DNA from: Caulobacter sp. FWC2
Lineage (GTDB): Bacteria; Pseudomonadota; Alphaproteobacteria; Caulobacterales; Caulobacteraceae
Length of the DNA: 64,000 bases
Assembly (NCBI RefSeq): GCF_002742625.1
Contig: NZ_PEBF01000002.1
Span: forward strand, 201,332-265,331
Reading direction: 5' to 3'
A program made the position numbers and the translations under genes. Of the stretch, positions 1 through 64,000 are shown piece by piece (the first letter of the stretch is position 1; each line of letters opens with the position of its first letter). The notes under the pieces are model-generated. The model was not told the DNA's origin. It saw only the letters and a list, made by a program, of their open reading frames with translations, and searched no databases.

Positions 1-1
1 C

Positions 2-625
2 AAACTCACTGCCCCGCCGCCGTCGGCGCTGCGTGAGATCATCACGTCTTTCGGCCTCAGTCCGACCATCATCAGGCGTTGGGAAGAGGCCGGCCTTGTC
101 GCGTTCGAGCGGCAAGGTGGGCGCGTCGTTGTCAACGATACGACGCGAGAGCATTTGGCCACGGTCATCGAACTTCGCGCCGCCGGCTTCTCGGTCAAGG
201 AAATCGCCTGGATCTCCGACACCTTACCGCCGACCATCAAGCAGATGCGTGACGCGCTTGCGGCCCGCCAAGCTCAAACCGTGAGCAAGCCGTCGACCCA
301 GCTCGGGTCGGCGTTTCGCGAGACCATCAAGGCCTTTGGCCTCAGCCTGACCGTCGTCAAGCATTGGGAAAATGCCGGTGTCGTCGCCTTCGCACGCCAA
401 GGCGGACGCGTCGTGGTCGACGACGCCATGCGTGAGAGCCTGGCCATGGTGATCGAGCTTCGGCGCGCCGGCTTCTCGGTCAAGGAGATCACTTGGATTT
501 CCGACACCTTGCCGCCGACCGTTTCGCAGATGCGCCAAGCCCTCCAGGCGCGCCTCGCCCAAAGCGAAGCCGCGCGCGCGCGCTCGATCGCGGGAGCGAT
601 CGTCGCGGGCTGCTCTCGGGGCTAG
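2..625 (+). CDS. Partial protein with two tandem MerR-like DNA-binding units
   Basis: The reading frame enters from the left edge, so the N-terminus is missing; about 207 codons are visible. The protein holds two near-copies of a unit of roughly 75 residues joined by a short linker. Each has a winged-helix-like part (FGLSxTxxxxWExAG then a basic QGGRVVV strand) and a helix ending in the shared string WISDTLPPT. This resembles the N-terminal domain of MerR-family regulators, but no effector domain follows. The copies are also similar at DNA level, pointing to internal duplication. No operator or partner gene is visible. A regulatory role is inference; the repeat is directly seen. Confidence 0.6.
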
Positions 626-650
626 CCCCTTCATTTCGCCGGAGTCGACG

Positions 651-1682
651 ATGTTCACCGGAACGCCGCACCCCCGCCATGACTGGACGCTCGCCGAGAC
701 GGAGGCTCTCTTCGACCTCCCTTTCATGGAGCTGGTGTTCCAGGCCGCGAGTGTTCACCGCGCCTGGTTCGACCCGTCGGAAGTGCAGCTGTCGCAGCTG
801 CTGTCGGTCAAGACCGGCGGCTGCGCCGAGAACTGCGGTTATTGCAGCCAGTCGGCCCACTTCAAGACGGGCCTCAAGGCCGAGAAGCTGATGGCCGCCG
901 ACGACGTGGTGGCCAAGGCCCGCGCGGCCCGCGACGGCGGCGCCCAGCGCTTCTGCATGGGCGCGGCCTGGCGGGAGCTGAAGGATCGCGACCTGCCCAA
1001 GCTGGCCTCGATGATCGGCGAGGTGAAGGCCCTGGGCCTGGAGACCTGCGCCACCCTGGGCATGCTGACCGCCGATCAGGCCAAGGCCCTGAAGGACGCC
1101 GGCCTCGACTATTACAACCACAACCTCGACACCGGTCCGGACTACTACAAGGACGTGGTGACCACGCGCACCTACCAGGAGCGCCTCGACACCCTGGCCC
1201 ATGTCCGCGACGCCGGCATGAGCACCTGCTGCGGCGGCATCGTCGGCATGGGCGAGCAGCGCCGCGACCGCGCCGGCCTGCTGCATCAGCTGGCCACCCT
1301 GCCGGCTCATCCCGACAGCCTGCCGATCAACGGCCTGGTGCCGGTCAGCGGCACGCCGCTGGGCGACAAGGTGCTCAGCGAAGGCAAGGCGATCGACGCC
1401 ATCGAGTTCATCCGCACCATCGCCGTCGCCCGCATCGTCTGCCCGAAGTCCATGGTCCGCCTGTCGGCCGGTCGCGAGGGCATGAGCCGCGAGCTGCAGG
1501 CCCTGTGCTTCATGGCCGGCGCCAATTCGATCTTCGTCGGCGGCAAGCTGCTGACCACCCCGCTGCCGGGCCTGGACGAGGACTCAAAGCTGTTCCAGGA
1601 CCTGGACCTGAGGCCGATGCACGCGGCGGGTCCGATGGATCAAGGCCTCCTTGACCTGGAGCTGCTGATGGGGATTGCGTGA
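651..1682 (+). CDS. bioB: Biotin synthase
   Basis: Radical SAM enzyme that inserts sulfur into dethiobiotin in the last step of biotin synthesis; cytosolic. 343 residues, normal length. The CxxxCxxC motif for the catalytic 4Fe-4S cluster is at C58, C62 and C65 ([14 protein letters not shown]), followed by the family strings [20 protein letters not shown] and [10 protein letters not shown], and the conserved RLSAGRE near residue 270. ATG 651 has a GGAG-type ribosome site 8 bases upstream. No other bio gene is adjacent. It is convergent with the Lrp-type gene, 16 bases away. The biotin-dependent carboxylase subunit liuD lies 8 kb downstream, but no functional link is implied. Confidence 0.97.
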
Positions 1683-1698
1683 CCGTAGCGTCGATGGC

Positions 1699-2172
1699 CT
1701 ATCGGATCGGAAGGGCCGTCGTCATCTTAACCGGACCCAAGGACATGGTGGAGTTGATCTCCTGAACGGTCGGAAGGGTCAAAAGCCTGCCAAACGCCAG
1801 TTCGCGGTAGTCCTCGACATCCCGCGTGACGATCCGCAGCAAGAAGTCGAACGGTCCCATCGTGGGATGGACCTCCATCACTTCGGGGATGCGCGACACC
1901 GCCTCGATGAACTCGTTGAGATTGCTCTGGCCGTGGGCGGAGAGCTTTACGTTGGCGAAGATGTTCGTGCGCAGGCCGAGCCTTTCCGCGGAAAGGCGGG
2001 TGACCTGATCGACGATATAGCCTTCCTCCTTCAAACGGGTGAGGCGGCGCCAGCAGGGCGATTGCGACATGCCCACATGCTCGGCCAGCTCCGCTGTGGT
2101 CATCGGCGGATTGCGCTGGATGGTGTCCAGAATTTTCAGATCGGTTTCATCGAGGTCGTTCAGAAAGGCCAT
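1699..2172 (-). CDS. Lrp/AsnC-family regulator, probable BkdR-type
   Basis: 157 residues from ATG 2172; a TTG at 2193 would add seven residues. An N-terminal helix-turn-helix (DLKILDTIQRNPPMTTAELA onward) is followed by the RAM/AsnC ligand-binding domain that assembles dimers into octamers in this family. It is transcribed away from the branched-chain oxoacid dehydrogenase operon. That is the arrangement of BkdR, the Lrp-like activator of the bkd operon in Pseudomonas putida, so control of that operon by branched-chain amino acids is a well-supported inference. Its 3' end faces bioB. Confidence 0.88.
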   Translation of the reverse strand: MAFLNDLDETDLKILDTIQRNPPMTTAELAEHVGMSQSPCWRRLTRLKEEGYIVDQVTRLSAERLGLRTNIFANVKLSAHGQSNLNEFIEAVSRIPEVMEVHPTMGPFDFLLRIVTRDVEDYRELAFGRLLTLPTVQEINSTMSLGPVKMTTALPIR

Positions 2173-2281
2173 GAGAATCTCGCGGCTAGGCAATCATCGT
2201 TCGACGTCATTGATCCAATCTTGTGGCGAGTTTCGCAATACGAAGCGGAAAAAATGCTCGATCGCGCATCCGCCAATGCGT

Positions 2282-2310
2282 TTGGGTCGACATATCGTTC
2301 CAAATAGATA
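2282..2310 (+). promoter_or_regulatory. Candidate promoter of the bkd-liu operon
   Basis: TTGGGT (2282-2287), a 17-base spacer, then TAGATA (2305-2310), in the AT-richer gap between the Lrp-type gene and bkdA1. It predicts a start near 2317 and a leader of about 48 bases. The Lrp-type regulator probably binds in this gap, but no clear palindrome is seen. Confidence 0.45.
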
Positions 2311-2364
2311 ATCCAATTTCTGACATCAGAAGGCAGATTGGGGCACCTCATTCAGTGGCCCGTC

Positions 2365-3594
2365 ATGAAAAATCGCCCCACGCTCCGCCTACACATCCCA
2401 GAACCGGCCGCCCGGCCTGGCGATGCGCCCTCGTTCGATCGTGCGCTGATCCCGTCGGCCGGAGCCACGCGACGGCCCGAGACCAACGCTCTCGAAGCGG
2501 AGATGCGCGATCTGCCCTTCGGCTTGGTTCGTGTCCTCGACGATGCGGGCGAGGCCACGGGGCCCTGGAATCCCAATCTCTCGACGAGCACGCTACTGGC
2601 GGGACTTCGCGCCATGCTGCTGACGCGTGTGTTCGACGAGCGACTGTTTCGCGCGCATCGTCAGGGCAAGACCAGCTTCTACATGAAGTCGACCGGGGAG
2701 GAGGCGATCGGTGCGGCGCAGTCCTTGTTCCTGGACCGTGACGACATGTGTTTCCCGACCTATCGCGTGCTCAGCTGGTTGATGGCGCGCAACTACCCGC
2801 TGATCGATCTGTGCAATCAGATCTTCTCCAACGAGAAGGATCCGCTGAAGGGGCGCCAGCTTCCGATCCTCTATTCGGCGCGGAAATACGGGTTCTATTC
2901 CCTGTCAGGCAATGTCGGCAGCCGCTTTGGTCACGCCGTCGGCTGGGCCATGGCCTCGGCGTTCAAGGGCGGCGATTCCATCGCGCTGGCCTATATCGGC
3001 GAAGGCACAACGGCCGAAGGCGACTTCCATGAGGCCCTGACCTTCGCCAGTGTCTACAAGGCGCCGGTCATCCTGTGCGTGACCAACAACCAATGGGCTA
3101 TCTCCAGTTTTTCGGGCATCGCCGGGGCCAATGAAACCACCTTCGCGGCCAAGGCGCTTGCCTATGGCCTGCCGGGGCTTCGGGTCGACGGCAACGACTT
3201 TCTGGCCATCTGGGCGGCCACTGAATGGGCGGCCGAACGGGCGCGCCAGAACCTCGGCGCCACGCTGATCGAGCTCTACACCTATCGCGCGTCTGGCCAT
3301 TCGACCTCGGACGATCCGACCAAATATCGACCGGCCGACGAAGCCGAGGCCTGGCCTCTGGGAGACCCGCTCGACCGCCTGAAGACGCACCTCATCGCGC
3401 TCGGCGCCTGGGACGAGGAGCGCCACGCGGCCCTGGCGGCCGAACTGGACGCCGAGGTGCGCGCAGCGGTCAAGGAGGCAGAGGCGGTCGGCACGCTCGG
3501 CAAGTCCAAGCCGAGCGTGAAGGAAATGTTCGAGGGCGTCTTCAAGGACCCCGACTGGCGCGTCACTGAACAGCGCCGCGAGCTGGGGATCTGA
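2365..3594 (+). CDS. bkdA1: Branched-chain 2-oxoacid dehydrogenase E1 alpha subunit
   Basis: Thiamine-diphosphate-dependent E1 alpha, which decarboxylates the 2-oxoacids of Leu, Ile and Val. ATG 2365 is chosen (409 residues) because the N-terminus LRLHIPEPAARPGD matches the bacterial BkdA1 start; a TTG at 2338 is possible. Residues around GNVGSRFGHAVGWAMASAFKG and GEGTTAEGDFHEALTFASVY form the ThDP/Mg site, and YRASGHSTSDDPTKYRP is the phosphorylation-loop region of the E1 alpha family. First gene of a compact operon, with 4 bases before bkdA2. Confidence 0.95.
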   Translation: MKNRPTLRLHIPEPAARPGDAPSFDRALIPSAGATRRPETNALEAEMRDLPFGLVRVLDDAGEATGPWNPNLSTSTLLAGLRAMLLTRVFDERLFRAHRQGKTSFYMKSTGEEAIGAAQSLFLDRDDMCFPTYRVLSWLMARNYPLIDLCNQIFSNEKDPLKGRQLPILYSARKYGFYSLSGNVGSRFGHAVGWAMASAFKGGDSIALAYIGEGTTAEGDFHEALTFASVYKAPVILCVTNNQWAISSFSGIAGANETTFAAKALAYGLPGLRVDGNDFLAIWAATEWAAERARQNLGATLIELYTYRASGHSTSDDPTKYRPADEAEAWPLGDPLDRLKTHLIALGAWDEERHAALAAELDAEVRAAVKEAEAVGTLGKSKPSVKEMFEGVFKDPDWRVTEQRRELGI

Positions 3595-3598
3595 CGCC

Positions 3599-4612
3599 AT
3601 GCCCACCATGAATATGATCCAGGCGCTGAACTCCGCGCTCGACGTCGTCCTGACCGAGGACCCCGACACCCTGATCTTTGGCGAGGACGTCGGCTATTTC
3701 GGTGGCGTGTTTCGCGTCACCGACGGGCTTCAGAAGAAGCACGGCCTGACCCGCTGCTTTGACGCCCCGATATCCGAAGGCGGCATCGTCGCCGCGGCGA
3801 TCGGCATGGGGGCCTATGGCTTGCGCCCAATCCCCGAAATTCAATTCGCCGACTACATTCTACCAGCCTTCGATCAGCTAGTGTCGGAAGCCGCGCGCCT
3901 GCGCTATCGTTCGAATGGCGAATTTTGGGCTCCGATCACGGTGCGCTCGCCGTATGGCGGCGGGATCTTTGGCGGCCAGACCCACAGCCAGTCGCCCGAA
4001 GCGATCTTCGCCCATATTACCGGCCTGAAGACCGTCATCCCGTCCAATCCCTACGACGCCAAGGGTCTTTTGATCGCATCGATCGAGGACGATGATCCGG
4101 TGATCTTCCTGGAGCCGAAGAGGCTCTACAACGGACCATTCGACGGACGTCACGACCAGGCGCTGAAGACCTGGGCCGGCGATCCGAAGGCCGAGGTCCC
4201 CGCCGAACGCTACACCGTGCCACTCGGCAAGGCCGCGATCGTGCGCGAGGGACGCGAGGCCACCGTGTTGGCTTATGGCACGATGGTCCACGTCGCCTTG
4301 GCCGGGATCGAAGACAGCGGCGTGGACGCCGAACTGATCGACTTGCGCTCCATCGTGCCGCTCGACGTTGAGGCGATCGTGGCCTCGGTCAAGAAGACCG
4401 GACGATGTGTCATCCTTCACGAGGCCTCGCGGTTCGGGGGCTTCGGCGGAGAGCTGTCGGCCCTGGTTCAGGAGCGCTGCTTCTACCACCTCAAGAGCGC
4501 CGTGCGCCGGGTCGCGGGTTGGGACACGCCTTATCCGCACGCGTTCGAGTGGGACTATTTCCCGGGACCGGCGCGACTGGCCGCGGCGCTCAAAAGCGCG
4601 ATGGAGGACTAG
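3599..4612 (+). CDS. bkdA2: Branched-chain 2-oxoacid dehydrogenase E1 beta subunit
   Basis: 337 residues, the normal size. The transketolase pyrimidine-binding domain comes first (LIFGEDVGYFGGVFRVTDGL, FDAPISEGGIVAAAIGMG), with the cofactor-activating glutamate in the second string. The C-terminal transketolase domain follows (VLAYGTMVHVAL, ELIDLRSIVPLD, LHEASRFGGFGGEL). It forms the alpha2-beta2 E1 with BkdA1. It lies 4 bases after bkdA1 and 3 bases before bkdB, so it is co-transcribed with them. Confidence 0.95.
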   Translation: MPTMNMIQALNSALDVVLTEDPDTLIFGEDVGYFGGVFRVTDGLQKKHGLTRCFDAPISEGGIVAAAIGMGAYGLRPIPEIQFADYILPAFDQLVSEAARLRYRSNGEFWAPITVRSPYGGGIFGGQTHSQSPEAIFAHITGLKTVIPSNPYDAKGLLIASIEDDDPVIFLEPKRLYNGPFDGRHDQALKTWAGDPKAEVPAERYTVPLGKAAIVREGREATVLAYGTMVHVALAGIEDSGVDAELIDLRSIVPLDVEAIVASVKKTGRCVILHEASRFGGFGGELSALVQERCFYHLKSAVRRVAGWDTPYPHAFEWDYFPGPARLAAALKSAMED

Positions 4613-4615
4613 GCC

Positions 4616-5872
4616 ATGGGGCGCTATCTGTTCCGCTTGCCCGATATCGGCGAAGGCGTCGCCGAGGCCGAGATCGTCGCCTTGCTCGTCAAGATCGGGG
4701 ACAAGGTCGAGGAAGACCAGAACGTGGCCGAGGTGATGACCGACAAGGCCACGGTCGAACTAAGCTCGCCCGTCGCGGGCGTTGTAACCGCCGTTCATGG
4801 CGACATTGGCGGCATGATGCCCGTCGGCGCCGTACTGATCGAATTCGACAGCGAGGCAGGCGAGGCTGAGCCTATCGCCGTTCCAGCGGCTTCTCCCGCC
4901 GCGCCGGTTTCCGCCAAGGCGAGCGCGCCGTCCGCCCCCGAACCCACGCGGACCGCGCCGGTTGCGCCGCCGCGTCCGGCCGCTTCGTCCGGCCGCCCGG
5001 CTGGAGAGGCGCCGCTTGCCGCGCCCTCGACCCGCCGGCGCGCGCTCGATCTGGGCGTGACGCTCGCCCAAGTGCCTGGCAGCGGCCCTGGCGGCCGGAT
5101 CACGCCCGACGATCTGGACGCCTTCCTGGCGTCCGATGGAAAGAGCGTCGGCGCCTCGGGTCTGGTTGCCCGCACCGGCGTCCAGGACACGCGTATCATC
5201 GGTCTGCGCCGCAAGATCGCTGAGAAGATGCAAGAGGCCAAGCGCCGCATTCCGCACATCAACTATGTCGAGGAATGCGACCTGACGGAGCTGGAGGCGC
5301 TGCGGCTCGACCTCAACGAACACCGCGCTGAAGATCAGCCCAAGCTGACGCTGTTGCCGTTCATCATGCGAGCGATGGTCAAGGCATTGCCGGATTTTCC
5401 TCAGGTCAACGCGCTCTATGACGACGATAACGGCGTGCTGCGCGCTCACCAGGGCGTGCACATCGGCATCGCCACCCAGACGCCGAACGGCCTGATTGTT
5501 CCGGTCGTGCGCCACGCCGAAGCGCGAGACCTTTGGGATTGCGCCCGTGAGGTCGCCCGGTTGGCCAAGGCCGTCCGCGACGGCTCGGCGTCGCGCGACG
5601 AGCTCTCTGGATCGACCATCACGCTCACCAGCATGGGACCCCTGGGCGGCATCGTCTCGACGCCGGTCATCAACCATCCCGAGGTCGCCATCCTCAATCC
5701 CAACAAGCTGGTGGATCGACCGATGGTTCAAGGCTCGTTCGTCACCATCCGCAAGATGATGAACCTCTCCTCGGCCTTCGATCACCGCATCGTCGACGGC
5801 TACGACGCCGCCCTGTTCGTCCAGCGCGTGAAGCGGCTGCTCGAACATCCCGCCCTGATCTTCATGGACTGA
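4616..5872 (+). CDS. bkdB: Branched-chain 2-oxoacid dehydrogenase E2, dihydrolipoyl acyltransferase
   Basis: 418 residues in three parts: one lipoyl domain (residues 1-80, lipoyl lysine K44 in VMTDKATVELSSP), an Ala/Pro linker with the small E1/E3-binding domain (about 135-175, RRRALDLGVTLAQVPGSGPGGRI), and the catalytic domain (about 195-418) with the DHRIVDGYDA motif, His390 and Asp394. It transfers the branched acyl group to CoA and forms the core of the complex. It sits between E1 beta and E3. Confidence 0.96.
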   Translation: MGRYLFRLPDIGEGVAEAEIVALLVKIGDKVEEDQNVAEVMTDKATVELSSPVAGVVTAVHGDIGGMMPVGAVLIEFDSEAGEAEPIAVPAASPAAPVSAKASAPSAPEPTRTAPVAPPRPAASSGRPAGEAPLAAPSTRRRALDLGVTLAQVPGSGPGGRITPDDLDAFLASDGKSVGASGLVARTGVQDTRIIGLRRKIAEKMQEAKRRIPHINYVEECDLTELEALRLDLNEHRAEDQPKLTLLPFIMRAMVKALPDFPQVNALYDDDNGVLRAHQGVHIGIATQTPNGLIVPVVRHAEARDLWDCAREVARLAKAVRDGSASRDELSGSTITLTSMGPLGGIVSTPVINHPEVAILNPNKLVDRPMVQGSFVTIRKMMNLSSAFDHRIVDGYDAALFVQRVKRLLEHPALIFMD

Positions 5873-5876
5873 TGCG

Positions 5877-7280
5877 ATGACCGAGACTCTCAGACCCAAG
5901 GTCCTGGTCATCGGCGGCGGCCCGGGCGGCTACGTGGCGGCCATCCGCGCCGGCCAGCTGGGGCTGGACACGGTGCTCGTCGAAAGCGGTCGGTTGGGCG
6001 GCACCTGCCTGACGCGGGGCTGCATTCCGTCCAAGGCCCTGATCCATGCGGCCGGTCTCTATGAAGAGGCGGTAATGGCGAGCGCCGAGACGGGGAGGTT
6101 CGGCATTCACTTGAATCAGGCGCCGACCTTGCGGTTCGAGGAGACCGTCGGGTGGAAGGACGCGATCGTTGATCGGCTCAGCGGCGGCGTCGGCGGATTG
6201 CTGCGCAAGGCCAAGGTGAAGTCCGTGGTCGGTTGGGCGAGTTTCTCCGACGCCAAGACCTGCACCGTCGAAACCCCCGAAGGGCCGGTCACGATCCGGC
6301 CGGAGCACGTGATCCTGGCGACCGGTGCGACCGCCGTCGAGCTGCCGTTCCTGCCCTTTGGGGGCCGGGTGATCTCCTCGACCGAGGCGCTGTCGCTGCC
6401 CGAGGTCCCAGCGACCCTGGCCGTGGTCGGGGGCGGCTATATCGGCCTGGAACTGGGGATCGCGTTCGCCAAGCTGGGCTCGAAGGTCACGATCATCGAG
6501 GCAATGGATCGGCTCCTACCTCTCTACGACGCCCAGTTGACTGCGCCCGTGGCGCGTTGGCTCGAAAAGCATGGCGTCACGGTCTATCTCGGCGCGAAGG
6601 CCCTGGGTCAGGACCAGGAGGGCCTGCTGATCCAGACGGCGGGGGGCGAGCGCCAACTGGTCGTGCCGGCCGAGCGCATCCTCGTGACCGTGGGCCGCAA
6701 GCCCCAAACCGAGGGCTGGGGGCTCGACCAAATGGCGCTGGCGATGGACGGGCCATTCGTAAGGGTCGATGAGCGCTGTGCGACGTCCACCACCAACGTC
6801 TGGGCGATCGGCGATTTGGTCGGGGAGCCCATGTTGGCCCACAAGGCGTCAGCCCAGGGCGAGATGGTCGCCGAGATCATCGCGGGCCGCCGGCGCCGGT
6901 TCGAACCGGTCGCCATCGCGGCGGTGTGTTTCACCGAGCCGGAGATCGTCAGCGTTGGGCTGACGCCCGATCAGGCTCCTGAAGGCGTCGAGACCGTCGT
7001 GGGTCAATTCCCGTTCCAGGCCAATGGCCGCGCGCTGTCGATGCAGGCTGGGGACGATGGCGGCTTTGTTCGGATCCTGGCGCGCAAGTCCGATCATCGG
7101 ATCCTCGGCATTCAGGCCGTCGGCCGCCACTGTTCGGAATTGGCCGGGGAGTTCGCCACCCTGATGGAAGTGGGCGGCGTCCTGGAGGACGTCGCCGGCG
7201 TCATCCATGTCCATCCCACCCTGGGCGAGGCCATCCACGAGAGCGCCCTTAAGGCGCTCGGTCACGCCATTCACATTTGA
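5877..7280 (+). CDS. lpdV: Dihydrolipoyl dehydrogenase (E3) of the branched-chain complex
   Basis: 467-residue flavoprotein that reoxidises the E2 lipoyl group with NAD+. It has the FAD-binding GGGPGG near residue 13, the redox disulfide C44/C49 ([15 protein letters not shown], with TR where many E3s have NV), the second Rossmann motif [12 protein letters not shown] for NAD, and the C-terminal His-Glu region [15 protein letters not shown] 5877 overlaps nothing and follows bkdB by 4 bases. It is the dedicated E3 of this operon. Confidence 0.95.
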
Positions 7281-7296
7281 CGCCCGGAACCTGATC

Positions 7297-8460
7297 ATGA
7301 GCATTCCCTTCGCGCCCCAGTCGATGGAGTTCGGTTTGGGCGAAACCGTCGATATGATCCGCGATACGACCGCGCGCTGGGCCGCCGACCGGCTGGCGCC
7401 GCGCGCCGCCGAGATCGACGAAACCAACACCTTCGCGCGCGACCTGTGGCCCGAGATGGGCGCGCTGGGCCTGCATGGCGTCACGGTCGAGGAAGAGTTC
7501 GGCGGCCTGGGCCTAGGCTATCTCGAGCACGTCGTGGCCATGGAGGAAGTGTCGCGCGCCTCGGCCTCGATCGGACTGAGCTACGGCGCTCACTCCAATC
7601 TCTGCGTCAATCAGATTCGGCGCTGGGGCACGCCCGAACAGAAGCGCAGATACCTGCCCAAGCTGATTTCAGGCGAACACCTTGGATCGCTGGCCATGTC
7701 GGAGGCCGGTTCGGGATCGGACGTCATGTCCATGCGGACGCGAGCCGAGAAGAGGGGCGACCGCTACGTGCTGAACGGCACGAAATTCTGGATCACCAAT
7801 TCTCCGACCGCGGACACCCTGGTCGTCTATGTGCGCACGGGGGAGGGGAGCGGTGGCGTCACGACCTTCCTGATCGAGAAGGGGATGAAGGGCTTCAGCG
7901 TTTCCAAGAAGCTCGACAAGATGGGCATGCGCGGGTCGGACACCGCCGAGCTGGTGTTTGAGGACTGCGAGGTCCCGGAGGAAAACGTCATGGGTCCCGT
8001 CGGCGGCGGGGCGGGGATCTTGATGAGCGGCCTCGACTACGAGCGTACGGTCCTGTCCGGCGGCCCGCTCGGTATCATGCAGGCGGCCCTCGACGTGGTC
8101 CTGCCCTACATCCGCGAAAGAAGGCAATTCGGCAAGGCGATCGGTTCATTCCAGCTGATGCAGGCCAAGGTCGCCGACATGTACGTCGCCCTAAACTCGG
8201 CCCGAGCCTACGTCTATGCGGTGGCGCGGGCCTGCGACGCGGGCAAGACCACGCGCTTCGACGCGGCGGGGGCGATTTTGCTGGCTTCGGAGAACGCCGT
8301 GAAGGTCAGCCTGGAGGCTGTGCAGGCTTTGGGCGGCGCCGGCTACACTAAGGAGTGGCCCGTCGAACGGCTCGTTCGGGACGCGAAGCTCTATGACATC
8401 GGCGCCGGCACCAACGAGATTCGCCGTTTCCTGATCGGCCGGGAGCTGCTGGGCTCGTGA
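7297..8460 (+). CDS. liuA: Isovaleryl-CoA dehydrogenase
   Basis: 387 residues from ATG 7297. Upstream in-frame starts inside lpdV are rejected because [16 protein letters not shown] starts where the family does. FAD-dependent acyl-CoA dehydrogenase with the catalytic base at E249 in [18 protein letters not shown]; this position is diagnostic of isovaleryl-CoA dehydrogenases rather than short- or medium-chain enzymes. Other family strings are [19 protein letters not shown] and [17 protein letters not shown]. It makes 3-methylcrotonyl-CoA for the carboxylase encoded next. Its stop overlaps the GTG start of liuB. Confidence 0.95.
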
Positions 8461-10073
8461 GCGCGCCGGTCCTGACATCGTCGCTCTCGCCCCAGAGCGA
8501 CACGTTCTTGGCCAATGCGCGCCATAACCGCGCTCTGGTCGACGCCCTCCGCGCCGCTGTCGGCAAGGCAAGCCTGGGCGGAGACGCGCGCGCTCGAGAG
8601 CGCCATGTCTCTCGCGGCAAGCTGCTGCCGCGCGACCGCGTCGATCGGCTCCTGGACCCCGGGTCGCCTTTCCTGGAGATCGGCCAGTTGGCCGCCAACG
8701 GCATGTACGCGACCGCCGCGGACGCCGAAGGCGCGCCAGGCGCTGGGATGATCTGCGGCATTGGCCGAGTGGCGGGGCGCCAGGTGATGATCGTCTGCAA
8801 TGACCCGACCGTGAAGGGCGGCGCCTATTTTCCGATGACGGTGAAGAAGCACCTGCGCGCCCAGGAGATCGCCGAGCAGAACTATCTGCCCTGCGTCTAT
8901 CTGGTCGACAGCGGCGGCGCCAACCTGCCCCATCAGGCCGAAGTGTTCCCCGACCGCGAGCACTTTGGCCGCATCTTCTTCAACCAGGCGAACATGTCCG
9001 CCAAGGGCATCCCGCAGATCGCCTGTGTCATGGGCTCCTGCACCGCCGGCGGCGCCTATGTCCCAGCGATGAGCGACGAAACGGTCATCGTCCGTAACCA
9101 GGGCACCATCTTTCTCGCCGGGCCGCCGCTGGTGAAGGCGGCCACGGGCGAGGTCATCTCGGCCGAGGATTTGGGCGGGGCCGACACCCACGGGCGCAAA
9201 TCCGGCGTCGTCGATCATGTCGCCGACAATGACGAGCACGCCCTGACCATCGTTCGCGACATCGTCTCGACCCTGCCGCCGCAGGCCACGCCGCCGATCA
9301 ACCTTTCGGCCGTACAGCCGCCGAAATACGCGGCCGAGGAGCTTTATGGCGTGACGCCGCAGGATGTGCGCGCCCCCTACGATGTGCGCGAGGTGATCGC
9401 CCGGATCGTCGACGGCTCGGCGTTCCATGAGTTCAAGGCGCTGTACGGCGCGAGCCTGGTCTGCGGCTTCGCCCACATCTGGGGCCTGCCCGTGGCGATC
9501 CTGGCCAACAACGGCGTCCTGTTCTCCGAAAGCGCCCAGAAGGGCGCGCACTTCATCGAGCTGGCCTGTCAGCGCAAAGTCCCGCTGTTGTTCCTGCAGA
9601 ACATCTCGGGCTTCATGGTCGGCGGCAAGTACGAAGCCGAGGGCATTGCCAAGCATGGCGCCAAGCTGGTCACGGCCGTGGCCACGGCCAGCGTGCCGAA
9701 GATCACCGTCCTGATCGGGGGCTCGTTCGGCGCTGGCAATTACGGCATGTGCGGTCGGGCCTACAGTCCGCGTTTCCTGTTCACCTGGCCCAATTCGCGG
9801 ATTTCGGTGATGGGCGGCGAACAGGCCGCCAGCGTGCTGGCCACCGTCCACCGCGACGCGGCCAAGTGGACGCCCGAGGAGGCCGAGGCCTTCAAGGCGC
9901 CGATCCGTCAAAAGTACGAAGACGAGGGCAACCCCTACTACGCGACCGCCCGGCTGTGGGACGACGGCATCATCGACCCGGCTCAAACGCGCGACGTGCT
10001 GGGGCTGGCCTTGGCCGCCACGCTGAACGCGCCCCTGCCCGAACGCCCCGCGTTCGGTGTGTTCCGGATGTGA
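8457..10073 (+). CDS. liuB: Methylcrotonyl-CoA carboxylase, carboxyltransferase (beta) subunit
   Basis: 538 residues, starting at GTG 8457 in a GTGA overlap with liuA. Acetyl-CoA carboxylase-type carboxyltransferase with paired crotonase folds. Typical strings are [72 protein letters not shown] and [20 protein letters not shown]. It transfers carboxybiotin to 3-methylcrotonyl-CoA to give 3-methylglutaconyl-CoA, working with LiuD. Confidence 0.95.
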
Positions 10074-10078
10074 CGTCC

Positions 10079-11944
10079 ATGATCGAGTCCCTGCTTATCG
10101 CCAATCGCGGCGAGATCGCCTGTCGCATCATCCGGACGGCCCGGGCGTTGGGCGTGCGCACCATCGCGGTCTATTCCGACGCTGACGGCGCGGCCCTGCA
10201 TGTCCGGCTCGCCGACGAGGCCGTGCATATCGGCCCGTCGCCGGCTCGAGAATCCTATCTGCTTGGCGAGCGCATCATCGCCGCCGCCAAAGCGACCGGG
10301 GCCCAGGCCATTCACCCAGGCTATGGCTTCCTGTCTGAGAACGCCGACTTCGCCGATGCGGTGCAGGCCGCTGGCCTGATATGGGTCGGCGCGCCCGCGT
10401 CTTCGATCCGGGCCATGGGTCTCAAGGATTCGGCCAAGGCGTTGATGCTCGCCGCTGGCGTGCCCGTGACCCCCGGCTACATGGGCGACAACCAAGATCC
10501 CGACCACCTCAGAGCACAGGCCGACGCCATCGGCTATCCGGTCCTGATCAAGGCCGTCGCGGGCGGCGGCGGCAAGGGTATGCGCAAGGTCGAGGCCTCC
10601 GCCGAGTTCCTCGATATGCTCGCCTCATGCAAGCGGGAGGCGACCGCGTCGTTCGGTGATGATCGGGTCCTGATCGAGAAGTACATCCTGTCGCCGCGGC
10701 ACATCGAGGTACAGGTCTTTGGCGACACTCACGGCGACGTCGTGCACCTGTTCGAACGCGACTGCTCCTTGCAGCGACGCCATCAGAAGGTGATCGAGGA
10801 AGCGCCTGCGCCGGGCATGACGGCCGATGTACGCCAAGCCGTCTGCGCGGCGGCGGTAAAGGCGGCCAAGGCCGTCGACTACGTTGGGGCCGGCACGATC
10901 GAGTTCATCGCCGACGCCTCGGACGGCCTGCGGTCCGACCGCATCTGGTTCATGGAAATGAACACACGGCTGCAAGTCGAGCATCCGGTGACCGAAGCGA
11001 TCACGGGTCAGGACTTGGTCGAGTGGCAACTGCGGGTCGCCTCGGGCGAGCGCCTTCCCAAGCGCCAGGACGAACTGCAGATCACCGGCTGGTCCATGGA
11101 GGCGCGCCTCTACGCCGAGAACCCGACCGCCGGCTTCCTGCCTTCCACGGGGCCGCTGACAAGGCTGCGGCTGCCCGGCGATATCCGCATCGACACGGGG
11201 GTTCACGAAGGCGGTGAAGTCACGCCGTTCTACGATCCAATGATCGCCAAGCTGATCGTCCATGCGCCGACGCGCCAGGCGGCGGCCGCCAAGCTCGCCG
11301 CCGCCGCCGGTCAGGTTCAAGTCTGGCCCGTCCGTACGAACGCCGCCTTCCTGGCGCGGGCGGCGGCCGATGACGACTTCGTGGCCGGCAGAGTCGATAC
11401 GGGCTTCATCGAGCGCGGCCTGTCCGCCCTGGTTCCAGCCGCCGAACCCTCCGCAGCGATCCAGGCGGAAGCCGCCTCGGCGCTCCTTTCGGCGCCCATG
11501 GGCCGCCCTTGGATTGACCTGACCGGCTTTCGAGCCAATGGGCCAGCTCAGCGCCGCGTCGCGGTCGACGTGGCGGGCTCTATTCAGCTTGCCGAGCCTG
11601 CGCCGGAGGCCAGAGGCCAGGTTACGTCGATCGATGGGCGCGACGTCCTGTTCCTCGACGGCGAAGCCTGGTCCATCGGTCCAGGCCGCGTGGACGGCGT
11701 CGGCGACGGCCGCGCGTCAGACGGCGCGATCCTCAGCCCCATGCCTGGGAGGGTGATCGCGGTTGATGTCGAAGCGGGGCAGACGGTGTTGCGTGGCCAG
11801 AAGCTTCTGACGCTGGAGGCCATGAAAATGGAACACGGCATGATCGCGCCTTTCGATGGCGTCGTTCGCACGCTGGTGGTCAAGGCCGGCGACCAGGTCG
11901 GGGAGGGGGCGCTGCTGGCGCGCATCGAGACGGGGGCGGACTGA
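10079..11944 (+). CDS. liuD: Methylcrotonyl-CoA carboxylase, biotin-carrying (alpha) subunit
   Basis: 621 residues from ATG 10079; the frame is open further upstream, but MIESLLIANRGEIACRII is the usual family start. Biotin carboxylase domain first (ATP-grasp loop KAVAGGGGKGMRKVE; FMEMNTRLQVEHPVTE), then a biotin carboxyl carrier domain at the C-terminus with the biotinylated lysine K583 in EAMKMEHGM. It needs biotinylation by BirA, which is not in this window. The stop shares one base with the start of the MaoC gene. Confidence 0.95.
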   Translation: MIESLLIANRGEIACRIIRTARALGVRTIAVYSDADGAALHVRLADEAVHIGPSPARESYLLGERIIAAAKATGAQAIHPGYGFLSENADFADAVQAAGLIWVGAPASSIRAMGLKDSAKALMLAAGVPVTPGYMGDNQDPDHLRAQADAIGYPVLIKAVAGGGGKGMRKVEASAEFLDMLASCKREATASFGDDRVLIEKYILSPRHIEVQVFGDTHGDVVHLFERDCSLQRRHQKVIEEAPAPGMTADVRQAVCAAAVKAAKAVDYVGAGTIEFIADASDGLRSDRIWFMEMNTRLQVEHPVTEAITGQDLVEWQLRVASGERLPKRQDELQITGWSMEARLYAENPTAGFLPSTGPLTRLRLPGDIRIDTGVHEGGEVTPFYDPMIAKLIVHAPTRQAAAAKLAAAAGQVQVWPVRTNAAFLARAAADDDFVAGRVDTGFIERGLSALVPAAEPSAAIQAEAASALLSAPMGRPWIDLTGFRANGPAQRRVAVDVAGSIQLAEPAPEARGQVTSIDGRDVLFLDGEAWSIGPGRVDGVGDGRASDGAILSPMPGRVIAVDVEAGQTVLRGQKLLTLEAMKMEHGMIAPFDGVVRTLVVKAGDQVGEGALLARIETGAD

Positions 11945-12393
11945 TGGCTGGGCGCCACTTCGAGGACTGGACCATCGGCGACCGCATGGCGCATGACATC
12001 CGCCGCACCGTGACCGAGACGGACAACCTCCTGTTTTCGGTCATGACCCACAATCCGCAACCGTTGCATCTGGACGCCGAGGCGGCCAGGGCGAGCGAAT
12101 TTGGCCGTATCCTCGTCAACGGCACCTTCACCTTCGCCCTGATGGTCGGCCTTTCTGTGGGCGACACGACGCTGGGGACGCTTGTCGCCAACCTCGGATA
12201 CGACACGCTGGTCATGCCCGCGCCGGTGTTCATCGGCGACACCCTGCGCGCCGAGACGGAGGTCGTGGGGCTCAAGGACAGTCGATCGCGACCCCTCGCC
12301 GGTCTGGTGACCTTCGCGCACAAGCTGCTGAACCAGCGTGACGAGGTTGTTTGTTCGTGCCAGCGCACGGCTCTCGTGGCTCGACGCCCATGA
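11944..12393 (+). CDS. MaoC-like (R)-specific enoyl-CoA hydratase, probable 3-methylglutaconyl-CoA hydratase
   Basis: 149-residue hot-dog protein. The hydratase-2 catalytic region is visible as NPQPLHLDAEAARASEFG with its His/Asp, followed by ILVNGTFTFALMVGLSVGDTT. It lies between the carboxylase genes and the CitE-type lyase and overlaps both neighbours by 1-4 bases. No crotonase-type LiuC is in the operon, so this protein is the likeliest source of 3-hydroxy-3-methylglutaryl-CoA, with (R) stereochemistry as in the mycobacterial Rv2499c context. Fold and position are clear; substrate is inferred. Confidence 0.75.
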   Translation: MAGRHFEDWTIGDRMAHDIRRTVTETDNLLFSVMTHNPQPLHLDAEAARASEFGRILVNGTFTFALMVGLSVGDTTLGTLVANLGYDTLVMPAPVFIGDTLRAETEVVGLKDSRSRPLAGLVTFAHKLLNQRDEVVCSCQRTALVARRP

Positions 12394-13220
12394 AATTGCG
12401 ATCACTCCTATTCGTCCCCGGCGACCGGCCGGAGCGCTTCGACAAAGCCGCCGCCTCCGGCGCCGATGCGATCATCCTTGATCTTGAGGACGCCGTGGCG
12501 CCGGCGCGAAAGGCCTTCGCCCGGCAGGCGGTCGCCGACTATTTGGCCGCGGCCGTCGGTGGTGTCGTTCACTTAGTCCGCATCAATCCGGTGGACAGCC
12601 CATGGCTCCGAGCCGACCTGCAAACCGCGGCGGCAAGCCAGGGACTGGTCCTGCCCAAGGCCGAAGGCGTTGAGACCTTTGACCGCCTGGATGCGGCCGC
12701 AAAGGATCTGTCGCTGCCGCCGATCCTGCCGATCGCGACGGAAACCCCTTTGGCCGTGTTCCGAATGGCCGAGTACGTCCGCTTCGCCGATCGTCTGCTC
12801 GGGCTGACCTGGGGGGCCGAGGACCTGCCCGCCGCCATAGGGGCTGCTGGAAGCCGCGACGCCGCGGGGCTGCTCACCGCGCCCTACCAATTGGTCCGCA
12901 CGCTCAGCTTGTTCGCCGCCCACGCCGCCAAAACCCTGGCGATCGAAACGGTCTATCCAAATATCCGCGATCTGGACGGCCTGGCCGCCTACGCCGCAAG
13001 GGGCGCTTTCGATGGCTTCTCGGGCATGATGGCGATCCATCCGTCTCAGGTCGAAGCCATAAACCTGGCGTTCACGCCGACCGCCGAGGCGCTTGATCAA
13101 GCCCGATCGGTTGTCGCGGCTTTTGCCGAGACGCCTGGCGCCGGCGCGGTGCAATGGAACGGACGCATGTTGGATGCGCCTCATCTCAAACAGGCCCTAC
13201 GTCTTCTTGGCGAGGCGTGA
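12390..13220 (+). CDS. CitE-type acyl-CoA lyase, probable (R)-HMG-CoA lyase
   Basis: 276 residues from ATG 12390, in an ATGA overlap with the MaoC gene. HpcH/HpaI-CitE TIM-barrel lyase: N-terminal RSLLFVPGDRPERFDKA, acidic metal loop ILDLEDAVAP, VHLVRINPVDSPW, PKAEGVET and LTWGAEDLPAAIG. The C-terminal lid carries GFSGMMAIHPSQVEAIN. Family members split malyl-, citramalyl- or HMG-CoA. The leucine operon lacks a classical HMG-CoA lyase, and Rv2498c of Mycobacterium tuberculosis, a CitE homologue in a matching operon, acts on (R)-HMG-CoA. The same role is inferred here. Confidence 0.75.
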   Translation: MKLRSLLFVPGDRPERFDKAAASGADAIILDLEDAVAPARKAFARQAVADYLAAAVGGVVHLVRINPVDSPWLRADLQTAAASQGLVLPKAEGVETFDRLDAAAKDLSLPPILPIATETPLAVFRMAEYVRFADRLLGLTWGAEDLPAAIGAAGSRDAAGLLTAPYQLVRTLSLFAAHAAKTLAIETVYPNIRDLDGLAAYAARGAFDGFSGMMAIHPSQVEAINLAFTPTAEALDQARSVVAAFAETPGAGAVQWNGRMLDAPHLKQALRLLGEA

Positions 13221-13341
13221 GGATGGGTCCAGATAGGCGTCTCGGAACATCAGCAGGCGCCGTGCCGGTCGGGACGCCGAAGACGCCGCGGGCGCTTGCG
13301 TCCGCCGGCGCGATGGCGGCGCAAACTATGAAAGGCGAGTC

Positions 13342-14550
13342 ATGAGCACGGTTATCATCGGGGCGGGTCATGCGGGAGGCGCCGCCGCCGCCGTTCTTCG
13401 ACAGCTCGGCCATGACCAGCCCATCATTCTGATCGGTGAGGAGCCTCACCCGCCCTATCAGCGCCCGCCGCTTTCGAAAGGGTGGCTTAAGGGCGAGGTT
13501 GGCGAGGATGGTCTGCTGCTTCGGCCCCGCGCGTGGTACGCCGAAAATCAAGTCGAGCTGCGAACCTCGACCCGCGTGGTGAACATCGATCGCCAGGCGC
13601 GACAGCTGACGATGTCGACCGACGACACCCTCTCCTACGACACTTTGATCCTGGCGACGGGCTCGCGGGCGCGAAAGCTGGTGTTGCCCGGCAGCGATCT
13701 GAAGGGCTTCCTAGAACTGCGCACGATCGAGGACGCCGAAGCCATCAAGGCCTGGTTCCGTCCGGGCTTTCGGCTTGCGATCATCGGCGGCGGCTATGTC
13801 GGCCTGGAGGTCGCGGCCTCAGCGCGCCAGCTGGGCGCCGAGGTCGACGTGCTCGAGCGTGAAGACCGCCTTTTGGCCCGGGTCGCGGGGCCAGTGATGT
13901 CGTCGTTCTTTCGCGACGTTCACGAGCAGAATGGCGTCCGTTTTCACTTTGGCGTTGCGGTCGAAGGATACGAGGGGCTGGATGGGCACGTGTCGGGGGT
14001 GAGGCTTTCAGGTCGGCCGCCGCTCCATTGCGATGCGGTGTTGGTTGGCGTCGGCGCCGTTCCAAACGATGACTTGGCGGTGGCTGCGGGCTTGGCGTGT
14101 GATGATGGCGTGATCGTGGATGGCCGAGCGCGGACCTCGGATTCGCGCGTCTTCGCCATCGGTGACGTGACGCGTCGGCCCATGACGTTCTACGACAGGA
14201 CCTTGCGTCTGGAGAGCGTGCCCAATGCGCTGGAACAGGCGCGCCAAGCCGCCGCCGCCATCGTCGGCGCGCCCGAGCCAAAGCCCGAGACGCCGTGGTT
14301 CTGGTCCGATCAATACGACATCAAGCTGCAGATCGGCGGCATGCCGTTCGACGTCGACGCGGTAGTTTTGCGCGGCGATCCGGCGGCGCGCAAGTTCTCG
14401 CTGTTTCACCTCTCCAAGGGTCGTGTCCAGGCGGTGGAGGCGATCAACAGCCCGCCGGAATTCATGGTCGGGCGCCAATGGCTGGCGTCGCGTCGCGAGG
14501 TGGATCCCGCTCGCCTGGCTGACGTCTCGATCCCAATCAAAGAAGTCTAG
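13342..14550 (+). CDS. NAD(P)H-dependent ferredoxin/rubredoxin reductase
   Basis: 402-residue flavoprotein of the putidaredoxin reductase/ThcD type. FAD-binding GAGHAGGAAAAVLRQLG at the N-terminus, YQRPPLSKGWL (characteristic of this subfamily), LATGSRARKL, the second nucleotide-binding motif IIGGGYVGLEVAA at about 150, FAIGDVTRR, and a C-terminal reductase domain with FWSDQYDIKLQIGG. It would pass electrons from NAD(P)H to a ferredoxin serving the P450 (51.6 kb) or the Rieske oxygenase (55-57 kb). It is the only such reductase in the window. It sits 121 bases after the leucine operon and 55 bases before the first operator-like palindrome. Confidence 0.88.
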   Translation: MSTVIIGAGHAGGAAAAVLRQLGHDQPIILIGEEPHPPYQRPPLSKGWLKGEVGEDGLLLRPRAWYAENQVELRTSTRVVNIDRQARQLTMSTDDTLSYDTLILATGSRARKLVLPGSDLKGFLELRTIEDAEAIKAWFRPGFRLAIIGGGYVGLEVAASARQLGAEVDVLEREDRLLARVAGPVMSSFFRDVHEQNGVRFHFGVAVEGYEGLDGHVSGVRLSGRPPLHCDAVLVGVGAVPNDDLAVAAGLACDDGVIVDGRARTSDSRVFAIGDVTRRPMTFYDRTLRLESVPNALEQARQAAAAIVGAPEPKPETPWFWSDQYDIKLQIGGMPFDVDAVVLRGDPAARKFSLFHLSKGRVQAVEAINSPPEFMVGRQWLASRREVDPARLADVSIPIKEV

Positions 14551-14604
14551 CGCCACCCGCGCCCGGCGCTTGAAAGCTCGGCTTCGGCCGGAATAGAATT
14601 CTTA

Positions 14605-14625
14605 TATTAGAATCGAATTCTCGCA
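14605..14625. promoter_or_regulatory. Operator-like palindrome upstream of the NmrA-like gene
   Basis: TATTAGAAT, three bases, then ATTCTCGCA. The left half matches TATCAGAAT at 8 of 9 and the right half matches ATTCTGATA at 6 of 9. A second AGAATTCT lies at 14595-14602. This is the first of a series of such sites. It is 33 bases before ATG 14658. Confidence 0.55.
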
Positions 14626-14657
14626 TCGGCGTCGCGATGCGTGGGGAGAGCCATCAC

Positions 14658-15497
14658 ATGAAGATCGGGATCAGCGGCGCGGGCGGCAAGCTCGGGGCCG
14701 GCGTCGTGGATGAGCTTCTGCGCCGCGGCGGCCATGACGTCGTGGGCATATCGCGCACGCCGTCGAACCTCTCCGCGCCCGAAACGCGGTTCGGCGACTA
14801 TGATCAGCCGGAAAGCCTTACAGCCGCCTATGCCGGCCTTGACCGTCTGCTGATCATTCCAACGACAGCGCTCGCGCCTGGCCAACGCGCCAGGCAGAAT
14901 ATCGCGGCGATCGACGCGGCGAACCGAGCCGGTGTCGCGCATATCGCCTTCATGTCCTCGTCCGGCGCGAGGGCCAGGCCCGAGCCGGACGTCTGGGCTT
15001 CGTACTTCGCCACCGAGCAGCATCTGATGCGCACCGCGGCGCGCTGGAGCGTTCTGCGAATGAACTACTATATCGAATCCTTCGCGGACGAGGCGCGGCG
15101 CGCGTTCGACCAGGGCGCCCTCGTCGGGCTTGGTGAAAGTAGGGTCGCCTTTGTCTCGCGCGCGGACCTTGCCGCCGCCGCGGCCGGACTCCTGGCAGGG
15201 GCCGGACACGAGGGCGCCATCTACACCGGGACCGGCCCGCGGACATGGTCGGTCGCCGAGCGTCTGGACCTGATCGTCAGGCTCAGCGGAAGGCCGTTGG
15301 CCTCAACAGTGCTGACCCCCGAGGCGTTGCGCGCCGGCCTGAGCCAGAGCGGTCTTCCGCCGCATGTTGTCGAGGTCGCGCTGTCCATTCGGCAAGGCTT
15401 CGTCGATGGCGGTTTCGACATTGTCACCGGCGATATCGAAAGACTTGCTGGGCGTCCGCCGCAAGCCATGGAAGACGCCCTCCGCGACGCCTTCTAG
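14658..15497 (+). CDS. NmrA/QorB-like NAD(P)-binding protein
   Basis: 279 residues from ATG 14658 (GGGGAG ribosome site; an upstream ATG at 14637 is poorer). Atypical SDR of the NmrA-like group: the N-terminal Rossmann motif ISGAGGKLGAGVVDELLRRG matches the QorB (NAD(P)H:quinone oxidoreductase 2) pattern, and there is no YxxxK active site. It ends with a helical C-terminal domain. Possible roles are quinone reduction or redox sensing; the substrate is unknown. It stands alone between the ferredoxin reductase and a convergent thioesterase, with its own operator-like site. Confidence 0.7.
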   Translation: MKIGISGAGGKLGAGVVDELLRRGGHDVVGISRTPSNLSAPETRFGDYDQPESLTAAYAGLDRLLIIPTTALAPGQRARQNIAAIDAANRAGVAHIAFMSSSGARARPEPDVWASYFATEQHLMRTAARWSVLRMNYYIESFADEARRAFDQGALVGLGESRVAFVSRADLAAAAAGLLAGAGHEGAIYTGTGPRTWSVAERLDLIVRLSGRPLASTVLTPEALRAGLSQSGLPPHVVEVALSIRQGFVDGGFDIVTGDIERLAGRPPQAMEDALRDAF

Positions 15498-15526
15498 GGC
15501 GCCGATCGCCTTCGATCGACAAACCG

Positions 15527-15988
15527 TCAGGGCGGGTCGGGACGATCCGCGGACATCTGAGCGCGATGCCGCTCGAAGTGATCCGGTCGCCTCTCGACCC
15601 AGACCCCTTCGGCCGTGGCCCGATCTTGGTGCTCGTCCTCGAGGCGCAACGCGCCCGCCATGGTGATACGCCGTCCCTCACGCGACAGGACCCGCGTCCT
15701 TAGGACGAGCGGCCGCGCAACCGGGACGGGCATGAGGAAGCTGACCGAGAGCGTGGCGGTCACACTCTTGACGCCGCGATGGGTCAGAAAACGGCCCAGG
15801 ACATCGTCGAAAACGCCGGCGATCCAGCCGCCGTGCGCAACTTCCGGACCGCCGTCGAAATCGGCGGGACATTGTACGAATGCCACGCCCTCTTCGGGAG
15901 ACGTGGCGTTAAATAGGTCGGCCCCGAACCGGCAGCTTCTGTCCCCGACCCGGCAGCCCCTGCAGAGCGCGATGCGTTCATCAACCAA
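15527..15988 (-). CDS. PaaI-type hot-dog thioesterase
   Basis: 153 residues; the start is TTG 15988, supported by GGAAGG 7-8 bases upstream. The hot-dog core has the family string AHGGWIAGVFDDVLGRFL, with Asp in the place of the catalytic acidic residue, then a strand TATLSVSFLMPVPV. The N-terminus carries three cysteines (LCRGCRVGDRSC), like a small zinc-ribbon-like extension found in some PaaI homologues. It probably hydrolyses an aryl- or acyl-CoA that would otherwise trap CoA. It is divergent from the IclR gene and shares its operator region. Confidence 0.75.
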   Translation of the reverse strand: MVDERIALCRGCRVGDRSCRFGADLFNATSPEEGVAFVQCPADFDGGPEVAHGGWIAGVFDDVLGRFLTHRGVKSVTATLSVSFLMPVPVARPLVLRTRVLSREGRRITMAGALRLEDEHQDRATAEGVWVERRPDHFERHRAQMSADRPDPP

Positions 15989-16040
15989 GGCTTACCCTTC
16001 CAAAGGTTTTCGGATCGCGCTATGCGAAACGTCATTTGAA

Positions 16041-16049
16041 TATCAGAAT
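16041..16049 (+). promoter_or_regulatory. Operator half-site TATCAGAAT (thioesterase/IclR gap, left)
   Basis: Exact TATCAGAAT on the + strand, about 53 bases upstream of the thioesterase start and 101 bases before the IclR start. The mirror half expected after a 3-base gap is not conserved. It forms an inverted pair with the exact ATTCTGATA 55 bases to the right, so one regulator could bridge the two. Confidence 0.5.
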
Positions 16050-16095
16050 GTATGGAAGCGTCCCGCCGCAGCGCTGATGTTTCGCTTTCAGTATG

Positions 16096-16104
16096 ATTCT
16101 GATA
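16096..16104 (-). promoter_or_regulatory. Operator half-site ATTCTGATA (thioesterase/IclR gap, right)
   Basis: Exact ATTCTGATA on the + strand, that is TATCAGAAT on the - strand, 46 bases upstream of the IclR start. Its position in front of the regulator's own gene is the main reason to propose that the IclR protein binds this motif and regulates itself. Confidence 0.5.
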
Positions 16105-16149
16105 GTGAATTGCTTGAATTTGGCGGTGTTCGTCGAAGATGGAGTGCGC

Positions 16150-16974
16150 ATGGCGCGATCAGCAGTGGGCACGGTCTCCCGCGACGATGGGGAGAGCCTT
16201 GACGGAGGGGGGAGCGACCTTTCCGAAAAGACGGTGATCGTCAAACCCGCGGCCAATGCGATCCGTATCCTGAAATTCCTGGTCGAATCGGGCGGGCCGA
16301 CACGGTCGGTGACCATCTCGCGGAGCCTTGGGCTCAACGCCAGCACCTGCTTCAACATCCTTCGCACTCTGGTGCTGGAGGATGTCGTCGAGTTCGATCC
16401 GCTCACCAAGACCTATACCGTGGGCGTTGGTTTGACGACGCTGATGGGCAATCTGTTGACCGAGGGTCAACGTGTGGCGACCGCCACGCCGCAGATGCGC
16501 GACCTGGCCGATCGCTTCAACATCACCGTGACCCTGTGGAAGCGACTGGGGCCCGACAAGATCATTCTGGTCAAGAGCGTGCCGAGCCCGGCGAACGTTC
16601 GCATTGAAATGGCCGAAGGCCAGCGACTGCCTGTGCTCATGGCCTCGACGGGCCGGATCATGGCGCCGCACCTGGGCTGGACGCGAAAGGACCTGAAGAC
16701 CGCGTTCAAGGCTCTGCGTTGGCAGACACCCCTGACCTTCGAGGACTACTGGGAACAGGTGGAGGCCGCCGAGAGGCGCGGCTGGGCCAGCGACCCGGGC
16801 TACTTCACCAAAGGCGTGCAGACCATCGCCGCGCCGGTGTTTGACCGAACCGGCGATGTGGCCTTCAGCATCGTTGGGGTGATGCTGCTCGGCCAGTATG
16901 AAGACGCCGCGCTCGAAGAGATTGGCACTGCCCTGCGCGACGCTGGCCGGCGCCTGACCAGCGCCCTGACCTGA
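16150..16974 (+). CDS. IclR-family transcriptional regulator
   Basis: 274 residues from ATG 16150 (GGAG 5 bases upstream). An N-terminal tail is followed by the winged helix-turn-helix (about 35-95: NAIRILKFLVESGGPTRSV, LGLNASTCFNILRTLV) and the IclR effector domain (about 110-270, GQRLPVLMASTGRIMAPHLGW, FTKGVQTIAAPVFD). IclR proteins bind short AT-rich palindromes and respond to aromatic or organic acids; DitR of the diterpenoid cluster is one. The TATCAGAAT half-sites in its own promoter and across the island make it the prime candidate master regulator. The binding specificity is inferred. Confidence 0.88.
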   Translation: MARSAVGTVSRDDGESLDGGGSDLSEKTVIVKPAANAIRILKFLVESGGPTRSVTISRSLGLNASTCFNILRTLVLEDVVEFDPLTKTYTVGVGLTTLMGNLLTEGQRVATATPQMRDLADRFNITVTLWKRLGPDKIILVKSVPSPANVRIEMAEGQRLPVLMASTGRIMAPHLGWTRKDLKTAFKALRWQTPLTFEDYWEQVEAAERRGWASDPGYFTKGVQTIAAPVFDRTGDVAFSIVGVMLLGQYEDAALEEIGTALRDAGRRLTSALT

Positions 16975-16985
16975 TCGCCGCGTCA

Positions 16986-17399
16986 TCAACGATCGCCTAG
17001 GCCGGCTCTGGTCTTCCAGTCCGGCGGCGGGGCTTCATCGGCGGCGAAATCGAGCTCGACTTCGACGCCGTTCGGATCGAACAAAAACAGCTGCCAGAAG
17101 CTGAACGGGCGGGGCGTGCGGATCACCCGATAGGTTAGGCCCGCCGCGGCGATGCGCGCGGCGGCCGCCTGAAAGCCCTGCGCGAAGAAGGCCATGTGGT
17201 CCAATGCCCCTCGCCGCGGCTCGGGCATGCGCGTCGTCTCGACGATGTGCAAAAGCGGATGATCGCCGACATAGAGCCACGCTCCGCCGACGCCAAAATC
17301 GGGCCTTGGCCCCATCGTCAGCCCGAGCATGGCGTAGAAATCGAGAGTCTCGGTCAATCGGTCCGTCATGACGGTGAAGTGGTCCATGCGGACGATCAT
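16986..17399 (-). CDS. VOC-superfamily protein (glyoxalase/dioxygenase-like)
   Basis: 137 residues, a single vicinal-oxygen-chelate module of two beta-alpha-beta-beta-beta halves. Candidate metal ligands are visible: MDHFTVMT at the start, LLHIVE, LDHMAFF at mid-chain and GVEVELDF at the end. No substrate-specific signature is recognised. Members include lyases, isomerases, dioxygenases and resistance proteins. It is convergent with the IclR gene (11-base gap) and divergent from the amidohydrolase, with a conserved element and an operator between them. Confidence 0.7.
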   Translation of the reverse strand: MIVRMDHFTVMTDRLTETLDFYAMLGLTMGPRPDFGVGGAWLYVGDHPLLHIVETTRMPEPRRGALDHMAFFAQGFQAAAARIAAAGLTYRVIRTPRPFSFWQLFLFDPNGVEVELDFAADEAPPPDWKTRAGLGDR

Positions 17400-17446
17400 C
17401 GACTACCCCGCTTTTTTTGCCGCCATGCCGAGATGACGATGGCAGG

Positions 17447-17475
17447 TATTTTCTAGACACTTTTGCGGTTTTTGT
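17447..17475. promoter_or_regulatory. 29-bp element shared with 63.87 kb
   Basis: TATTTTCTAG, ten variable bases, then GGTTTTTGT. The same two blocks with the same spacing recur at 63869-63897. In both places the element lies 45-48 bases upstream of a - strand gene, here the VOC gene. It may be the operator of a second regulator or a special promoter. It overlaps the candidate amidohydrolase promoter on the other strand. Confidence 0.4.
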
Positions 17476-17481
17476 TATAGA
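17454..17481 (+). promoter_or_regulatory. Candidate amidohydrolase promoter
   Basis: TAGACA (17454-17459), 16 bases, TATAGA (17476-17481). The TATAGAAA stretch is shared with the candidate ferredoxin promoter at 57.1 kb. The operator-like palindrome at 17475-17495 overlaps the -10 box. Confidence 0.4.
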
Positions 17482-17495
17482 AAGAAATTCTGAAT
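17475..17495. promoter_or_regulatory. Operator-like palindrome upstream of the amidohydrolase
   Basis: The core AGAAA-GAA-ATTCT follows the AGAAT-N3-ATTCT pattern; the right half ATTCTGAAT matches 7 of 9. Overlap with the -10 box would suit repression in the absence of inducer. Confidence 0.5.
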
Positions 17496-17570
17496 GGCGG
17501 TGGCGGTCCAAAAGCCCTGCCCGGTTGAGAGGCGGCGACAAGCCGCCCTTTTGGAAGCGAGGAAAGCCAG

Positions 17571-18905
17571 ATGACAGTCGATGACATGATCCTTGTGAGC
17601 GTGGACGACCACGTCATCGAGCCGCCGAATGCCTTTACGCCACACTGGCCGCAGCACCTGAAAGGCCGCGAGCCGCACATCGAAGAGCGCGACGGTCGCG
17701 ACGTCTGGATGTTCGAGGAAAAGGCCTCCGGCTACATGGGCCTCAATTCCGTCGTCGGCCGCCCGAAGGAAGAGTACGGCATGGAGCCGCTCAACTACGC
17801 GCAGATGCGCCGCGGCACGTGGGACATCAAGGCGCGCGTTGAGGATATGGACGCCAACGGCATCCTGGGTTCGATCTGCTTCCCGACGTTCCCGGGGTTC
17901 GCCGGCGCTCGGTTCCAAACCGCCTCGAAGCAGGATCCCGAGGTCGCCCTGGCGGCGATCCGGGCCTACAATGACTGGCACTTCTATGACTGGGCCGGCG
18001 CCGCGCCCGGCCGTTTCATCCCGCTTATGCTGACGCCGTTCTGGGACATGCAGGCGGCCGTCGCCGAAGTGGAGCGAATGGCGAAGCTGGGCGTCCACGC
18101 CCTGTCGTTCTCGGACAACCCGGCGCTTGCGGGCTGGCCCTCGCTGCATGACGCCTATTGGGATCCGCTCTGGAAGGCCTGCGCCGACAATCAGGTGGTT
18201 ATCTGCTGCCACATCGGCACGGGCTCGGCGGCCGCGCACGCGTCGGACCTGTCGCCCATCGACGCCTGGATCACCTCGATGCCGATCTCGATCGCCAACT
18301 CGGCGGCCGACTGGATCTGGGCGCCGATGTGGAAGAAGTACCCCACGCTGAAGATGGCCCTTTCCGAAGGCGGCATCGGTTGGATTCCCTACCTGCTGGA
18401 ACGCGCCGATTTCACCCACGGCCACCACAATGCCTGGACCAATTCGAATTTCGGCCCCGGCGTGATGCCCAGCGACATCTACAAGAAGCACATCATCAGC
18501 TGCTTCATCGAAGACAAGTTCGGTCTGGCCAACCTCGACTACATCGGCGAGGACATGGTCATGTACGAATGCGACTATCCGCACTCGGACTCGGTCTGGC
18601 CGCACTCGGCCGAGAAGCTGTGGAACGACGTTCAGCACCTGTCGCGTGAGACGATCGACAAGATCACCCACATCAATGCGATGCGCGAATTCTCCTATGA
18701 CCCGTTCTCGGTGCTGAAGAAGGAAGATTGCACCGTCGGCGCCCTGAAGGCGGCGGCCGCGGCCGTCCCGGTTCATACTGATCCGCTGCTCGGCCTCGGG
18801 GGCGCTGCGCCCAAGCGGGAAGCCGGCAAGCCGGTGACCTCGGGCGACATCAACCGGATGTTCGCGAACGCTTCTGCGGAATCGACGGTCTCGGGCCGCC
18901 GCTAG
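17571..18905 (+). CDS. Amidohydrolase-family (ACMSD-like TIM-barrel) metal-dependent hydrolase or decarboxylase
   Basis: 444 residues. Metal-site strings: SVDDHVIEPP at 10-18 (the D-x-H type first-strand motif), VVICCHIGTGS near 205 for a barrel His, and YECDYPHSDSVW near 325 with the last-strand Asp. Members of this amidohydrolase-2 group act as C-C hydrolases, decarboxylases or lactonases. This long subfamily is common in steroid- and terpenoid-degrading actinobacteria and sphingomonads. The ribosome site is GAGGAA. It is monocistronic, with its own promoter, operator and terminator. Substrate unknown. Confidence 0.8.
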   Translation: MTVDDMILVSVDDHVIEPPNAFTPHWPQHLKGREPHIEERDGRDVWMFEEKASGYMGLNSVVGRPKEEYGMEPLNYAQMRRGTWDIKARVEDMDANGILGSICFPTFPGFAGARFQTASKQDPEVALAAIRAYNDWHFYDWAGAAPGRFIPLMLTPFWDMQAAVAEVERMAKLGVHALSFSDNPALAGWPSLHDAYWDPLWKACADNQVVICCHIGTGSAAAHASDLSPIDAWITSMPISIANSAADWIWAPMWKKYPTLKMALSEGGIGWIPYLLERADFTHGHHNAWTNSNFGPGVMPSDIYKKHIISCFIEDKFGLANLDYIGEDMVMYECDYPHSDSVWPHSAEKLWNDVQHLSRETIDKITHINAMREFSYDPFSVLKKEDCTVGALKAAAAAVPVHTDPLLGLGGAAPKREAGKPVTSGDINRMFANASAESTVSGRR

Positions 18906-18927
18906 ACGGCCCGGCCGGAGATCAAGG

Positions 18928-18960
18928 CGCCCGCCGGAACAGCCACCGGCGGGCGTTCTT
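18928..18960 (+). terminator. Hairpin terminator after the amidohydrolase
   Basis: A perfect 10-bp stem, CGCCCGCCGG with CCGGCGGGCG, around an 8-base loop, followed by TTCTT. It lies just beyond the stop of the convergent phosphotransferase gene and may serve both directions, although only the + side has a T run. Confidence 0.7.
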
Positions 18961-20023
18961 ATGTCCGCTTTCCCTCGATCCAGCGCCCCGCGCGCCCGAG
19001 CAAGCGCACGGCGTTGCCATGCAGGCGTTGGCCGATATCCATCGGGGCCTTGCCGGCGCAGGCCCGCGCGTAGCTGCCTTCCAGGATCAAGGCCAGCTTG
19101 TAGCAAGCAAACACCCGGTACCAATTCAGGTTCGACAGATCCGAACCCGTCAGCCGGCCATAGACCTCAACCAGTTCCTCGGACTCCGGAAAGCCCTCCC
19201 ACGGCTCGACGACGATCGTCGTCTGGCTCATGTCTCCGCCCGGACCCGGCCAGGTCGCCAGCAGCCAGCCGAGATCGACCAAGGGATCGCCGATCGTCGA
19301 CAGCTCCCAGTCAATGATGGCTTCGATGACCGGCGCGTCCTGACGAAACAGCACGTTCTTGAGATGAAAGTCGCCATGCATCAGGCCGGGACGAAAGGTC
19401 CTGGGCCGATGGGCTTCCAACCAGTCGCCGATGGGGCCGACATCGGGCAGGCCGACGGCGCCGGGCCAGCCTGGGAACTCCGCGTAACTTTCAAGCTGCG
19501 TCAGCCAGCGACGCGCCTGGCGTTCAAGGAAGCCATCCGGCTTGCCAAAATCAGCAAGCCCGACCGCCGCATAGTCGATGAGCGCGACGCGGGACAGGCC
19601 GTCAACAACCGACAGGCCCATCGCGCGCCGCGCCGCGGGCGACCCGGCGTGCAGGGGCGGCATGCCCACCGCGGCGTTGAATCCCTCAAGCGGTTCCATC
19701 AAGTAGAACGCCGCCCCGAGCACCGAGGCGTCGTCGCACGCGGCGATCAGGCCGGCGTGAGGCACGCCCGATCCCCTGAGCGCCTTGAGCACGCGCGCCT
19801 CGCGCCGCATCGTATCGCTGCCGTCATGGCGCGGATTGGCGGGCGGACGGCGCAGGACGTAGCCGCGACCGCTTCGGTTGAAGCGTAGCAGGACATTCTG
19901 CGAGCCGCCGGTTAATTGAACGACGTCGACGATGGGGCCCGAACCCAAACCTTCGCCATCCATCCACGCGGACAGGGAGTCGAGGTCGACCAACTCGAGA
20001 CCGTGGGGACGATCGATGGTCAT
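18959..20023 (-). CDS. APH-fold phosphotransferase, ACAD10/11 kinase-domain type
   Basis: 354 residues from ATG 20023, in an ATGA overlap with the upstream acyl-CoA dehydrogenase gene. Aminoglycoside-phosphotransferase fold: N-lobe VVQLTGGSQNVLLRF with YVLRRPP, catalytic loop MHGDFHLKNVLF (HGDxxxxN), and metal loop IIDWELSTIGDPLVDLGW. In mammals this domain is fused to an acyl-CoA dehydrogenase in ACAD10 and ACAD11, which handle 4-hydroxyacyl-CoAs through a phosphorylated intermediate. Here the two halves are separate, translationally coupled genes. It is not an antibiotic-resistance enzyme by context. Confidence 0.82.
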   Translation of the reverse strand: MTIDRPHGLELVDLDSLSAWMDGEGLGSGPIVDVVQLTGGSQNVLLRFNRSGRGYVLRRPPANPRHDGSDTMRREARVLKALRGSGVPHAGLIAACDDASVLGAAFYLMEPLEGFNAAVGMPPLHAGSPAARRAMGLSVVDGLSRVALIDYAAVGLADFGKPDGFLERQARRWLTQLESYAEFPGWPGAVGLPDVGPIGDWLEAHRPRTFRPGLMHGDFHLKNVLFRQDAPVIEAIIDWELSTIGDPLVDLGWLLATWPGPGGDMSQTTIVVEPWEGFPESEELVEVYGRLTGSDLSNLNWYRVFACYKLALILEGSYARACAGKAPMDIGQRLHGNAVRLLGRAGRWIEGKRT

Positions 20024-21318
20024 GCGACCGCCGCCCTCAGACCCGCCTCGCCGCCGGTCAGGCCAAGCTTGCTCAGCGCCGCCTGACGACGCGCGGGCAG
20101 ATGGTAATCCGGAAAGAGACCCGGCGAACGCTTTCGGCCTCGCAGGAGCTGCTTGGCCAGGGTCACCTTGTGAATGTCGGTCGGTCCGTCTGCCAAACCG
20201 ACCTGGAACGAGTCCAGCACCATCGCCGCCAACGGCGTCTCGTTCGACAGTCCCAGACAGCCGTGGACATAGACCGCGCGCGCGGCGATGTCGTGGAGCA
20301 CCTTGGGCATGGCCGCCTTGACCGCCGAAATGTCGCCACGCACCTTGTTGTAGTCCTGCTCGCGATCGATCTTCCAGGCCGTGCGTAGGACCAGCAGGCG
20401 AAATTGCTCGAGTTCGATCCAGCTGTCGGCGATCTTCTCCTGAACCAGTTGCTTGTCGGCCAGCAGCTCGTTGCGCGTGATGCGCGACAGGGCGCGATCG
20501 CACAGCATGTCGAACGCTTGGCGGGCTTTTCCGATCGTTCTCATGGCGTGGTGAATACGACCGCCGCCCAATCGAACCTGGGCCACGACAAAGCCGTCGC
20601 CGCGGCCGCCCAGCATATGATCGAGCGGAACGGCGACATCGGTGAAGCGCAAATAGGCATGGGCCGGATCGCGATCGCCGTAGCCGACATTGCGAACGAT
20701 CTCGAGCCCGGGCGCGCCCTTGGGAATGATGAAGACCGAAAGGCGTCGATGGGGAGGAGCGTCGGGCTCGGTAACGGCCATGACCAGGAAGAAACTCGCG
20801 TAGCGGGCGTTGGTGGCGAACCATTTCTCGCCGTTGAGCACCCATTGATCGCCCTTCAGGACCGCGCGGGTCGAAAAGGTCGTCGGGTCGGCGCCGCCCT
20901 GCGGTTCTGTCATCGAAAAGCAGGAGACGATGTCATTGGCGAGCAGGGGCTGGAGATAGCGCGCCTTCTGTTCGGCGGTGCCGTAGACCGCGAGAATTTC
21001 GGCGTTGCCGGAATCGGGCGCCTGGCAGCCAAAGACGGTCGGCGCGAAGATCGAGCGCCCCAGAATCTCGTTCATCAAGGCCAGCTTGACCTGGCCATAG
21101 CCAGGCCCTCCCAGCTCAGGGCCAAGGTGACAGGCCCAGAGACCCCGCGCCTTGACCTGTTGCTGCAGCGGACGAACGAAACGTTGGTTCAGGGGGTTGT
21201 CGACGTCGAATGGGCTTTGCAAGACGAGGTCGAGCGGCTCGACCTCATCGCGGACAAAGGCGTCGATCCAGGCCAACTGCTCGGCAAAATCGGGGTCGGT
21301 TTCGAAGTCCCAGGCCAT
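20020..21318 (-). CDS. Acyl-CoA dehydrogenase, ACAD10/11 type
   Basis: 432 residues. Acyl-CoA dehydrogenase fold with PELGGPGYGQVKLALMNEILGRS, CFSMTEPQGGADPTTFSTRA (FAD and substrate loop), VLNGEKWFATNARYASFFLVM, and the C-terminal helices with VHGCLGLSNETPLAAM. The end of the protein (DGPTDIHKVTLAKQLLRG) is typical of the ACAD11-like group. Its stop overlaps the start of the phosphotransferase gene, so the two are made together. It follows an SDR gene by 26 bases in one - strand operon. It probably removes a (phospho)hydroxyl group to give an enoyl-CoA; this is inferred from ACAD11. Confidence 0.85.
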   Translation of the reverse strand: MAWDFETDPDFAEQLAWIDAFVRDEVEPLDLVLQSPFDVDNPLNQRFVRPLQQQVKARGLWACHLGPELGGPGYGQVKLALMNEILGRSIFAPTVFGCQAPDSGNAEILAVYGTAEQKARYLQPLLANDIVSCFSMTEPQGGADPTTFSTRAVLKGDQWVLNGEKWFATNARYASFFLVMAVTEPDAPPHRRLSVFIIPKGAPGLEIVRNVGYGDRDPAHAYLRFTDVAVPLDHMLGGRGDGFVVAQVRLGGGRIHHAMRTIGKARQAFDMLCDRALSRITRNELLADKQLVQEKIADSWIELEQFRLLVLRTAWKIDREQDYNKVRGDISAVKAAMPKVLHDIAARAVYVHGCLGLSNETPLAAMVLDSFQVGLADGPTDIHKVTLAKQLLRGRKRSPGLFPDYHLPARRQAALSKLGLTGGEAGLRAAVA

Positions 21319-21344
21319 TGGCCGCCTCCGTTCATACTTGATTG

Positions 21345-22121
21345 TCAGGACAGGGTGCGGCCGCCATCGACGACGATCGTCTCGCCCACGATGTAGGAGG
21401 CCAGCGGAGACGCCAGGAACAGCGCCACGCCCGCGACCTCCTTGGGAAGGCCCAGGCGCTTGAGGGGAATGCCCCTTAGGCGTTCCTGGAGGCGGTCGGG
21501 GTCGGAGGTGGTGACCGCGGTCATCTTGGTGGCGATCAGGCCCGGCGCGATGCCGTTGACGCGAATGGCGCGTCCGGCCCAGGCGTCGCCCAGCGTCCGC
21601 GTCAAATGGATCGCGCCGGCCTTGGACGCCGAATAGGCCGGATTGCCGCGCGTGGCGCGCAGGCCGCCCACCGAACTGATGATGATCAGGCTTCCGGCCC
21701 GCGCCTCGAGCGCCGGCGCCAGCTTCTGGGCGCAGGCCATAAGGCTGGTCAGGTTAACTTCCACCACGTGGCGGAAGGTGTCGGCCTCGAACTCCTTGCG
21801 CCGGTACTCCACCGCCCCTTGGGACAGGATCGCGACGTCAACAGCCTCAAAAGGCGCGGTCCATTGGTCGATCGCGCCGGGCGTGGCCAGATTCAGGCTG
21901 GAAAATTCAAACGGCTCCAGGGCCGAAGCGCCATCGCCATAGGCGGCCTTGTTCGCACGAGTGCCCGTTATGGCGACTGTCGCGCCGCGCCTGGCGAACT
22001 CTTGCGCGCAGGCCAGCCCGATCCCGCTCGATCCGCCAATGACGAGCACGCGCTTTTCGGTGAAGTCGAGATCCACGAGAGGCCTAAAACGATTGAATGA
22101 AACGGTTGATTTATTTTTCAT
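21345..22121 (-). CDS. Short-chain dehydrogenase/reductase
   Basis: 258 residues. Classical SDR with TGxxxGxG as VIGGSSGIG, and the catalytic Ser and YSASK (IIISSVGGLRATRGNPAYSASKAG). It ends SYIVGETIVVDGGRTLS. First gene of the operon with the ACAD10/11-type pair, so it may oxidise a hydroxy intermediate of the same substrate. Its start codon lies opposite the TetR gene start. Confidence 0.85.
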   Translation of the reverse strand: MKNKSTVSFNRFRPLVDLDFTEKRVLVIGGSSGIGLACAQEFARRGATVAITGTRANKAAYGDGASALEPFEFSSLNLATPGAIDQWTAPFEAVDVAILSQGAVEYRRKEFEADTFRHVVEVNLTSLMACAQKLAPALEARAGSLIIISSVGGLRATRGNPAYSASKAGAIHLTRTLGDAWAGRAIRVNGIAPGLIATKMTAVTTSDPDRLQERLRGIPLKRLGLPKEVAGVALFLASPLASYIVGETIVVDGGRTLS

Positions 22122-22139
22122 GCCTGGGATAAACCGTCA
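22101..22139. promoter_or_regulatory. Inverted repeat between SDR and TetR genes
   Basis: Arms ACGGTTGATT (22102-22111) and ATAAACCGT within 22128-22137 (reverse complement ACGGTTTATC), 8 of 10 positions matching, flanking the two divergent start codons. This is a likely TetR operator. It differs from the TATCAGAAT motif, so this operon seems to have its own control. Confidence 0.5.
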
Positions 22140-22143
22140 ATCC

Positions 22144-22764
22144 ATGAAAGCCGACATCGCCAGGGACGCGATCAAGCGGGCCGCTCAGAGCCTATTCGCC
22201 GCGCGGGGCGTGGACGCTGTCTCCGTGCGCGAAATCCTGACGGCGGCCGGCCATCGCAACGGCGCGTCGCTGCATTACTATTTCGGGTCCAAAGACGACT
22301 TGGTTGAGCAGCTGGTCATCGACGGCGCGCGTCTGATCGATGAGCGCCGCAACGCCCGGCTCGATGCGCTGGAAGCCGATGGCGGGCCTCATGCGCTGCG
22401 AGACGTGATGGAGGTGCTGATCCTGCCGTCCACCGACCTCGGCGAGGGCGGAGGGGAGGGGGACTACCTGCGGTTCATCAGCACTTTCAGCCTGCAAAAC
22501 CGAGTGGCTTTCGACGCCATCGTCGCTGATGGCTGGAACCGGGGCTATCAGCGGTGCCTGGATCATATCCGGCGGCTTTCCGCCTTGCCGCAGGAGATGC
22601 TCGAGCGCCGGCTGGTGTTCCTGAGCTTGGGGCTGCGCGCGATCATGACGGCGCGAGAAGCGGCGCTGGCCGCGCATCCCAATCATGCGTTCTGGGGCGC
22701 TGCTACGCTGGAGGATCTGGTCGAGACGCTCGTGGGCATGGTTACGCCCGAGCCCGGCGTCTAG
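22144..22764 (+). CDS. TetR/AcrR-family regulator
   Basis: 206 residues from ATG 22144; ATG 22120 would add eight. The N-terminal helix-turn-helix is ARDAIKRAAQSLFAARGVDAVSVREILTAAGHRNGASLHYYFGSKDDLVEQL, cited here by its position at residues 6-57. A C-terminal ligand domain follows, with a Gly/Glu-rich loop (GEGGGEGDYL). It is divergent from the SDR-acyl-CoA dehydrogenase-phosphotransferase operon. With only about 22 bases between the start codons, it very probably represses that operon and itself. Confidence 0.85.
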   Translation: MKADIARDAIKRAAQSLFAARGVDAVSVREILTAAGHRNGASLHYYFGSKDDLVEQLVIDGARLIDERRNARLDALEADGGPHALRDVMEVLILPSTDLGEGGGEGDYLRFISTFSLQNRVAFDAIVADGWNRGYQRCLDHIRRLSALPQEMLERRLVFLSLGLRAIMTAREAALAAHPNHAFWGAATLEDLVETLVGMVTPEPGV

Positions 22765-22812
22765 GTGCGCGCGGTGCGCCGCATGGACTCGAAATGAGTC
22801 TTCCCGTTTAGA

Positions 22813-22840
22813 ACTCAGAATGAAATTCGTGTATCAGATT
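22813..22840. promoter_or_regulatory. Operator cluster upstream of TonB receptor 1
   Basis: A palindromic site at 22813-22833 (ACTCAGAAT, GAA, ATTCGTGTA; 7/9 and 6/9) is followed directly by a second half-site TATCAGATT at 22832-22840 (8/9). The second ends five bases before the -35 box, an activator-like position. Confidence 0.55.
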
Positions 22841-22845
22841 TTTTC

Positions 22846-22874
22846 TTGCGATGTCTCCCGCCTCTGACTAGCAT
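22846..22874 (+). promoter_or_regulatory. Candidate promoter of TonB receptor 1
   Basis: TTGCGA (22846-22851), 17 bases, TAGCAT (22869-22874), inside CTAGCATC, which fits the Caulobacter-type -10. The predicted transcript has a leader of about 80 bases before ATG 22961. Confidence 0.5.
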
Positions 22875-22960
22875 CGCGGCAGATCGCCCGATCGGGCAGA
22901 TCCAATGGCTCCAACGGATTTCGCCACAGATGCGAAGACGAGAGCGGGGGAGAGATCTGA

Positions 22961-25420
22961 ATGACCAATGCGAGAGCGAGCGTATCGCGCGGAGTCCTGG
23001 CCTGGGCCTTGGCGTCCATGTTGTCGGCCCCAGCCCTTGCCCAGGTTCAGGCGCAGGCTCCGGCGACCGAGGAGTCCGCCACCGGTCTCGACAGTATTGT
23101 CGTCACCGCCCGCCGTCGCGACGAGGCGCCGATCTCGGTGCCGGTCTCGGTGACAGTCCTGGGCGCGGCGCAGCTCAAAGCTCTCGCTGTTGACAGTCTG
23201 CAGGACCTGCGCGCGGTGACGCCCGGCATCACCGTAGGGGAGGTGTCGGGGGGCGTCGGCGGAACGGTGGCGTTGCGCGGTGTCGGCACGACGGCGGGAT
23301 CAAACCCGACCTTCGAGCAGACGGTGGCGGTCAATGTCGACGGCATCCAGCTCTCGCGCGGCGGGGCGGTGCGCATTGGCCAGATCGACATGGAGAAGAT
23401 CGAGGTTCTTCGGGGACCGCAGGCGCTGTTCTTCGGCAAGAACAGCCCGGCCGGCGTCATCTCGATCACCACGGCCGACCCGACCTCGACGTTGGACGCC
23501 GAGGTGCGCGGCGGCTATGAGTTCAACGCTCGGGAGCGTCAGCTTGAGGCGATGATCTCTGGACCGTTGACCAGCACGCTCGGCGCGCGCTTGGTCGTCT
23601 ACGGCGCGGATATGGACGGCTGGCGCACCAATATTGCCGACAGCGCCGCCACCGCTGCGAACGCGATCCGGTCGGGCTCGGTGACCGGCTCGACGAACCG
23701 AGGACCGCAGCAAAAATTCTTCTTCACGCGCGCCACCCTGAAGTGGCGGCCGACCGAGGCCTTCGACGCGCGGCTCAAGCTCAGCTACGCCGACAACAAG
23801 GGGATCGGCTACAATCAAGCGGGCGGGTTCCAGCGGATCTACTGCCCCAATGGCGCGCCCCAACTGGCGCCGCAGGCCACGGCCCTGAATGGCGGCGCGG
23901 CCAACCCGGCCTTGGCCGCAGCGTTGTCGGTCGACAACTGCCGCGCCGACGCGACCTACGCCAATGGCAACATCAACCCGGCCTTTCTGGTCGGCTCGCC
24001 CGAAGGGTTCACGGATCCGGACGGCGCTGGCGACTACAGCCAGCAACTCTATTCGTTGGAAATGAACTATCGGCCGAGCGATCGGGTAACCCTGACATCC
24101 GTCACCGGCTGGGCCAAGAACAAGGATTTCCGCGCCGACACCTACGCTGTCGCGCCTTCCGACGCGGTGGCGGCCAACGACTTCACCGGCAATACCGGCT
24201 ACACTCAGTTCACCCAGGAGGCGCGTCTGGCCACGGACCTGTCCGGGCCGGTCAACTTCCTGGTCGGAGCCTTCTACGAGGACTCCGATCTGCAGACCTA
24301 CACCCGCAACGTGCTGGCGGGCGCGCCGCTCTTCCTGCACGACATCGACGGCAAGACCCGATCGGTGTTCGGCCAGGCGATCTGGGACATCACGGGCAAG
24401 CTTGAGCTGGCCGGCGGTCTGCGCTGGAGCAAGGAGACCAAGGATTTCGCGGTGACCCGGGACGGGGCGCCGCAGCCGGTGTCGCCCGCCTCGGCGGATT
24501 TCAAGAACACCTCGCCCGAAGTGACCTTGACCTGGCGGCCGACCACACGGCTCACCCTCTACGGGGCCTACAAGCAGGGCTTCAAGTCGGGCGGCTTCGC
24601 TGCGGCCACCAATACCGGCGCCGCCTTCACGACGCCGCTGAACGCGCTCTATCTGCCGGAATCGGCCGAAGGGGTCGAAGGCGGCGTTAAGGCGCTTCTG
24701 TTTGACGGGGCGTTGCGCGTCAACACCGCCGCATACGACTACGACTATACCAACCTGCAGGTGAACTCCCTCGACAACTCTAGCGGCGTGCCGGTGATCC
24801 GCGTAAACAACGCCGGTGCGGCGACCGTAAAGGGTGTGGAGAGCGACTTCACCTGGAGGCCGGCAGGCGCGCCGGGTCTGACGATCCGCGGCGCGGCCAA
24901 CTACAACGACGCCAAGTACACTGACTTCCTGGCGACCTGCTACATCGGCCAGACCATCGCCGAAGGGTGCAACCTGCTGATCAACCCGACCACTGGGCGC
25001 TACACAGGCCAACAATTGGCGGGCCAGCGCATGGTGAACGCGCCCAAGTGGACCGGGTCGTTGGGCGCGGCCTACACCGGCCAGAGCGGTTTCAAGGGAA
25101 TCGAATGGGGCATGAACGTCGACGGCCTCTACAAGTCCCAATACAATCCTCATCCTGAACTTCATCCTGGCGCCCTGCAGGATGGGGTGGTCTTCCTGAA
25201 CGCTGGCGTTCGCGTGTTCCGCAGCGACCATCGGTGGGAGCTGGCGCTGGTGGGGCGCAACTTGACGGAAAAATATCGGGTCGACGTCGCTTCCAACGTG
25301 CCCCAGACCGGGATCTCTACCCGAACGGGGTCGGCCCTGACCGGGGGGCTCGCCGACCTGAGCGGCAACGTCAATCGCGGTCGCGAGATCATGCTGCAAC
25401 TGACCGTCCGACCGTTCTGA
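22961..25420 (+). CDS. TonB-dependent outer-membrane receptor 1
   Basis: 819 residues with a signal peptide (cleavage expected after the Ala-rich PALAQ near residue 27), a TonB box (DSIVVTARRR, about 44-53), a plug domain with IEVLRGPQALFFGKNSPAG, and a 22-strand barrel ending in a terminal Phe (LTVRPF). The FGKNSPAGVI plug signature is typical of alphaproteobacterial receptors for hydrophobic or aromatic substrates rather than siderophores. It is probably co-transcribed with the FAH-family gene 112 bases downstream. The ligand is unknown. Confidence 0.9.
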   Translation: MTNARASVSRGVLAWALASMLSAPALAQVQAQAPATEESATGLDSIVVTARRRDEAPISVPVSVTVLGAAQLKALAVDSLQDLRAVTPGITVGEVSGGVGGTVALRGVGTTAGSNPTFEQTVAVNVDGIQLSRGGAVRIGQIDMEKIEVLRGPQALFFGKNSPAGVISITTADPTSTLDAEVRGGYEFNARERQLEAMISGPLTSTLGARLVVYGADMDGWRTNIADSAATAANAIRSGSVTGSTNRGPQQKFFFTRATLKWRPTEAFDARLKLSYADNKGIGYNQAGGFQRIYCPNGAPQLAPQATALNGGAANPALAAALSVDNCRADATYANGNINPAFLVGSPEGFTDPDGAGDYSQQLYSLEMNYRPSDRVTLTSVTGWAKNKDFRADTYAVAPSDAVAANDFTGNTGYTQFTQEARLATDLSGPVNFLVGAFYEDSDLQTYTRNVLAGAPLFLHDIDGKTRSVFGQAIWDITGKLELAGGLRWSKETKDFAVTRDGAPQPVSPASADFKNTSPEVTLTWRPTTRLTLYGAYKQGFKSGGFAAATNTGAAFTTPLNALYLPESAEGVEGGVKALLFDGALRVNTAAYDYDYTNLQVNSLDNSSGVPVIRVNNAGAATVKGVESDFTWRPAGAPGLTIRGAANYNDAKYTDFLATCYIGQTIAEGCNLLINPTTGRYTGQQLAGQRMVNAPKWTGSLGAAYTGQSGFKGIEWGMNVDGLYKSQYNPHPELHPGALQDGVVFLNAGVRVFRSDHRWELALVGRNLTEKYRVDVASNVPQTGISTRTGSALTGGLADLSGNVNRGREIMLQLTVRPF

Positions 25421-25532
25421 AAGGACTGGCCGCGCCGTCCCGCGGCAGGAGAACACGCCGCGGTTCGGCTTGCAGGCCGGACCGCGCAGGCGTCTAGAAC
25501 CGGCCGAATGAGGCCAACGGAGGGTGAAGCCG

Positions 25533-26516
25533 ATGCGTTTGGTCACATTTGAATCCCAGGGCCGTCGCCGGGCGGGGGCCTTCATCGAAGGCGATAGCCG
25601 GATCGTCGACTTGGCCGCCGCGCATCAGCAGCGGCATGGAGACCATGCGGCTGAACTGGCTGATATCCTGGCGTTGATCGAAGGGGGAGACGACGCGCTC
25701 GACAAGGCGATGGAAGCGGTCAAGTCCGCGCCGGAGACGGCGATCCTGGCCCGTGCGGACGTCAAGCTGAGGGCGCCCATCCAGCCACCGCCCCAAATGC
25801 GCGACTGCAGTTGCTTTGAGCTGCACCTGCGCCAATGCTATTCGGCCGCGCGCGAGATGCGGGCCAAGGCCAAGGGCGTCGAGGTGATCGCAGACACCGG
25901 GCCCTCGCCAGCCGAACAACGGATTCTCGACCTCTTCGCCAAACAGCCGATCTATTACAAGGCCAACCGCTTCTCGGTAGTCGGCTCCGAGGAGGCGGTG
26001 ATCTGGCCCTCCTATTCGCGCAGTATGGATTTCGAGCTCGAGTATGGCTGCTACATCAAGAAGCTGGCCAAGGACGTTCCGGCGGAGAAGGCCGGCGACT
26101 ACATCTTCGGTTACACGATCTACAACGATTTTAGCGCCCGCGACGCGCAATCCGTTGAAATGATCGGTCAGCTGGGGCCGGCCAAGGGCAAGGATTTCGA
26201 CACCGGCAACGCGATGGGGCCCTGCCTGGTCACAGCCGACGAAATGCCCAACCCCTACGACCTGACCATGATCGCGCGGGTCAATGGCGAGGAATGGGGT
26301 CGGGGTAACACCAGTACGATGCATTGGAAGTTCGAGGATCTGATCGCCTATATCTCGCGGTCGGAGACGCTGTATCCGGGCGAGTTCCTGGGATCGGGCA
26401 CGATCGGCAACGGCTGCGGCCTGGAGGCCCAGCGGTTCCTGAAGCCGGGCGACGAGGTCGAATTGGACGTCGAAGGGATCGGCGTGCTGCGCAATCGGAT
26501 TGTCAGGCCCGCCTAG
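25533..26516 (+). CDS. Fumarylacetoacetate hydrolase-family protein 1
   Basis: 327 residues from ATG 25533, with GGAGGG 8 bases upstream; GTG 25524 is possible. FAH fold with the metal ligands visible as DFELEYGCYI (E-x-E) and the Asp in IYNDFSARDAQ, and the C-terminal LGSGTIGNGCGLEAQRFLKPGDEVELDVEGIG. Such enzymes cleave or hydrate 1,3-dioxo or 2-oxo acids, or decarboxylate them; DitH of diterpenoid degradation is a relative. It lies after TonB receptor 1, and its stop codon shares the bases CTAG with the stop of the convergent SDR gene. Confidence 0.85.
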   Translation: MRLVTFESQGRRRAGAFIEGDSRIVDLAAAHQQRHGDHAAELADILALIEGGDDALDKAMEAVKSAPETAILARADVKLRAPIQPPPQMRDCSCFELHLRQCYSAAREMRAKAKGVEVIADTGPSPAEQRILDLFAKQPIYYKANRFSVVGSEEAVIWPSYSRSMDFELEYGCYIKKLAKDVPAEKAGDYIFGYTIYNDFSARDAQSVEMIGQLGPAKGKDFDTGNAMGPCLVTADEMPNPYDLTMIARVNGEEWGRGNTSTMHWKFEDLIAYISRSETLYPGEFLGSGTIGNGCGLEAQRFLKPGDEVELDVEGIGVLRNRIVRPA

Positions 26517-27292
26517 ACCAGGCCGCCATAGGCCCCGCCGTCCAGTTGCAGGTTCTGGCCGGTGATATAGCCCGCGCGATCCGAGCACAGGAAGGCGCAG
26601 GCGTCACCCACCTCCGAGGGGCGCCCGAACCGGCCAGCGGGGATCGCGCCGATCATTTCGGCGCGGGCCGCGGCCTCGTCGACCTGGCGCGCGCGGGCCA
26701 GGGATCGGGTCATTTGCGCCAGTCGATCGGTCTCGATCTTTTCGGGTAGGATGCAGTTGACGGTGACGCCGTCGCTGGCGGCCTCGCCGGCGAGGGCCTT
26801 GCAGAACGCGGTCAGTCCCGCGCGGGGTCCGGTGGACAGGGCCATCGGGAATTTCGGGGTCTTGACCATGGCCGAGGTGATGGCGACCACGCGGCCAAAC
26901 CCCCTCTGGCGCATGCCGCCGATCACCGCCTGGATCAACAGGATCGGCGAGATCATCTTGGCCGCGACGACATCGCTCCAGGCCGCCTCGGTCCAGTCCG
27001 CCAGTCGGCCAGGCTTGGGGCCGCCGCTGTTGCAGACCAGGATGTCGGGCTCGGGGCAGGCGATCAGCGCCGTCGTCCGTCCTTGCGCTGTGTCGATGTC
27101 GGCGAGGATCGTATGCGGCCGCCGCCCGGTCAGGGTCTCGATCTCGAGGGCCGCCGCCTCCAGGCGATCGGCGTCCCGGCCGTTGATCCACACCTCGACG
27201 CCTTCGACGCTCAACGAGATGGCGCAGGCCTTTCCAAGGCCCGACGACGAGGCGCAGACGAGCGCGCGCTTTCCGGCGATGCCAAGGTCCAT
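26513..27292 (-). CDS. Atypical SDR lacking the YxxxK motif
   Basis: 259 residues. The Rossmann motif CASSSGLG replaces TGxxxGIG, the catalytic Ser is present (ITSAMVKTP), but the expected YxxxK is LSTGPRAGL. Such variants exist among FabG-like proteins and may be inactive or use other residues. It ends with GYITGQNLQLDGGAYGG. Last gene of a five-gene - strand operon beginning at 31417. Because of the missing Tyr/Lys, no activity is assigned. Confidence 0.75.
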   Translation of the reverse strand: MDLGIAGKRALVCASSSGLGKACAISLSVEGVEVWINGRDADRLEAAALEIETLTGRRPHTILADIDTAQGRTTALIACPEPDILVCNSGGPKPGRLADWTEAAWSDVVAAKMISPILLIQAVIGGMRQRGFGRVVAITSAMVKTPKFPMALSTGPRAGLTAFCKALAGEAASDGVTVNCILPEKIETDRLAQMTRSLARARQVDEAAARAEMIGAIPAGRFGRPSEVGDACAFLCSDRAGYITGQNLQLDGGAYGGLV

Positions 27293-27312
27293 GGGCGTGC
27301 TCCAGATCGCCC

Positions 27313-28449
27313 TCAGAGCGTGCGGGCGATGATTTCCTTCATGATCTCGGACGTGCCGGCGTAGATGCGGGCAACGCGCGCATCCACCCAGGCGCGTCCC
27401 ACGTCGTATTCGCTCATATAGCCGTAACCGCCGTGAAGCTGGAGGAGTTCATCCAGCAACTGGCCGTGCAGTTCGGCGCTGGTCAGTTTGGCCATGGCGG
27501 CGGTCTCGGCCGTCAGCTGGCCGTCGAACAGCTTCTGCAGGCAGTCGTCGATGAAGACGCGCAGCATCTGGCTCCGCGCTCTCACTTCGGCCAGCTTGAA
27601 CCGCGTGTTCTGGAACTCGAACAGCGGCTTACCGAAGACGATGCGGTCCTTGGTGTAGGCGATGGTCTTGTCGAGCATCGACTCCACCGAGGCGGCGGCG
27701 CGGATGCCGATGATCAGCCGCTCCTTGGCCAGCTCGGTCATCAGACAGCCGAAGCCCTTGCTTTCCTCGCCCAAGCGGTTTTCGACCGGCACCCGCACGT
27801 CCGAGAAGAACAGCTCCGAGGTGTCCTGGCCGCGAAGACCGACCTTCTCCAGCTTCTTGCCCTTGTCGAAGCCGGGCGTTCCCGCCTCGACGCAGAACAG
27901 GGTGATGTCCTTTGGGTTGGCTTGGCCCTCGACCTTCGCCGCGACGATCGCCAAGCCCGAATTGATACCGTTGGTGATGAAGGTCTTCTGGCCCGACAGG
28001 ATGTAGTGGTCGCCGTCCCGGACGGCCTTGGTCTTCATGCCGCGCAAGTCGCTGCCGATCTGCGGTTCGGACATGGCGATGACCGCGATCAGGTCGCCGC
28101 TGATCAGGCGCGGCAGCCAGCGCGCCTTCTGCGCGTCGGTGCCGTAGTTGACCAGATAGGGCACGGCGATGTCGGAGTGGGTGGTAAAGCCGACGGCCGT
28201 GGCGTTGACCCGCGCCAGCTCTTCGATCAGGACCGCACTGTGGCCAAAGTCACCGCCGGGGCCGCCGTATTCTTCGGGCGCGGTGACGCACAGCAGACCC
28301 TGCTCGCCGGCTCGAAGCCACAACGATTGGGGCACGATGCCATCGCGTTCCCACTGAGCGTGATGTGGAACGATCTCGGTGTCGACGAACCGCCGGACCT
28401 GATCGCGGAACATTTCGTGGTCGTCGCGGAACACCTTGCGCATGGTCAT
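27313..28449 (-). CDS. Acyl-CoA dehydrogenase
   Basis: 378 residues. Full acyl-CoA dehydrogenase: APEEYGGPGGDFGHSAVLIEEL, IAMSEPQIGSDLRGMKTKA (FAD loop), YILSGQKTFITNGINSGLAIV, VGLRGQDTSELFFSDVRVP, and the C-terminal LLQLHGGYGYMSEYDVGRAWVDARVARIYAGTSEI region containing the usual YAGTSEIM substrate/FAD contact, here noted from its last part. It is of the short/long-chain homotetramer type. It lies between a PaaG-like crotonase (6-base gap) and the atypical SDR. Exact chain or ring specificity is unknown. ATG 28443 is an alternative start. Confidence 0.88.
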   Translation of the reverse strand: MTMRKVFRDDHEMFRDQVRRFVDTEIVPHHAQWERDGIVPQSLWLRAGEQGLLCVTAPEEYGGPGGDFGHSAVLIEELARVNATAVGFTTHSDIAVPYLVNYGTDAQKARWLPRLISGDLIAVIAMSEPQIGSDLRGMKTKAVRDGDHYILSGQKTFITNGINSGLAIVAAKVEGQANPKDITLFCVEAGTPGFDKGKKLEKVGLRGQDTSELFFSDVRVPVENRLGEESKGFGCLMTELAKERLIIGIRAAASVESMLDKTIAYTKDRIVFGKPLFEFQNTRFKLAEVRARSQMLRVFIDDCLQKLFDGQLTAETAAMAKLTSAELHGQLLDELLQLHGGYGYMSEYDVGRAWVDARVARIYAGTSEIMKEIIARTL

Positions 28450-28455
28450 GACTCG

Positions 28456-29256
28456 TCAGTTGTCCGTATAGGCGGCGGGACGCTTTTCGATCATCGCCGC
28501 GACCGCCTCGGCATGGTCCGACGTATGATGGGCCAGCGCCTGATAGGCCGATGACAATTCTAGCAGCGAACCCAAGCGCATATGTTGACCTTCACGCAGA
28601 AGGCGTTTGGTGAGGCGAAGCGCGTGGCCAGGGCTGCTGGCGACTCGATGGGCCAGCGCCAGCGCCGTGGAGAGGAGCGCCTCCGGCTCGGTCAGCTGGG
28701 TCACCAGCGTCCAATCCAGAGCGGTCTGAGCGCTCAGCGCGTCGCCGGTCAAGGCCATATGGCTGGCGCGCGGCATGCCCACGATCCGGGGCAAGAGCCA
28801 GGCGCCGCCGTCTCCCGGGACAATGCCCAGTTTGACGAAGCTCTCGGCGAAGGTCGCCGTCTGCGAGGCGATGCGGATATCGCACATGCAGGCCAGATCG
28901 AGCCCCGCGCCGATCGCGTGTCCGTTGACGGCCGCGATGACCGGCGTCTCGAGTTCGTACAGCGCCATCGGGATGCGCTGGATGCCGTCGCGATAGCGAT
29001 TGCGCAGGCGGTAAGGCGAGCCTTCGAAGATGCCGGTGCGGTCGCGCATCGCCTTGATGTCGCCGCCAGCGCAGAAGGACGCGCCCGCGCCGGTCAGCAC
29101 GACGACGCGAACCGAAGGATCGCCGCGAACCTCCTCGCAGGCGTCCTCGATCTCGAACATGTCCTCGGGCTTGCTGAAGGCGTTACGCGCCTCGGGCCGA
29201 TTGAGGGTCCAGATAGCCACGGGGCCCTCGCGGGACTTCAGCAGGAAATCGGTCAT
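28456..29256 (-). CDS. Crotonase-family protein, PaaG-like isomerase type
   Basis: 266 residues from ATG 29256, in an ATGA overlap with the upstream acyl-CoA dehydrogenase gene. Crotonase fold with oxyanion-hole strings SFCAGGDIKAM and NGHAIGAGLDLA. The two hydratase glutamates are absent (GLDL and FAESFVKLG). Instead it has the SFxKLGxxPxxGGxWxLPR pattern of PaaG-type enoyl-CoA isomerases, with Asp in PGDGGAW. It is therefore more likely an isomerase than a hydratase. It lies in the beta-oxidation operon. Confidence 0.82.
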   Translation of the reverse strand: MTDFLLKSREGPVAIWTLNRPEARNAFSKPEDMFEIEDACEEVRGDPSVRVVVLTGAGASFCAGGDIKAMRDRTGIFEGSPYRLRNRYRDGIQRIPMALYELETPVIAAVNGHAIGAGLDLACMCDIRIASQTATFAESFVKLGIVPGDGGAWLLPRIVGMPRASHMALTGDALSAQTALDWTLVTQLTEPEALLSTALALAHRVASSPGHALRLTKRLLREGQHMRLGSLLELSSAYQALAHHTSDHAEAVAAMIEKRPAAYTDN

Positions 29257-30266
29257 CAGTGGTCTCCGCAAAAGGCCGCGGTCACGAGCGGCCAAAGGCC
29301 CTCGTCGCCTCGCGCCGCGAGGATGCGTCCCAGTTGGTCGGTCCAGAAGGCGTCGGACCCATATTCGGCGCGCCAAGCCCACAGGCGGCGCGTCAGGAAG
29401 TGCAGGCTGTGTTCATGGGTGAAGCCAATGGCGCCGAAAACAGCGTGGGCGATCGCTGCGCCCTCGCCCGCGGCCTCGCCGGCCACGGCCTTGGCCGAGG
29501 CGGTGGTCACGCGCTGGGCGCTCGGCGCGGCCATCAGGAAGGCGGCCTCCGATGCGGCGACGGCCGCGGCCGCTTGGGTCGCCAAAACCGCCAGCTGCTG
29601 CTGGACGGCCTGGAATTTGCCGATGGGGCGGCCGAATTGGACGCGCTCGTTGGCGTAGTCGGCGCTGAGTTCGGTCAGGCGACCCAGGGCGCCGGCCATC
29701 TGCGCCGATCGCAACATGGCGCCGCCGAGCATCACCGTATCCGTCTCGGCCGAGGCGGCCGCCTCGGCGACCTTGGACCTGGCGGCCAAGGTGACCGTGT
29801 CGCGCGGTTCGCCCGCGACATTGTTGCCGGGCGCGACAACGGCCTCGGTCAGGGCGTGCAGCGAAATGCGCCCTGCGCGCGGGTCATGGAGCACCAGCCA
29901 TTGCGCGTGGCGTCCCCAGGGGACATCGGCCAAAGGCCCGTCGGCCACGCCGCTGGCGAAGACGACGGGCCCGCTCTCGGGAGGGGGCAGCCCCGCCGCG
30001 GCCAGCAGGGCGTTGGCCAAGATAGTCTCGGGCAGGGGGACGGGCGCGGCGGCGGCGCCGCAAGCGCGAATGACGACGAAAATATCGGTCCAACTTGCGC
30101 CCGCGCCGCCCTGGTCCTCGGGCACGGCGGCGAGCGGAAGGCCTAGTTCCTCGATTTTGGCCCACAGATCGGCCGGCCAGGCGCCGGCTTCCGCCGCGCG
30201 CAGGGCGTCCGGTGTTACGGCGTCGGCCAAGAGCCGTTCAATACTGTTCTGAAGCAAGGATCGCAT
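29256..30266 (-). CDS. Acyl-CoA dehydrogenase-like subunit (small partner of a pair)
   Basis: 336 residues from ATG 30266, in an ATGA overlap with the next acyl-CoA dehydrogenase gene. It is shorter and more degenerate than a normal acyl-CoA dehydrogenase. The mid-domain FAD loop is poorly conserved, but the C-terminal ANERVQFGRPIGKFQAVQQQLA and AIGFTHEHSLHFLTRRLWAW strings are clear. Adjacent degenerate and complete acyl-CoA dehydrogenases form alpha2-beta2 enzymes in steroid side-chain degradation (FadE26-27, FadE28-29 type). This pair is probably one such heterotetramer. Confidence 0.85.
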   Translation of the reverse strand: MRSLLQNSIERLLADAVTPDALRAAEAGAWPADLWAKIEELGLPLAAVPEDQGGAGASWTDIFVVIRACGAAAAPVPLPETILANALLAAAGLPPPESGPVVFASGVADGPLADVPWGRHAQWLVLHDPRAGRISLHALTEAVVAPGNNVAGEPRDTVTLAARSKVAEAAASAETDTVMLGGAMLRSAQMAGALGRLTELSADYANERVQFGRPIGKFQAVQQQLAVLATQAAAAVAASEAAFLMAAPSAQRVTTASAKAVAGEAAGEGAAIAHAVFGAIGFTHEHSLHFLTRRLWAWRAEYGSDAFWTDQLGRILAARGDEGLWPLVTAAFCGDH

Positions 30267-31417
30267 CACCGAACCCCCAGGCCGCGCGCGAGAATGCCGC
30301 GAAGGATTTCCCGCGTGCCGCCCCGCAACGAGAACGAGGGCGCCATGCTTTGGACAATGGCCAGGACCCGGCGCGTCGTGGCGGTCTTGGCGCCGGGCGG
30401 CAGAGAATCGATCAACCGCATCGCCACCTCGACCGTGTCCTGCTCGTAGCCGGTGCCGATATCCTTCACGCACGAGGCGGCCCAGACAGGATCGTGGCCG
30501 GCCGCCAACTGCGCGGTGACCGAGATCGACATCGACCTTAGAGCCACCAGCCAGGCCGCCAGGCGCCCGATCTCGAAAGCCTGGCGAGCGTCCGGTTCGG
30601 GACCCACCGCCGCGACAAGGCAGCGGAACAGCGTCATGGCGCTTAGAAAGCGCTCCGGACCGCTCCGCTCGAACGCCAACTCCGAGGTGGCCTGCGCCCA
30701 ACCCTCGCCCTCGACCCCGATCAGGGCGTCGGCGTCCAGCCGCACGTCCTCGAAAGTGACCTCGTTGAAATGTTCGTGGCCGGACAGATCCTTGATCGGT
30801 CGTATCATCACGCCGGGAAGCGCGAGATCGACGAGAAACTGAGATAAGCCGTCATGGCGTTCGCTGGCGGCGTCGGTGCGCACCAAAGCGATCATGGCTT
30901 GGCATCGGTCGGCATTGGTGGTCCAGACCTTGCGGCCATTCAGCAGCCAGGCGCCGTCGCCCTGACGCTCAGCCTTCGTGCGCACCGAAGCAAGGTCCGA
31001 GCCCGACGCAGGCTCGCTCATCCCAATACAGAAGTACATTTCGCCGGCGCATATGGCCGGGAGAAAACGTTGCTTCTGAGCCGGCGTGCCATGGCGCAGC
31101 AGGAGAGGCGCGCTTTGCCGATCGGCGATCCAATGGGCGGTGACAGGCGCGCCCGCCGCCAGGAGCTCCTCGTTGACCACGAACCTTTCAAAAGGCGAGG
31201 CGTCGTGGCCCCCGTATTCCTTCGGGATGCTCAGGCCGAGCCAGCCTTTCGCGCCCAAGGCGCGGCTGAAATCGGGATCAAAACCCATCCACGACAGGGC
31301 GCGTTTTTCCGCCGGATAGGTCGCGCCCCATTTTGCCAGAAAGTCGCGAACCTCCGCGCGCAACGGCTCCAGGCCTGGCGGCAAAACAGGCGGGCCGAAC
31401 TGATCAAGCAGATTCAC
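30266..31417 (-). CDS. Acyl-CoA dehydrogenase (large partner of a pair)
   Basis: 383 residues. Complete FAD loop CIGMSEPASGSDLASVRTKAE, WLLNGRKVWTTNADRCQAMIALV, LSGHEHFNEVTFEDVRLDADALIG, and the C-terminal FSLRGGTREILRGILARGLG. First gene of the five-gene operon, with the operator-like site 56 bases upstream. Paired with the shorter gene at 29256, it should dehydrogenate a bulky acyl-CoA. The substrate is inferred only by analogy to steroid side-chain enzymes. Confidence 0.87.
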   Translation of the reverse strand: MNLLDQFGPPVLPPGLEPLRAEVRDFLAKWGATYPAEKRALSWMGFDPDFSRALGAKGWLGLSIPKEYGGHDASPFERFVVNEELLAAGAPVTAHWIADRQSAPLLLRHGTPAQKQRFLPAICAGEMYFCIGMSEPASGSDLASVRTKAERQGDGAWLLNGRKVWTTNADRCQAMIALVRTDAASERHDGLSQFLVDLALPGVMIRPIKDLSGHEHFNEVTFEDVRLDADALIGVEGEGWAQATSELAFERSGPERFLSAMTLFRCLVAAVGPEPDARQAFEIGRLAAWLVALRSMSISVTAQLAAGHDPVWAASCVKDIGTGYEQDTVEVAMRLIDSLPPGAKTATTRRVLAIVQSMAPSFSLRGGTREILRGILARGLGVR

Positions 31418-31472
31418 GAGGGCTCCCCAGGGACGTTGGATCGGCTCTCTTTGGAGCGACTGGACTTATACA

Positions 31473-31493
31473 CGCTAGAATATCGTTCTGAAC
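31473..31493. promoter_or_regulatory. Operator-like palindrome between two divergent beta-oxidation operons
   Basis: Core AGAAT-ATC-GTTCT, right half GTTCTGAAC. It is followed immediately by CAGAGAATTTTG, possibly a second weak half. It lies between the acyl-CoA dehydrogenase operon (left) and the 3-hydroxyacyl-CoA dehydrogenase operon (right) and could control both. Confidence 0.5.
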
Positions 31494-31670
31494 AGAGAAT
31501 TTTGTTTGCGGCTGGGTCGAGTTTCCCCTTACTGTTCAGCGGGCGATGCGGCGGTGAATCCGTCGCGCACGGGAGGAGCAGCGTCTGACGCGACCGGCGC
31601 CGCCGGCGGTCATCGGCGCATCGGCGCTCGCGACAACGCGAGCGGTCCGGTTCAACAAGGGGAAGACATT

Positions 31671-32561
31671 TTGGCCAAGGTAGCAGTGGTAGGCGCTGGC
31701 CTGATGGGCGTGGGGATCGCGCACGCGTTCGCGTCCTCGGGGCACCAGGTGCGCCTGATCGATGTTTCATCCGAGCAGTTGGCCAAGGCCGAAAAGACGA
31801 TCGCGGGCATTCTCGCCGACGGGGTTCGGCTTGGTAAGGTCGACGAAGGCGTCGCGGCCGCCGCCCTGGCGGCGCTGACGACCTCCGAGAGCGTGTCCGA
31901 CGGGGCGGTCGGCGTCGATCTCCTGGTCGAGACCGTTTCGGAAAATCTGGCGATCAAGATCGATGTGGTGCGTAAGGCCGAAGCCGTCATGGCCCCGACG
32001 GGCCTGATCGCCACCAACACCTCCGCGCTCAGCGTGACCGAGATCGCGGCCGCCTGCCAGGACCCGACGCGGGTCATCGGCATGCACTTCTTCAACCCCG
32101 TCCAGAAGATGAAGCTGGTGGAGCTGGTTCGCGGGCTGGCCACCACGGACGAAGCCGTGGCGCTATGCCGTGACTATGTCGCCCAGCTGGGCAAGACCGC
32201 GATCGTCGTCAACGAAACGCCCGGGCTGACCACGAGCAGGATGTCGGCCATGGCCGGCAACGAAGCGATGTGGATGCTGCAAGAAGGCGCCGCGAGCGCC
32301 GAAGACATCGACACCGCCTTGAGGATGGGCTTCAACCACCCCATGGGACCGCTCGAACTGGGCGACCTTACCGGCTGGGATACGCGCCTGTCGGTGCTGC
32401 ACTATCTGCACGCCACCCTCGGCGACAAGTTCCGGCCCTGTCCGCTGATCATCAAGATGGTCAAGGCTGGCCGCTACGGCCGCAAGGTCGGCTGGGGCGT
32501 CTACAAGTACGAGAATGGCGTGAAGGTGCCAGGCTCGGGAATGCGCGGGAGCCAGCTGTGA
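31671..32561 (+). CDS. 3-hydroxyacyl-CoA dehydrogenase
   Basis: 296 residues from TTG 31671, chosen because AAGGGGAAG lies 7 bases upstream and the product then starts LAKVAVVGAGLMGVGIAH, the usual start; the frame is open further upstream. It has NAD-binding GxGxxG, the catalytic His in GMHFFNPVQKMKLVELV, and the C-terminal dimerisation domain (NHPMGPLELGDLTGWDTRL). HBD/FadB2-like single-function enzyme that oxidises 3-hydroxyacyl-CoA. Its GTGA overlap with the thiolase gene indicates consecutive steps. Confidence 0.9.
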   Translation: MAKVAVVGAGLMGVGIAHAFASSGHQVRLIDVSSEQLAKAEKTIAGILADGVRLGKVDEGVAAAALAALTTSESVSDGAVGVDLLVETVSENLAIKIDVVRKAEAVMAPTGLIATNTSALSVTEIAAACQDPTRVIGMHFFNPVQKMKLVELVRGLATTDEAVALCRDYVAQLGKTAIVVNETPGLTTSRMSAMAGNEAMWMLQEGAASAEDIDTALRMGFNHPMGPLELGDLTGWDTRLSVLHYLHATLGDKFRPCPLIIKMVKAGRYGRKVGWGVYKYENGVKVPGSGMRGSQL

Positions 32562-33754
32562 ACCCGGTCTATGTGGTCGCCGCGGTGCGCACGCCGATCG
32601 GCCGGTTCCGGGGTGCGTTGGCCGGGGTGCGCGCCGACCACCTGGGCGCCCACGCGCTGAATAAGCTGGTCGCCCGCGCCGGCGTGGGCGCAGAACACAT
32701 CGACGACGTGATCTTCGGATGTGTCACCCAGATCGGCGAGCAGTCGGCAAACATCGCGCGGACCTCGCTGCTCGGCGCGGGCTGGCCCGAGAGCATTCCA
32801 GCCATGACGGTGGACCGAAAGTGCGGATCGTCGGAAGCCGCGATCCATATCGGCGCGGCTCAGATCGCCGCTGGCGTGAGCGACCTGGTCGTCGCCGGCG
32901 GCGCCGAGGCAATGTCGCGCGTGCCGATGGGATCCAATCGAGCCATCCATGGCGAGGCGTTCGGCTGGATGGTTTCGGATCGCTACGAGACGACTTCGCA
33001 GGGCGAGGCGGCCGAGCGGATCGCTGATAAGTATGGCTTTGATCGTGACGTGTTGGACGATTTCGCCGCCGAGTCCCATCGCCGCGCCGCCGCCGCCACG
33101 GACGCCGGGCGCTTCGTCGCCGAAACCGTCGCCGTTCCGGTCGCCGAGCTCTGCGAAAAAGACTGGGAGGGGCCGCGTGACCCTCTCGAGGCCGACCAGA
33201 CCATCCGCCGCGACACCAGCCGCGAGAAACTTTCGACGCTGAAAACCAGCTTCCGTGAGCAGGGGCGCATCACCGCGGGCAACGCTTCGCAAATCTCCGA
33301 CGGGGCGGCGGTGGTGCTGCTCGCCTCTGAAGCCGCCGTCAAACGCTTCAACCTGACTCCGCTGGCGCGAATCCGCTCCGTCGCCGTCGTCGGGGCGGAT
33401 CCGACCCTGATGCTGGAGGGCCCGATCGCCGCCAGCCGTAAGGCGGCGGCGCTGGCGGGTCTCGCGTTTGACGATATCGCGCTGTTCGAGGTCAATGAAG
33501 CCTTCGCCAGCGTGCCGATGATGTGGATGCAGGCGACCGGCGTGGACGCCGATCGACTGAACGTCAACGGCGGGGCCATCGCCTTGGGCCATCCGTTGGG
33601 CGCGACGGGCGCGCGGATCGCCACCAGCCTGATCCACGAGTTGCGCCGCACCGGCCAACGATACGGGCTGCAGGCCATCTGCTGCGCTGGCGGCCTGGCG
33701 ACCGCCACCGTGTACGAAAATCTGGACGCGTCGGCCGCGCCCGCGGTCGTATGA
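32558..33754 (+). CDS. Acetyl-CoA acyltransferase (thiolase)
   Basis: 398 residues from GTG 32558. Classical thiolase: catalytic Cys in TVDRKCGSSEAAIH near residue 88, VVAGGAEAMSRVP, FEVNEAFASVP, GGAIALGHPLGATGARI with the catalytic His, and the second Cys in AICCAGGLATA. It completes a beta-oxidation cycle with the preceding dehydrogenase. Its ATGA overlap with the GST gene keeps the operon tight. Confidence 0.92.
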   Translation: MNPVYVVAAVRTPIGRFRGALAGVRADHLGAHALNKLVARAGVGAEHIDDVIFGCVTQIGEQSANIARTSLLGAGWPESIPAMTVDRKCGSSEAAIHIGAAQIAAGVSDLVVAGGAEAMSRVPMGSNRAIHGEAFGWMVSDRYETTSQGEAAERIADKYGFDRDVLDDFAAESHRRAAAATDAGRFVAETVAVPVAELCEKDWEGPRDPLEADQTIRRDTSREKLSTLKTSFREQGRITAGNASQISDGAAVVLLASEAAVKRFNLTPLARIRSVAVVGADPTLMLEGPIAASRKAAALAGLAFDDIALFEVNEAFASVPMMWMQATGVDADRLNVNGGAIALGHPLGATGARIATSLIHELRRTGQRYGLQAICCAGGLATATVYENLDASAAPAVV

Positions 33755-34392
33755 CTATGCCCAAACTCACCTACTACTATACGCCCACGACCTGCTCTCT
33801 GGCGTCCCATGTCGCGCTCGAGGAGTCGGGGCTGCCGTTCGAAGCCAGCCGGGTGCGGCTTCACGATCCCGAGGCGGTCGAGATCTGGCGACGGACAAAC
33901 CCCGCGGGCGGGGTGCCCGCGCTGATGTGCGACGAGCGTCTGCTGACTGAGAACGTCGCCATCCTCCACCATGTCGCGCATCTGGCGCCGCACGCCCAGC
34001 TTCTGCCTGACGATGGGTTCGATCAGGCCAGCGCGCTGTCTCTGACCGCCTGGTTCGCGAGCACCGTCCACATCACTGGCCGGATGGCGAGAGCCCCGTT
34101 CCGCTTCACGCCTGACCAGACGACCCATGAGGCGCTGAGCGCCGAGGGGCGACGTCGGTTCGAAGCCAATCTGCGGAAGGTCGACGGGTTGCTGACCGGT
34201 CGAGACTGGCTGGTGGGCGATCGCCTCTCGGTCGCCGACGCCTATGCGCTGGTGTTCTACGCCTGGGGCGTCGCGGGCGACTATCCGATGGCCGAGTTGA
34301 AGCATTTTTCAGCGCTAGCGCGTCGCATGGCCGAACGGCCTGGCGTTCAGCGCGCCATGGCGCGCGAGAAGACGCCGCCATTTCCGTCTTGA
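33751..34392 (+). CDS. Glutathione S-transferase family protein
   Basis: 213 residues. N-terminal thioredoxin-like domain (LTYYYTPTTCSLASHVALEESGLPFE, with TTCSLASH typical of the bacterial beta class and a Cys at about 14), the TNPAGGVPALMCDE and LTENVAILHHVA glutathione-site region, and a C-terminal helical domain (DWLVGDRLSVADAYALVFYAW). It may conjugate or isomerise a reactive intermediate; several ring-degradation clusters contain such a gene. It is translationally coupled to the thiolase. Confidence 0.85.
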   Translation: MTMPKLTYYYTPTTCSLASHVALEESGLPFEASRVRLHDPEAVEIWRRTNPAGGVPALMCDERLLTENVAILHHVAHLAPHAQLLPDDGFDQASALSLTAWFASTVHITGRMARAPFRFTPDQTTHEALSAEGRRRFEANLRKVDGLLTGRDWLVGDRLSVADAYALVFYAWGVAGDYPMAELKHFSALARRMAERPGVQRAMAREKTPPFPS

Positions 34393-34410
34393 GCAACGAA
34401 GAGGCCTGCC

Positions 34411-35079
34411 ATGACCAATGTCGTCATCGTCACCGGAGCGTCCGGCGCCTTGGGTCGGGCCGTGGTCATGCGTTTGAAGGCCGACGGCTTCGCCGTCGCG
34501 GCCGTGGACGCCGCGCCCGTCATGGAGATCGATGCGGATCTGGTGCTGCCGAAGGTGGATCTCGCCGACGCCGCGGCGGTGGGGGCGGCGTTCGAGGCCG
34601 TGGCGTCGACCTTGGGGTCGGTGAACGGGTTGGCCAACATCGCCGGCGGCTTCGTTTGGGAGCCAATCGTCGGTGGCGAAGCCGGCACCTGGGATCGCAT
34701 GTTCCGCACTAACCTTCTGACGGCCGCCCTGGCCAGCCGCGCGGCGCTTCCCAGTCTGCTGAAGCAGGGGGGCGCGATCGTCAATGTCGGCGCGGCCGGC
34801 GCCATCGATCCAGCGACCGGCATGGCGCCCTATGCCGCCTCCAAGGCCGGGGTGATGGCCATGACCCGGAGCCTGGCGGCCGAACTTCGCGGCACGGGCG
34901 TTCGCGTCAACGCCATCCTGCCGACGATCCTCGACACGCCGACCAATCGCCAGGATATGCCCGACGCCAACCCCGCCGAATGGATCAAGCCGGCCGACGC
35001 GGCGGAGGTCATCGCCTTTCTGCTGTCTGACGCCGCCGTGGCGATCAACGGATCCGGCATTACCCTGGCCGTTTCCTAG
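34411..35079 (+). CDS. Short-chain dehydrogenase/reductase
   Basis: 222 residues, shorter than the usual 250. The Rossmann motif is VTGASGALG. The catalytic region AGAIDPATGMAPYAASKAGVMAMTRSLA retains YxxxK, with Gly/Ala where the Ser is expected (IVNVGAAGAIDP). It ends NGSGITLAVS, lacking the usual VDGG. Last gene of the + strand operon from 31671. The missing Ser leaves its activity uncertain. Confidence 0.78.
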   Translation: MTNVVIVTGASGALGRAVVMRLKADGFAVAAVDAAPVMEIDADLVLPKVDLADAAAVGAAFEAVASTLGSVNGLANIAGGFVWEPIVGGEAGTWDRMFRTNLLTAALASRAALPSLLKQGGAIVNVGAAGAIDPATGMAPYAASKAGVMAMTRSLAAELRGTGVRVNAILPTILDTPTNRQDMPDANPAEWIKPADAAEVIAFLLSDAAVAINGSGITLAVS

Positions 35080-35091
35080 GGGCGGAGATTT

Positions 35092-36063
35092 TCAGCCGGC
35101 CCGGTTGTCGTCAGCGGCGCCGAGCCCCAGCGGGTTCGAGGCGTCCGGCTGGCCAGCGTCGATGGCCAGCGTCTTGGCCCGCTTGCTCTGGATTTCCCGG
35201 ATCGTGATGTAGAGCGTCGAGACCACGATCACCCCGGCTCCGACATAGGTGAAGGCGTCGGGCCATTCGCCGAATACGACCAGACCCGCGATGATCGACA
35301 ACACCAGCCGAGCATAGTCGATCGGGGCCAGGACGGCGGCCTCGCCGACCGCCATCCCTTTGATGAACAGCACTTGGTTGGCGGCGCTGAGCAGGCCGAT
35401 CAGAAACAGCGGGATAAGATCGGCGGGGCTGGGCCAGCGCCAGTCGGCCAGGGCCAACGGCAAGCATAGCAACTCGCCCATGATACTGGACCAGACCAGG
35501 ATCGAGCTCGCCGACAGATCCCGGGTCAGGGATTTCACGCCCGTGATCGTGCCGGCCAAGCACAGGGCCGAGACGAGCGCGGCCAGGTGAGGCCAGCCCA
35601 AGGCGGTGTCCGCGCCCCAAGGGCGCATGATGATGACGACGCCGATGAAGCCGACCACCACTGCGGCGATCCGGCTTGGGCCGATCGTTTCGCGAAGGAA
35701 CAGCGCCGCCAGCAGCACGACCCATAGCGGCCGGGTGAACGACAGGGCGTTGGCCTCGGCCATTGGCATGGCTTCGTAGGTGTAGAGCAGCAGGACCATG
35801 CCCACCGTGGCGAGCAGTGAGCGCACGAACAGGGCGGGCATCGTCGCGCGGGGCACCAGCAGCACCTGCCGCGGGCTGCGGAGCATGAAGGGGATGGCGA
35901 CGATCAGCGACCCGGTCTGCCTATAGAAGTTCTGCAGGTGCGAGGGGTAGTCGCCGCTGAGGTGCTTCACCAGGATGGTCATGCCGACGAAGGTAACGGC
36001 CGAGAGCAGCAGCCACACGGCGCCCTGAACGTTGGGCGCCAGGCGCGAGAAGGGGCCCTTCAA
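35092..36063 (-). CDS. EamA/RhaT-type transporter (DMT superfamily)
   Basis: 323 residues from TTG 36063, in a TTGA overlap with the carboxymuconolactone decarboxylase-like gene. Ten hydrophobic segments in two EamA repeats, for example WLLLSAVTFVGMTILVKHL at the N-terminus and LIGLLSAANQVLFIKGMAVG in the second half. The C-terminal tail is polar. An inner-membrane exporter or importer of small molecules; the substrate is unknown. It is last in a seven-gene - strand run from 41.4 kb and may remove a toxic intermediate. Confidence 0.82.
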   Translation of the reverse strand: MKGPFSRLAPNVQGAVWLLLSAVTFVGMTILVKHLSGDYPSHLQNFYRQTGSLIVAIPFMLRSPRQVLLVPRATMPALFVRSLLATVGMVLLLYTYEAMPMAEANALSFTRPLWVVLLAALFLRETIGPSRIAAVVVGFIGVVIIMRPWGADTALGWPHLAALVSALCLAGTITGVKSLTRDLSASSILVWSSIMGELLCLPLALADWRWPSPADLIPLFLIGLLSAANQVLFIKGMAVGEAAVLAPIDYARLVLSIIAGLVVFGEWPDAFTYVGAGVIVVSTLYITIREIQSKRAKTLAIDAGQPDASNPLGLGAADDNRAG

Positions 36064-36581
36064 GCGGATGTGTCCTCATAACCCTTCAGCACATAGGTCA
36101 TGCGGCCGCCAGCCAGCATCAGGCCGCTGAACAGGTGGAGCTCGACGATCTGCTCTTCGCTGAAATGTAGGCGCAAATGGTCGTAGACCTCGTCGCCAAG
36201 CGAAAAATAATCGCCGGCGAAAAGTTCGGCGAAACGCAGGGCGGCCTGTTCGGACGGACTGAAGCGCGGATCGGACCAGTCGCTGCAGGCGACGACGTCA
36301 GCCTCGCTGACGTCGTCGGACTTGCGGGCGATTTGGCAGACCGGACAGGTGGTGATCGAGGCGATCTTCAGGCGGACCAATTCCCGAAGGCGGTCCGGTA
36401 AGACACCGCGCTCGTGAATCTCCGCCATCGTCGCGAGCCAGGCGTTGGCCGCGGCCGGCCGGTGAGCCCAGATCTGCACCGGTAAGGTGTTGGAAAGCAT
36501 CCGCGTCGCGGTTCCCCGTTCGATCGAAGCGCTGAGCGGTTCTGGCAGGGCCTCCAGGGGCAGGGGCGCGACGCGGGCCAC
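36060..36581 (-). CDS. Carboxymuconolactone decarboxylase/AhpD-like protein
   Basis: 173 residues from GTG 36581. CMD-family helical protein with LRELVRLKIASITTCPVCQIARK: the CPVC pair and nearby His/Glu pattern are those of AhpD-like peroxidase-type members rather than true 4-carboxymuconolactone decarboxylase. Two bases separate it from the VOC gene upstream. A role in peroxide protection or in a ring-cleavage product step is possible; neither is proven by sequence. Confidence 0.8.
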   Translation of the reverse strand: MARVAPLPLEALPEPLSASIERGTATRMLSNTLPVQIWAHRPAAANAWLATMAEIHERGVLPDRLRELVRLKIASITTCPVCQIARKSDDVSEADVVACSDWSDPRFSPSEQAALRFAELFAGDYFSLGDEVYDHLRLHFSEEQIVELHLFSGLMLAGGRMTYVLKGYEDTSA

Positions 36582-36583
36582 GA

Positions 36584-37552
36584 TCAGCCCTCGTCTTCGC
36601 AGAATTCGAAGATCGCCCCGCCCAGTTCGGCCGGATCGACGCGCAGCAGAGCGCCGCCGACGGCCTGGCAGTCCTCGATGTGTTCGAATTTCACGCCCAG
36701 GGCGGCCAAGCGTTCAGCCTTGGCCTCAAGGCCGTTGACCGAAATGCGGATGTAGTGCGGCCCTGGCCCCCAATTGTGCAGGTAGCGGCCCGTCGGGCTG
36801 TCCCACTTCGTGGGTTGGATGACATCGAGCGTCGCGCTGGTTCCCAGATTGAAGCCGATGCGGGCGCGTTTGTAGCCCTCGCGGTCCAATTGCTCGACCG
36901 AACCGGCCGGTTGTAGATCCAGGTTCAGGTCTAAACGGCGCAGGACATCGTCGAGGTCGCGCACCAGGAAGCCACGGCCGACGACCCGCACCATGTCGCC
37001 AGGCTTGGGGTCGCGAGGGCGGGGCGGGGGGACGTTGAACGCCTCGGCCGGCATTTGAATAGCCGCCAGGGGGATAACCTCGATGCACAGCCCGCCATCG
37101 ACGGACGGCTCATAGACGGGCTTTTCCGGCGTGCAGCCGACCCACAGTCGATCGAACGGCATTTCCGGCGTCAGCTGGGCCAGACGGAAGGGCTGGCCCT
37201 TGCTCTGCAGGTGCTCGATCACGCCGCCGATGTTGTCGGAGACCAGGACCGTGGCGTGGGTCTTGATGGGCCGGAACGGCCCCTGAAAATCCTCGAGACT
37301 CTTGAGAAAGCCTGGGAACATCGGATCGCCCTGATTGGGGAAGTCCAGGTGGCCCTGGGGTTCGACGCGCGTGGGCGACACCGCCAGCGATTTGTGCACC
37401 CTCAGGAAGTGGGCGATATAGGGATGACCCGGAAAGGCCTGGCGCCAGTTCGCATGGCCGTGGATTTCCAGTTTGCTGACGATCTGTTCGGCCGTCTTGT
37501 CGGCGTCGTGGACCATCAGATCGCCGCTGAGCAGCAGGTCATAGAGGCTCAT
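36584..37552 (-). CDS. VOC-superfamily protein of about 322 residues
   Basis: 322 residues from ATG 37552; the open frame extends upstream without homology-like content. Two vicinal-oxygen-chelate modules are suggested: THATVLVSDNIGGVIEHL near 100 and GRGFLVRDLDDVLRRLDLNLDL near 190, ending GGALLRVDPAELGGAIFEFCED with the last-strand acidic residue. The metal ligands are not clear in the first half. It lies between the SCP2-type thiolase and the CMD-like gene. It could be a lyase or dioxygenase acting on a ring-derived intermediate. Confidence 0.7.
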   Translation of the reverse strand: MSLYDLLLSGDLMVHDADKTAEQIVSKLEIHGHANWRQAFPGHPYIAHFLRVHKSLAVSPTRVEPQGHLDFPNQGDPMFPGFLKSLEDFQGPFRPIKTHATVLVSDNIGGVIEHLQSKGQPFRLAQLTPEMPFDRLWVGCTPEKPVYEPSVDGGLCIEVIPLAAIQMPAEAFNVPPPRPRDPKPGDMVRVVGRGFLVRDLDDVLRRLDLNLDLQPAGSVEQLDREGYKRARIGFNLGTSATLDVIQPTKWDSPTGRYLHNWGPGPHYIRISVNGLEAKAERLAALGVKFEHIEDCQAVGGALLRVDPAELGGAIFEFCEDEG

Positions 37553-37602
37553 CTTGTTCTCCCTTAGCGTCGGCCGCGCGGCGCGCTGGCCGTTCGTTGT
37601 CT

Positions 37603-38793
37603 TCAGTCCCTGACCAGCAACAGGCTGCCCGCGAGCGGCCCGCCGCCGGCGGCGCAGACCGCTACGCGCGGATCGCGGATCTGGCGTTCGCCCGCGCGCC
37701 CCCAAAGCTGGGTGCACGCCTCGTGCACGTAGCCCAGCCCGTGTGTTCGTCCGCCCGACAACTGACCCCCGTTGGTGTTCAAGGGCAGTTCGCCATCCAG
37801 CGCGATGCGGTGGCCGCCCTCCACGAAGGCGCCGCTCTGCCCCACGGGACAAAGGCCCAACCCCTCAAGCCACATCAGCGTCAGAATGCTAAAGCCGTCA
37901 TAGAGCTGGGCGGTGTCCACGTCGGCGGGCTTGAAATCGGTGCGAGCCCACATGGCCGCGGCGGCGTCGGGCGCTGCGTTGGCGGTGAGATCGACCTGAT
38001 CCCAGAGATAGGGCTGGTTCATCGCCGCTCCGATCGCCTCGATACGCACCGGTCGATTGCGCAGATCCTTGGCGATGTCCTTGCGCGACAAGACGATGGC
38101 GGTCGAAGCATCGCAGTGGACATCGCAGTCGAACATCCGCAGCGGCGTGGAGATCATCTTCGAGGCGAAGTAGTCGTCCATCGTCATCGGCTTGCGCATG
38201 ACGGCCTTGGGGTTGAGCAGGGCGTTGCGACGGGCGTTGAGGGCGATCTGGGCCAATTGCTCGGGCGTGGTGCCGTACTTGCGCATGTGGCTGTGGGCGT
38301 ACATGGCGGTGATGTTGACCACCGACAGCACGTTGAACGGCGTGCACCACTGCCACATGAAATTGCCGTCGCGCGCGCCGGACTTCGCCGCGAGACTCTG
38401 GTCCTTGCTGCCGCTCAGGCGGTTGCTCGACTCGGTGATGGTGCGAAAGACCAGAACGTTCTTGGCCAGGCCCGTGGCGATCGCCATGGCGCCGTTCATC
38501 ACGCCGGCGAGCGGCCCGGCCGCCTCATAGCCGCCGCTGAACCAGTTGCATTGCAGGCCCAGCATGCTCAACACCGCCAAGGGACCGACGGGCGAGAAAC
38601 TGCTGCCGTTGGCGTTGTCGCCAGGCCAGGAACAGACGCCGTCGATGTCCTTGGGAGTGAGGCCGGCGTCGGCGATAGCCTCCAGCGCGGCATCCACCGT
38701 CAGCTCCATGGCCGAACGCGACGATGGGCGGCCCACTTCGGACTGCCCTACGCCGACGATGGCGACGTCCTTTTCGAGGATTCGAGCGCCCAT
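37603..38793 (-). CDS. SCP2-type thiolase / Ltp-like retro-aldolase
   Basis: 396 residues from ATG 38793. Thiolase-fold lipid-transfer-protein family: VAIVGVGQSEVGRPS, ALEAIADAGLTPKDIDGVCSWPG, LYDGFSILTLMWLEGLG, and NTNGGQLSGGRTHGLGYVHEA. The nucleophilic Cys of true thiolases is not seen. Members paired with a DUF35 protein catalyse retro-aldol cleavage (Ltp2-ChsH2 in steroid side chains) or deacylation (IpfD-IpfE in ibuprofen degradation); DitF is similar. The DUF35 gene lies directly upstream with a one-base overlap, so a complex of the two is likely. Confidence 0.87.
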   Translation of the reverse strand: MGARILEKDVAIVGVGQSEVGRPSSRSAMELTVDAALEAIADAGLTPKDIDGVCSWPGDNANGSSFSPVGPLAVLSMLGLQCNWFSGGYEAAGPLAGVMNGAMAIATGLAKNVLVFRTITESSNRLSGSKDQSLAAKSGARDGNFMWQWCTPFNVLSVVNITAMYAHSHMRKYGTTPEQLAQIALNARRNALLNPKAVMRKPMTMDDYFASKMISTPLRMFDCDVHCDASTAIVLSRKDIAKDLRNRPVRIEAIGAAMNQPYLWDQVDLTANAAPDAAAAMWARTDFKPADVDTAQLYDGFSILTLMWLEGLGLCPVGQSGAFVEGGHRIALDGELPLNTNGGQLSGGRTHGLGYVHEACTQLWGRAGERQIRDPRVAVCAAGGGPLAGSLLLVRD

Positions 38794-39191
38794 TAGGCTT
38801 GCGCCCTTTCGAACAGAGGCACCCAGACGTCCTCGATGTTCTCGAACACGACCGTCACGGGCATGCCGATCTCGACCGCCTGAGGCGGACAATTCACGAT
38901 GTTGGACAGAAAGCGCAGGCCCGCCTGCTCCTCCAGCTCGACGATGGCGACGACATAGGGCTCGCTGAGGTCGGGAGTCCAAGCCTGGTGATTGATGGTG
39001 AACGTCAACACCCGACCGCGTCCCGACACCGCCGTGGGCGCGACGTTGAGGCTGGAGCAATGGCGACAGATCGGCGCTGGAGGGTGAAAGAATTGCGCGC
39101 AGTCCCCGCAGCGGTGCATCCGCAGTTCACCGACCTCGCCGCCGGTCCAGAACGGCTGCGTCTCGGCGTTGAGCAGGGGAAGTTTTCTCAT
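38793..39191 (-). CDS. DUF35 zinc-ribbon/OB-fold partner protein
   Basis: 132 residues. Rubredoxin-like zinc ribbon (MHRCGDCAQFFHPPAPICRHC, four Cys at about 27-46), then an OB-fold (GRGRVLTFTINHQAW, AIVELEEQAGLRFLSNIV, GMPVTVVFENI). This protein activates SCP2-type thiolases and aldolases by binding alongside them and helps to hold acyl-CoA. Its stop overlaps the start of the SCP2-type gene as TAATG, which fixes a stoichiometric pair. Confidence 0.9.
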   Translation of the reverse strand: MRKLPLLNAETQPFWTGGEVGELRMHRCGDCAQFFHPPAPICRHCSSLNVAPTAVSGRGRVLTFTINHQAWTPDLSEPYVVAIVELEEQAGLRFLSNIVNCPPQAVEIGMPVTVVFENIEDVWVPLFERAQA

Positions 39192-39226
39192 CGCCGCGCC
39201 TCCCGAATGTGTTGAAGGGCGGCCAT

Positions 39227-40021
39227 CTAACGGCCCGTGAAGACGGGTTGGCGTTTTTCCTTGAAGGCGGCGGCGGCTTCGCGGCGGTCGTCGGTCGACA
39301 TCAGGAGGACGAATAGATCCTTCTCGAGTTTCAGTCCGGCGCGAAGATCCATTTCAAGACCATCGCGTGCGGCCTCCTTGACGTAGGCCAGAGCCGAGGC
39401 GGGCTTGGCGGCGATGCGCTCGGCCAAGACCTGGACTTCGTCGATCAGGTGATCACTCGCCGTCGCCAAGCGTGAAACCAGGCCGATGCGATGGGCTTCC
39501 GCCGCGTCGATCCGCTCGCCGGTCAGTAAGAGATCGAGCGCCCGGCCAAGGCCGACGATCCGCGGCAGGCGTTGCGTGCCGCCGCCGCCCGGGATCAAGC
39601 CGAGGCTGGTTTCGGGCAGGCCGAACACCGCGCTTGGCGCGGCGATCCTCATATCGCACGCCATGGCGATCTCGAGGCCGCCACCCAGGCAAAAGCCGTG
39701 AATGGCGGCGATCACCGGTTTGCGGACCCGATCCAAGGCCTCGATCCAGCCGGGAGTCATCCCAGCCCTGAGCGTCGGCAGGGAGGTCGCGTCGCTTTGC
39801 GCCTTGATGTCGGCGCCGGCGCAAAAGCCGCGCTCGCCAGCGCCCCGGATGACGATCACGCCCATTTCGGGATCGCTGTCCAGCTGCTCCAGCGCCTGGG
39901 TGACTTCGAGACGCAGGGCGGGATTGATGGCGTTGATCTGCCCAGGGCGGTTCAGAACGATCCAGCCCACGCGATTGACGCGCTCGATCTGGACGGTTTG
40001 TTCGATGGCTCCATCCGCCAT
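39227..40021 (-). CDS. Enoyl-CoA hydratase
   Basis: 264 residues from ATG 40021; two more ATGs lie just upstream, but the GGAG spacing favours this one. Crotonase fold with both hydratase glutamates: FCLGGGLEIAMACD and VFGLPETSLGLIPGGGGTQRLPR. The oxyanion-hole strings GFCAGADIKAQ and IAAIHGFCLGGG are complete. It is thus a genuine hydratase, unlike the crotonase at 28.5 kb, and would form the 3-hydroxyacyl-CoA used by the adjacent Ltp/DUF35 pair. Confidence 0.9.
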   Translation of the reverse strand: MADGAIEQTVQIERVNRVGWIVLNRPGQINAINPALRLEVTQALEQLDSDPEMGVIVIRGAGERGFCAGADIKAQSDATSLPTLRAGMTPGWIEALDRVRKPVIAAIHGFCLGGGLEIAMACDMRIAAPSAVFGLPETSLGLIPGGGGTQRLPRIVGLGRALDLLLTGERIDAAEAHRIGLVSRLATASDHLIDEVQVLAERIAAKPASALAYVKEAARDGLEMDLRAGLKLEKDLFVLLMSTDDRREAAAAFKEKRQPVFTGR

Positions 40022-40097
40022 GGTCATCATGCTCCGACGCGACCGGCCAGCCGTGCGCGGCCGCATTCGCTGTCCTGGGAATTGCGAGGTGGGAAAC

Positions 40098-41378
40098 TCA
40101 TGCCGCGGCCTCGACGGCAAAGCGCTGGGAGCGGCGCGCGGCCAGCCAGGCGGCCAAAAAATGCACGCCCGACCACAGGCTAAAGCCCATCACCGCGGCG
40201 ATGCCGATCTTCAGGGAATGGGGACCGCCAACGCGATCGCTGACCACGCCGACGACCAACGGACCAACGCCGTAGCCGACAAGATTGGTCACGGCCTGCA
40301 CGGCGGAGACGACAACGCCCCGCATGCGCGGCTCCACGCCGGTGACCAAGATCGCATAGGCGGGGGCCGTAAACCCGCGCGAGACGATCTCGAAGACGAT
40401 GAAGGCTACAGCCACGACGGTTAGGGAAGAACCCAAGGCGAAGACGAGACCCGAAGCGCAAGCCAGAGCGCACGCGACCATTGGAGCGGCCGGCAAGGCC
40501 TGGACGCCCCAGCGACGGACAACCGCGTCCCCAACGGGACCGCCGACCAGAGAGCCCAAGGCGCCAAAGAGGCCCACGCCCAGGCCCGCCATCAGGCCGG
40601 CCTGAGGGAGGGTGAAGCCTTGGGTGCGCACCAGGAAGGAGGCGGCCCACACCGGCACGCCCGACATGGCCAAGGAGGCCAGGCCAATGCCGACGAAGGC
40701 GTGGAAGACCGCTGGGTTGGCGGAGACAAACCGCAGGGTCTGGAGAAAGGACGGCGCGGGGCCCGCGCCGCCTTGGGCCAAATCCCGTTCCCGCCGCGGC
40801 TCGCGAACAGTCAGGATGATCAGGATCGCCAAGATCAGCCCCGGTGCGCCGGCGACGAAGAAGGCGGCTCGCCAGCCATAGTGGGCGGCGATCACGCCGC
40901 CAAGCACGAGGCTGATGGCCGTTCCGAAGGCGGTGCTGGTCCAGAACACGCCCATGGCGGTGGAGCGGCGGCTCTTGGGAAAGAGGTCGGCGATCATCGA
41001 CATCGCCGTGGGCGCGGCCGCTGATTCAGAGGCACCGACAGCAAGCCGGGCCAAGACCAAGGCGGTGTAGTTTTGCGCAAGCCCGCACATGGCGGTGCAA
41101 AGGCTCCAGACCGCGACGACGATCGCCAGCAGCTTGGTCCGGTTGACCCGGTCGATCAGCCATCCCATCGGCAGGCCGGTCAGCGCATAGGTTAGTCCGA
41201 AGGCTAGCCCCGTCAGCAGGCCCAGCTGACCATCCGAGAGCTTGAATTCGGCCTTCACCGGCTCGATCAGGATCGACATGGCTGTCCGATCGATCGAGTT
41301 CGAGACGTAGACGAGTGTCAGGATCACAAGGGTGTACCAGGCGCCCTTGACCAGCGCGGGAGGAGGGGACGCGTTCAC
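40098..41378 (-). CDS. Major facilitator superfamily transporter
   Basis: 426 residues from GTG 41378; the frame is open to GTG 41520-41522, but that stretch is not membrane-like. Twelve transmembrane segments; the MFS loop-2/3 motif is GLPMGWLIDRVNRTKLL, with DRTAMSILIEPVK in TM1. Aromatic-acid or hexuronate-type subfamily. The best ribosome site (GGAGG, six bases before GTG 41440) belongs to another frame and would reach this one only through a frameshift at the seven-G run 41413-41419. First gene of the - strand operon. It probably imports the growth substrate or a degradation product. Confidence 0.83.
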   Translation of the reverse strand: MNASPPPALVKGAWYTLVILTLVYVSNSIDRTAMSILIEPVKAEFKLSDGQLGLLTGLAFGLTYALTGLPMGWLIDRVNRTKLLAIVVAVWSLCTAMCGLAQNYTALVLARLAVGASESAAAPTAMSMIADLFPKSRRSTAMGVFWTSTAFGTAISLVLGGVIAAHYGWRAAFFVAGAPGLILAILIILTVREPRRERDLAQGGAGPAPSFLQTLRFVSANPAVFHAFVGIGLASLAMSGVPVWAASFLVRTQGFTLPQAGLMAGLGVGLFGALGSLVGGPVGDAVVRRWGVQALPAAPMVACALACASGLVFALGSSLTVVAVAFIVFEIVSRGFTAPAYAILVTGVEPRMRGVVVSAVQAVTNLVGYGVGPLVVGVVSDRVGGPHSLKIGIAAVMGFSLWSGVHFLAAWLAARRSQRFAVEAAA

Positions 41379-41528
41379 GACCGCGAGCCCGCCATGCGTT
41401 GGCAACGAGGTTGGGGGGGCGTGCGTAGGCTGACGATCACGGGTATCCTCCGGACGCGGTCTGGGCAGCGTCTCTTTCGGTGACGCTAGAACGGCCGACG
41501 CAATTCGGCAAGCGAAACGCACTTCTGG

Positions 41529-41537
41529 TATCAGAAT
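41529..41537 (+). promoter_or_regulatory. Operator half-site TATCAGAAT (MFS/quinone reductase gap)
   Basis: Exact TATCAGAAT; with the bases before it, it also forms TTCTG-GTAT-CAGAA. It ends seven bases before the -35 box of the + strand promoter, an activator-like position. It lies about 150 bases upstream of the MFS start. Confidence 0.55.
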
Positions 41538-41544
41538 AATGCGA

Positions 41545-41573
41545 TTGTTTCCCGTCGGTCCGCTGGCTAGATA
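41545..41573 (+). promoter_or_regulatory. Candidate promoter of the quinone reductase gene
   Basis: TTGTTT (41545-41550), 17 bases, TAGATA (41568-41573) within GCTAGATA, a good fit to the Caulobacter -10 consensus GCTANAWC. The predicted leader is about 40 bases. Confidence 0.5.
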
Positions 41574-41620
41574 GAGTCCTGCGGACCATCAGGCGTTCGC
41601 GCCATTCACGCGAGGTTCCC

Positions 41621-42643
41621 GTGCGCGCGCTGACGAGCTTTGAGCCTGGCGGCCCTGAAACCCTGAAGATCCGCGATGTGGACGAGCCTTCGCCTGGGCC
41701 AGGTCAAGTCGCTGTCGCCGTCCAGGCCTGCGGGGTCAATTTCCCGGATCTGCTGGTCATTGAGGATAAGTATCAACTGCGGCCGGCGCGGCCGTTTTCG
41801 CCGGGCAGCGAATTGGCCGGCGTGGTGCGCGCGATCGGCGAGGGTGTCACCGCGCCGGGCGTGGGTGATCGGGTTTCGGCGTCGCTGCCGTTCGGCGCGA
41901 TGGCCGAGGTGGCCATCGTGGCGGCGGACCGGTGCACTGTTCTGCCTGACGCCATGCCCATCGAGGAAGCTGCGGCGTTGCAGGTGACCTATGGAACCGT
42001 CTTTCACGCCCTGGTGGGCTGCGCAGGCATGCGGCCGGGGGAAACGCTCTTGGTTCTGGGCGCCGGCGGCGGTGTCGGCCTCGCGGCCGTGGAATTGGGG
42101 AAGGCCCTAGGCGCTCGCGTGGTCGCCGCGGCGTCTTCGCACGACAAGCTCGAAGCCGCCCGCGCGGCCGGCGCCGATGCGCTCGTGCATTATCCGGGCG
42201 CGTTCGAGGGTGTCGCTCAGGCGAGGGCCTTTACCGAGGCCGTGCGGGCCGCCAGCGGCGGGGAAGGGGTCAATGTCGTCATCGACCCGGTCGGGGGAGC
42301 CTATGCAGAGCCGGCATTCCGCGCCATCGCCGCGCAGGGGCGGTATCTGGTCGTGGGCTTTGCGGCCGGAATCCCGGCGATCCCGCTCAATCTCGTCCTG
42401 CTCAAGGCCGCCCAGATCATCGGCGTTTTCTGGGGGGCCTACATGGCGCGCGACCCTCAATCCGGCGCGCGGGACATGAAGGCGTTGCTGGACCTCTATC
42501 AGGCGGGCAAGATCCGGCCGCGCATCTCCGAGCGCTATGCGTTGGAGGAAGGTGGAAGGGCGATCGCGCGGCTGGGCGCGCGGGGTGTGACCGGCAAGAT
42601 TGTCGTAACCGTATCGAGTTCTGAAAACAGAACGAAAGACTAA
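41621..42643 (+). CDS. Zinc-independent MDR-family quinone oxidoreductase or enoyl reductase
   Basis: 340 residues from GTG 41621 with GAGG upstream. Medium-chain dehydrogenase/reductase: GroES-like N-domain (VQACGVNFPDLLVIEDKYQLRP, FSPGSELAGVV), then the NADP Rossmann motif VLGAGGGVGLAAVELGKALG near 150 and VIDPVGGAYAEPAFRAI. No zinc-ligand Cys set. Family members reduce quinones or enoyl-CoA double bonds; in a catabolic island either is plausible. It probably leads a two-gene operon with the acyl-CoA synthetase. Confidence 0.85.
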   Translation: MRALTSFEPGGPETLKIRDVDEPSPGPGQVAVAVQACGVNFPDLLVIEDKYQLRPARPFSPGSELAGVVRAIGEGVTAPGVGDRVSASLPFGAMAEVAIVAADRCTVLPDAMPIEEAAALQVTYGTVFHALVGCAGMRPGETLLVLGAGGGVGLAAVELGKALGARVVAAASSHDKLEAARAAGADALVHYPGAFEGVAQARAFTEAVRAASGGEGVNVVIDPVGGAYAEPAFRAIAAQGRYLVVGFAAGIPAIPLNLVLLKAAQIIGVFWGAYMARDPQSGARDMKALLDLYQAGKIRPRISERYALEEGGRAIARLGARGVTGKIVVTVSSSENRTKD

Positions 42644-42652
42644 TATCAGAAT
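42618..42652. promoter_or_regulatory. Operator-like palindrome plus TATCAGAAT before the acyl-CoA synthetase
   Basis: A perfect 16-bp palindrome GTTCTGAAAACAGAAC (42618-42633) lies inside the last codons of the quinone reductase gene. An exact TATCAGAAT follows at 42644-42652, just after its stop. The acyl-CoA synthetase may therefore have its own regulated start besides read-through. Confidence 0.55.
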
Positions 42653-42851
42653 TGTGCTGGACCAAAGAGGCCCACCCAACTATGGGTGACCCAGTGGCCT
42701 CGCATGGCGAAGCGCGCGGGTTTGGCCCGCCTTCAGGGCAACTGAATGGCGTTGGCGCAAGTCCAGGGACGGAACGTGATGTCTGTCTCCTTCGCCGCCT
42801 GGGCTGTGGCGACGGGCGGCGGATGATCGCCAGGTGGACGGAAAGATCAAG

Positions 42852-44474
42852 ATGACCAAGACGATCGAGGCAGGATGGCGGACTGGCCCTCGCGACACGC
42901 CGGTCGCCGCTTTGCGCCGCGCCGTCGCCGCGCATCCCGACAAGGTCTTTCTGGACTTCAGTGGCGAAAAGCACACCTACGCCGCGTTCGATCTGGCGAG
43001 CAACCGTTTCGCTCACGAGTTGAAGGCCCTGGGCTTGGCCGCCGGAACGCCGATCGTCTCGATGCTCGACAACAATGTCGACGCGGTCACGACCTGGATC
43101 GCGGCCAACAAGATCTCCGCGATCAGCGTGCCGCTGAACACCGCGCTGGTCGGGCAGTTTTTGCGCCACCAGATCGAGGACGCTGGCGCGCTCCTGCTGG
43201 TCTGCGAGGCGCGCTACCTGCAGCGCGTCCTCGATATCGAGGATCAACTGACAGCGCTAAAGACGGTGTTGGTCCGCGGCGCCTTCGAGCCCGCGCCAGG
43301 TTCGGCCCTGACGATCGTCTCGCTCGACGACCACCGGGGTGGCGACGACAGCGCGTTCGAGGATCTGCCCGATCCCGGAGCGCTCAATGCGCTGATCTAC
43401 ACCTCGGGGACCACGGGCCCCTCCAAGGGGTGCATGATCACCGGCAATCAGATGTGTCACTTCGCGCGCATGCTGACGCGGTCAGCGCCGTTCGGACCGG
43501 ACGACATCTACTGGACGCCCCTGCCGCTGTTCCACATGAACGCCATCGCCACCGGGGTGGTGTCGGTGATGCTGGTCGGGGCGACGATTTCGTTCGCGCC
43601 CAAGTTCTCGGTCTCCGGCTTCTGGCCGGCGATCGAAGCGTCCGGCGCGACCGTTGTCTCTATCCTGGGCTCGCTGGGGACCTTGCTCGCGCGCGCCGAG
43701 GAGCATGAAGCCATGGCGCGCTGCTTTGGCCAGGTCCACACGGTGAAAGGCAATCCTTTTCCCGAAGACATCAAGCAGATCTGGCGCGAGCGCTTTGGCG
43801 CCAAGAAGATCGGATCCAACGTCTATGGTCTGACCGAGGGATTGCTGACCTCGATGCCGGCCGACGGCGCCTACGCGGAAGGCTCGTCTGGCAAGGCCGC
43901 GCCAGAGCTGGACGTGCGCATTTTCGACGACAACGACAACGAAGTGCCCGTCGGCGTGTCCGGCGAGGTTGTGTGCCGTCCGCTGATGCCGGACATCATT
44001 TTCAAGGGTTATTGGCGTCGACCTGAGGACACCCTCAAGGTCATGGGCAACATGTGGTTCCATACCGGCGATATCGGCCGGTTCGACGAGGATGGCTTCT
44101 TCTATTTCGTCGATCGCAAGAAGGACTACCTGCGCCGGCGCGGCGAGAACATCTCCAGCTTCGAGATGGAGACCTCGATCCTGGCCCACCCAGCGATCGA
44201 GCAGGTGGCCGTGCACGCCGTGCCATCGAAGCTCCAGGAGGACGATCTCAAGGTGACCGCCAAGTTGAAGCCGGGCGCCGTCTTGTCGGAGGAGGCGCTC
44301 TGCCGCTGGCTAATCGAACGCGTCCCCTACTACGCGGTGCCGCGCTACATCGAGTTTCGCGCGGAGCTGCCGGTCAATCCGCAGGGGCGGGTGCTGAAAT
44401 TCCAGCTTCGCGACGAGGGCGCGACGCCAAACACCTGGGACATCGAGACCACGGACATCAAGCCAAGCCGATAA
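42852..44474 (+). CDS. AMP-forming acyl-CoA synthetase
   Basis: 540 residues from ATG 42852; a GTG at 42834 is less likely. ANL-superfamily ligase with the P-loop YTSGTTGPSKGCMI near 180, TPLPLFHMNAI, NVYGLTEG, GNMWFHTGDIGRFDEDGFFYFVDRKKDYLRRRGENIS and the C-terminal adenylation lysine in VNPQGRVLKFQLR; each is cited by family role and found in order. It is closest in style to CaiC-like or medium-chain ligases. In this island it would activate a carboxylated ring or side-chain acid to its CoA thioester, like DitJ or IpfF. The 208 bases upstream hold the operator and no gene. Confidence 0.9.
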   Translation: MTKTIEAGWRTGPRDTPVAALRRAVAAHPDKVFLDFSGEKHTYAAFDLASNRFAHELKALGLAAGTPIVSMLDNNVDAVTTWIAANKISAISVPLNTALVGQFLRHQIEDAGALLLVCEARYLQRVLDIEDQLTALKTVLVRGAFEPAPGSALTIVSLDDHRGGDDSAFEDLPDPGALNALIYTSGTTGPSKGCMITGNQMCHFARMLTRSAPFGPDDIYWTPLPLFHMNAIATGVVSVMLVGATISFAPKFSVSGFWPAIEASGATVVSILGSLGTLLARAEEHEAMARCFGQVHTVKGNPFPEDIKQIWRERFGAKKIGSNVYGLTEGLLTSMPADGAYAEGSSGKAAPELDVRIFDDNDNEVPVGVSGEVVCRPLMPDIIFKGYWRRPEDTLKVMGNMWFHTGDIGRFDEDGFFYFVDRKKDYLRRRGENISSFEMETSILAHPAIEQVAVHAVPSKLQEDDLKVTAKLKPGAVLSEEALCRWLIERVPYYAVPRYIEFRAELPVNPQGRVLKFQLRDEGATPNTWDIETTDIKPSR

Positions 44475-44506
44475 CTCGAGGCCAGCCGCGAGGTATTTTA
44501 TCCTGA

Positions 44507-44527
44507 TAGCAGAATTAAATTCTCCCA
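44507..44527. promoter_or_regulatory. Operator-like palindrome upstream of TonB receptor 2
   Basis: TAGCAGAAT, TAA, ATTCTCCCA, the best symmetric core (AGAAT-N3-ATTCT) in the series, extended by TGAT on the left and ATCAG on the right. It is 123 bases before the receptor start. The rest of the 175-base gap is AT-richer than the genes. Confidence 0.6.
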
Positions 44528-44649
44528 TCAGACTAAAGCGATTGACTTAGATGCGGAGCTGAGTTCCCTTCCGCTCATAAGCGATCGTGCGAGTTCGTTG
44601 AAATCGTCCAGATCGCGGCCGCGCATAGCGCGCAAGGGAGGGACGATCC

Positions 44650-46932
44650 ATGACCAATTCCAGCTGGAAATCGGCGCTTTGCGCGGGCGTTTCGCTTGTT
44701 TTCCTGCCCTCGATCGCGAGCGCGCAGGCCGCTCCTCAGGCCGCTCCTCAGGCCGCTCCTCAGGCCGCGCCCACCGGCCTCGAGGAGGTGATCGTCACGG
44801 CCCAGCGCCGGGAGGAGCGCTTGGCGGACGTGCCCGTCGCGGTGACGGCCTTCGGCGCGCGCGAGCTGGAACGGCGCCAGATCGCGGACGTCCGCGCCCT
44901 GACCGAGAACGCGCCGTCGATCACCTTCACGGCCACGCCCTATGGGAACAACGACCTGATCCTGGCGATCCGTGGCGTCGCGCCCGGCGGCGTCCTGCCC
45001 AACGTGGATCAGGCGGTAGGCACCTATGTCGACGGCATCTACTACGCCCGTCCTGAGGGCAGCAATCTGGCCATGGTGGACATCGCCTCGGCCGAGGTCC
45101 TGCGCGGTCCGCAGGGCACGCTGTTTGGCCGCAACACCATCGGTGGGGCGTTGAACATCACGACCAACAAGCCGACCTACGACTTTGGCGGGTCGCTGAA
45201 GCTGGGATACGGCAACTACAACGCCATCTCCGGCACCGGCGTGGTCAATTTGCCGATCATCGCCGACAAGCTGGCGGCGCGACTGGTCTACAGCCACGTC
45301 GAGCACGACGGATACGGCTACAATCCCACGCTCGCGAGCGATGTCGCAGATCAGAACGACGACTATATCCGCGCCAGCCTCCGCGCGGACCTGACCTCCC
45401 GGATGCGGCTTGACGTCAGCTTCGATCACTATGCCGGCGCCAACCATCAGCCGCTGTGGGTGCTCAACGCCTATCAGCCTGGCCTGACGGCCGCGCAATA
45501 TGCGCCCTATGTGGCCGCGCCGAAGTCGCGCACCAGCTACGCGGGCTACAATCCCCTCAACCAGTCCAAGGTCTACGACTGGACCGGCACGCTCACCGCC
45601 GACCTCGGCTTCGCCACCCTCAAGGCGATCTCAGGGTATCGCAACATCGATTTCGAGGGCGCGGCGGACCTGGACGGCACGCCCTTCCCGACCGCTGACG
45701 TCCGCACCTTCGAATTGGACGGCCACCAGGTTTCGCAGGAGCTTCAACTCTATGGGACCACCCTCGCCGACCGGCTGACCTGGACCGCCGGGGCGTACTA
45801 TTTCCGCGAGAAGATCCGCAATTCGCCCATCACCCGCGTGCCCACCGCCATTCAGGACAACACGATCCGACCGACCAATGAATCGGTCAGCCTGTTTGGC
45901 CAGATCGGCCTGGAAGTCCTGCCGCGCCTGCGTCTCACCGCCGGGCTGCGGGCGGTCAAGGACACGCGCAGCATGGTCTATACGCCCGCGCGCTTTGCCG
46001 TCTCGGCGGCCAATTCGACCAATCCCGAACCGCCCGCCTCGGCGGTGACGCCGGCGGCCTGCCCCTTTACGGCCATCGGCCTCAACGCCGCGCCCGGCGG
46101 CTGCCTCTACACGCCGCGCGACATCCACTTCAACACCGTTCCGTTCACGCTCGGCGTCGACTACCGGCTCCCTGGAGATGGTCTGCTGTATGGCAAATTC
46201 TCCAAGGGCTACCGGTCGGGCGGCTTTCAGCAGGCCAGCGGCACGACCGCCGCCTTCTTCACGCCATTCGGCGAAGAGAGCGTGGGAAGCTATGAGGCCG
46301 GCGCCAAGCTCACCTTCTTCGACAAGCGCCTCAGGATCGGCGCGAGCGGCTATTTCTCGACCTTCTCGGGAATTCAGCAGAACGCCATTCTTTCGGCCAG
46401 CCCGGTGATCATCGCCGTGCTGAATTCGGGTAAGGCCGAGATCTATGGCGGCGAGTTCGAGGCGACCGCGCTTGTGGGCCGCCTGCGCCTCAACGCGGCG
46501 CTGGGCTTGATCCATCCGGAATTCACCGACGGGCCCTACAAGGGATCGGCGGTGCCAACCGTGGCCAAGACGACCGTGGCGCTCAGCGCCGACTACCCGG
46601 TCGACCTGTCGGCCGGGCGGTTGGACCTGCATGTCGACTACAATCACCGCTCCGAAGTTTACTTCCTCAACACCGTCACCATCACTGGCGCGGGCCCGGT
46701 TCCCCTGACCGACTTTCAGCGAAATTCCGTTCGTCAGGGCGGCTACGGGCTGTTGAACGCCCAGGCGTCCTTCACGCTGGCGCGGGCGCCGGTCACCGTG
46801 GCCTTCTACGGCAAGAACCTCACCAACGAATATTTCGGCGCGCGCTCGGGATCCTTCGCCGCCAGCAACTTCAACACGGTGGTGATCGGCGCGCCGCGCA
46901 CCTACGGGGCCAGTGTCTCCTACGCCTTCTGA
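44650..46932 (+). CDS. TonB-dependent outer-membrane receptor 2
   Basis: 760 residues. Signal peptide to about residue 25 (SLVFLPSIASAQA), a short (QAAP)4 repeat, TonB box (LEEVIVTAQRR), plug domain with SAEVLRGPQGTLFGRNTIGGALNI, and a beta-barrel ending in Phe (GASVSYAF). The FGRNTIGG plug string is the version common in Sphingomonadales and Caulobacterales receptors for plant-derived compounds. It is followed by FAH gene 2 in 91 bases, like the receptor 1 and FAH 1 arrangement. Confidence 0.9.
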   Translation: MTNSSWKSALCAGVSLVFLPSIASAQAAPQAAPQAAPQAAPTGLEEVIVTAQRREERLADVPVAVTAFGARELERRQIADVRALTENAPSITFTATPYGNNDLILAIRGVAPGGVLPNVDQAVGTYVDGIYYARPEGSNLAMVDIASAEVLRGPQGTLFGRNTIGGALNITTNKPTYDFGGSLKLGYGNYNAISGTGVVNLPIIADKLAARLVYSHVEHDGYGYNPTLASDVADQNDDYIRASLRADLTSRMRLDVSFDHYAGANHQPLWVLNAYQPGLTAAQYAPYVAAPKSRTSYAGYNPLNQSKVYDWTGTLTADLGFATLKAISGYRNIDFEGAADLDGTPFPTADVRTFELDGHQVSQELQLYGTTLADRLTWTAGAYYFREKIRNSPITRVPTAIQDNTIRPTNESVSLFGQIGLEVLPRLRLTAGLRAVKDTRSMVYTPARFAVSAANSTNPEPPASAVTPAACPFTAIGLNAAPGGCLYTPRDIHFNTVPFTLGVDYRLPGDGLLYGKFSKGYRSGGFQQASGTTAAFFTPFGEESVGSYEAGAKLTFFDKRLRIGASGYFSTFSGIQQNAILSASPVIIAVLNSGKAEIYGGEFEATALVGRLRLNAALGLIHPEFTDGPYKGSAVPTVAKTTVALSADYPVDLSAGRLDLHVDYNHRSEVYFLNTVTITGAGPVPLTDFQRNSVRQGGYGLLNAQASFTLARAPVTVAFYGKNLTNEYFGARSGSFAASNFNTVVIGAPRTYGASVSYAF
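44725..44772 (+). repeat. Four 12-bp coding repeats in TonB receptor 2
   Basis: CAGGCCGCTCCT three times, then CAGGCCGCGCCC, encoding (Gln-Ala-Ala-Pro) four times just after the signal peptide. Copy number could vary between strains and change the distance between signal peptide and TonB box. Confidence 0.8.
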
Positions 46933-47023
46933 TAACCGCGCCCGGCTCGCGCCAAACTCTGCGGCGCGGTGATCCGGGCGGACCGCGCTTCCCGGCTCGC
47001 CCGCCGATCGCAAGGAAATCACG

Positions 47024-47914
47024 ATGCGATTGTTGTCCTTTGATCTGAACGGCGCGCCGACCACTGGCGTGCGTCTGGGCGATGAGGTGATCGATCTGGG
47101 CGTCGCCGCGCCGGATTTGCCGCGAGACCTCCGCGGGCTGCTGGCGGCTGGTCCCCAGGCCCTGGCGGCGGCCGAACGCGCCGCCGCCGCCGCGCCCGGC
47201 CACGCCCGTCACCCGCTCGAGCGCGTGCGCCACCTGGTGCCCATCCCTAGACCGGACAAGATCATCGGCCTGGGCAAGACCTACATGAAGCACGTCGCCG
47301 AAATGAACGCCGAGGCGTCGACGTTTCCAGGCATGTTCCTGCGCGCGCCCGATTCCATGGTCGCCCACAACCGGCCTATCTGGCGGCCGGAAGTCTCCGA
47401 CACCCTCGACTACGAGGGCGAACTGATGGTTGTCATTGGCCGGGGCGGGTGGATGATCCCGCGCGAAAGCGCGCTCGAGCACGTCGCCGGCTATGCCTGC
47501 CACAACGACGGCAGCGTCCGCGCCTACAACTACATCCCTTCGGCGGTCACCGCCGGTAAGAACTTCCTCAACACCGGCGGGCTCGGTCCCGAGATCGTCA
47601 CCGCTGACGAGTTGCCGCCAGGCTGCAAGGGCTTGCGGCTCACCACCCACGTCAACGGCGAGCTGCGGCAGAGCGCCGACATCGCCGAAATGCATTGGGA
47701 CGTCGCGCACCTGGTTCACCTGATGTCGACGATCTTCACGCTCTATCCCGGCGACTTGATCGCCACCGGAACGCCTTCCGGCTGCGCGGCGGCGGCGGCC
47801 AGCCCCCAGTGGTTAACGCCGGGCGACGTGGTGCGCGTGGAGATCGAGGGCGTCGGGACGCTGGTCAATCCGATCGTGGACGCGCCCCGGGCAGGGGCGG
47901 GCGACCAAAGCTAG
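47024..47914 (+). CDS. Fumarylacetoacetate hydrolase-family protein 2
   Basis: 296 residues (AAGGA ribosome site). N-terminal FAH-associated domain (about 1-65), then the catalytic fold: KIIGLGKTYMKHVAEM, LDYEGELMVVIGRG (Glu-x-Glu ligands), YACHNDGSVRAYN (Asp ligand), and TLYPGDLIATGTPSGCAAA with PGDVVRVEIEGVG. The order matches 2-oxo-acid hydratase/decarboxylase and acylpyruvase types. It is only distantly like FAH 1. Its stop shares CTAG with the convergent SDR, repeating the FAH 1 arrangement. Confidence 0.86.
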   Translation: MRLLSFDLNGAPTTGVRLGDEVIDLGVAAPDLPRDLRGLLAAGPQALAAAERAAAAAPGHARHPLERVRHLVPIPRPDKIIGLGKTYMKHVAEMNAEASTFPGMFLRAPDSMVAHNRPIWRPEVSDTLDYEGELMVVIGRGGWMIPRESALEHVAGYACHNDGSVRAYNYIPSAVTAGKNFLNTGGLGPEIVTADELPPGCKGLRLTTHVNGELRQSADIAEMHWDVAHLVHLMSTIFTLYPGDLIATGTPSGCAAAAASPQWLTPGDVVRVEIEGVGTLVNPIVDAPRAGAGDQS

Positions 47915-48702
47915 CGCACCATCATCAGACCGCCATCCACCGCCAGGGTCTGGCCGGTGATGAAGCGCGAGGCGTCGCTGGCCAGGAAGACCAGCACCGG
48001 CGCCATGTCCGCGTCCGGGTCGCCGAGCCGACCGCCCAGCGGGATCATCATGGCCATGCCCCGGTCGTGGGCCTCGAGCTGCTCGGGCGACATGCCCGCG
48101 CGGGTCGTGTCGTACATCGGCGTCCACATGCCGGGCGCGACCGCGTTGACCGAGACGCCGTAGCGTCCCCACTCCTGGGCGATCGTGCGCGTCCAGGCCA
48201 GGACCGCGCCCTTCGACGCGGCGTAGTGTGCGCAGCCGCGCAGGCCCATGGCGCCGGCCGCGGACGCGAAATTGACGATACGGCCGCCGCGCGCCTTGAG
48301 GTGGGGGAAGGCGGCTTGGTTGGCGATCATCGTGCCCTTGGCGTTGACACCAACCACCAGGTCCCACTCCTCGTCGGTGATCGCCTCCGCGGGCGTGTAG
48401 CGCTGGACCCCCGCGACGTGGATCAGGACATCAAGGCCGCCCATCTCTTCGACGGCCCGATTGATGGCCGCCGTCGCCGAGGTGCGCGAGGACACGTCAC
48501 ACAGATCGAAGGTCAGCCGCCCAGCGTCCCTGACCTCAGGCGCGCCGGCCGCGGCGACCGAAACATCCAGACCGCAGACTCTCGCGCCGGCCGCGGTCAA
48601 CGCCCTGGCGGCGCTGGCCCCGATGCCGCGCGCCGCGCCCGTGACGATGATCTTCTTTCCCGAAAGGGTGGCTGTGTCTGTCATGCCGGTCTCGTCTGTC
48701 AT
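47911..48702 (-). CDS. Short-chain dehydrogenase/reductase
   Basis: 263 residues; ATG 48684 is an alternative start after a small duplicated ATGACAGAC. Classical SDR: VTGAARGIG, IHVAGVQRY, catalytic Ser and Tyr/Lys in NFASAAGAMGLRGCAHYAASKGA, ending RFITGQTLAVDGGLMMV. It is divergent from TonB receptor 3 across a 217-base gap holding an operator-like site, so it may share that control. Confidence 0.87.
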   Translation of the reverse strand: MTDETGMTDTATLSGKKIIVTGAARGIGASAARALTAAGARVCGLDVSVAAAGAPEVRDAGRLTFDLCDVSSRTSATAAINRAVEEMGGLDVLIHVAGVQRYTPAEAITDEEWDLVVGVNAKGTMIANQAAFPHLKARGGRIVNFASAAGAMGLRGCAHYAASKGAVLAWTRTIAQEWGRYGVSVNAVAPGMWTPMYDTTRAGMSPEQLEAHDRGMAMMIPLGGRLGDPDADMAPVLVFLASDASRFITGQTLAVDGGLMMVR

Positions 48703-48804
48703 CCGTATGCGGGGAGGTGGGGGCTTTGATGGGCGCTTGATGAGGCTTGGCCGCCCATGTGGCGAGCGCGCGACTGATCGTCGCGTTTTGGAATGATCTT
48801 CTTA

Positions 48805-48849
48805 TCTCAGATTTTTATTCTTGCGACAGATTTCCAATTCTGTTTAGTT
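48805..48849 (+). promoter_or_regulatory. Operator-like site and candidate promoter of TonB receptor 3
   Basis: TCTCAGATT, TTT, ATTCTTGCG at 48805-48825 (7/9 and 5/9). It is followed by TTGCGA (48821-48826), 17 bases and TTAGTT (48844-48849). The half-site ends seven bases before the -35 box. The block CAGATTTTT...TTCTTGCGA is almost the same as in front of TonB receptor 1. Confidence 0.5.
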
Positions 48850-48919
48850 TGACTGTAAATATGGCGCTCGCTGGCGGCCATAAAAATGCGGGGCGCTAGA
48901 CCCCCGAGGGGAGGTTTCG

Positions 48920-51379
48920 ATGCCATTCAGGACCAATCAACCTGTGTCCAAATTTCTGTGGCGCGGAAGCGCGCTGGGCCTGCTGGCCTGCACGGCGCTG
49001 ACGGCGCCTGCGTTCGCCCAGAGCGCCGCGCCTCAAGCCTCGCCCCAGTCGGACCAGCTGGAAGAAGTCGTCGTCACCGCCCGCCGGCAGGAGGAAAATC
49101 TCCAGAGCACGCCGGTCGCGGTCACCGCGATCGGGGCCGCCGCGCTGGAGCGCGCCCAGGTGGCCGACGTCACCGATCTCCAACGCACAACGCCCAGCCT
49201 CTCGATCGCCACCGGCGCGCCTTCCGCGTCGGGTTTCGCCTTCGTGGCTATGCGCGGCCAAGGCAACCTGCAGGCCCTGGTCTCCAACGACCCGGCCGTC
49301 GCCATCTATGTCGATGGCGTCTACATTCCGCGGCCCTCCCAAGGGCTCACCGACCTGCTCGACCTGCAGCGCGTCGAAGTCCTGCGCGGGCCGCAGGGGA
49401 CGCTGTTTGGCCGCAACACCATCGGCGGCGCGGTCAACATCCTGTCCGCTGACCCGACCAGTCAATACAGCGGCCTGGTGAAGATCGAAGCGGGCAACTA
49501 CGGTCAGTACGGCGCCAGCCTCGTGCTTAATGGCGGCCTGACCGACAAGATCTCCGGCCGACTGGTCGCCAACACCAAGAGCCGCGACGGGTACGGCCAG
49601 GACATTCCGCTGGGCCGCGACATCTGGGCCCAGGACAGCGATTTCGTTCGCGCCAAGCTCAAATACGAAGACGGTTCGGTTCGCCTGATCCTGTCGGGCG
49701 ACTATAATAAGATCAAGGACAACGGCCAGTTCACCGCCCTGCATGCCTATGCGCCGGAGCTGTTTGGGCCCACCGGCTCGTTCGGGCCGTTCGGTCTGGC
49801 TTCGACCTTGAACGCCTCCCTGCACAATCGCGGCTTCTACGACAGTTACGCGACGGGCTTCTTCGTCCCGACGAGCAATCCCAACTTCGCCAGCCTGCCG
49901 GCCAATGTCCGGGCCATGTACTCGATGCCGCTGGGCAATCGCCTGGAGGCCTATGGCTTTGGCCTCAACGGTTCGGTGGACCTGGGCGGCGTGACCCTGA
50001 AGTCGATCACTGGCTATCGCTTCAGCGATACCGACGGCGTCGTCGACACTGACGGCACGCCCGCCCCGATCCTGACGACCTGGGCCGGCTACAGCTCCAA
50101 GCAATGGTCGCAGGAACTCCAGATCAACGGGGGCGTCGGCGAGAAGTTCACCTACATCGCGGGCGGCTATTTCTCCGATGAGAAGGGCCAGGAATTCAGC
50201 CGGTCGCAGAACTTCGGCTTCCTGCCGTATTCGGCCACCACCCGTCCCTATGCCGGCCTGGCCGGGCAAAACCTCGCCGACGTGCACAATCGCTCGGTCG
50301 GCGTCTTCGGTCAGGGCTACTATCAGCTGACCGAGGCCGTCCGGCTCGCGGGCGGGCTTCGCTGGACCTGGGACGATCGCGACACCAAGCTGTATAATTA
50401 TTCCACTTGGGGCGTCGCCACGACGTGCAACCTGCCCAACCCGGATGTCGCGGGCGTATGCGCCCAGACCCAGAAGACCAGCTTCGACTATCCCGCTTGG
50501 ACATTCGGCATCGACTGGCAGGTCAATGACGATGTGTTCGCCTATGTGCAGACGCGGCGGGCGTCCAAGTCTGGCGGCTGGAACACGCGCGCCGGCGGCC
50601 TTCCGGCCTTCCGGCCCGAGACCACGCGGGACGTCGAAGCGGGCCTAAAGGCCACATGGTTGGAAAACCGCCTGCGCACGAACATCGCCGTCTTCCACTC
50701 CTGGCAGTCGGACGTTCAGCGCAACGCCGCGGCGCTGACGCCGGCTGGGGCCAGCACCCAATTCATCGTCAACGCCGGCGACGCCCGGGTCTATGGCGTG
50801 GAGCTGGAAGGCGCCTACCGTCCTTGGACGGGCATGGAGCTGACCAGCAGCCTCAGCCTGATGAACGGCAAGTATAAGAGCGGATCGTTCATCGAGCAGC
50901 AGTCCGTGCCGGGCGCGTCCTTGACGGGCTGCAAGGCCGCGGGCGCCTCGTCGATCTGCCCGGTGGACCGGAGCGGCGAGGAATTGCCGCAGCTTCCCAA
51001 GGTTCAATTCAACCTGGGCGCCACCCAGACCCTGCCCACCTCGTTCGGGCGCGTGTCGCTGCACGCCGACTACGCCTATCTGGGCAAGCAGTTCTATAAT
51101 CCGGTCACGCCGGCCGCCCAGCAATCGGCCACGACCCAGGGCATCTATGCGACGGCGAACGTCCTGACCCGCACGCCAGGCTATGGTCTGCTGAACGCCC
51201 GCTTTACCGTCGAATTCGACGCTCACAACATCGAACTGGCCATCTACGGGAAGAACCTGACCAAGAAGGAATACAACGTCCGCCAGTTCGCCGACGTCTA
51301 TGCCGCGGGTCTTGGCTTTGCGACGGACTTCATCGGCGAGCCGCGAACCTACGGAGCCTCCCTCACCAAGCGTTTCTAA
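48920..51379 (+). CDS. TonB-dependent outer-membrane receptor 3
   Basis: 819 residues. Signal peptide (LGLLACTALTAPAFAQ, cleavage near 34), TonB box (LEEVVVTARRQEE), plug with VEVLRGPQGTLFGRNTIGGAVNIL, barrel with EVERY-other-strand aromatic pattern, and a final Phe (TYGASLTKRF). Same plug class as receptor 2 but longer. It stands alone and ends at a strong terminator. With receptors 1 and 2 it gives three uptake routes, perhaps for related molecules; no TonB or ExbBD genes are in the window. Confidence 0.9.
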   Translation: MPFRTNQPVSKFLWRGSALGLLACTALTAPAFAQSAAPQASPQSDQLEEVVVTARRQEENLQSTPVAVTAIGAAALERAQVADVTDLQRTTPSLSIATGAPSASGFAFVAMRGQGNLQALVSNDPAVAIYVDGVYIPRPSQGLTDLLDLQRVEVLRGPQGTLFGRNTIGGAVNILSADPTSQYSGLVKIEAGNYGQYGASLVLNGGLTDKISGRLVANTKSRDGYGQDIPLGRDIWAQDSDFVRAKLKYEDGSVRLILSGDYNKIKDNGQFTALHAYAPELFGPTGSFGPFGLASTLNASLHNRGFYDSYATGFFVPTSNPNFASLPANVRAMYSMPLGNRLEAYGFGLNGSVDLGGVTLKSITGYRFSDTDGVVDTDGTPAPILTTWAGYSSKQWSQELQINGGVGEKFTYIAGGYFSDEKGQEFSRSQNFGFLPYSATTRPYAGLAGQNLADVHNRSVGVFGQGYYQLTEAVRLAGGLRWTWDDRDTKLYNYSTWGVATTCNLPNPDVAGVCAQTQKTSFDYPAWTFGIDWQVNDDVFAYVQTRRASKSGGWNTRAGGLPAFRPETTRDVEAGLKATWLENRLRTNIAVFHSWQSDVQRNAAALTPAGASTQFIVNAGDARVYGVELEGAYRPWTGMELTSSLSLMNGKYKSGSFIEQQSVPGASLTGCKAAGASSICPVDRSGEELPQLPKVQFNLGATQTLPTSFGRVSLHADYAYLGKQFYNPVTPAAQQSATTQGIYATANVLTRTPGYGLLNARFTVEFDAHNIELAIYGKNLTKKEYNVRQFADVYAAGLGFATDFIGEPRTYGASLTKRF

Positions 51380-51406
51380 TCCCGCAGTTCCGCTCGGGGC
51401 TGACTG

Positions 51407-51439
51407 GCCGTCGACCGCTTAACGGTCGGCGGCTTTTTT
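51407..51439 (+). terminator. Hairpin terminator after TonB receptor 3
   Basis: An 11-bp stem GCCGTCGACCG with CGGTCGGCGGC (one T-G pair), 5-base loop, followed by TTTTTT. A clear intrinsic terminator 27 bases after the stop. Confidence 0.85.
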
Positions 51440-51478
51440 CATAAGCAATGTTCGGCCGAAAAGAGTTTCGCCGACGCC

Positions 51479-51509
51479 AAAAGGGCCCCCATCGCGCGAT
51501 GGGGGCCCT
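51479..51509 (-). terminator. Hairpin terminator after the P450 gene
   Basis: A perfect 28-bp palindrome (51482-51509; half AGGGCCCCCATCGC), followed on the - strand by TTTT. It lies 43 bases beyond the P450 stop. With the preceding + strand terminator it insulates the two convergent genes. Confidence 0.75.
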
Positions 51510-51551
51510 GCGCTTCGCGCCGCGGCGCAGCGGGAAATGGGGTGCGAGCGC

Positions 51552-52832
51552 CTACGGGGCGTCCCACACCACATGGACCGCGTCCGGGCCGCGCAAGGAG
51601 ACGCCTCGCACCTCCGGCCGGGGGTGGGCCGGGTCCAGACGCAGATTGGGCAGCATGTCTAGAAGGAGACCGACCGCCTCCTCGATCTCCACCTTGGCCA
51701 GCCACATCCCGACGCACATGTGGGCGCCAAAACCAAACCCGAAGGCCGCCATCTGCTTGCGGTCGATGTCGAACGCGTCGGGATTGTCAAACACGGCCTC
51801 GTCGCGGTTGGCCGAGGCGACGCAGGCCGAAATGATCGCGCCCTTGGGGATGGTCACGTCCTGCAGCGTGACCTCGGTCTGGCACTCGCGGACCTTGAAC
51901 GTGGCGACCGCGTCGTGGCGGACGCTCTCGTCCAAGACCTTCCGCATCAAGGTCCGATCCGCCCGCAGGCGCTCGAGCACCTCGGGGTGGTCGAAGAGGT
52001 GGGTCATCATGATCGCGAAGGTCCTGGAGGTGGTCTCCGACGCGGCGGGCAGCATCATCCGCACGAAATTGGTGATCTGATGATCGTTCAGGGTTCGACC
52101 CTCGAACTCGGCCCGGATCAGGCGGCTGATCAGGTCCGCGCCCTCGGCGCCGGAAGCCCGGCGGGCCTGGACGGCGGCCAGGGTCGGGTCATAGAGCTCC
52201 TGGAAGGCCTGGAACGCCGCGCGTTTGGCCTCCGGGTCGTTGGCCATGCCGCCCAGCACTTTCAGCGCCTTGGTGGCGAAGGCTTCGAGCGCAGCGGGAT
52301 CGTCGTCCTGGAAGCCCAGGACAGCGTAGACCACGTGAATGGGGAACATCACGCCGACGCTGCCGATCAGCTCGGCCTTGCCCAGCGGCACGAGCGGCTC
52401 AACGAACGAGCGCTTGATTAGGGGGCGGATATAGGTCTCGCGCCATTCTTCCATGACCGCGGGCGTGAACGAGGGTTGCAAGATGCCGCGTAGCTGCCGG
52501 TGCTCATCGCCGTCCAGCCCCGTGATCATCAGCCCGTCGAGGAACGGACCCAGGCCCGTCTCCATCAGGATCCCGCTCGTGAAGGTCTTGGTGTCGCGCA
52601 ACACCTTCATCACGTCGGCGTGCTTGAAGATCGTATAGATCGGCCGGCCCGTTTGGCCCGCGAAGGAGGCCGCGCCCAGCTCGGCGCAGATGTCGCCCTC
52701 CATCACGGGCAGGTTGTTTCGATGGTGGCGATAGATCGCCTCGAGGTTCTTGTCGTTGCCCGCGAACAGGGCGCCGACCTGGGCGAAGCCGTCGGCAAGA
52801 TCCTTGTTGGGAGCCATCTGGGCGGTGCTCAT
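51552..52832 (-). CDS. Cytochrome P450 (class I bacterial type)
   Basis: 426 residues, soluble, without a membrane anchor. I-helix AASETT (263-268; acid-Thr pair intact), ExxR at E302-R305 (DESVRHD), and heme loop FGFGFGAHMCVGMWLAK with the Cys ligand at C373. It needs a ferredoxin and reductase, available at 57.2 kb and 13.3 kb. GGAAGG precedes the ATG. It is monocistronic with its own operator-like site and terminator. By analogy with DitQ/DitU or monoterpene P450s it may hydroxylate or epoxidise a terpenoid or aromatic ring; the substrate is not known. Confidence 0.92.
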   Translation of the reverse strand: MSTAQMAPNKDLADGFAQVGALFAGNDKNLEAIYRHHRNNLPVMEGDICAELGAASFAGQTGRPIYTIFKHADVMKVLRDTKTFTSGILMETGLGPFLDGLMITGLDGDEHRQLRGILQPSFTPAVMEEWRETYIRPLIKRSFVEPLVPLGKAELIGSVGVMFPIHVVYAVLGFQDDDPAALEAFATKALKVLGGMANDPEAKRAAFQAFQELYDPTLAAVQARRASGAEGADLISRLIRAEFEGRTLNDHQITNFVRMMLPAASETTSRTFAIMMTHLFDHPEVLERLRADRTLMRKVLDESVRHDAVATFKVRECQTEVTLQDVTIPKGAIISACVASANRDEAVFDNPDAFDIDRKQMAAFGFGFGAHMCVGMWLAKVEIEEAVGLLLDMLPNLRLDPAHPRPEVRGVSLRGPDAVHVVWDAP

Positions 52833-52884
52833 CGGTGTTCCTTCCCGGAAGTTCGGCCCGCTGTGCGGACTCAGATTATTTCAA

Positions 52885-52905
52885 ATGCAGAATAGTATTC
52901 TAGAA
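52885..52905. promoter_or_regulatory. Operator-like palindrome upstream of the P450 gene
   Basis: ATGCAGAAT, AGT, ATTCTAGAA: a perfect AGAAT-N3-ATTCT core 53 bases upstream of the P450 start, in the short gap after the limonene-epoxide-hydrolase-like gene. Confidence 0.6.
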
Positions 52906-52937
52906 GAGAAGTCCATGGGAATTTGGCTTTGGGTCCT

Positions 52938-53336
52938 TCAGTGTCCGTGGATCGCGCTGACGGCGCCCGGGTCGGTGTAGTCTCGCCATCGAACGAGCCG
53001 GCCGTCGTCGTCCAACTCGAAAACGCCCGCGATCGAGAAGGCGCCGATCTCGCGCCCGTCGGCGGCCAGGAGGCGATCAACGCGCTCGGTCAGGACGACA
53101 TTGCCCGTCGCGGCGATATGCAGTGTTTCCACGATGATTGTCGCATAGCCCATGCTGGCCTCGAACTGCGCGCCCAGCGCCAGCGCCTCGTCGGCGCCGA
53201 CCGTGCGCGACAGGCCCATATTGGTCCATTCCGTGTCGGCCCGAAAAAGATCGCGGATCGCCTGCTCGAGCCGCTCGGGCCCCTCGGACCAGGCGTCCAG
53301 AAAGGTCCGGATAATATCGATCGGCGCACGGCTCAT
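52938..53336 (-). CDS. Limonene-1,2-epoxide hydrolase-like protein
   Basis: 132 residues, cone-shaped alpha/beta fold of the SnoaL/LEH group. The LEH catalytic set is visible: R85 and D87 in TERVDRLL, D119 in VRWRDYTD, and N39 in EWTNMG, with Trp37 where the Rhodococcus enzyme has the water-holding Tyr. Spacing between these residues matches the family within two positions. It would add water to an epoxide in the cytosol. AAGGAA precedes ATG 53336. It is upstream of and co-directional with the P450 gene, which could supply the epoxide. The epoxide hydrolase call is inference from motifs. Confidence 0.75.
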   Translation of the reverse strand: MSRAPIDIIRTFLDAWSEGPERLEQAIRDLFRADTEWTNMGLSRTVGADEALALGAQFEASMGYATIIVETLHIAATGNVVLTERVDRLLAADGREIGAFSIAGVFELDDDGRLVRWRDYTDPGAVSAIHGH

Positions 53337-53354
53337 CGGGCGCGTTCCTTAAGA

Positions 53355-53382
53355 ATTCTGATGGCGGAATTTAATTTCGACG
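53355..53382. promoter_or_regulatory. Operator-like sites between LEH-like and glutathione peroxidase genes
   Basis: ATTCTGATG (53355-53363; 8/9 half-site) runs into a full site TGGCGGAAT, TTA, ATTTCGACG (53362-53382; 6/9 and 5/9). It sits 19 bases from the LEH-like start and about 75 bases before the peroxidase start. GCTAGGCT at 53403-53410 could be the peroxidase -10. Confidence 0.5.
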
Positions 53383-53455
53383 CGCGATGCCGATGGCGCT
53401 TTGCTAGGCTGCGCGCTGACGGCGGCAAGCGCCGCAGGCAATCAATGGAGTCCCC

Positions 53456-54004
53456 ATGACCGACGCGATCACCGCCATCCCTTTGACCCGCATCGGCGGC
53501 GAACCGGACACGCTGGCCAACCACGCCGGTAAGGTTCTGCTGATCGTCAATGTCGCTTCCAAATGCGGATTGACGCCGCAATACGAGGGGCTCGAGGCGC
53601 TTTATCGCGCCAAGCAGGCCGAGGGCCTGGAGGTGCTGGCGTTCCCGGCCAACAACTTCAACGGCCAGGAACCGGGCGCCGACGACGAAATCGCCAGCTT
53701 CTGCAAGACCAGCTACGACGTCACCTTTCCGCTCTACGCCAAGATCAGCGTCAAGGGCGACGACATCCATCCGCTGTACGCGGGGCTGACGGCCTTGAAG
53801 CCGGAGGCGACCGGCGATGGGCCGATGCGCGCGCGGCTGAAAGGCTATGGTATCGCCACGGGCGGTCCGGGCGAGGTGGTCTGGAATTTCGAAAAATTCC
53901 TGGTCGGTCGTGATGGCCAGGTCATCGACCGGTTCGCGCCGGATATCGACGCGGCCGACCCGCGTCTGGTCACCGCGGTGGACAAGGCGCTGTCGGCGGA
54001 CTGA
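53456..54004 (+). CDS. Glutathione peroxidase family protein
   Basis: 182 residues. Thioredoxin-fold peroxidase with the catalytic Cys C37 (NVASKCGLTPQY), Gln in FPANNFNGQEPG, and Trp-Asn in VVWNFEKFLV. Cys replaces the mammalian selenocysteine. No signal peptide, so cytosolic. It removes peroxides, probably those leaking from the P450 and dioxygenase. The ribosome site is GGAG. Its operator-like sites put it in the same regulon. Confidence 0.9.
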   Translation: MTDAITAIPLTRIGGEPDTLANHAGKVLLIVNVASKCGLTPQYEGLEALYRAKQAEGLEVLAFPANNFNGQEPGADDEIASFCKTSYDVTFPLYAKISVKGDDIHPLYAGLTALKPEATGDGPMRARLKGYGIATGGPGEVVWNFEKFLVGRDGQVIDRFAPDIDAADPRLVTAVDKALSAD

Positions 54005-54051
54005 GGTCCGCCGCCCATGGCGAAGGGGGGGAGGGCCCTTCGCCATGGCGC

Positions 54052-54978
54052 CTAGCGCACCTTCGCGGTGATCTTAGCGTGGGGGCCTGACACCTGGGCG
54101 GCCCAGGCCGCCGCGGCGTCGGCGAAGTCATAGTCGACGTAGTCGATGATCAGCTTCTGAGCCTTCTGCATCGCCAGCAGCCGCCGCCAGATCGCTTCGC
54201 GATCGGCGGGCGGGCGTTGTCCGGTGCCGATGCAGGTGAGGGTGCGAAACAGCAGGTCGCCGATGTTGAGTTCGACCACCCGGCCCGCGCCCGTGCCGAT
54301 GGTGATCAGCCGCGCGCCCCACTTGGTGGCCTTGACCGCCGACAAGAACGGCTTGCCGAACACAAGATCGAGCACGATGTCGAAGCCGTCCCCGCCGCTG
54401 GCGGCCTTGAGCGCTTCGGTGTCGTTCTCACCGCCCAGGGCGACGCCGGCGTCGGCCAGGCCGCGTTCGACGAGCCGATCCAGGGCGGCTGGGTTGCGGG
54501 CTGCGGCCACGATGCGACCCGCCCCGAGGCTTCGGGCCAACTGCAGGCCGATCTGTCCCAGGACGCCCGTGGCGCCGAGGATCAGTACGCTCTCCCCGGG
54601 CTGGATGTTAGCCGCTTCCAACGGCACCAGAATCCCGGTGCCGGCGATGCCCATGGTGATGGCGGTGCGATCGTCGATGTCGTCGGGAACATCCCAGACC
54701 TCCGCCGCCGGAACCAGGGTCTTTTCCGCCCAGGCCCCCCACGGCGCGATCGAGCGTTCGCCGAAATAGACCCGCCGTCCATCCTCGGCGCGGCCAACGC
54801 CCTCGCCGCGGATGACGCAAGGATATTCAACGCCGAGACGATAGGCGCCCAGGACGTCCCAGCCTCCGAGCCCGGCGGTGTCGACATCGATAAGGACCGA
54901 TCCCACCCGCGCCGTCGGTTCGGGAAAATCCTGAAGGACCGGAGCGACTCCGTTGCCGGAGATGACGGCGGCGCGCAT
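54052..54978 (-). CDS. MDR-family alcohol dehydrogenase/quinone reductase-like protein
   Basis: 308 residues, somewhat short for the family. GroES-like N-domain (VDTAGLGGWDVLGAYRLG, IRGEGVGRAEDGRRVYFG), then the Rossmann motif LILGATGVLGQIGLQLARSLG near 135. No Cys/His/Glu zinc set. Likely NADPH-dependent reduction of a quinone, enone or aldehyde. It lies between the peroxidase (convergent) and the ring-hydroxylating dioxygenase small subunit (86 bases upstream), and probably belongs to the dioxygenase operon. Confidence 0.82.
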   Translation of the reverse strand: MRAAVISGNGVAPVLQDFPEPTARVGSVLIDVDTAGLGGWDVLGAYRLGVEYPCVIRGEGVGRAEDGRRVYFGERSIAPWGAWAEKTLVPAAEVWDVPDDIDDRTAITMGIAGTGILVPLEAANIQPGESVLILGATGVLGQIGLQLARSLGAGRIVAAARNPAALDRLVERGLADAGVALGGENDTEALKAASGGDGFDIVLDLVFGKPFLSAVKATKWGARLITIGTGAGRVVELNIGDLLFRTLTCIGTGQRPPADREAIWRRLLAMQKAQKLIIDYVDYDFADAAAAWAAQVSGPHAKITAKVR

Positions 54979-55061
54979 GTGGCAAATCCTGGATTGGTCT
55001 TGGAACCAAGATCGGCGACGGTCTGGTGAGCCAGACCGCCGCCGATCAGAGCTGTGTCAGC

Positions 55062-55640
55062 TCAGAGAAAGATGGCGAGGTTCGGGAAGCCCAGCACCGT
55101 CTGGTCGACGATGATTTCCCGCCGCGCCAACTTGAAGCTGGCGCCATGGCGTCGCAGCAGATCGTGGCGGACGCAGCTGAGGAACAGCAGATTGGTTTCC
55201 TCGAAGCGGCTGCGGCTGCAGAGCAGATAGCTCTTCACCTCGAACTCGTCGGGATTGTCCGTCGATTCGACCAGAATGTTGGTGATCAGACGTCGCGTGC
55301 GAGACGGCGGATCCTCGGCCCAGGCGCTGCGGGTGTCGGTGATGCGTCCGACCCGGCCTCGGATCGAGGCGTAGGTTTCGTCGAAGTGCATCACGGTCCG
55401 GACGATGGAGGCCGCGTTCTGGCTCAGGGGCCGGGTTTGGCGCACCGGGCAGGTGTAACGCAGATCGGTGTCGAGGCGCTCGACCCATTCGGCGAGCCGG
55501 ATCTCGTCGAGCAGCCAGGCCTCCTCATAGAGAAACTCGGCGATTTGATTATAGGCGGGCGAGCCCACGGGCACGCGATTGGCTCGGAAAGCGTCCGGCG
55601 CGACGGCGGTGTCGGCGGTAGCGGTGACGTCGATGGTCAT
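55062..55640 (-). CDS. Ring-hydroxylating dioxygenase small (beta) subunit
   Basis: 192 residues, SnoaL/NTF2-like fold of Rieske dioxygenase beta subunits: IAEFLYEEAWLLDEIRLAEWVERL at the N-terminus, HFDETYASIRGRVGRI, and SYLLCSRSRFEETNLLFLSCVRHDLLRRHG. Structural subunit of the alpha3-beta3 oxygenase. It follows the large subunit by 31 bases in the same direction. Confidence 0.9.
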   Translation of the reverse strand: MTIDVTATADTAVAPDAFRANRVPVGSPAYNQIAEFLYEEAWLLDEIRLAEWVERLDTDLRYTCPVRQTRPLSQNAASIVRTVMHFDETYASIRGRVGRITDTRSAWAEDPPSRTRRLITNILVESTDNPDEFEVKSYLLCSRSRFEETNLLFLSCVRHDLLRRHGASFKLARREIIVDQTVLGFPNLAIFL

Positions 55641-55671
55641 GGCGGTCAGGTCCTGATGATGGCGGCGATGA

Positions 55672-57048
55672 TCAGAGCGAGCTGTTCATCAGGTCGCGGT
55701 AGGCCAGCCACCAGTTCCACTGGGTGTCGTCCTTGGTGAAGCCTTCGTAGACCAGGGCCGGGCCGGGCCAGTCGGCCCGCGGAGGCGTGGTGCAGACGGC
55801 CTGATACTTCATCGTGATGTTGCGCGCGGCCGCGCCTTTGGCCGTTTGGGTGATGTGGGGCCAGGTGTCGGAGTCGTCCTGCTCGACCATGCCCGAGGTG
55901 CCCAGCATCCGGACCGCGAATTGCAGGGCCTTTTGCTTGTGCTCTTCGGGGGCGTCCTTCTCGGCCAGGATGAAGTTGCAGAACTCCAGCTCGTCCGGCC
56001 CCTTAGGAATATAGGTGTGCAGGGAGGTCAGGCCGATGATCTCGCCATCGGGCTGAGGCACATAGATGAAGGCGATCAGGACGTTGGGGAACATCCCGCC
56101 GACCTGCGGCGGACTGTCGACCAGCAGGCCCAGCTGTTCAGGCGTCAGGTTGCGGATCAGCTGGGGCAGCATTTCCTTGGTGATGCCGGGCGGCGGCACG
56201 ATCGCCAGCTTCTCCTCGAGCGTCAGGTTCCCGTCGCGGAAGCCGGCGGCCTGCTTGAACTTGTTGGCGGCGGGCATGCACCGCAGCGCATGGCCCTGGA
56301 GCGAACTGACTTCGGTGCCGTACATCGAGGTGGTCAGGTCGCCATCGCCGAACTTGGCGAACTCGCCAAGCCAACGGTGCAGCGTCAGGGTGTGGAAGCC
56401 GTCGGCGGCCGACTGTTCGCAGGCGGTCTTCCAGTTGGCTTTAATCGTGAAGCGCTGCGGAGGGCCGAGAACTTCCAGGCCCCGATCCGTGCGCTGGAAC
56501 AGCATGTCGTAGTACCACTTCATCTCGCCGAGGAACTCGTCGAACGAGGGGCCGTCGAGATTCCAGGTCGCGAAGATCAGGCCCCCGTAGAGGTGGGTGC
56601 GCGCCTGGGTCAGGCCGAGCTTTTCCTTGGGCAGAATCGTGCCGTGCATCTGCTCGGCGGCGACGGGCGCGCCAATGAAGTCGCCGTCGTTCTTGAACGC
56701 CCAGCCGTGATAGATGCAGGTGTGAACCTTGGCGTTGCCCGCGTCGCTGGTGCACACGCGCATGCCCCGGTGCGGGCACACGTTGAGCATAACCCGGATC
56801 GAGCCGTCCTTCTGACGCGTGATCAGCACCGGGTCCGAGCCCATCAGTCGCGTGATGAAGTCGCCCGAGTTCGGGATCTCGCTCTCATGGCCCAGCAACA
56901 GCCAGGTCTTCCCGAACACCTTGCGCATCTCGATGTCGTAGAGTTCCGGGTCCGAGATCGCCCGAAGTTGGACCTCGCGCGTCTGCACGTTGATCAAGTC
57001 GTCGATCGTCGTCCCGTCGGAAAGCGTCGTCCGTGTCCGGTCCAGCAT
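55672..57048 (-). CDS. Ring-hydroxylating dioxygenase large (alpha) subunit, Rieske type
   Basis: 458 residues from ATG 57048 (GGAGG upstream); the frame extends further but without homology-like content. Rieske ligands C91, H93, C111, H114 (NVCPHRGMRVC, TCIYHGW), and the mononuclear iron triad region D216, H219, H224 (AADGFHTLTLHRW). It adds both atoms of O2 to an aromatic ring to give a cis-diol. The overall look is like DitA1, of diterpenoid degradation, or IpfA more than naphthalene or biphenyl enzymes. Divergent from the ferredoxin gene, its likely electron donor. Confidence 0.92.
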   Translation of the reverse strand: MLDRTRTTLSDGTTIDDLINVQTREVQLRAISDPELYDIEMRKVFGKTWLLLGHESEIPNSGDFITRLMGSDPVLITRQKDGSIRVMLNVCPHRGMRVCTSDAGNAKVHTCIYHGWAFKNDGDFIGAPVAAEQMHGTILPKEKLGLTQARTHLYGGLIFATWNLDGPSFDEFLGEMKWYYDMLFQRTDRGLEVLGPPQRFTIKANWKTACEQSAADGFHTLTLHRWLGEFAKFGDGDLTTSMYGTEVSSLQGHALRCMPAANKFKQAAGFRDGNLTLEEKLAIVPPPGITKEMLPQLIRNLTPEQLGLLVDSPPQVGGMFPNVLIAFIYVPQPDGEIIGLTSLHTYIPKGPDELEFCNFILAEKDAPEEHKQKALQFAVRMLGTSGMVEQDDSDTWPHITQTAKGAAARNITMKYQAVCTTPPRADWPGPALVYEGFTKDDTQWNWWLAYRDLMNSSL

Positions 57049-57082
57049 GGGTGTCCTCCGCAGCGCTAGGCGCCATATAATT

Positions 57083-57117
57083 TTGAACAGAGGTGGCATT
57101 TCTGTATAGAAAATGCA
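57083..57117 (+). promoter_or_regulatory. Candidate ferredoxin promoter with dyad
   Basis: TTGAAC (57083-57088), 16 bases, TATAGA (57105-57110). A dyad GCATTT...AAATGC (57097-57117) spans the -10. TATACAGAAAT on the - strand is a weak match to the TATCAGAAT half-site and lies near the expected -35 of the dioxygenase gene. Confidence 0.4.
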
Positions 57118-57197
57118 ACTGTTCGATTCAGTGAGGAACGACGGGCCGCTGGCCCTCCGGAGAAGCCCCAAAGGGGCGCCCGGCACGGAGGAAGGTT

Positions 57198-57416
57198 ATG
57201 AGTTCAGAAGCGACCCCGCATCGCGTCAGGGCGGACCGAAGCGCCTGCTGCGGCTATGGCACCTGCGTGGAGATCTGCCCCGAGATCTATCAGCTCGAGG
57301 GGGGGCTTGTGGTTGTGACCACCGACATCGTGCCCGCCGAGCTGTTGGAACGGGCGATCGAAGGCGCAGAGTCCTGCCCCCAAGGCGCCATCGTCGTGGA
57401 AGCCGTTGAGGGATGA
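57198..57416 (+). CDS. Small [3Fe-4S]/[4Fe-4S] ferredoxin
   Basis: 72 residues. Cys pattern C17-C18-GYGT-C23-VEI-C27-P, then C60-P (SCPQGA), as in P450-type one-cluster ferredoxins; Tyr20 occupies the second Cys position of the standard 4Fe-4S motif. The ribosome site GGAGGAAGG is strong. Divergent from the Rieske dioxygenase. DitA3, the electron carrier of the diterpenoid dioxygenase, is also of this unusual type rather than a Rieske ferredoxin, so service to the dioxygenase and possibly the P450 is inferred. Confidence 0.9.
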   Translation: MSSEATPHRVRADRSACCGYGTCVEICPEIYQLEGGLVVVTTDIVPAELLERAIEGAESCPQGAIVVEAVEG

Positions 57417-58996
57417 CGGCCGTCCCAGACGCCGCGAGCAGCGCGGTCGCCGCCCCAGCCCGCGCGTCCGGCCGGCCCAGGCTGCCCGGGCTATTGTCGC
57501 TGTCCTTGTTGGGCGTGCCGCTAACGGCGCTGTCGCTGCCGCTCGTCGTCATGATTCCGGAACACTATGCGACGGTTCTGGGCCTGCCGCTGGCGTTGAT
57601 CGGCCTGATCTTCACCAGCGTGCGCGTGTTCGACATCGTCGTTGACCCGCTGCTCGGCGCGGCGATGGATCGAACCCACACCCGCTGGGGCCGCTATCGC
57701 CCATGGCTGGTCCTGGGCGCGCCGGCGCTCATGTTGGCCGTCTATCTGTTGTTCATGGCCAAGCCAGGCGTGGGACCCGTCTATCTGCTGGTGACCCTGA
57801 CGGCCAGTTTCTTGGGGTGGTCTGTCCTGTCGCTGGCGCAACTGGCGCTCGCCTCCGGCCTGGCGGCTGGCTACGACGAGCGCTCGCGGGTCTATGCCTG
57901 GCTTCAGTTCGCCTCTCTGCTGGGCATTCTGACCGTGATGGGTTTTCCCATCATCTCGGCCAAGCTTGGCGGGACCGGCTTGCCGCCCACCCAGCTCATG
58001 GGGTGGATCATCATCGTCCTGACCGCGCCGGCGGTGGCTTTGGCCGCCTGGCGCGTCCCGGAGACCACGCTCGTCACCCAAAGGCATATCGTCGGGATCA
58101 AAGCCTATCTGGCCGTGGTCGGCCGCAAAGCCGTCTTCAGGATCGCCGCCATCGACCTTCTGTTTGGCCTTGGGTTTGGCACCGCCTCGGCGATGCTGGT
58201 GTTCTTCGTGACCGCCGCCAAGGGGCTGGAGCGCAGCGCCGTCGGCGTCGTTCTGATCGCCCAGGTGGTCACGGCCATGATCACCGTACCCGCCGTAGCC
58301 TGGCTGGCGCGGCGGCTCGACAAGCATTTCGTGCTTGGAATATCGGGCCTTCTGGCCGCCATCGTCAGCGTGGCGTTCATCTTCCTGCCTGACCACAATC
58401 TGCCGGCGATGGCGGTGGGCATGATGGGCTGGGGGCTGTCGTTCGGCGCCTTCAACCTGCTGCCACGCGCGATGATGGCCGATGCGGGCGACGAACTGCG
58501 GCTCGAATCCGGCTCGGATCAAACCGCCGTGCTCTATGCGCTGTTGATCAGCAGCTGGAAGTTGGGCGGCGCCCTGGCGGTCGGCCTGGCCTTCGCCGCC
58601 CTGGCTCTGGTCGGCTACAAGCCCGCGCTTCTGGGCGCGAACACCCCACAAGCCATCTCCGGCTTGGAAATGGTGTTCGCGGGTCCTTCGGCGGCGCTGT
58701 TTCTCCTGGGAGCCTGGCTGGCCTTCACCTATCCGCTGACGCGCGAAAAGCATGCGGCCATCCGCCTCGAGCTGGACGCGCGTGATGCGGCGAGCGGAGA
58801 CGCGGGCGCTGGCGCGCGCGGCGACTCAGGCGCGGCGGCGCGCCCGGCCGGGCGCGTCGCGTCTCAGGCACCGGGGGCGGCAGGCCGCCGCCGCCGCCGC
58901 GCTTCGGTCGTCGCGGAGGGCGCGGTGGTCGCGGATGCGACGTCAACGCCGAGGCGCGCCGAGACCGCGCGGCTGGTCGCCCAGACGGGAGGATGA
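57413..58996 (+). CDS. GPH/MelB-type transporter with a frameshifted C-terminal tail
   Basis: Reads as 527 residues from ATG 57413 (ATGA overlap with the ferredoxin gene). Twelve transmembrane segments; the GPH signature DRTHTRWGRYRPWL follows TM2. The transporter proper ends near residue 455 (HAAIRLELDARDAAS, about 58790). The remaining Ala/Gly/Arg-rich tail is not transporter-like and contains pieces of an SDR (AEGAVVA, AETARLVAQTGG). The true stop was probably lost by indels and the frame now runs into the next gene. Probable uptake of a glycoside or organic acid; the substrate is unknown. Confidence 0.8.
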   Translation: MTAVPDAASSAVAAPARASGRPRLPGLLSLSLLGVPLTALSLPLVVMIPEHYATVLGLPLALIGLIFTSVRVFDIVVDPLLGAAMDRTHTRWGRYRPWLVLGAPALMLAVYLLFMAKPGVGPVYLLVTLTASFLGWSVLSLAQLALASGLAAGYDERSRVYAWLQFASLLGILTVMGFPIISAKLGGTGLPPTQLMGWIIIVLTAPAVALAAWRVPETTLVTQRHIVGIKAYLAVVGRKAVFRIAAIDLLFGLGFGTASAMLVFFVTAAKGLERSAVGVVLIAQVVTAMITVPAVAWLARRLDKHFVLGISGLLAAIVSVAFIFLPDHNLPAMAVGMMGWGLSFGAFNLLPRAMMADAGDELRLESGSDQTAVLYALLISSWKLGGALAVGLAFAALALVGYKPALLGANTPQAISGLEMVFAGPSAALFLLGAWLAFTYPLTREKHAAIRLELDARDAASGDAGAGARGDSGAAARPAGRVASQAPGAAGRRRRRASVVAEGAVVADATSTPRRAETARLVAQTGG

Positions 58997-59580
58997 CCAC
59001 CATGGCCTGCGATCTTGGCGACCCTGACGGCGCGCGGGCCTGGATCGACCAGGCCGTCGCCGACTACGGCAAGATCGACATTCTCTACAACAACGCCTCG
59101 GCCGCGAAGTTCGGCTCGATCGCCGAGCTTTCGATCGAGGACTGGCGCTACACCCTGCGAAACGAGCTCGACCTCGTCTTCCTGACGACGAAGTTCGCCT
59201 GGCCCCATCTGGCCAAGCACGGCGGGGTGATTATCAATGTGGCGTCCACGGCGGGATGGCAGGGCTCGCGCGGCAACGGAACCATCGCCCACAACGCCAC
59301 CAAGGGCGGTGTGGTGGCGATGACCCGGCAGATGGCGCTGGAGGGCGCCGCGGTCGGCATCCGCGCCAACAGCATCAGCCCCGGCTTCGTCGTCACGCCG
59401 GGAACGCGCGCCTTTGTCGAAAACCCCACCGTCCGCGCCCAGCTGACCGCCAATATTCCGCTCGGCCGTCCAGGCGAGCCGGAGGATATCGTCGGCATGG
59501 CCGCCTTCCTGGCCACCGACGAAGCGGCCTTCATCACCGGTGCGGACATCATCATCGATGGCGGCACGACCGCCTGTTAG
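58841..59580 (+). pseudogene. Short-chain dehydrogenase with a scrambled N-terminus
   Basis: The open part from ATG 58993 begins MTTMACDLGDPDGARAW and has the SDR middle and end (DILYNNASAA, NVASTAGWQGSRGNGTIAHNATKGG, AFITGADIIIDGGTT). It lacks the nucleotide-binding glycine motif. Remnants of that part (GRVA, SGTGGG, AEGAVVA, AETARLVAQTGG) are spread over different frames in 58841-58992, so several small indels separate them. The YxxxK position reads HNATK, so Tyr is replaced by His. As sequenced it is broken; it may be intact in the organism if the indels are errors. Confidence 0.7.
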
Positions 59581-59607
59581 CCAAGCGACAAGACGAGGAA
59601 CTGGACC

Positions 59608-60524
59608 ATGGATATCCGGGGTATCGGCTATCTGGGCTTTGAAAGCCCCAACATCGAGGCCTGGCGCAGCTACGGACCCGAAGTCCTGGGTCTGGCCATC
59701 GCGCCCTCGCCGGAGGACGAGCCGGACGCGCTCTATCTGAAGATGGACGATCGGCGCTATCGTTTCGCCTTCCAGCCTGGGCCGATCGACAAGCTGGCCT
59801 ATATCGGCTGGGAATGCGTCAACCGGATCGCGTTCGAAAAGGCCGTCAAGAAGCTCCAGGACGCGGGCATCGCCTTGGAGCAGGGCGGCGATGACCTCAA
59901 GGTTCGCCGCGGGGTGCGCGATGTGGTCCGATTCAAGGATCCCGTGGGCTATCAGTACGAGCTGTTCTACGGCCAGAAGGGCGAGCCTGGCTCGTTTGTG
60001 CCGGGCCGTCGCCATGGCGGCTTCAACACCTACGGCCGGGGCTTTGGCCCATGTCGTGGTGATGACCCCGGAATATGGCCCGGAGCTGGACGACTTCCTG
60101 ATCAATATCATGGGCTTCCAATGGTATGGATCGGGCGCGGGCAAGGGCCGGACCGGGTTCTATCGCGCCGGGCTCAACAACCTGACCAGCCACGACATCG
60201 GCTATGGCCACGCCCCCGGTCGGATGGGCATCCAGCACATCGGCCTGTTGACCGGCGATCTTCCGTGATGTCGGCGAAACCTGGGACATCGTCAACAAGC
60301 GCCAGATCCAAGTGCAGATGACCCTGGGGCAACACACCCAGGACCCGCATTTCTCCTTCTACCACTTCAGCCCTTCGGGCTTCGCCGTCGAAGTGATCGC
60401 CGAAACCCACCCCTGGCCCGGCGATCCCTTCGAACTGAACGCCGAGCGCCTGAGCTACTGGGGGCACCAGCTGGTCGGGCCCATCCTCGGCACGACCATC
60501 CGCACGCCCGAGGAGCTGCGCTGA
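59608..60524 (+). pseudogene. Extradiol ring-cleavage dioxygenase (type I, two-domain), frameshifted
   Basis: Read across frames it gives about 305 residues, the normal length of BphC/HsaC/DitC-type enzymes. Fragment 1 (59608 to about 60045) is the N-terminal VOC domain. Fragment 2 (to about 60265) carries His ligands in LAHVVVM and IQHIGLL. Fragment 3 (to 60524) carries the Glu ligand in GFAVEVIAE. One extra T in TTT near 60043 and one extra base in CTTCC near 60260 would explain both breaks. It would cleave a catechol-type ring next to the hydroxyls with Fe(II). GAGGAA precedes ATG 59608. Confidence 0.82.
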
Positions 60525-61335
60525 TGGGGCTGCTCGACGGCAAGGTCGCCTTGGTCACGGGCGGCGGCGGCGGCATCGGCCGCGGCATCGCCCGCCGTTT
60601 CATCCGGGAAGGCGCGACCGTCCTGGTCGCCGAATTCAACGAGGACTATTGCGCGACCATCAAGGCGGAGCTGACCGAGGAGCTGGGCGGGCGGGCCGAA
60701 GTGATTAAGGCCGATGTGCGCGTCAAGGACCAGATCCAGGGCGCGGTGCAGAAGGCGGTCGATCTGTTCGGCGGCCTCGACATCCTCGTCAACAACGCCT
60801 TCACCCTCAGCCCCAAGGTCCTGCTCGAGCAGAAGACCGACGAGATGCTGGACAGCACCCTGCATTCGGGCTCTGGGCGGGGTGGTGGGCCATGCAAGCC
60901 GCGCGGCCCCACATGGCCGCCCGCGGCGGCGGCTCGATCATCAACTTCTATTCGATCGACGTGGAGACAGCCGCCTGGCTGAACGCCGACTACAACATCA
61001 CCAAATCGGCGCTCCGCGGCCTCACGCGCAGCGCCGCCCACGAGTGGGGGCGGTTCAACATCCGGGTCAACCTGCTGTCGCCGGCGGCGATGGGCACGGT
61101 CTTTCACCGCATGGCCGAGGCCATGCCGGGCTTCGCCGAGATGGCGGCCTCGCGCAAGCCTCTGCTGCGCAACGGCGACCCTGAAGAGGATATCGCGCCC
61201 GTCGCGGTGTTCCTGGCCTCGGAGATGTCGCGCTTCGTGACCGGCGAACTGATCAACGTCGATGGCGGTCTGCACATGCCAGGCTACCAGTCGCGACCGC
61301 CGAACGTCGCGGAGATGGAACAACAAGGCGGCTAG
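60524..61335 (+). pseudogene. Short-chain dehydrogenase, one frameshift
   Basis: About 270 residues if read across frames: VALVTGGGGGIGRGIA, DILVNNAF, then after a one-base deletion near 60872 WWAMQAARPHMAARGGGSIINFYSID, the catalytic YNITK, and FVTGELINVDGG. ATG 60524 overlaps the stop of the extradiol dioxygenase. Its start MGLLDGKVALVTG is nearly the same as that of the following SDR, suggesting tandem duplication. A cis-diol dehydrogenase role beside the dioxygenases is inferred. Confidence 0.78.
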
Positions 61336-61357
61336 AGCCGTCCAAGGGGAGACACAG

Positions 61358-62184
61358 ATGGGTTTACTGGACGGCAAGGTGGCGCTGGTCACCGGCGCGG
61401 CCGGCTCTATCGGCTCGGAGACGGCGCTGGCGCTGGCCGAAAAGGGCGCGCGGGTCGTGCTGACCGACCTTCGGGCTCCGGAGCTTTCAGCGGTCACCGA
61501 TCGCTTGCAGGCGCAAGGTCACGAGGTGGCCTGCAAGGTCGGGGACATCACCGACGAGGACGACATCCGGGCGGTGGTCGAGTTCGCCGTCGCGACCTTC
61601 GGCGGCGTCGACATCCTCGACAACAACGCCGGCGCGACGGGCTTTTCATCCCGCGACCTGGACATCCCTGAGATGCCCGTCGAGCTTTGGGATCAGGTCC
61701 AGTCGATCAACGCCCGCGCGCCGATGCTGTTTTGCAAGCACGCCATCCCGTCGATGCTGGCGCGGGGCGGCGGATCGATTGTCAACATCTCGTCGGGCCA
61801 GTCCCTTTCGGGCGACGTCAGCAATTTCGCCTATGCGGCGGGCAAGGCGCGGTGAACGCCCTGACCCGTCACCTGGCGACCGCATATAGCCCCAAGGGCG
61901 TGCGGGTCAACGCCATCGCCGCAGGTCTGATTATCCAGCCGGGCATGGAGCAACGGCTGCCCGCGCACATCCAGAACATCTTCCTGAGCCATTGCCTGGT
62001 GCCGCGCCTGGGGACCCCGCGCGACATCGCCAACATGGTGGTGTTCCTGGCGTCCGACCTCAGCTCCTACGTCACCGGCCAGATCCTCTCCGTCGACGGC
62101 GGGTTCACCGCGCACCTGCCCAGCGTGGCCGACATGCGGCCCACTATCGAAGGCATGAGAAAGGCGCCCGGCCAATGGAGTTGA
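61358..62184 (+). pseudogene. Short-chain dehydrogenase, one frameshift
   Basis: About 275 residues across frames from ATG 61358. VALVTGAAGSIGSETA, NNAGATGF, Ser in NISSGQSLSG and YAAGKA. A missing G near 61851 (GCGCGG for GCGGCGG) then throws the frame into TGA. The rest continues as VNALTRHLATAYSPKG to SYVTGQILSVDGGF. It is a paralogue of the preceding SDR and overlaps the start of the next. Confidence 0.78.
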
Positions 62185-62887
62185 AGGGAAAAACCGTCGT
62201 CCTGACCGGGGCCTCCGCCGGCATTGGCGCGGCGACGGCGCTCGATCTGAGCAACGCCGGTGCAATCTGGTGCTGACGAGCCGCCGGCTGGAGAAGCTCG
62301 AGGCGCTGGCCGCGACCTTGCCGGGCCCCAGCGCCTTGCTGGCGGCGGATATCGCCGAGCCCGATGTTCCAGAGCAACTTCTGGCGTTGGCCAAGGCGCG
62401 ATTTGGCGCGCGCCGACGTGGTGATCAACAATGCCGGGGTCATGGCCGTCGGAACGATGGACACCATCGATCTCGACGCCGTCAGCTACATGATCCGGGT
62501 TAACTTCGAGGCCGTGGTGCGCTCGTCCTACGTGTTCGCTCGAGAGTTTCGCGGTCAGTCGTCTGGCGCGATCATCAACGTGTCGAGCATCAGCGCCTAC
62601 CTGATCTCCCGGGCGGGCGGCGTCTATGGGGGCTCAAGCATGCGCTCGAGGCCTTCACCCAATCGCTGCGGATCGAACTGGCCGGCGCTGGCGTCAAGGT
62701 CGGATCGATCGCGCCGGGTTCGACCTCAAGCGAGATGTTCGACAGGATGATGGCGGCGGCGAAGATTGAAGATCCGGTCGCGCTCGATCCCGAAGATATT
62801 CGCTCGGGCCATCCGGTTCATGCTTGAGCAGCCGACCACGCGACCATCGCGCGCCTGGCGATCTATCCGCAAAGCGAAGCCCACTAA
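62175..62887 (+). pseudogene. Short-chain dehydrogenase, about five frameshifts
   Basis: ATG 62175 starts MELKGKTVVLTGASAGIG. Single-base changes near 62262, 62405, 62637, 62803 and 62835 split the rest among frames, yet each piece is well conserved: LVLTSRRLEKLEAL, DVVINNAGVMAVGTM, NVSSISAYLISRAGGVYGGS, MMAAAKIEDPVALDPED, AIRFMLEQP, and a final stop at 62885-62887. The order and spacing are those of an ordinary SDR of about 237 residues. Confidence 0.75.
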
Positions 62888-62912
62888 GCCGGGCCTCTCC
62901 AAGGCCGCGATG

Positions 62913-62942
62913 CGTCATCCCCGCGGCGGTGCGGGGATGACG
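62913..62942. terminator. Hairpin between convergent SDR genes
   Basis: A perfect 12-bp stem CGTCATCCCCGC with GCGGGGATGACG around a 6-base loop, between the SDR ending at 62887 and the - strand SDR ending at 62961. There is no T run. It may be a bidirectional terminator or a REP-like element of the CGTCATCCC type. Confidence 0.55.
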
Positions 62943-62960
62943 ACCCGGCGCGGTGGGGCC

Positions 62961-63824
62961 CTAGGCGGCGGAGGCCGCTTCGAGAGTGGCCTGACGCTCC
63001 AGCCCCATTTCCTGCATTTCGCGCTTGAGGGTGGGATAGTAGGCGATCGCGCCCTGTAGGCCGCCCGAGACATCGATCGAGGCCGCGCTCAGGAAGGTCG
63101 CAAGGTCGCTGGCCAAGAACAGGCAGACATTGGCCACCTCCTCGGGACGGCCGAACCGACCGAGGGGCACGACCTTGACCACCATTTCGAGGAACTCCTC
63201 GCGCGAGATGGACGGGGGCATCTCCTTGTAGTGGCGATCCCACTGGCCCGTATCGATCCAACCCATGTTCAGGCTGTTGACCAGGATGTTGTCCTTGGCC
63301 AGCTGCTGGCCCAAGAGCTTGGCCAGGGCGATCCCCGCGGCGCGGTTGGTCACCGAGGGAATGCCGTCCGGCGTCGGCAGGGCCCCGGCCAGGGCGTTGA
63401 TGTTGATGATCCGCCCCCACTGTTGCGCGCGCATGTGAGGCACGACCGCCTGGACGAACCGGAAATGGGCGATCTGGATGTTGTTGGCGTGGTCGAGGAT
63501 ATCCTCGGGCTCCAAGGTTTCGAGGCTGCCGCCCTTGCCCTGGCCGGCGTTGTTGACCAGCACGTCGACGCCGCCCCAGGTTTCGGCGACCTGATTGACG
63601 AAGGCGCGAACGGCGGCGGTATTGCGCACATCGAGCGCGACTGCGATGACCTCCGCGGCGCCAAGCACGCGCATGTCTTCAGCGACGGCCGACAGCGTGT
63701 CGGGGTTGCGCGAGCAGATCGCCAGCCGCACGCCTTCGCGGGCGAAGGCCGCGGCCGTGGCCCGCCCGATTCCTCGGCTCGCGCCGGTCACAATCACCCG
63801 TTTGGCGCTCAGATCGATATGCAT
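62961..63824 (-). CDS. Atypical SDR lacking the YxxxK motif
   Basis: 287 residues, intact. VTGASRGIGRATAAAF, DVLVNNAGQGKGGSLE, then ININALAGALPTPDGIPSVTNRAAGIAL, where Ser and Tyr-x-x-x-Lys are replaced by Asn/Ala and VTNRA. The C-terminus FLSAASIDVSGGLQG is also unusual. It is the second SDR here with Arg-Ala-Gly in place of the Lys. Its upstream region carries the 29-bp element shared with 17.45 kb. Activity is not assigned. Confidence 0.78.
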   Translation of the reverse strand: MHIDLSAKRVIVTGASRGIGRATAAAFAREGVRLAICSRNPDTLSAVAEDMRVLGAAEVIAVALDVRNTAAVRAFVNQVAETWGGVDVLVNNAGQGKGGSLETLEPEDILDHANNIQIAHFRFVQAVVPHMRAQQWGRIININALAGALPTPDGIPSVTNRAAGIALAKLLGQQLAKDNILVNSLNMGWIDTGQWDRHYKEMPPSISREEFLEMVVKVVPLGRFGRPEEVANVCLFLASDLATFLSAASIDVSGGLQGAIAYYPTLKREMQEMGLERQATLEAASAA

Positions 63825-63868
63825 GTCCGATGTTTCCTCGAAGCTTCTGACGAGCTGTCCGATGTCGA

Positions 63869-63897
63869 TATTTTCTAGTCAAAACTCCGGTTTTTGT
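63869..63897. promoter_or_regulatory. 29-bp element shared with 17.45 kb
   Basis: TATTTTCTAG, ten bases, GGTTTTTGT: 23 of 29 bases match the element at 17447-17475. Its centre also reads CAAAA-N7-TTTTG, a dyad. It lies 45 bases upstream of the - strand SDR start and 92 bases before the last + strand gene. Confidence 0.4.
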
Positions 63898-63931
63898 CTC
63901 GTTTATTTTCCGAAAGCGGGCCGTACGCGGT

Positions 63932-63960
63932 TTGCGCGCCGAGGCGACGCAAGTTAGGCT
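63932..63960 (+). promoter_or_regulatory. Candidate promoter of the gene entering at the right edge
   Basis: TTGCGC (63932-63937), 17 bases, TAGGCT (63955-63960). The predicted start is near 63967, about 22 bases before ATG 63989, with CGGAG in between. Confidence 0.45.
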
Positions 63961-63988
63961 GAAGATTGTATATCGGAGCACCCCAAGC

Positions 63989-64000
63989 ATGACCTTCAGC
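63989..64000 (+). CDS. Start of an unidentified gene, cut by the window edge
   Basis: ATG ACC TTC AGC after a promoter-like sequence and CGGAG. Only four codons are visible, so no function can be given. Confidence 0.3.

Follow-up and report, generated by a model that had tools for sequence, protein, structure and literature searches.

A recurrent multi-box operator before catabolic, TonB-receptor and P450 genes of a Caulobacter plasmid, and its probable IclR-family binder

About 14 copies of an operator built from alternating half-sites are spread over some 70 kb of a 248.6-kb plasmid of Caulobacter sp. FWC2, four of them at TonB-receptor promoters, and they very probably serve the IclR-family protein (gene at 16150-16974) as operators, under a scheme of activation, repression and self-control. 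Sites with the same boxes and spacing recur at orthologous promoters in other genomes and co-occur with iclR. The window analysed here is a stretch of 64,000 nucleotides from the plasmid contig (NZ_PEBF01000002.1, positions 201,332 to 265,331; C2 below), and positions are those of the window unless a contig is named. The sites stand before catabolic, TonB-receptor and P450 genes. The initial annotation, which had placed them before catabolic, transport or P450 genes, ended the set at 53.4 kb, but beyond the window there are three more, at C2:24574, 30727 and 36822. The putative operators within the window and two regulator genes are as follows:

14590..14621, four-box operator GGAAT-N3-ATTCT-N6-AGAAT-N3-ATTCT before the NmrA-like gene 14658-15497; overlaps a -10-like TAGAAT
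16026..16049, operator GAAAC-N3-ATTTG-N6-AGAAT in the hotdog/iclR divergent promoter region
16096..16111, second, N6 palindrome ATTCT-N6-GAATT, 54 bp upstream of the iclR start codon
16150..16974, + strand, IclR-family regulator, 274 aa (PF01614/PF09339; annotated IclR in FWC26 plasmid p1), proposed binder of all sites
17468..17491, three-box operator before the amidohydrolase gene 17571-18905; overlaps the -10-like TATAGA of TAGACA-N16-TATAGA; aligned in seven loci
22093..22764, + strand, TetR-family regulator (PF00440), rival binder, disfavoured
22817..22840, operator before TonB receptor 1 (22961-25420); TTG 5 bases beyond the last box
31477..31500, operator between the divergent acyl-CoA dehydrogenase operon (31417, minus) and hydroxyacyl-CoA dehydrogenase operon (31671, plus)
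41514..41537, operator between an MFS gene (41378, minus) and a quinone oxidoreductase-like gene (41621, plus)
42618..42652, four-box operator before the acyl-CoA ligase gene (42852-44474); overlaps the end of the preceding gene
44500..44534, four-box operator before TonB receptor 2 (44650-46932)
48790..48821, four-box operator between an SDR gene (48702, minus) and TonB receptor 3 (48920, plus)
52878..52901, three-box operator before a cytochrome P450 gene (52832-51552, minus)
53355..53378, three-box operator between an LEH-like gene (53336, minus) and a glutathione peroxidase gene (53456, plus)

The repeat unit is AGAAT-N3-ATTCT-N6-AGAAT-N3-ATTCT: half-sites alternate with a period of 19 bp, and each site has three or four boxes. 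The 21-bp palindrome TATCAGAAT-N3-ATTCTGATA, at first taken for the operator, has zero occurrences, and its best match in the window agrees at 14 of 18 positions. Its half-site TATCAGAAT is exact where it had been reported, at 16041, 41529 and 42644 on the plus strand and at 16096 on the minus strand, and with up to one mismatch it turns up 12 times in the window, where 3.45 (sd 1.95) would be expected and 0 of 100 shuffles get as far as 12. A second register had been overlooked at 14590, 41514, 42629 and 48790, and from this register follows the 19-bp period. The core AGAAT-N3-ATTCT alone is only about twofold over chance, since its 18 window matches at up to two mismatches compare with 7.97 (sd 2.90) expected and 1 of 100 shuffles reaches 18; the core at 53362, credited with one or two changes, carries three and is missing from that list. 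Exact cores occur at five places in the 5.51-Mb genome, one on the chromosome and four on the plasmid contig, one of these four being 52889 over again, in the end overlap of the contig.

A de novo dyad count placed the N3 pair far above shuffles; the best of five shuffles (log10 p -11.3) was not exceeded by the N6 pair (-10.5) or by the direct repeat (-8.4). The dyad AGAA-N16-GAAT, with a count of 5 where 0.05 would be expected, also stayed no higher than the best shuffle. The motif matrix used for scoring was trained on eight N3 pairs (16 half-sites) from the window, so that scores on the plasmid are circular and the held-out material is the other genomes. The 14590-14621 site, a member of this training set, has the plasmid maximum of 41.0; locus L074 retains it, and the NmrA-like gene of L079 has none in front of it. 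The leucine operon (0-13 kb), said to be free of the motif, has no site with a matrix score above 14, but does hold an N6 match with three mismatches at 2317 (C2:203648). At the regulator's own promoter (16026-16049 and 16096-16111) the sites are kept in relatives, with the N6 pair recognisable in six of eight aligned loci, the exceptions being L078 and L079. The P450-type site (52878-52901) has similar counterparts in G288, G1033 and G1034, three genomes that seem to resemble one another in their sites.

A box just upstream of the -35 element occupies the usual place of an activator. At six plasmid promoters, including those at 22.8, 41.5 and 48.8 kb for which this arrangement had been reported, TTG starts 5-7 bases past the end of the last box; these correspond to 6 of 22 hand-picked promoter-facing plasmid half-sites, in which TTG begins 10 or 12 nt from the first base of the last box. 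When 91 promoter-facing sites are pooled, which are non-independent because many are orthologs, 30 TTG starts fall at offsets 9-13 vs 51 over the 52 other offsets. The position of TTG at the six promoters suggests activation. Two sites, that of the NmrA-like gene and the 17.48-kb site of the amidohydrolase gene, for which an overlap with the -10 had been proposed, do overlap -10-like boxes, as might be expected if the IclR protein bound all sites as a pure repressor released when substrate is present, and repressors, activators and dual regulators all occur in the family (text of PMC8222616). The spacing at the six promoters and the pooled TTG excess speak against pure repression, which we consider unlikely and which does not compete over the identity of the binder because it concerns sign only.

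In the mixed scheme that we favour, a dimer of dimers of the IclR protein probably occupies TTC-N8-GAA palindromes that follow one another at 19 bp. From the position just upstream of -35 it would activate TonB receptors 1-3, a fourth such receptor beyond the window, the hydroxyacyl-CoA dehydrogenase/thiolase operon and the quinone oxidoreductase-like gene when its ligand is present, which is probably an intermediate, acid or CoA ester, of a cyclic terpenoid-like substrate. Repression would result where the site lies over a -10-like box, before the amidohydrolase and NmrA-like genes, and the protein would also control its own divergent promoter.

The candidate binder is an IclR-family member by both of its domains (PF09339, 28.2 bits, cut-off 22; PF01614, 61.7 bits, cut-off 24), and all seven of its PDB matches are IclR-type regulators, including BlcR (3mq0), TtgV and a Pca-regulon regulator. 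Its sphingomonad relatives share 55-58% identity, and all nine aligned IclR proteins, that of the window among them, have the same recognition-helix stretch, N-x-STCFN-x-LRTL; a search for distant carriers at E <= 1e-55 in class (385 genomes) and phylum (398 genomes) samples returned its own genome only. Among genomes of the host's bacterial family, at least two sites (<=1 mismatch) were found in 6 of 6 IclR-bearing genomes vs 9 of 293 others (Fisher p 5e-9), with a cut-off of at least two matches picked after the counts were known and with two genomes of nearly the same plasmid, G000 and G221, both within the comparison; the tallies 69/76, 9/293 and 49/293 are eye counts from genome listings, among which G236/G1032 and G186/G1037 are identical, being the same genomes entered twice. 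In three of the nine IclR-negative genomes (G197, G203 and G218), 14-18 kb separate two similar sites.

More distant carriers, G227 of the same genus (IclR identity 45%) and a 457-kb Massilia plasmid (49%), also have sites near iclR. The two top-scoring Massilia sites are at the IclR promoter, 62 bp before iclR, and at an operon of the same cluster; the third-best (451694) lies in A/T-rich DNA far from the cluster. In G227 the five best sites in the 120 kb scored fall inside 32 kb containing iclR, and genome-wide 8 of 9 pattern matches are on the iclR-containing stretch of contig C9, with a weak site only (150610, score 8-10) at the iclR promoter itself. The clustering in these two records is confined to top-scoring sites: above a score of 14, Massilia has 13 sites vs 2-15 in wrong-spacing controls, which is no excess, and G227 has 7 vs 1-6, barely above.

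The TetR-family protein (22093-22764) might instead bind the motif and repress the pathway, with IclR as a passenger. It belongs to the same cluster and is present in 11 of 14 records searched, including all with a closely related cluster, and TetR proteins can bind overlapping palindromes. The comparison of presence and absence nevertheless disfavours it, and we consider this very unlikely: no match at E 1e-15 was obtained in the genome of G227 or in the plasmid records of Massilia and Sphingopyxis, yet G227 and Massilia have the motif; no site scoring above 14 precedes tetR itself; and the operator architecture matches that described for the IclR family. Among five cluster regulators sought in G227 and Massilia, IclR alone matches at 45-49%, TetR2 having one 33% match in Massilia and the remaining regulators none. 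The proposal that IclR is the binder gains support from co-occurrence with iclR, from two distant carriers whose searched records (the G227 genome and the Massilia plasmid) gave no match to the window's TetR, and from the operator architecture.

One other IclR family member exists, since the whole genome encodes exactly two IclR_C proteins, and a regulator coded elsewhere, such as this chromosomal protein (C1:1460552), could be imagined to bind the motif. That is highly improbable given that the motif tracks the plasmid-type IclR across genomes and that the chromosome has so few sites: for the three-box form (<=2 mismatches) the plasmid has 11 places vs 2 on the 5.25-Mb chromosome (Poisson p ~1e-19, from the chromosomal rate). 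This enrichment, with the recurrence at orthologous promoters, supports the earlier view of one regulon.

Of 63 sites scoring above 18.5, 58 are intergenic, vs 8-28% intergenic DNA, a tally whose 14 plasmid sites are tied to the matrix training set. Sites scoring above 14 number 20 in C2, 12 in G288, 13 in G1034, 10 in G1033 and 12 in G1036, against 0-7, 0-5, 0-5, 0-4 and 0-4 with ten wrong spacings, controls that are partly dependent because some retain the 19-nt total. Chance A/T-rich islands in the promoters of a plasmid of 66% G+C, a reading that could draw on the twofold excess of the 13-bp core, the sites yielded by wrong spacings and the 49 of 293 IclR-negative family genomes with at least one match (<=1 mismatch), are hardly credible and strongly disfavoured, as sites outnumber the wrong-spacing controls in all five records, a reversed pattern gives 0-2 matches per record, and alignments show boxes and spacing kept at orthologous promoters while the surrounding DNA diverges.

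For a plasmid pathway bearing generic annotations only, which probably breaks down resin-like ring compounds, an IclR regulon provides a concrete operator, regulator and gene list. The co-regulated genes help to define the pathway and name likely uptake receptors, the operator/regulator pair could serve as a substrate biosensor, and the 8/11 spacing makes a structural prediction that can be put to the test.

DitR is an IclR-type regulator named in abietane-diterpenoid (dit) clusters (text of PMC12628601), and the window regulator shares this type. Genes nearby add to the resemblance, encoding ring-hydroxylating dioxygenase alpha and beta subunits, a ferredoxin, an SDR, a P450, a CoA ligase, a lipid-transfer-protein-like thiolase and a 304-aa VOC protein, by our reading extradiol-type. 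A difference is that the dioxygenase operon here (55-57 kb) is without a site above 14; it is set apart from the IclR targets and is probably under another regulator, and relatives of its alpha subunit bear generic names among the 120 listed of 394. We offer only tentatively, as doubtful, the larger reading of a DitR-type dual-action master regulator of the whole terpenoid-catabolic island, with the alternating 8/11-bp spacing reflecting a tetramer-DNA arrangement undescribed for the family. In the open-licence papers searched, and by word search in the main text of PMC8222616, no operator published for an IclR regulator of terpenoid breakdown was found.

Switches of this kind are known; the regulon seems to be new. 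PcaU and PobR of Acinetobacter are likewise three-box IclR-family activators of catabolic genes, whose palindrome has an extra direct half-site, needed for PcaU binding, but their box sequence differs, and with 47.8 of 284.75 bits the window protein falls well short of the PcaR/PcaU/PobR subfamily cut-off. The text of Suvorova and Gelfand 2021 (PMC8222616) gives three alternating boxes as predicted in 32 orthologous groups and tandem sites with 18-22 nt between centres in 94. The present sites share the TTC...GAA palindromes, the three alternating boxes and the tandem spacing, here 19 nt; TTC-N8-GAA has the group-1 core (TYC...GRA) at the spacing of the W4 (12-spaced) subgroup, with deviating bases beside the core, A for G before TTC and T for R after it, and the boxes are ATTCT/AGAAT where the catalogued one is GTTYC-like. 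The second pair, GAA-N5-TTC, is 2 bp shorter than the group-2 consensus TGRAACA-N1-2-TGTTYCA in that text. Family members are there said generally to control themselves and one or two adjacent operons, whereas here one regulator would serve about 14 operators over about 70 kb, a large regulon for the family.

The exact half-sites reported in the initial annotation lie where it placed them, at 16041, 41529 and 42644 and, as the complement, at 16096. Half-sites are enriched (12 matches with at most one mismatch versus 3.45 expected), but the 21-bp palindrome suggested as the repeated unit does not hold, its best match reaching 14 of 18 positions. Laid side by side, the sites show a 19-bp period, AGAAT-N3-ATTCT-N6-AGAAT-N3-ATTCT, with the N6 spacer frequently near gATATc. 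A motif-independent 4-mer dyad count over the 22 intergenic regions between 13 and 54.5 kb, with expectation from base composition and five shuffles as control, placed the N3 pair at the top: AGAA-N5-TTCT occurred 10 times and AGAA-N4-ATTC 11 times, with 0.05 expected (log10 p -19 and -22). TTCT-N6-AGAA (6 times, log10 p -10.5) and the direct repeat AGAA-N16-GAAT (5 times, -8.4) were also among the top dyads; neither exceeded the best of the five shuffles (-11.3; the remainder -6.6 to -8.2), and G+C-rich dyads such as GCGC-N3-GCGC also scored highly (log10 p -20.6).

The genome is assembled in two contigs, and the window is the final 64 kb of the 265,331-bp contig C2. Because the first and last 16.7 kb of C2 match each other at 99.7% identity, the contig represents a circular plasmid of about 248.6 kb whose ends were left uncollapsed. 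From about 58.8 kb, SDR and VOC genes are disrupted in the window copy of the overlap where the other copy reads intact, so gene calls from there on are unreliable. The plasmid is 99.3% identical, over the 8.7 kb compared (14.5-23.2 kb), to p1 of Caulobacter sp. FWC26, a 298-kb plasmid typed as conjugative and sourced from activated sludge. Counting the contig overlap and both strands once, the three-box pattern of alternating half-sites (at most two mismatches) is found at 11 distinct places on the plasmid, 8 inside the window and 3 past its end, versus 2 on the chromosome.

Contig overlap and three-box sites past the window end (gene names from FWC26)
Window 47257-64000 and C2:1-16744: circular overlap, 99.7% identical, 35 gap openings
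C2:24574: site between amidohydrolase and MFS gene
C2:30727: site before tannase-like gene
C2:36822: site before fourth TonB receptor

Scored with a matrix trained on 8 N3 pairs (16 half-sites) from the window itself, 14 plasmid sites exceed 18.5, 13 of them intergenic. No site scoring above 14 accompanies the ring-hydroxylating dioxygenase genes (55-57 kb). A weak N6 palindrome, TTTCTGACATCAGAAG (window 2317-2332), between an Lrp-type gene and branched-chain dehydrogenase genes, is probably unrelated to the operator set.

The IclR-family protein was detected at E <= 1e-60 in 6 of 299 family genomes sampled. All six carry at least two matches with at most one mismatch, versus 9 of the 293 others (Fisher p 5e-9), a cut picked after data inspection and with G000 (the own genome) and G221 sharing nearly one plasmid; at least one such match occurs in 55 of the 299. 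In these six genomes 69 of 76 strand-wise matches (at most two mismatches) lie on the iclR-bearing contig, 5 being contributed by G000 from contig overlap, and the reversed pattern gives 2. All 11 matches in G288, a single 4.0-Mb contig, fall inside 54 kb. Among genomes reached via named loci, the IclR contig holds 10 of 10 matches in G1034 and 9 of 10 in G1033. Each of three same-genus genomes without this IclR (G197, G203, G218) contains a pair of related three-box-like sites, separated by 14-18 kb, that may belong to a different regulator.

The IclR (16150..16974, +) and TetR (22093..22764, +) genes are both part of the cluster. A TetR-bearing contig holds 7 of 11 matches in G1036, which has 2 more on its IclR contig, and 3 of 7 in G1035, where the other 4 are on one other contig. 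Many pathway genes are kept at about 40-75% identity in the same-genus G227 (IclR 45%) and on a Massilia putida plasmid (IclR 49%), but neither the G227 genome nor the Massilia plasmid yields a match to the window TetR. TetR3 and GntR, from the segment past the window, have no match in the 120 kb of G227 or Massilia plasmid searched; for TetR2, Massilia gives a match of 33%. Of all sites in the 457-kb Massilia record, the two top-scoring ones lie directly before iclR (ATTCT-AACCTT-AGAAT-CAA-ATTTT) and upstream of an operon belonging to the same cluster; its 13 sites above 14 are not in excess of wrong-spacing controls (2-15). In G227 the five best sites of the 120 kb scored fall within 147.5-178.7 kb, a stretch that includes iclR (150.7 kb). 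Scores above 14 are reached by 7 sites versus 1-6 in controls, and the sole site directly upstream of iclR (150610) is weak. No pattern match occurs on a Sphingopyxis plasmid that carries amidohydrolase and ligase relatives, nor is there an IclR match within the 41 kb around those relatives. The stretch N-x-STCFN-x-LRTL is common to nine IclR proteins. Judged from sequence, this is a real, conserved operator set of known type, and its most likely reader is the adjacent IclR protein.

Seven loci in Caulobacter and Brevundimonas genomes encode IclR proteins 79-88% identical, with gene order largely kept as far as each locus extends. Across seven aligned loci, few stretches of the amidohydrolase promoter are conserved as well as the boxes. 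TonB receptor 1 is absent from L078 and L080, and the four loci having it conserve boxes, spacing and the following TTG. The NmrA site is present in L074 and absent before the NmrA-like gene in L079. The amidohydrolase leader also contains a GC-rich hairpin (17531-17550) directly before the ribosome site, with similar folds in 4 related leaders tested (6 aligned), two with G-U stem pairs, at z-scores of only -0.4 to -2.2.

The initial annotation placed half-sites just ahead of a -35 box at 22.8, 41.5 and 48.8 kb. Of 22 hand-picked promoter-facing plasmid half-sites, six are followed by a TTG whose first base lies exactly 10 or 12 nt beyond that of the last box (binomial p 0.002, for a range of five offsets that was set once the pooled data were known). 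Such placement is activator geometry, and some of these TTG-bearing sites also show -10-like elements containing CTA, at about 31-34 nt from the first base of the last box. The proposed -10 overlap at 17.48 kb was borne out: the boxes (17468-17491) overlap the -10 of TAGACA-N16-TATAGA. Six of 7 loci retain TAGACA, 4 of them together with exact TATAGA. The NmrA site (14590-14621) overlaps a -10-like TAGAAT, a weak case (4 promoter-like sites in the promoter scan versus 2.0 in shuffles). At both, IclR would repress. The survey of Suvorova and Gelfand (PMC8222616) describes such dual action in the family and operators that are TYC...GRA palindromes; it assigns three alternating boxes to 32 groups and tandem operators 18-22 nt apart to 94, consistent with tetramer binding. 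The plasmid sites fit these palindrome spacings and tandem distances; the gap within their N3 pair is shorter by 2 bp than in group 2 of that catalogue. The regulon predicted from the sites would be larger than usual for IclR.

By Pfam, the cluster encodes acyl-CoA dehydrogenases, enoyl-CoA hydratases, a hydroxyacyl-CoA dehydrogenase, thiolases (one lipid-transfer-protein-like) and a CoA ligase, together with FAH-type hydrolases, SDRs, P450, MFS and TonB receptors; ferredoxin, MFS, SDR and VOC genes lie at or past the window end, several frameshifted in the window's own copy. An adjacent acyl-CoA dehydrogenase pair (29256-31417) and a thiolase and OB-fold pair (37603-39191) are arranged in what we take to be the manner of steroid side-chain degradation enzyme pairs. 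The gene set, the lipid-transfer-protein-like thiolase and the IclR regulator resemble the dit clusters for resin acids, as far as these are outlined in excerpts of PMC13063091, PMC12628601 and PMC10710418, which offers a lead towards a pathway akin to them.
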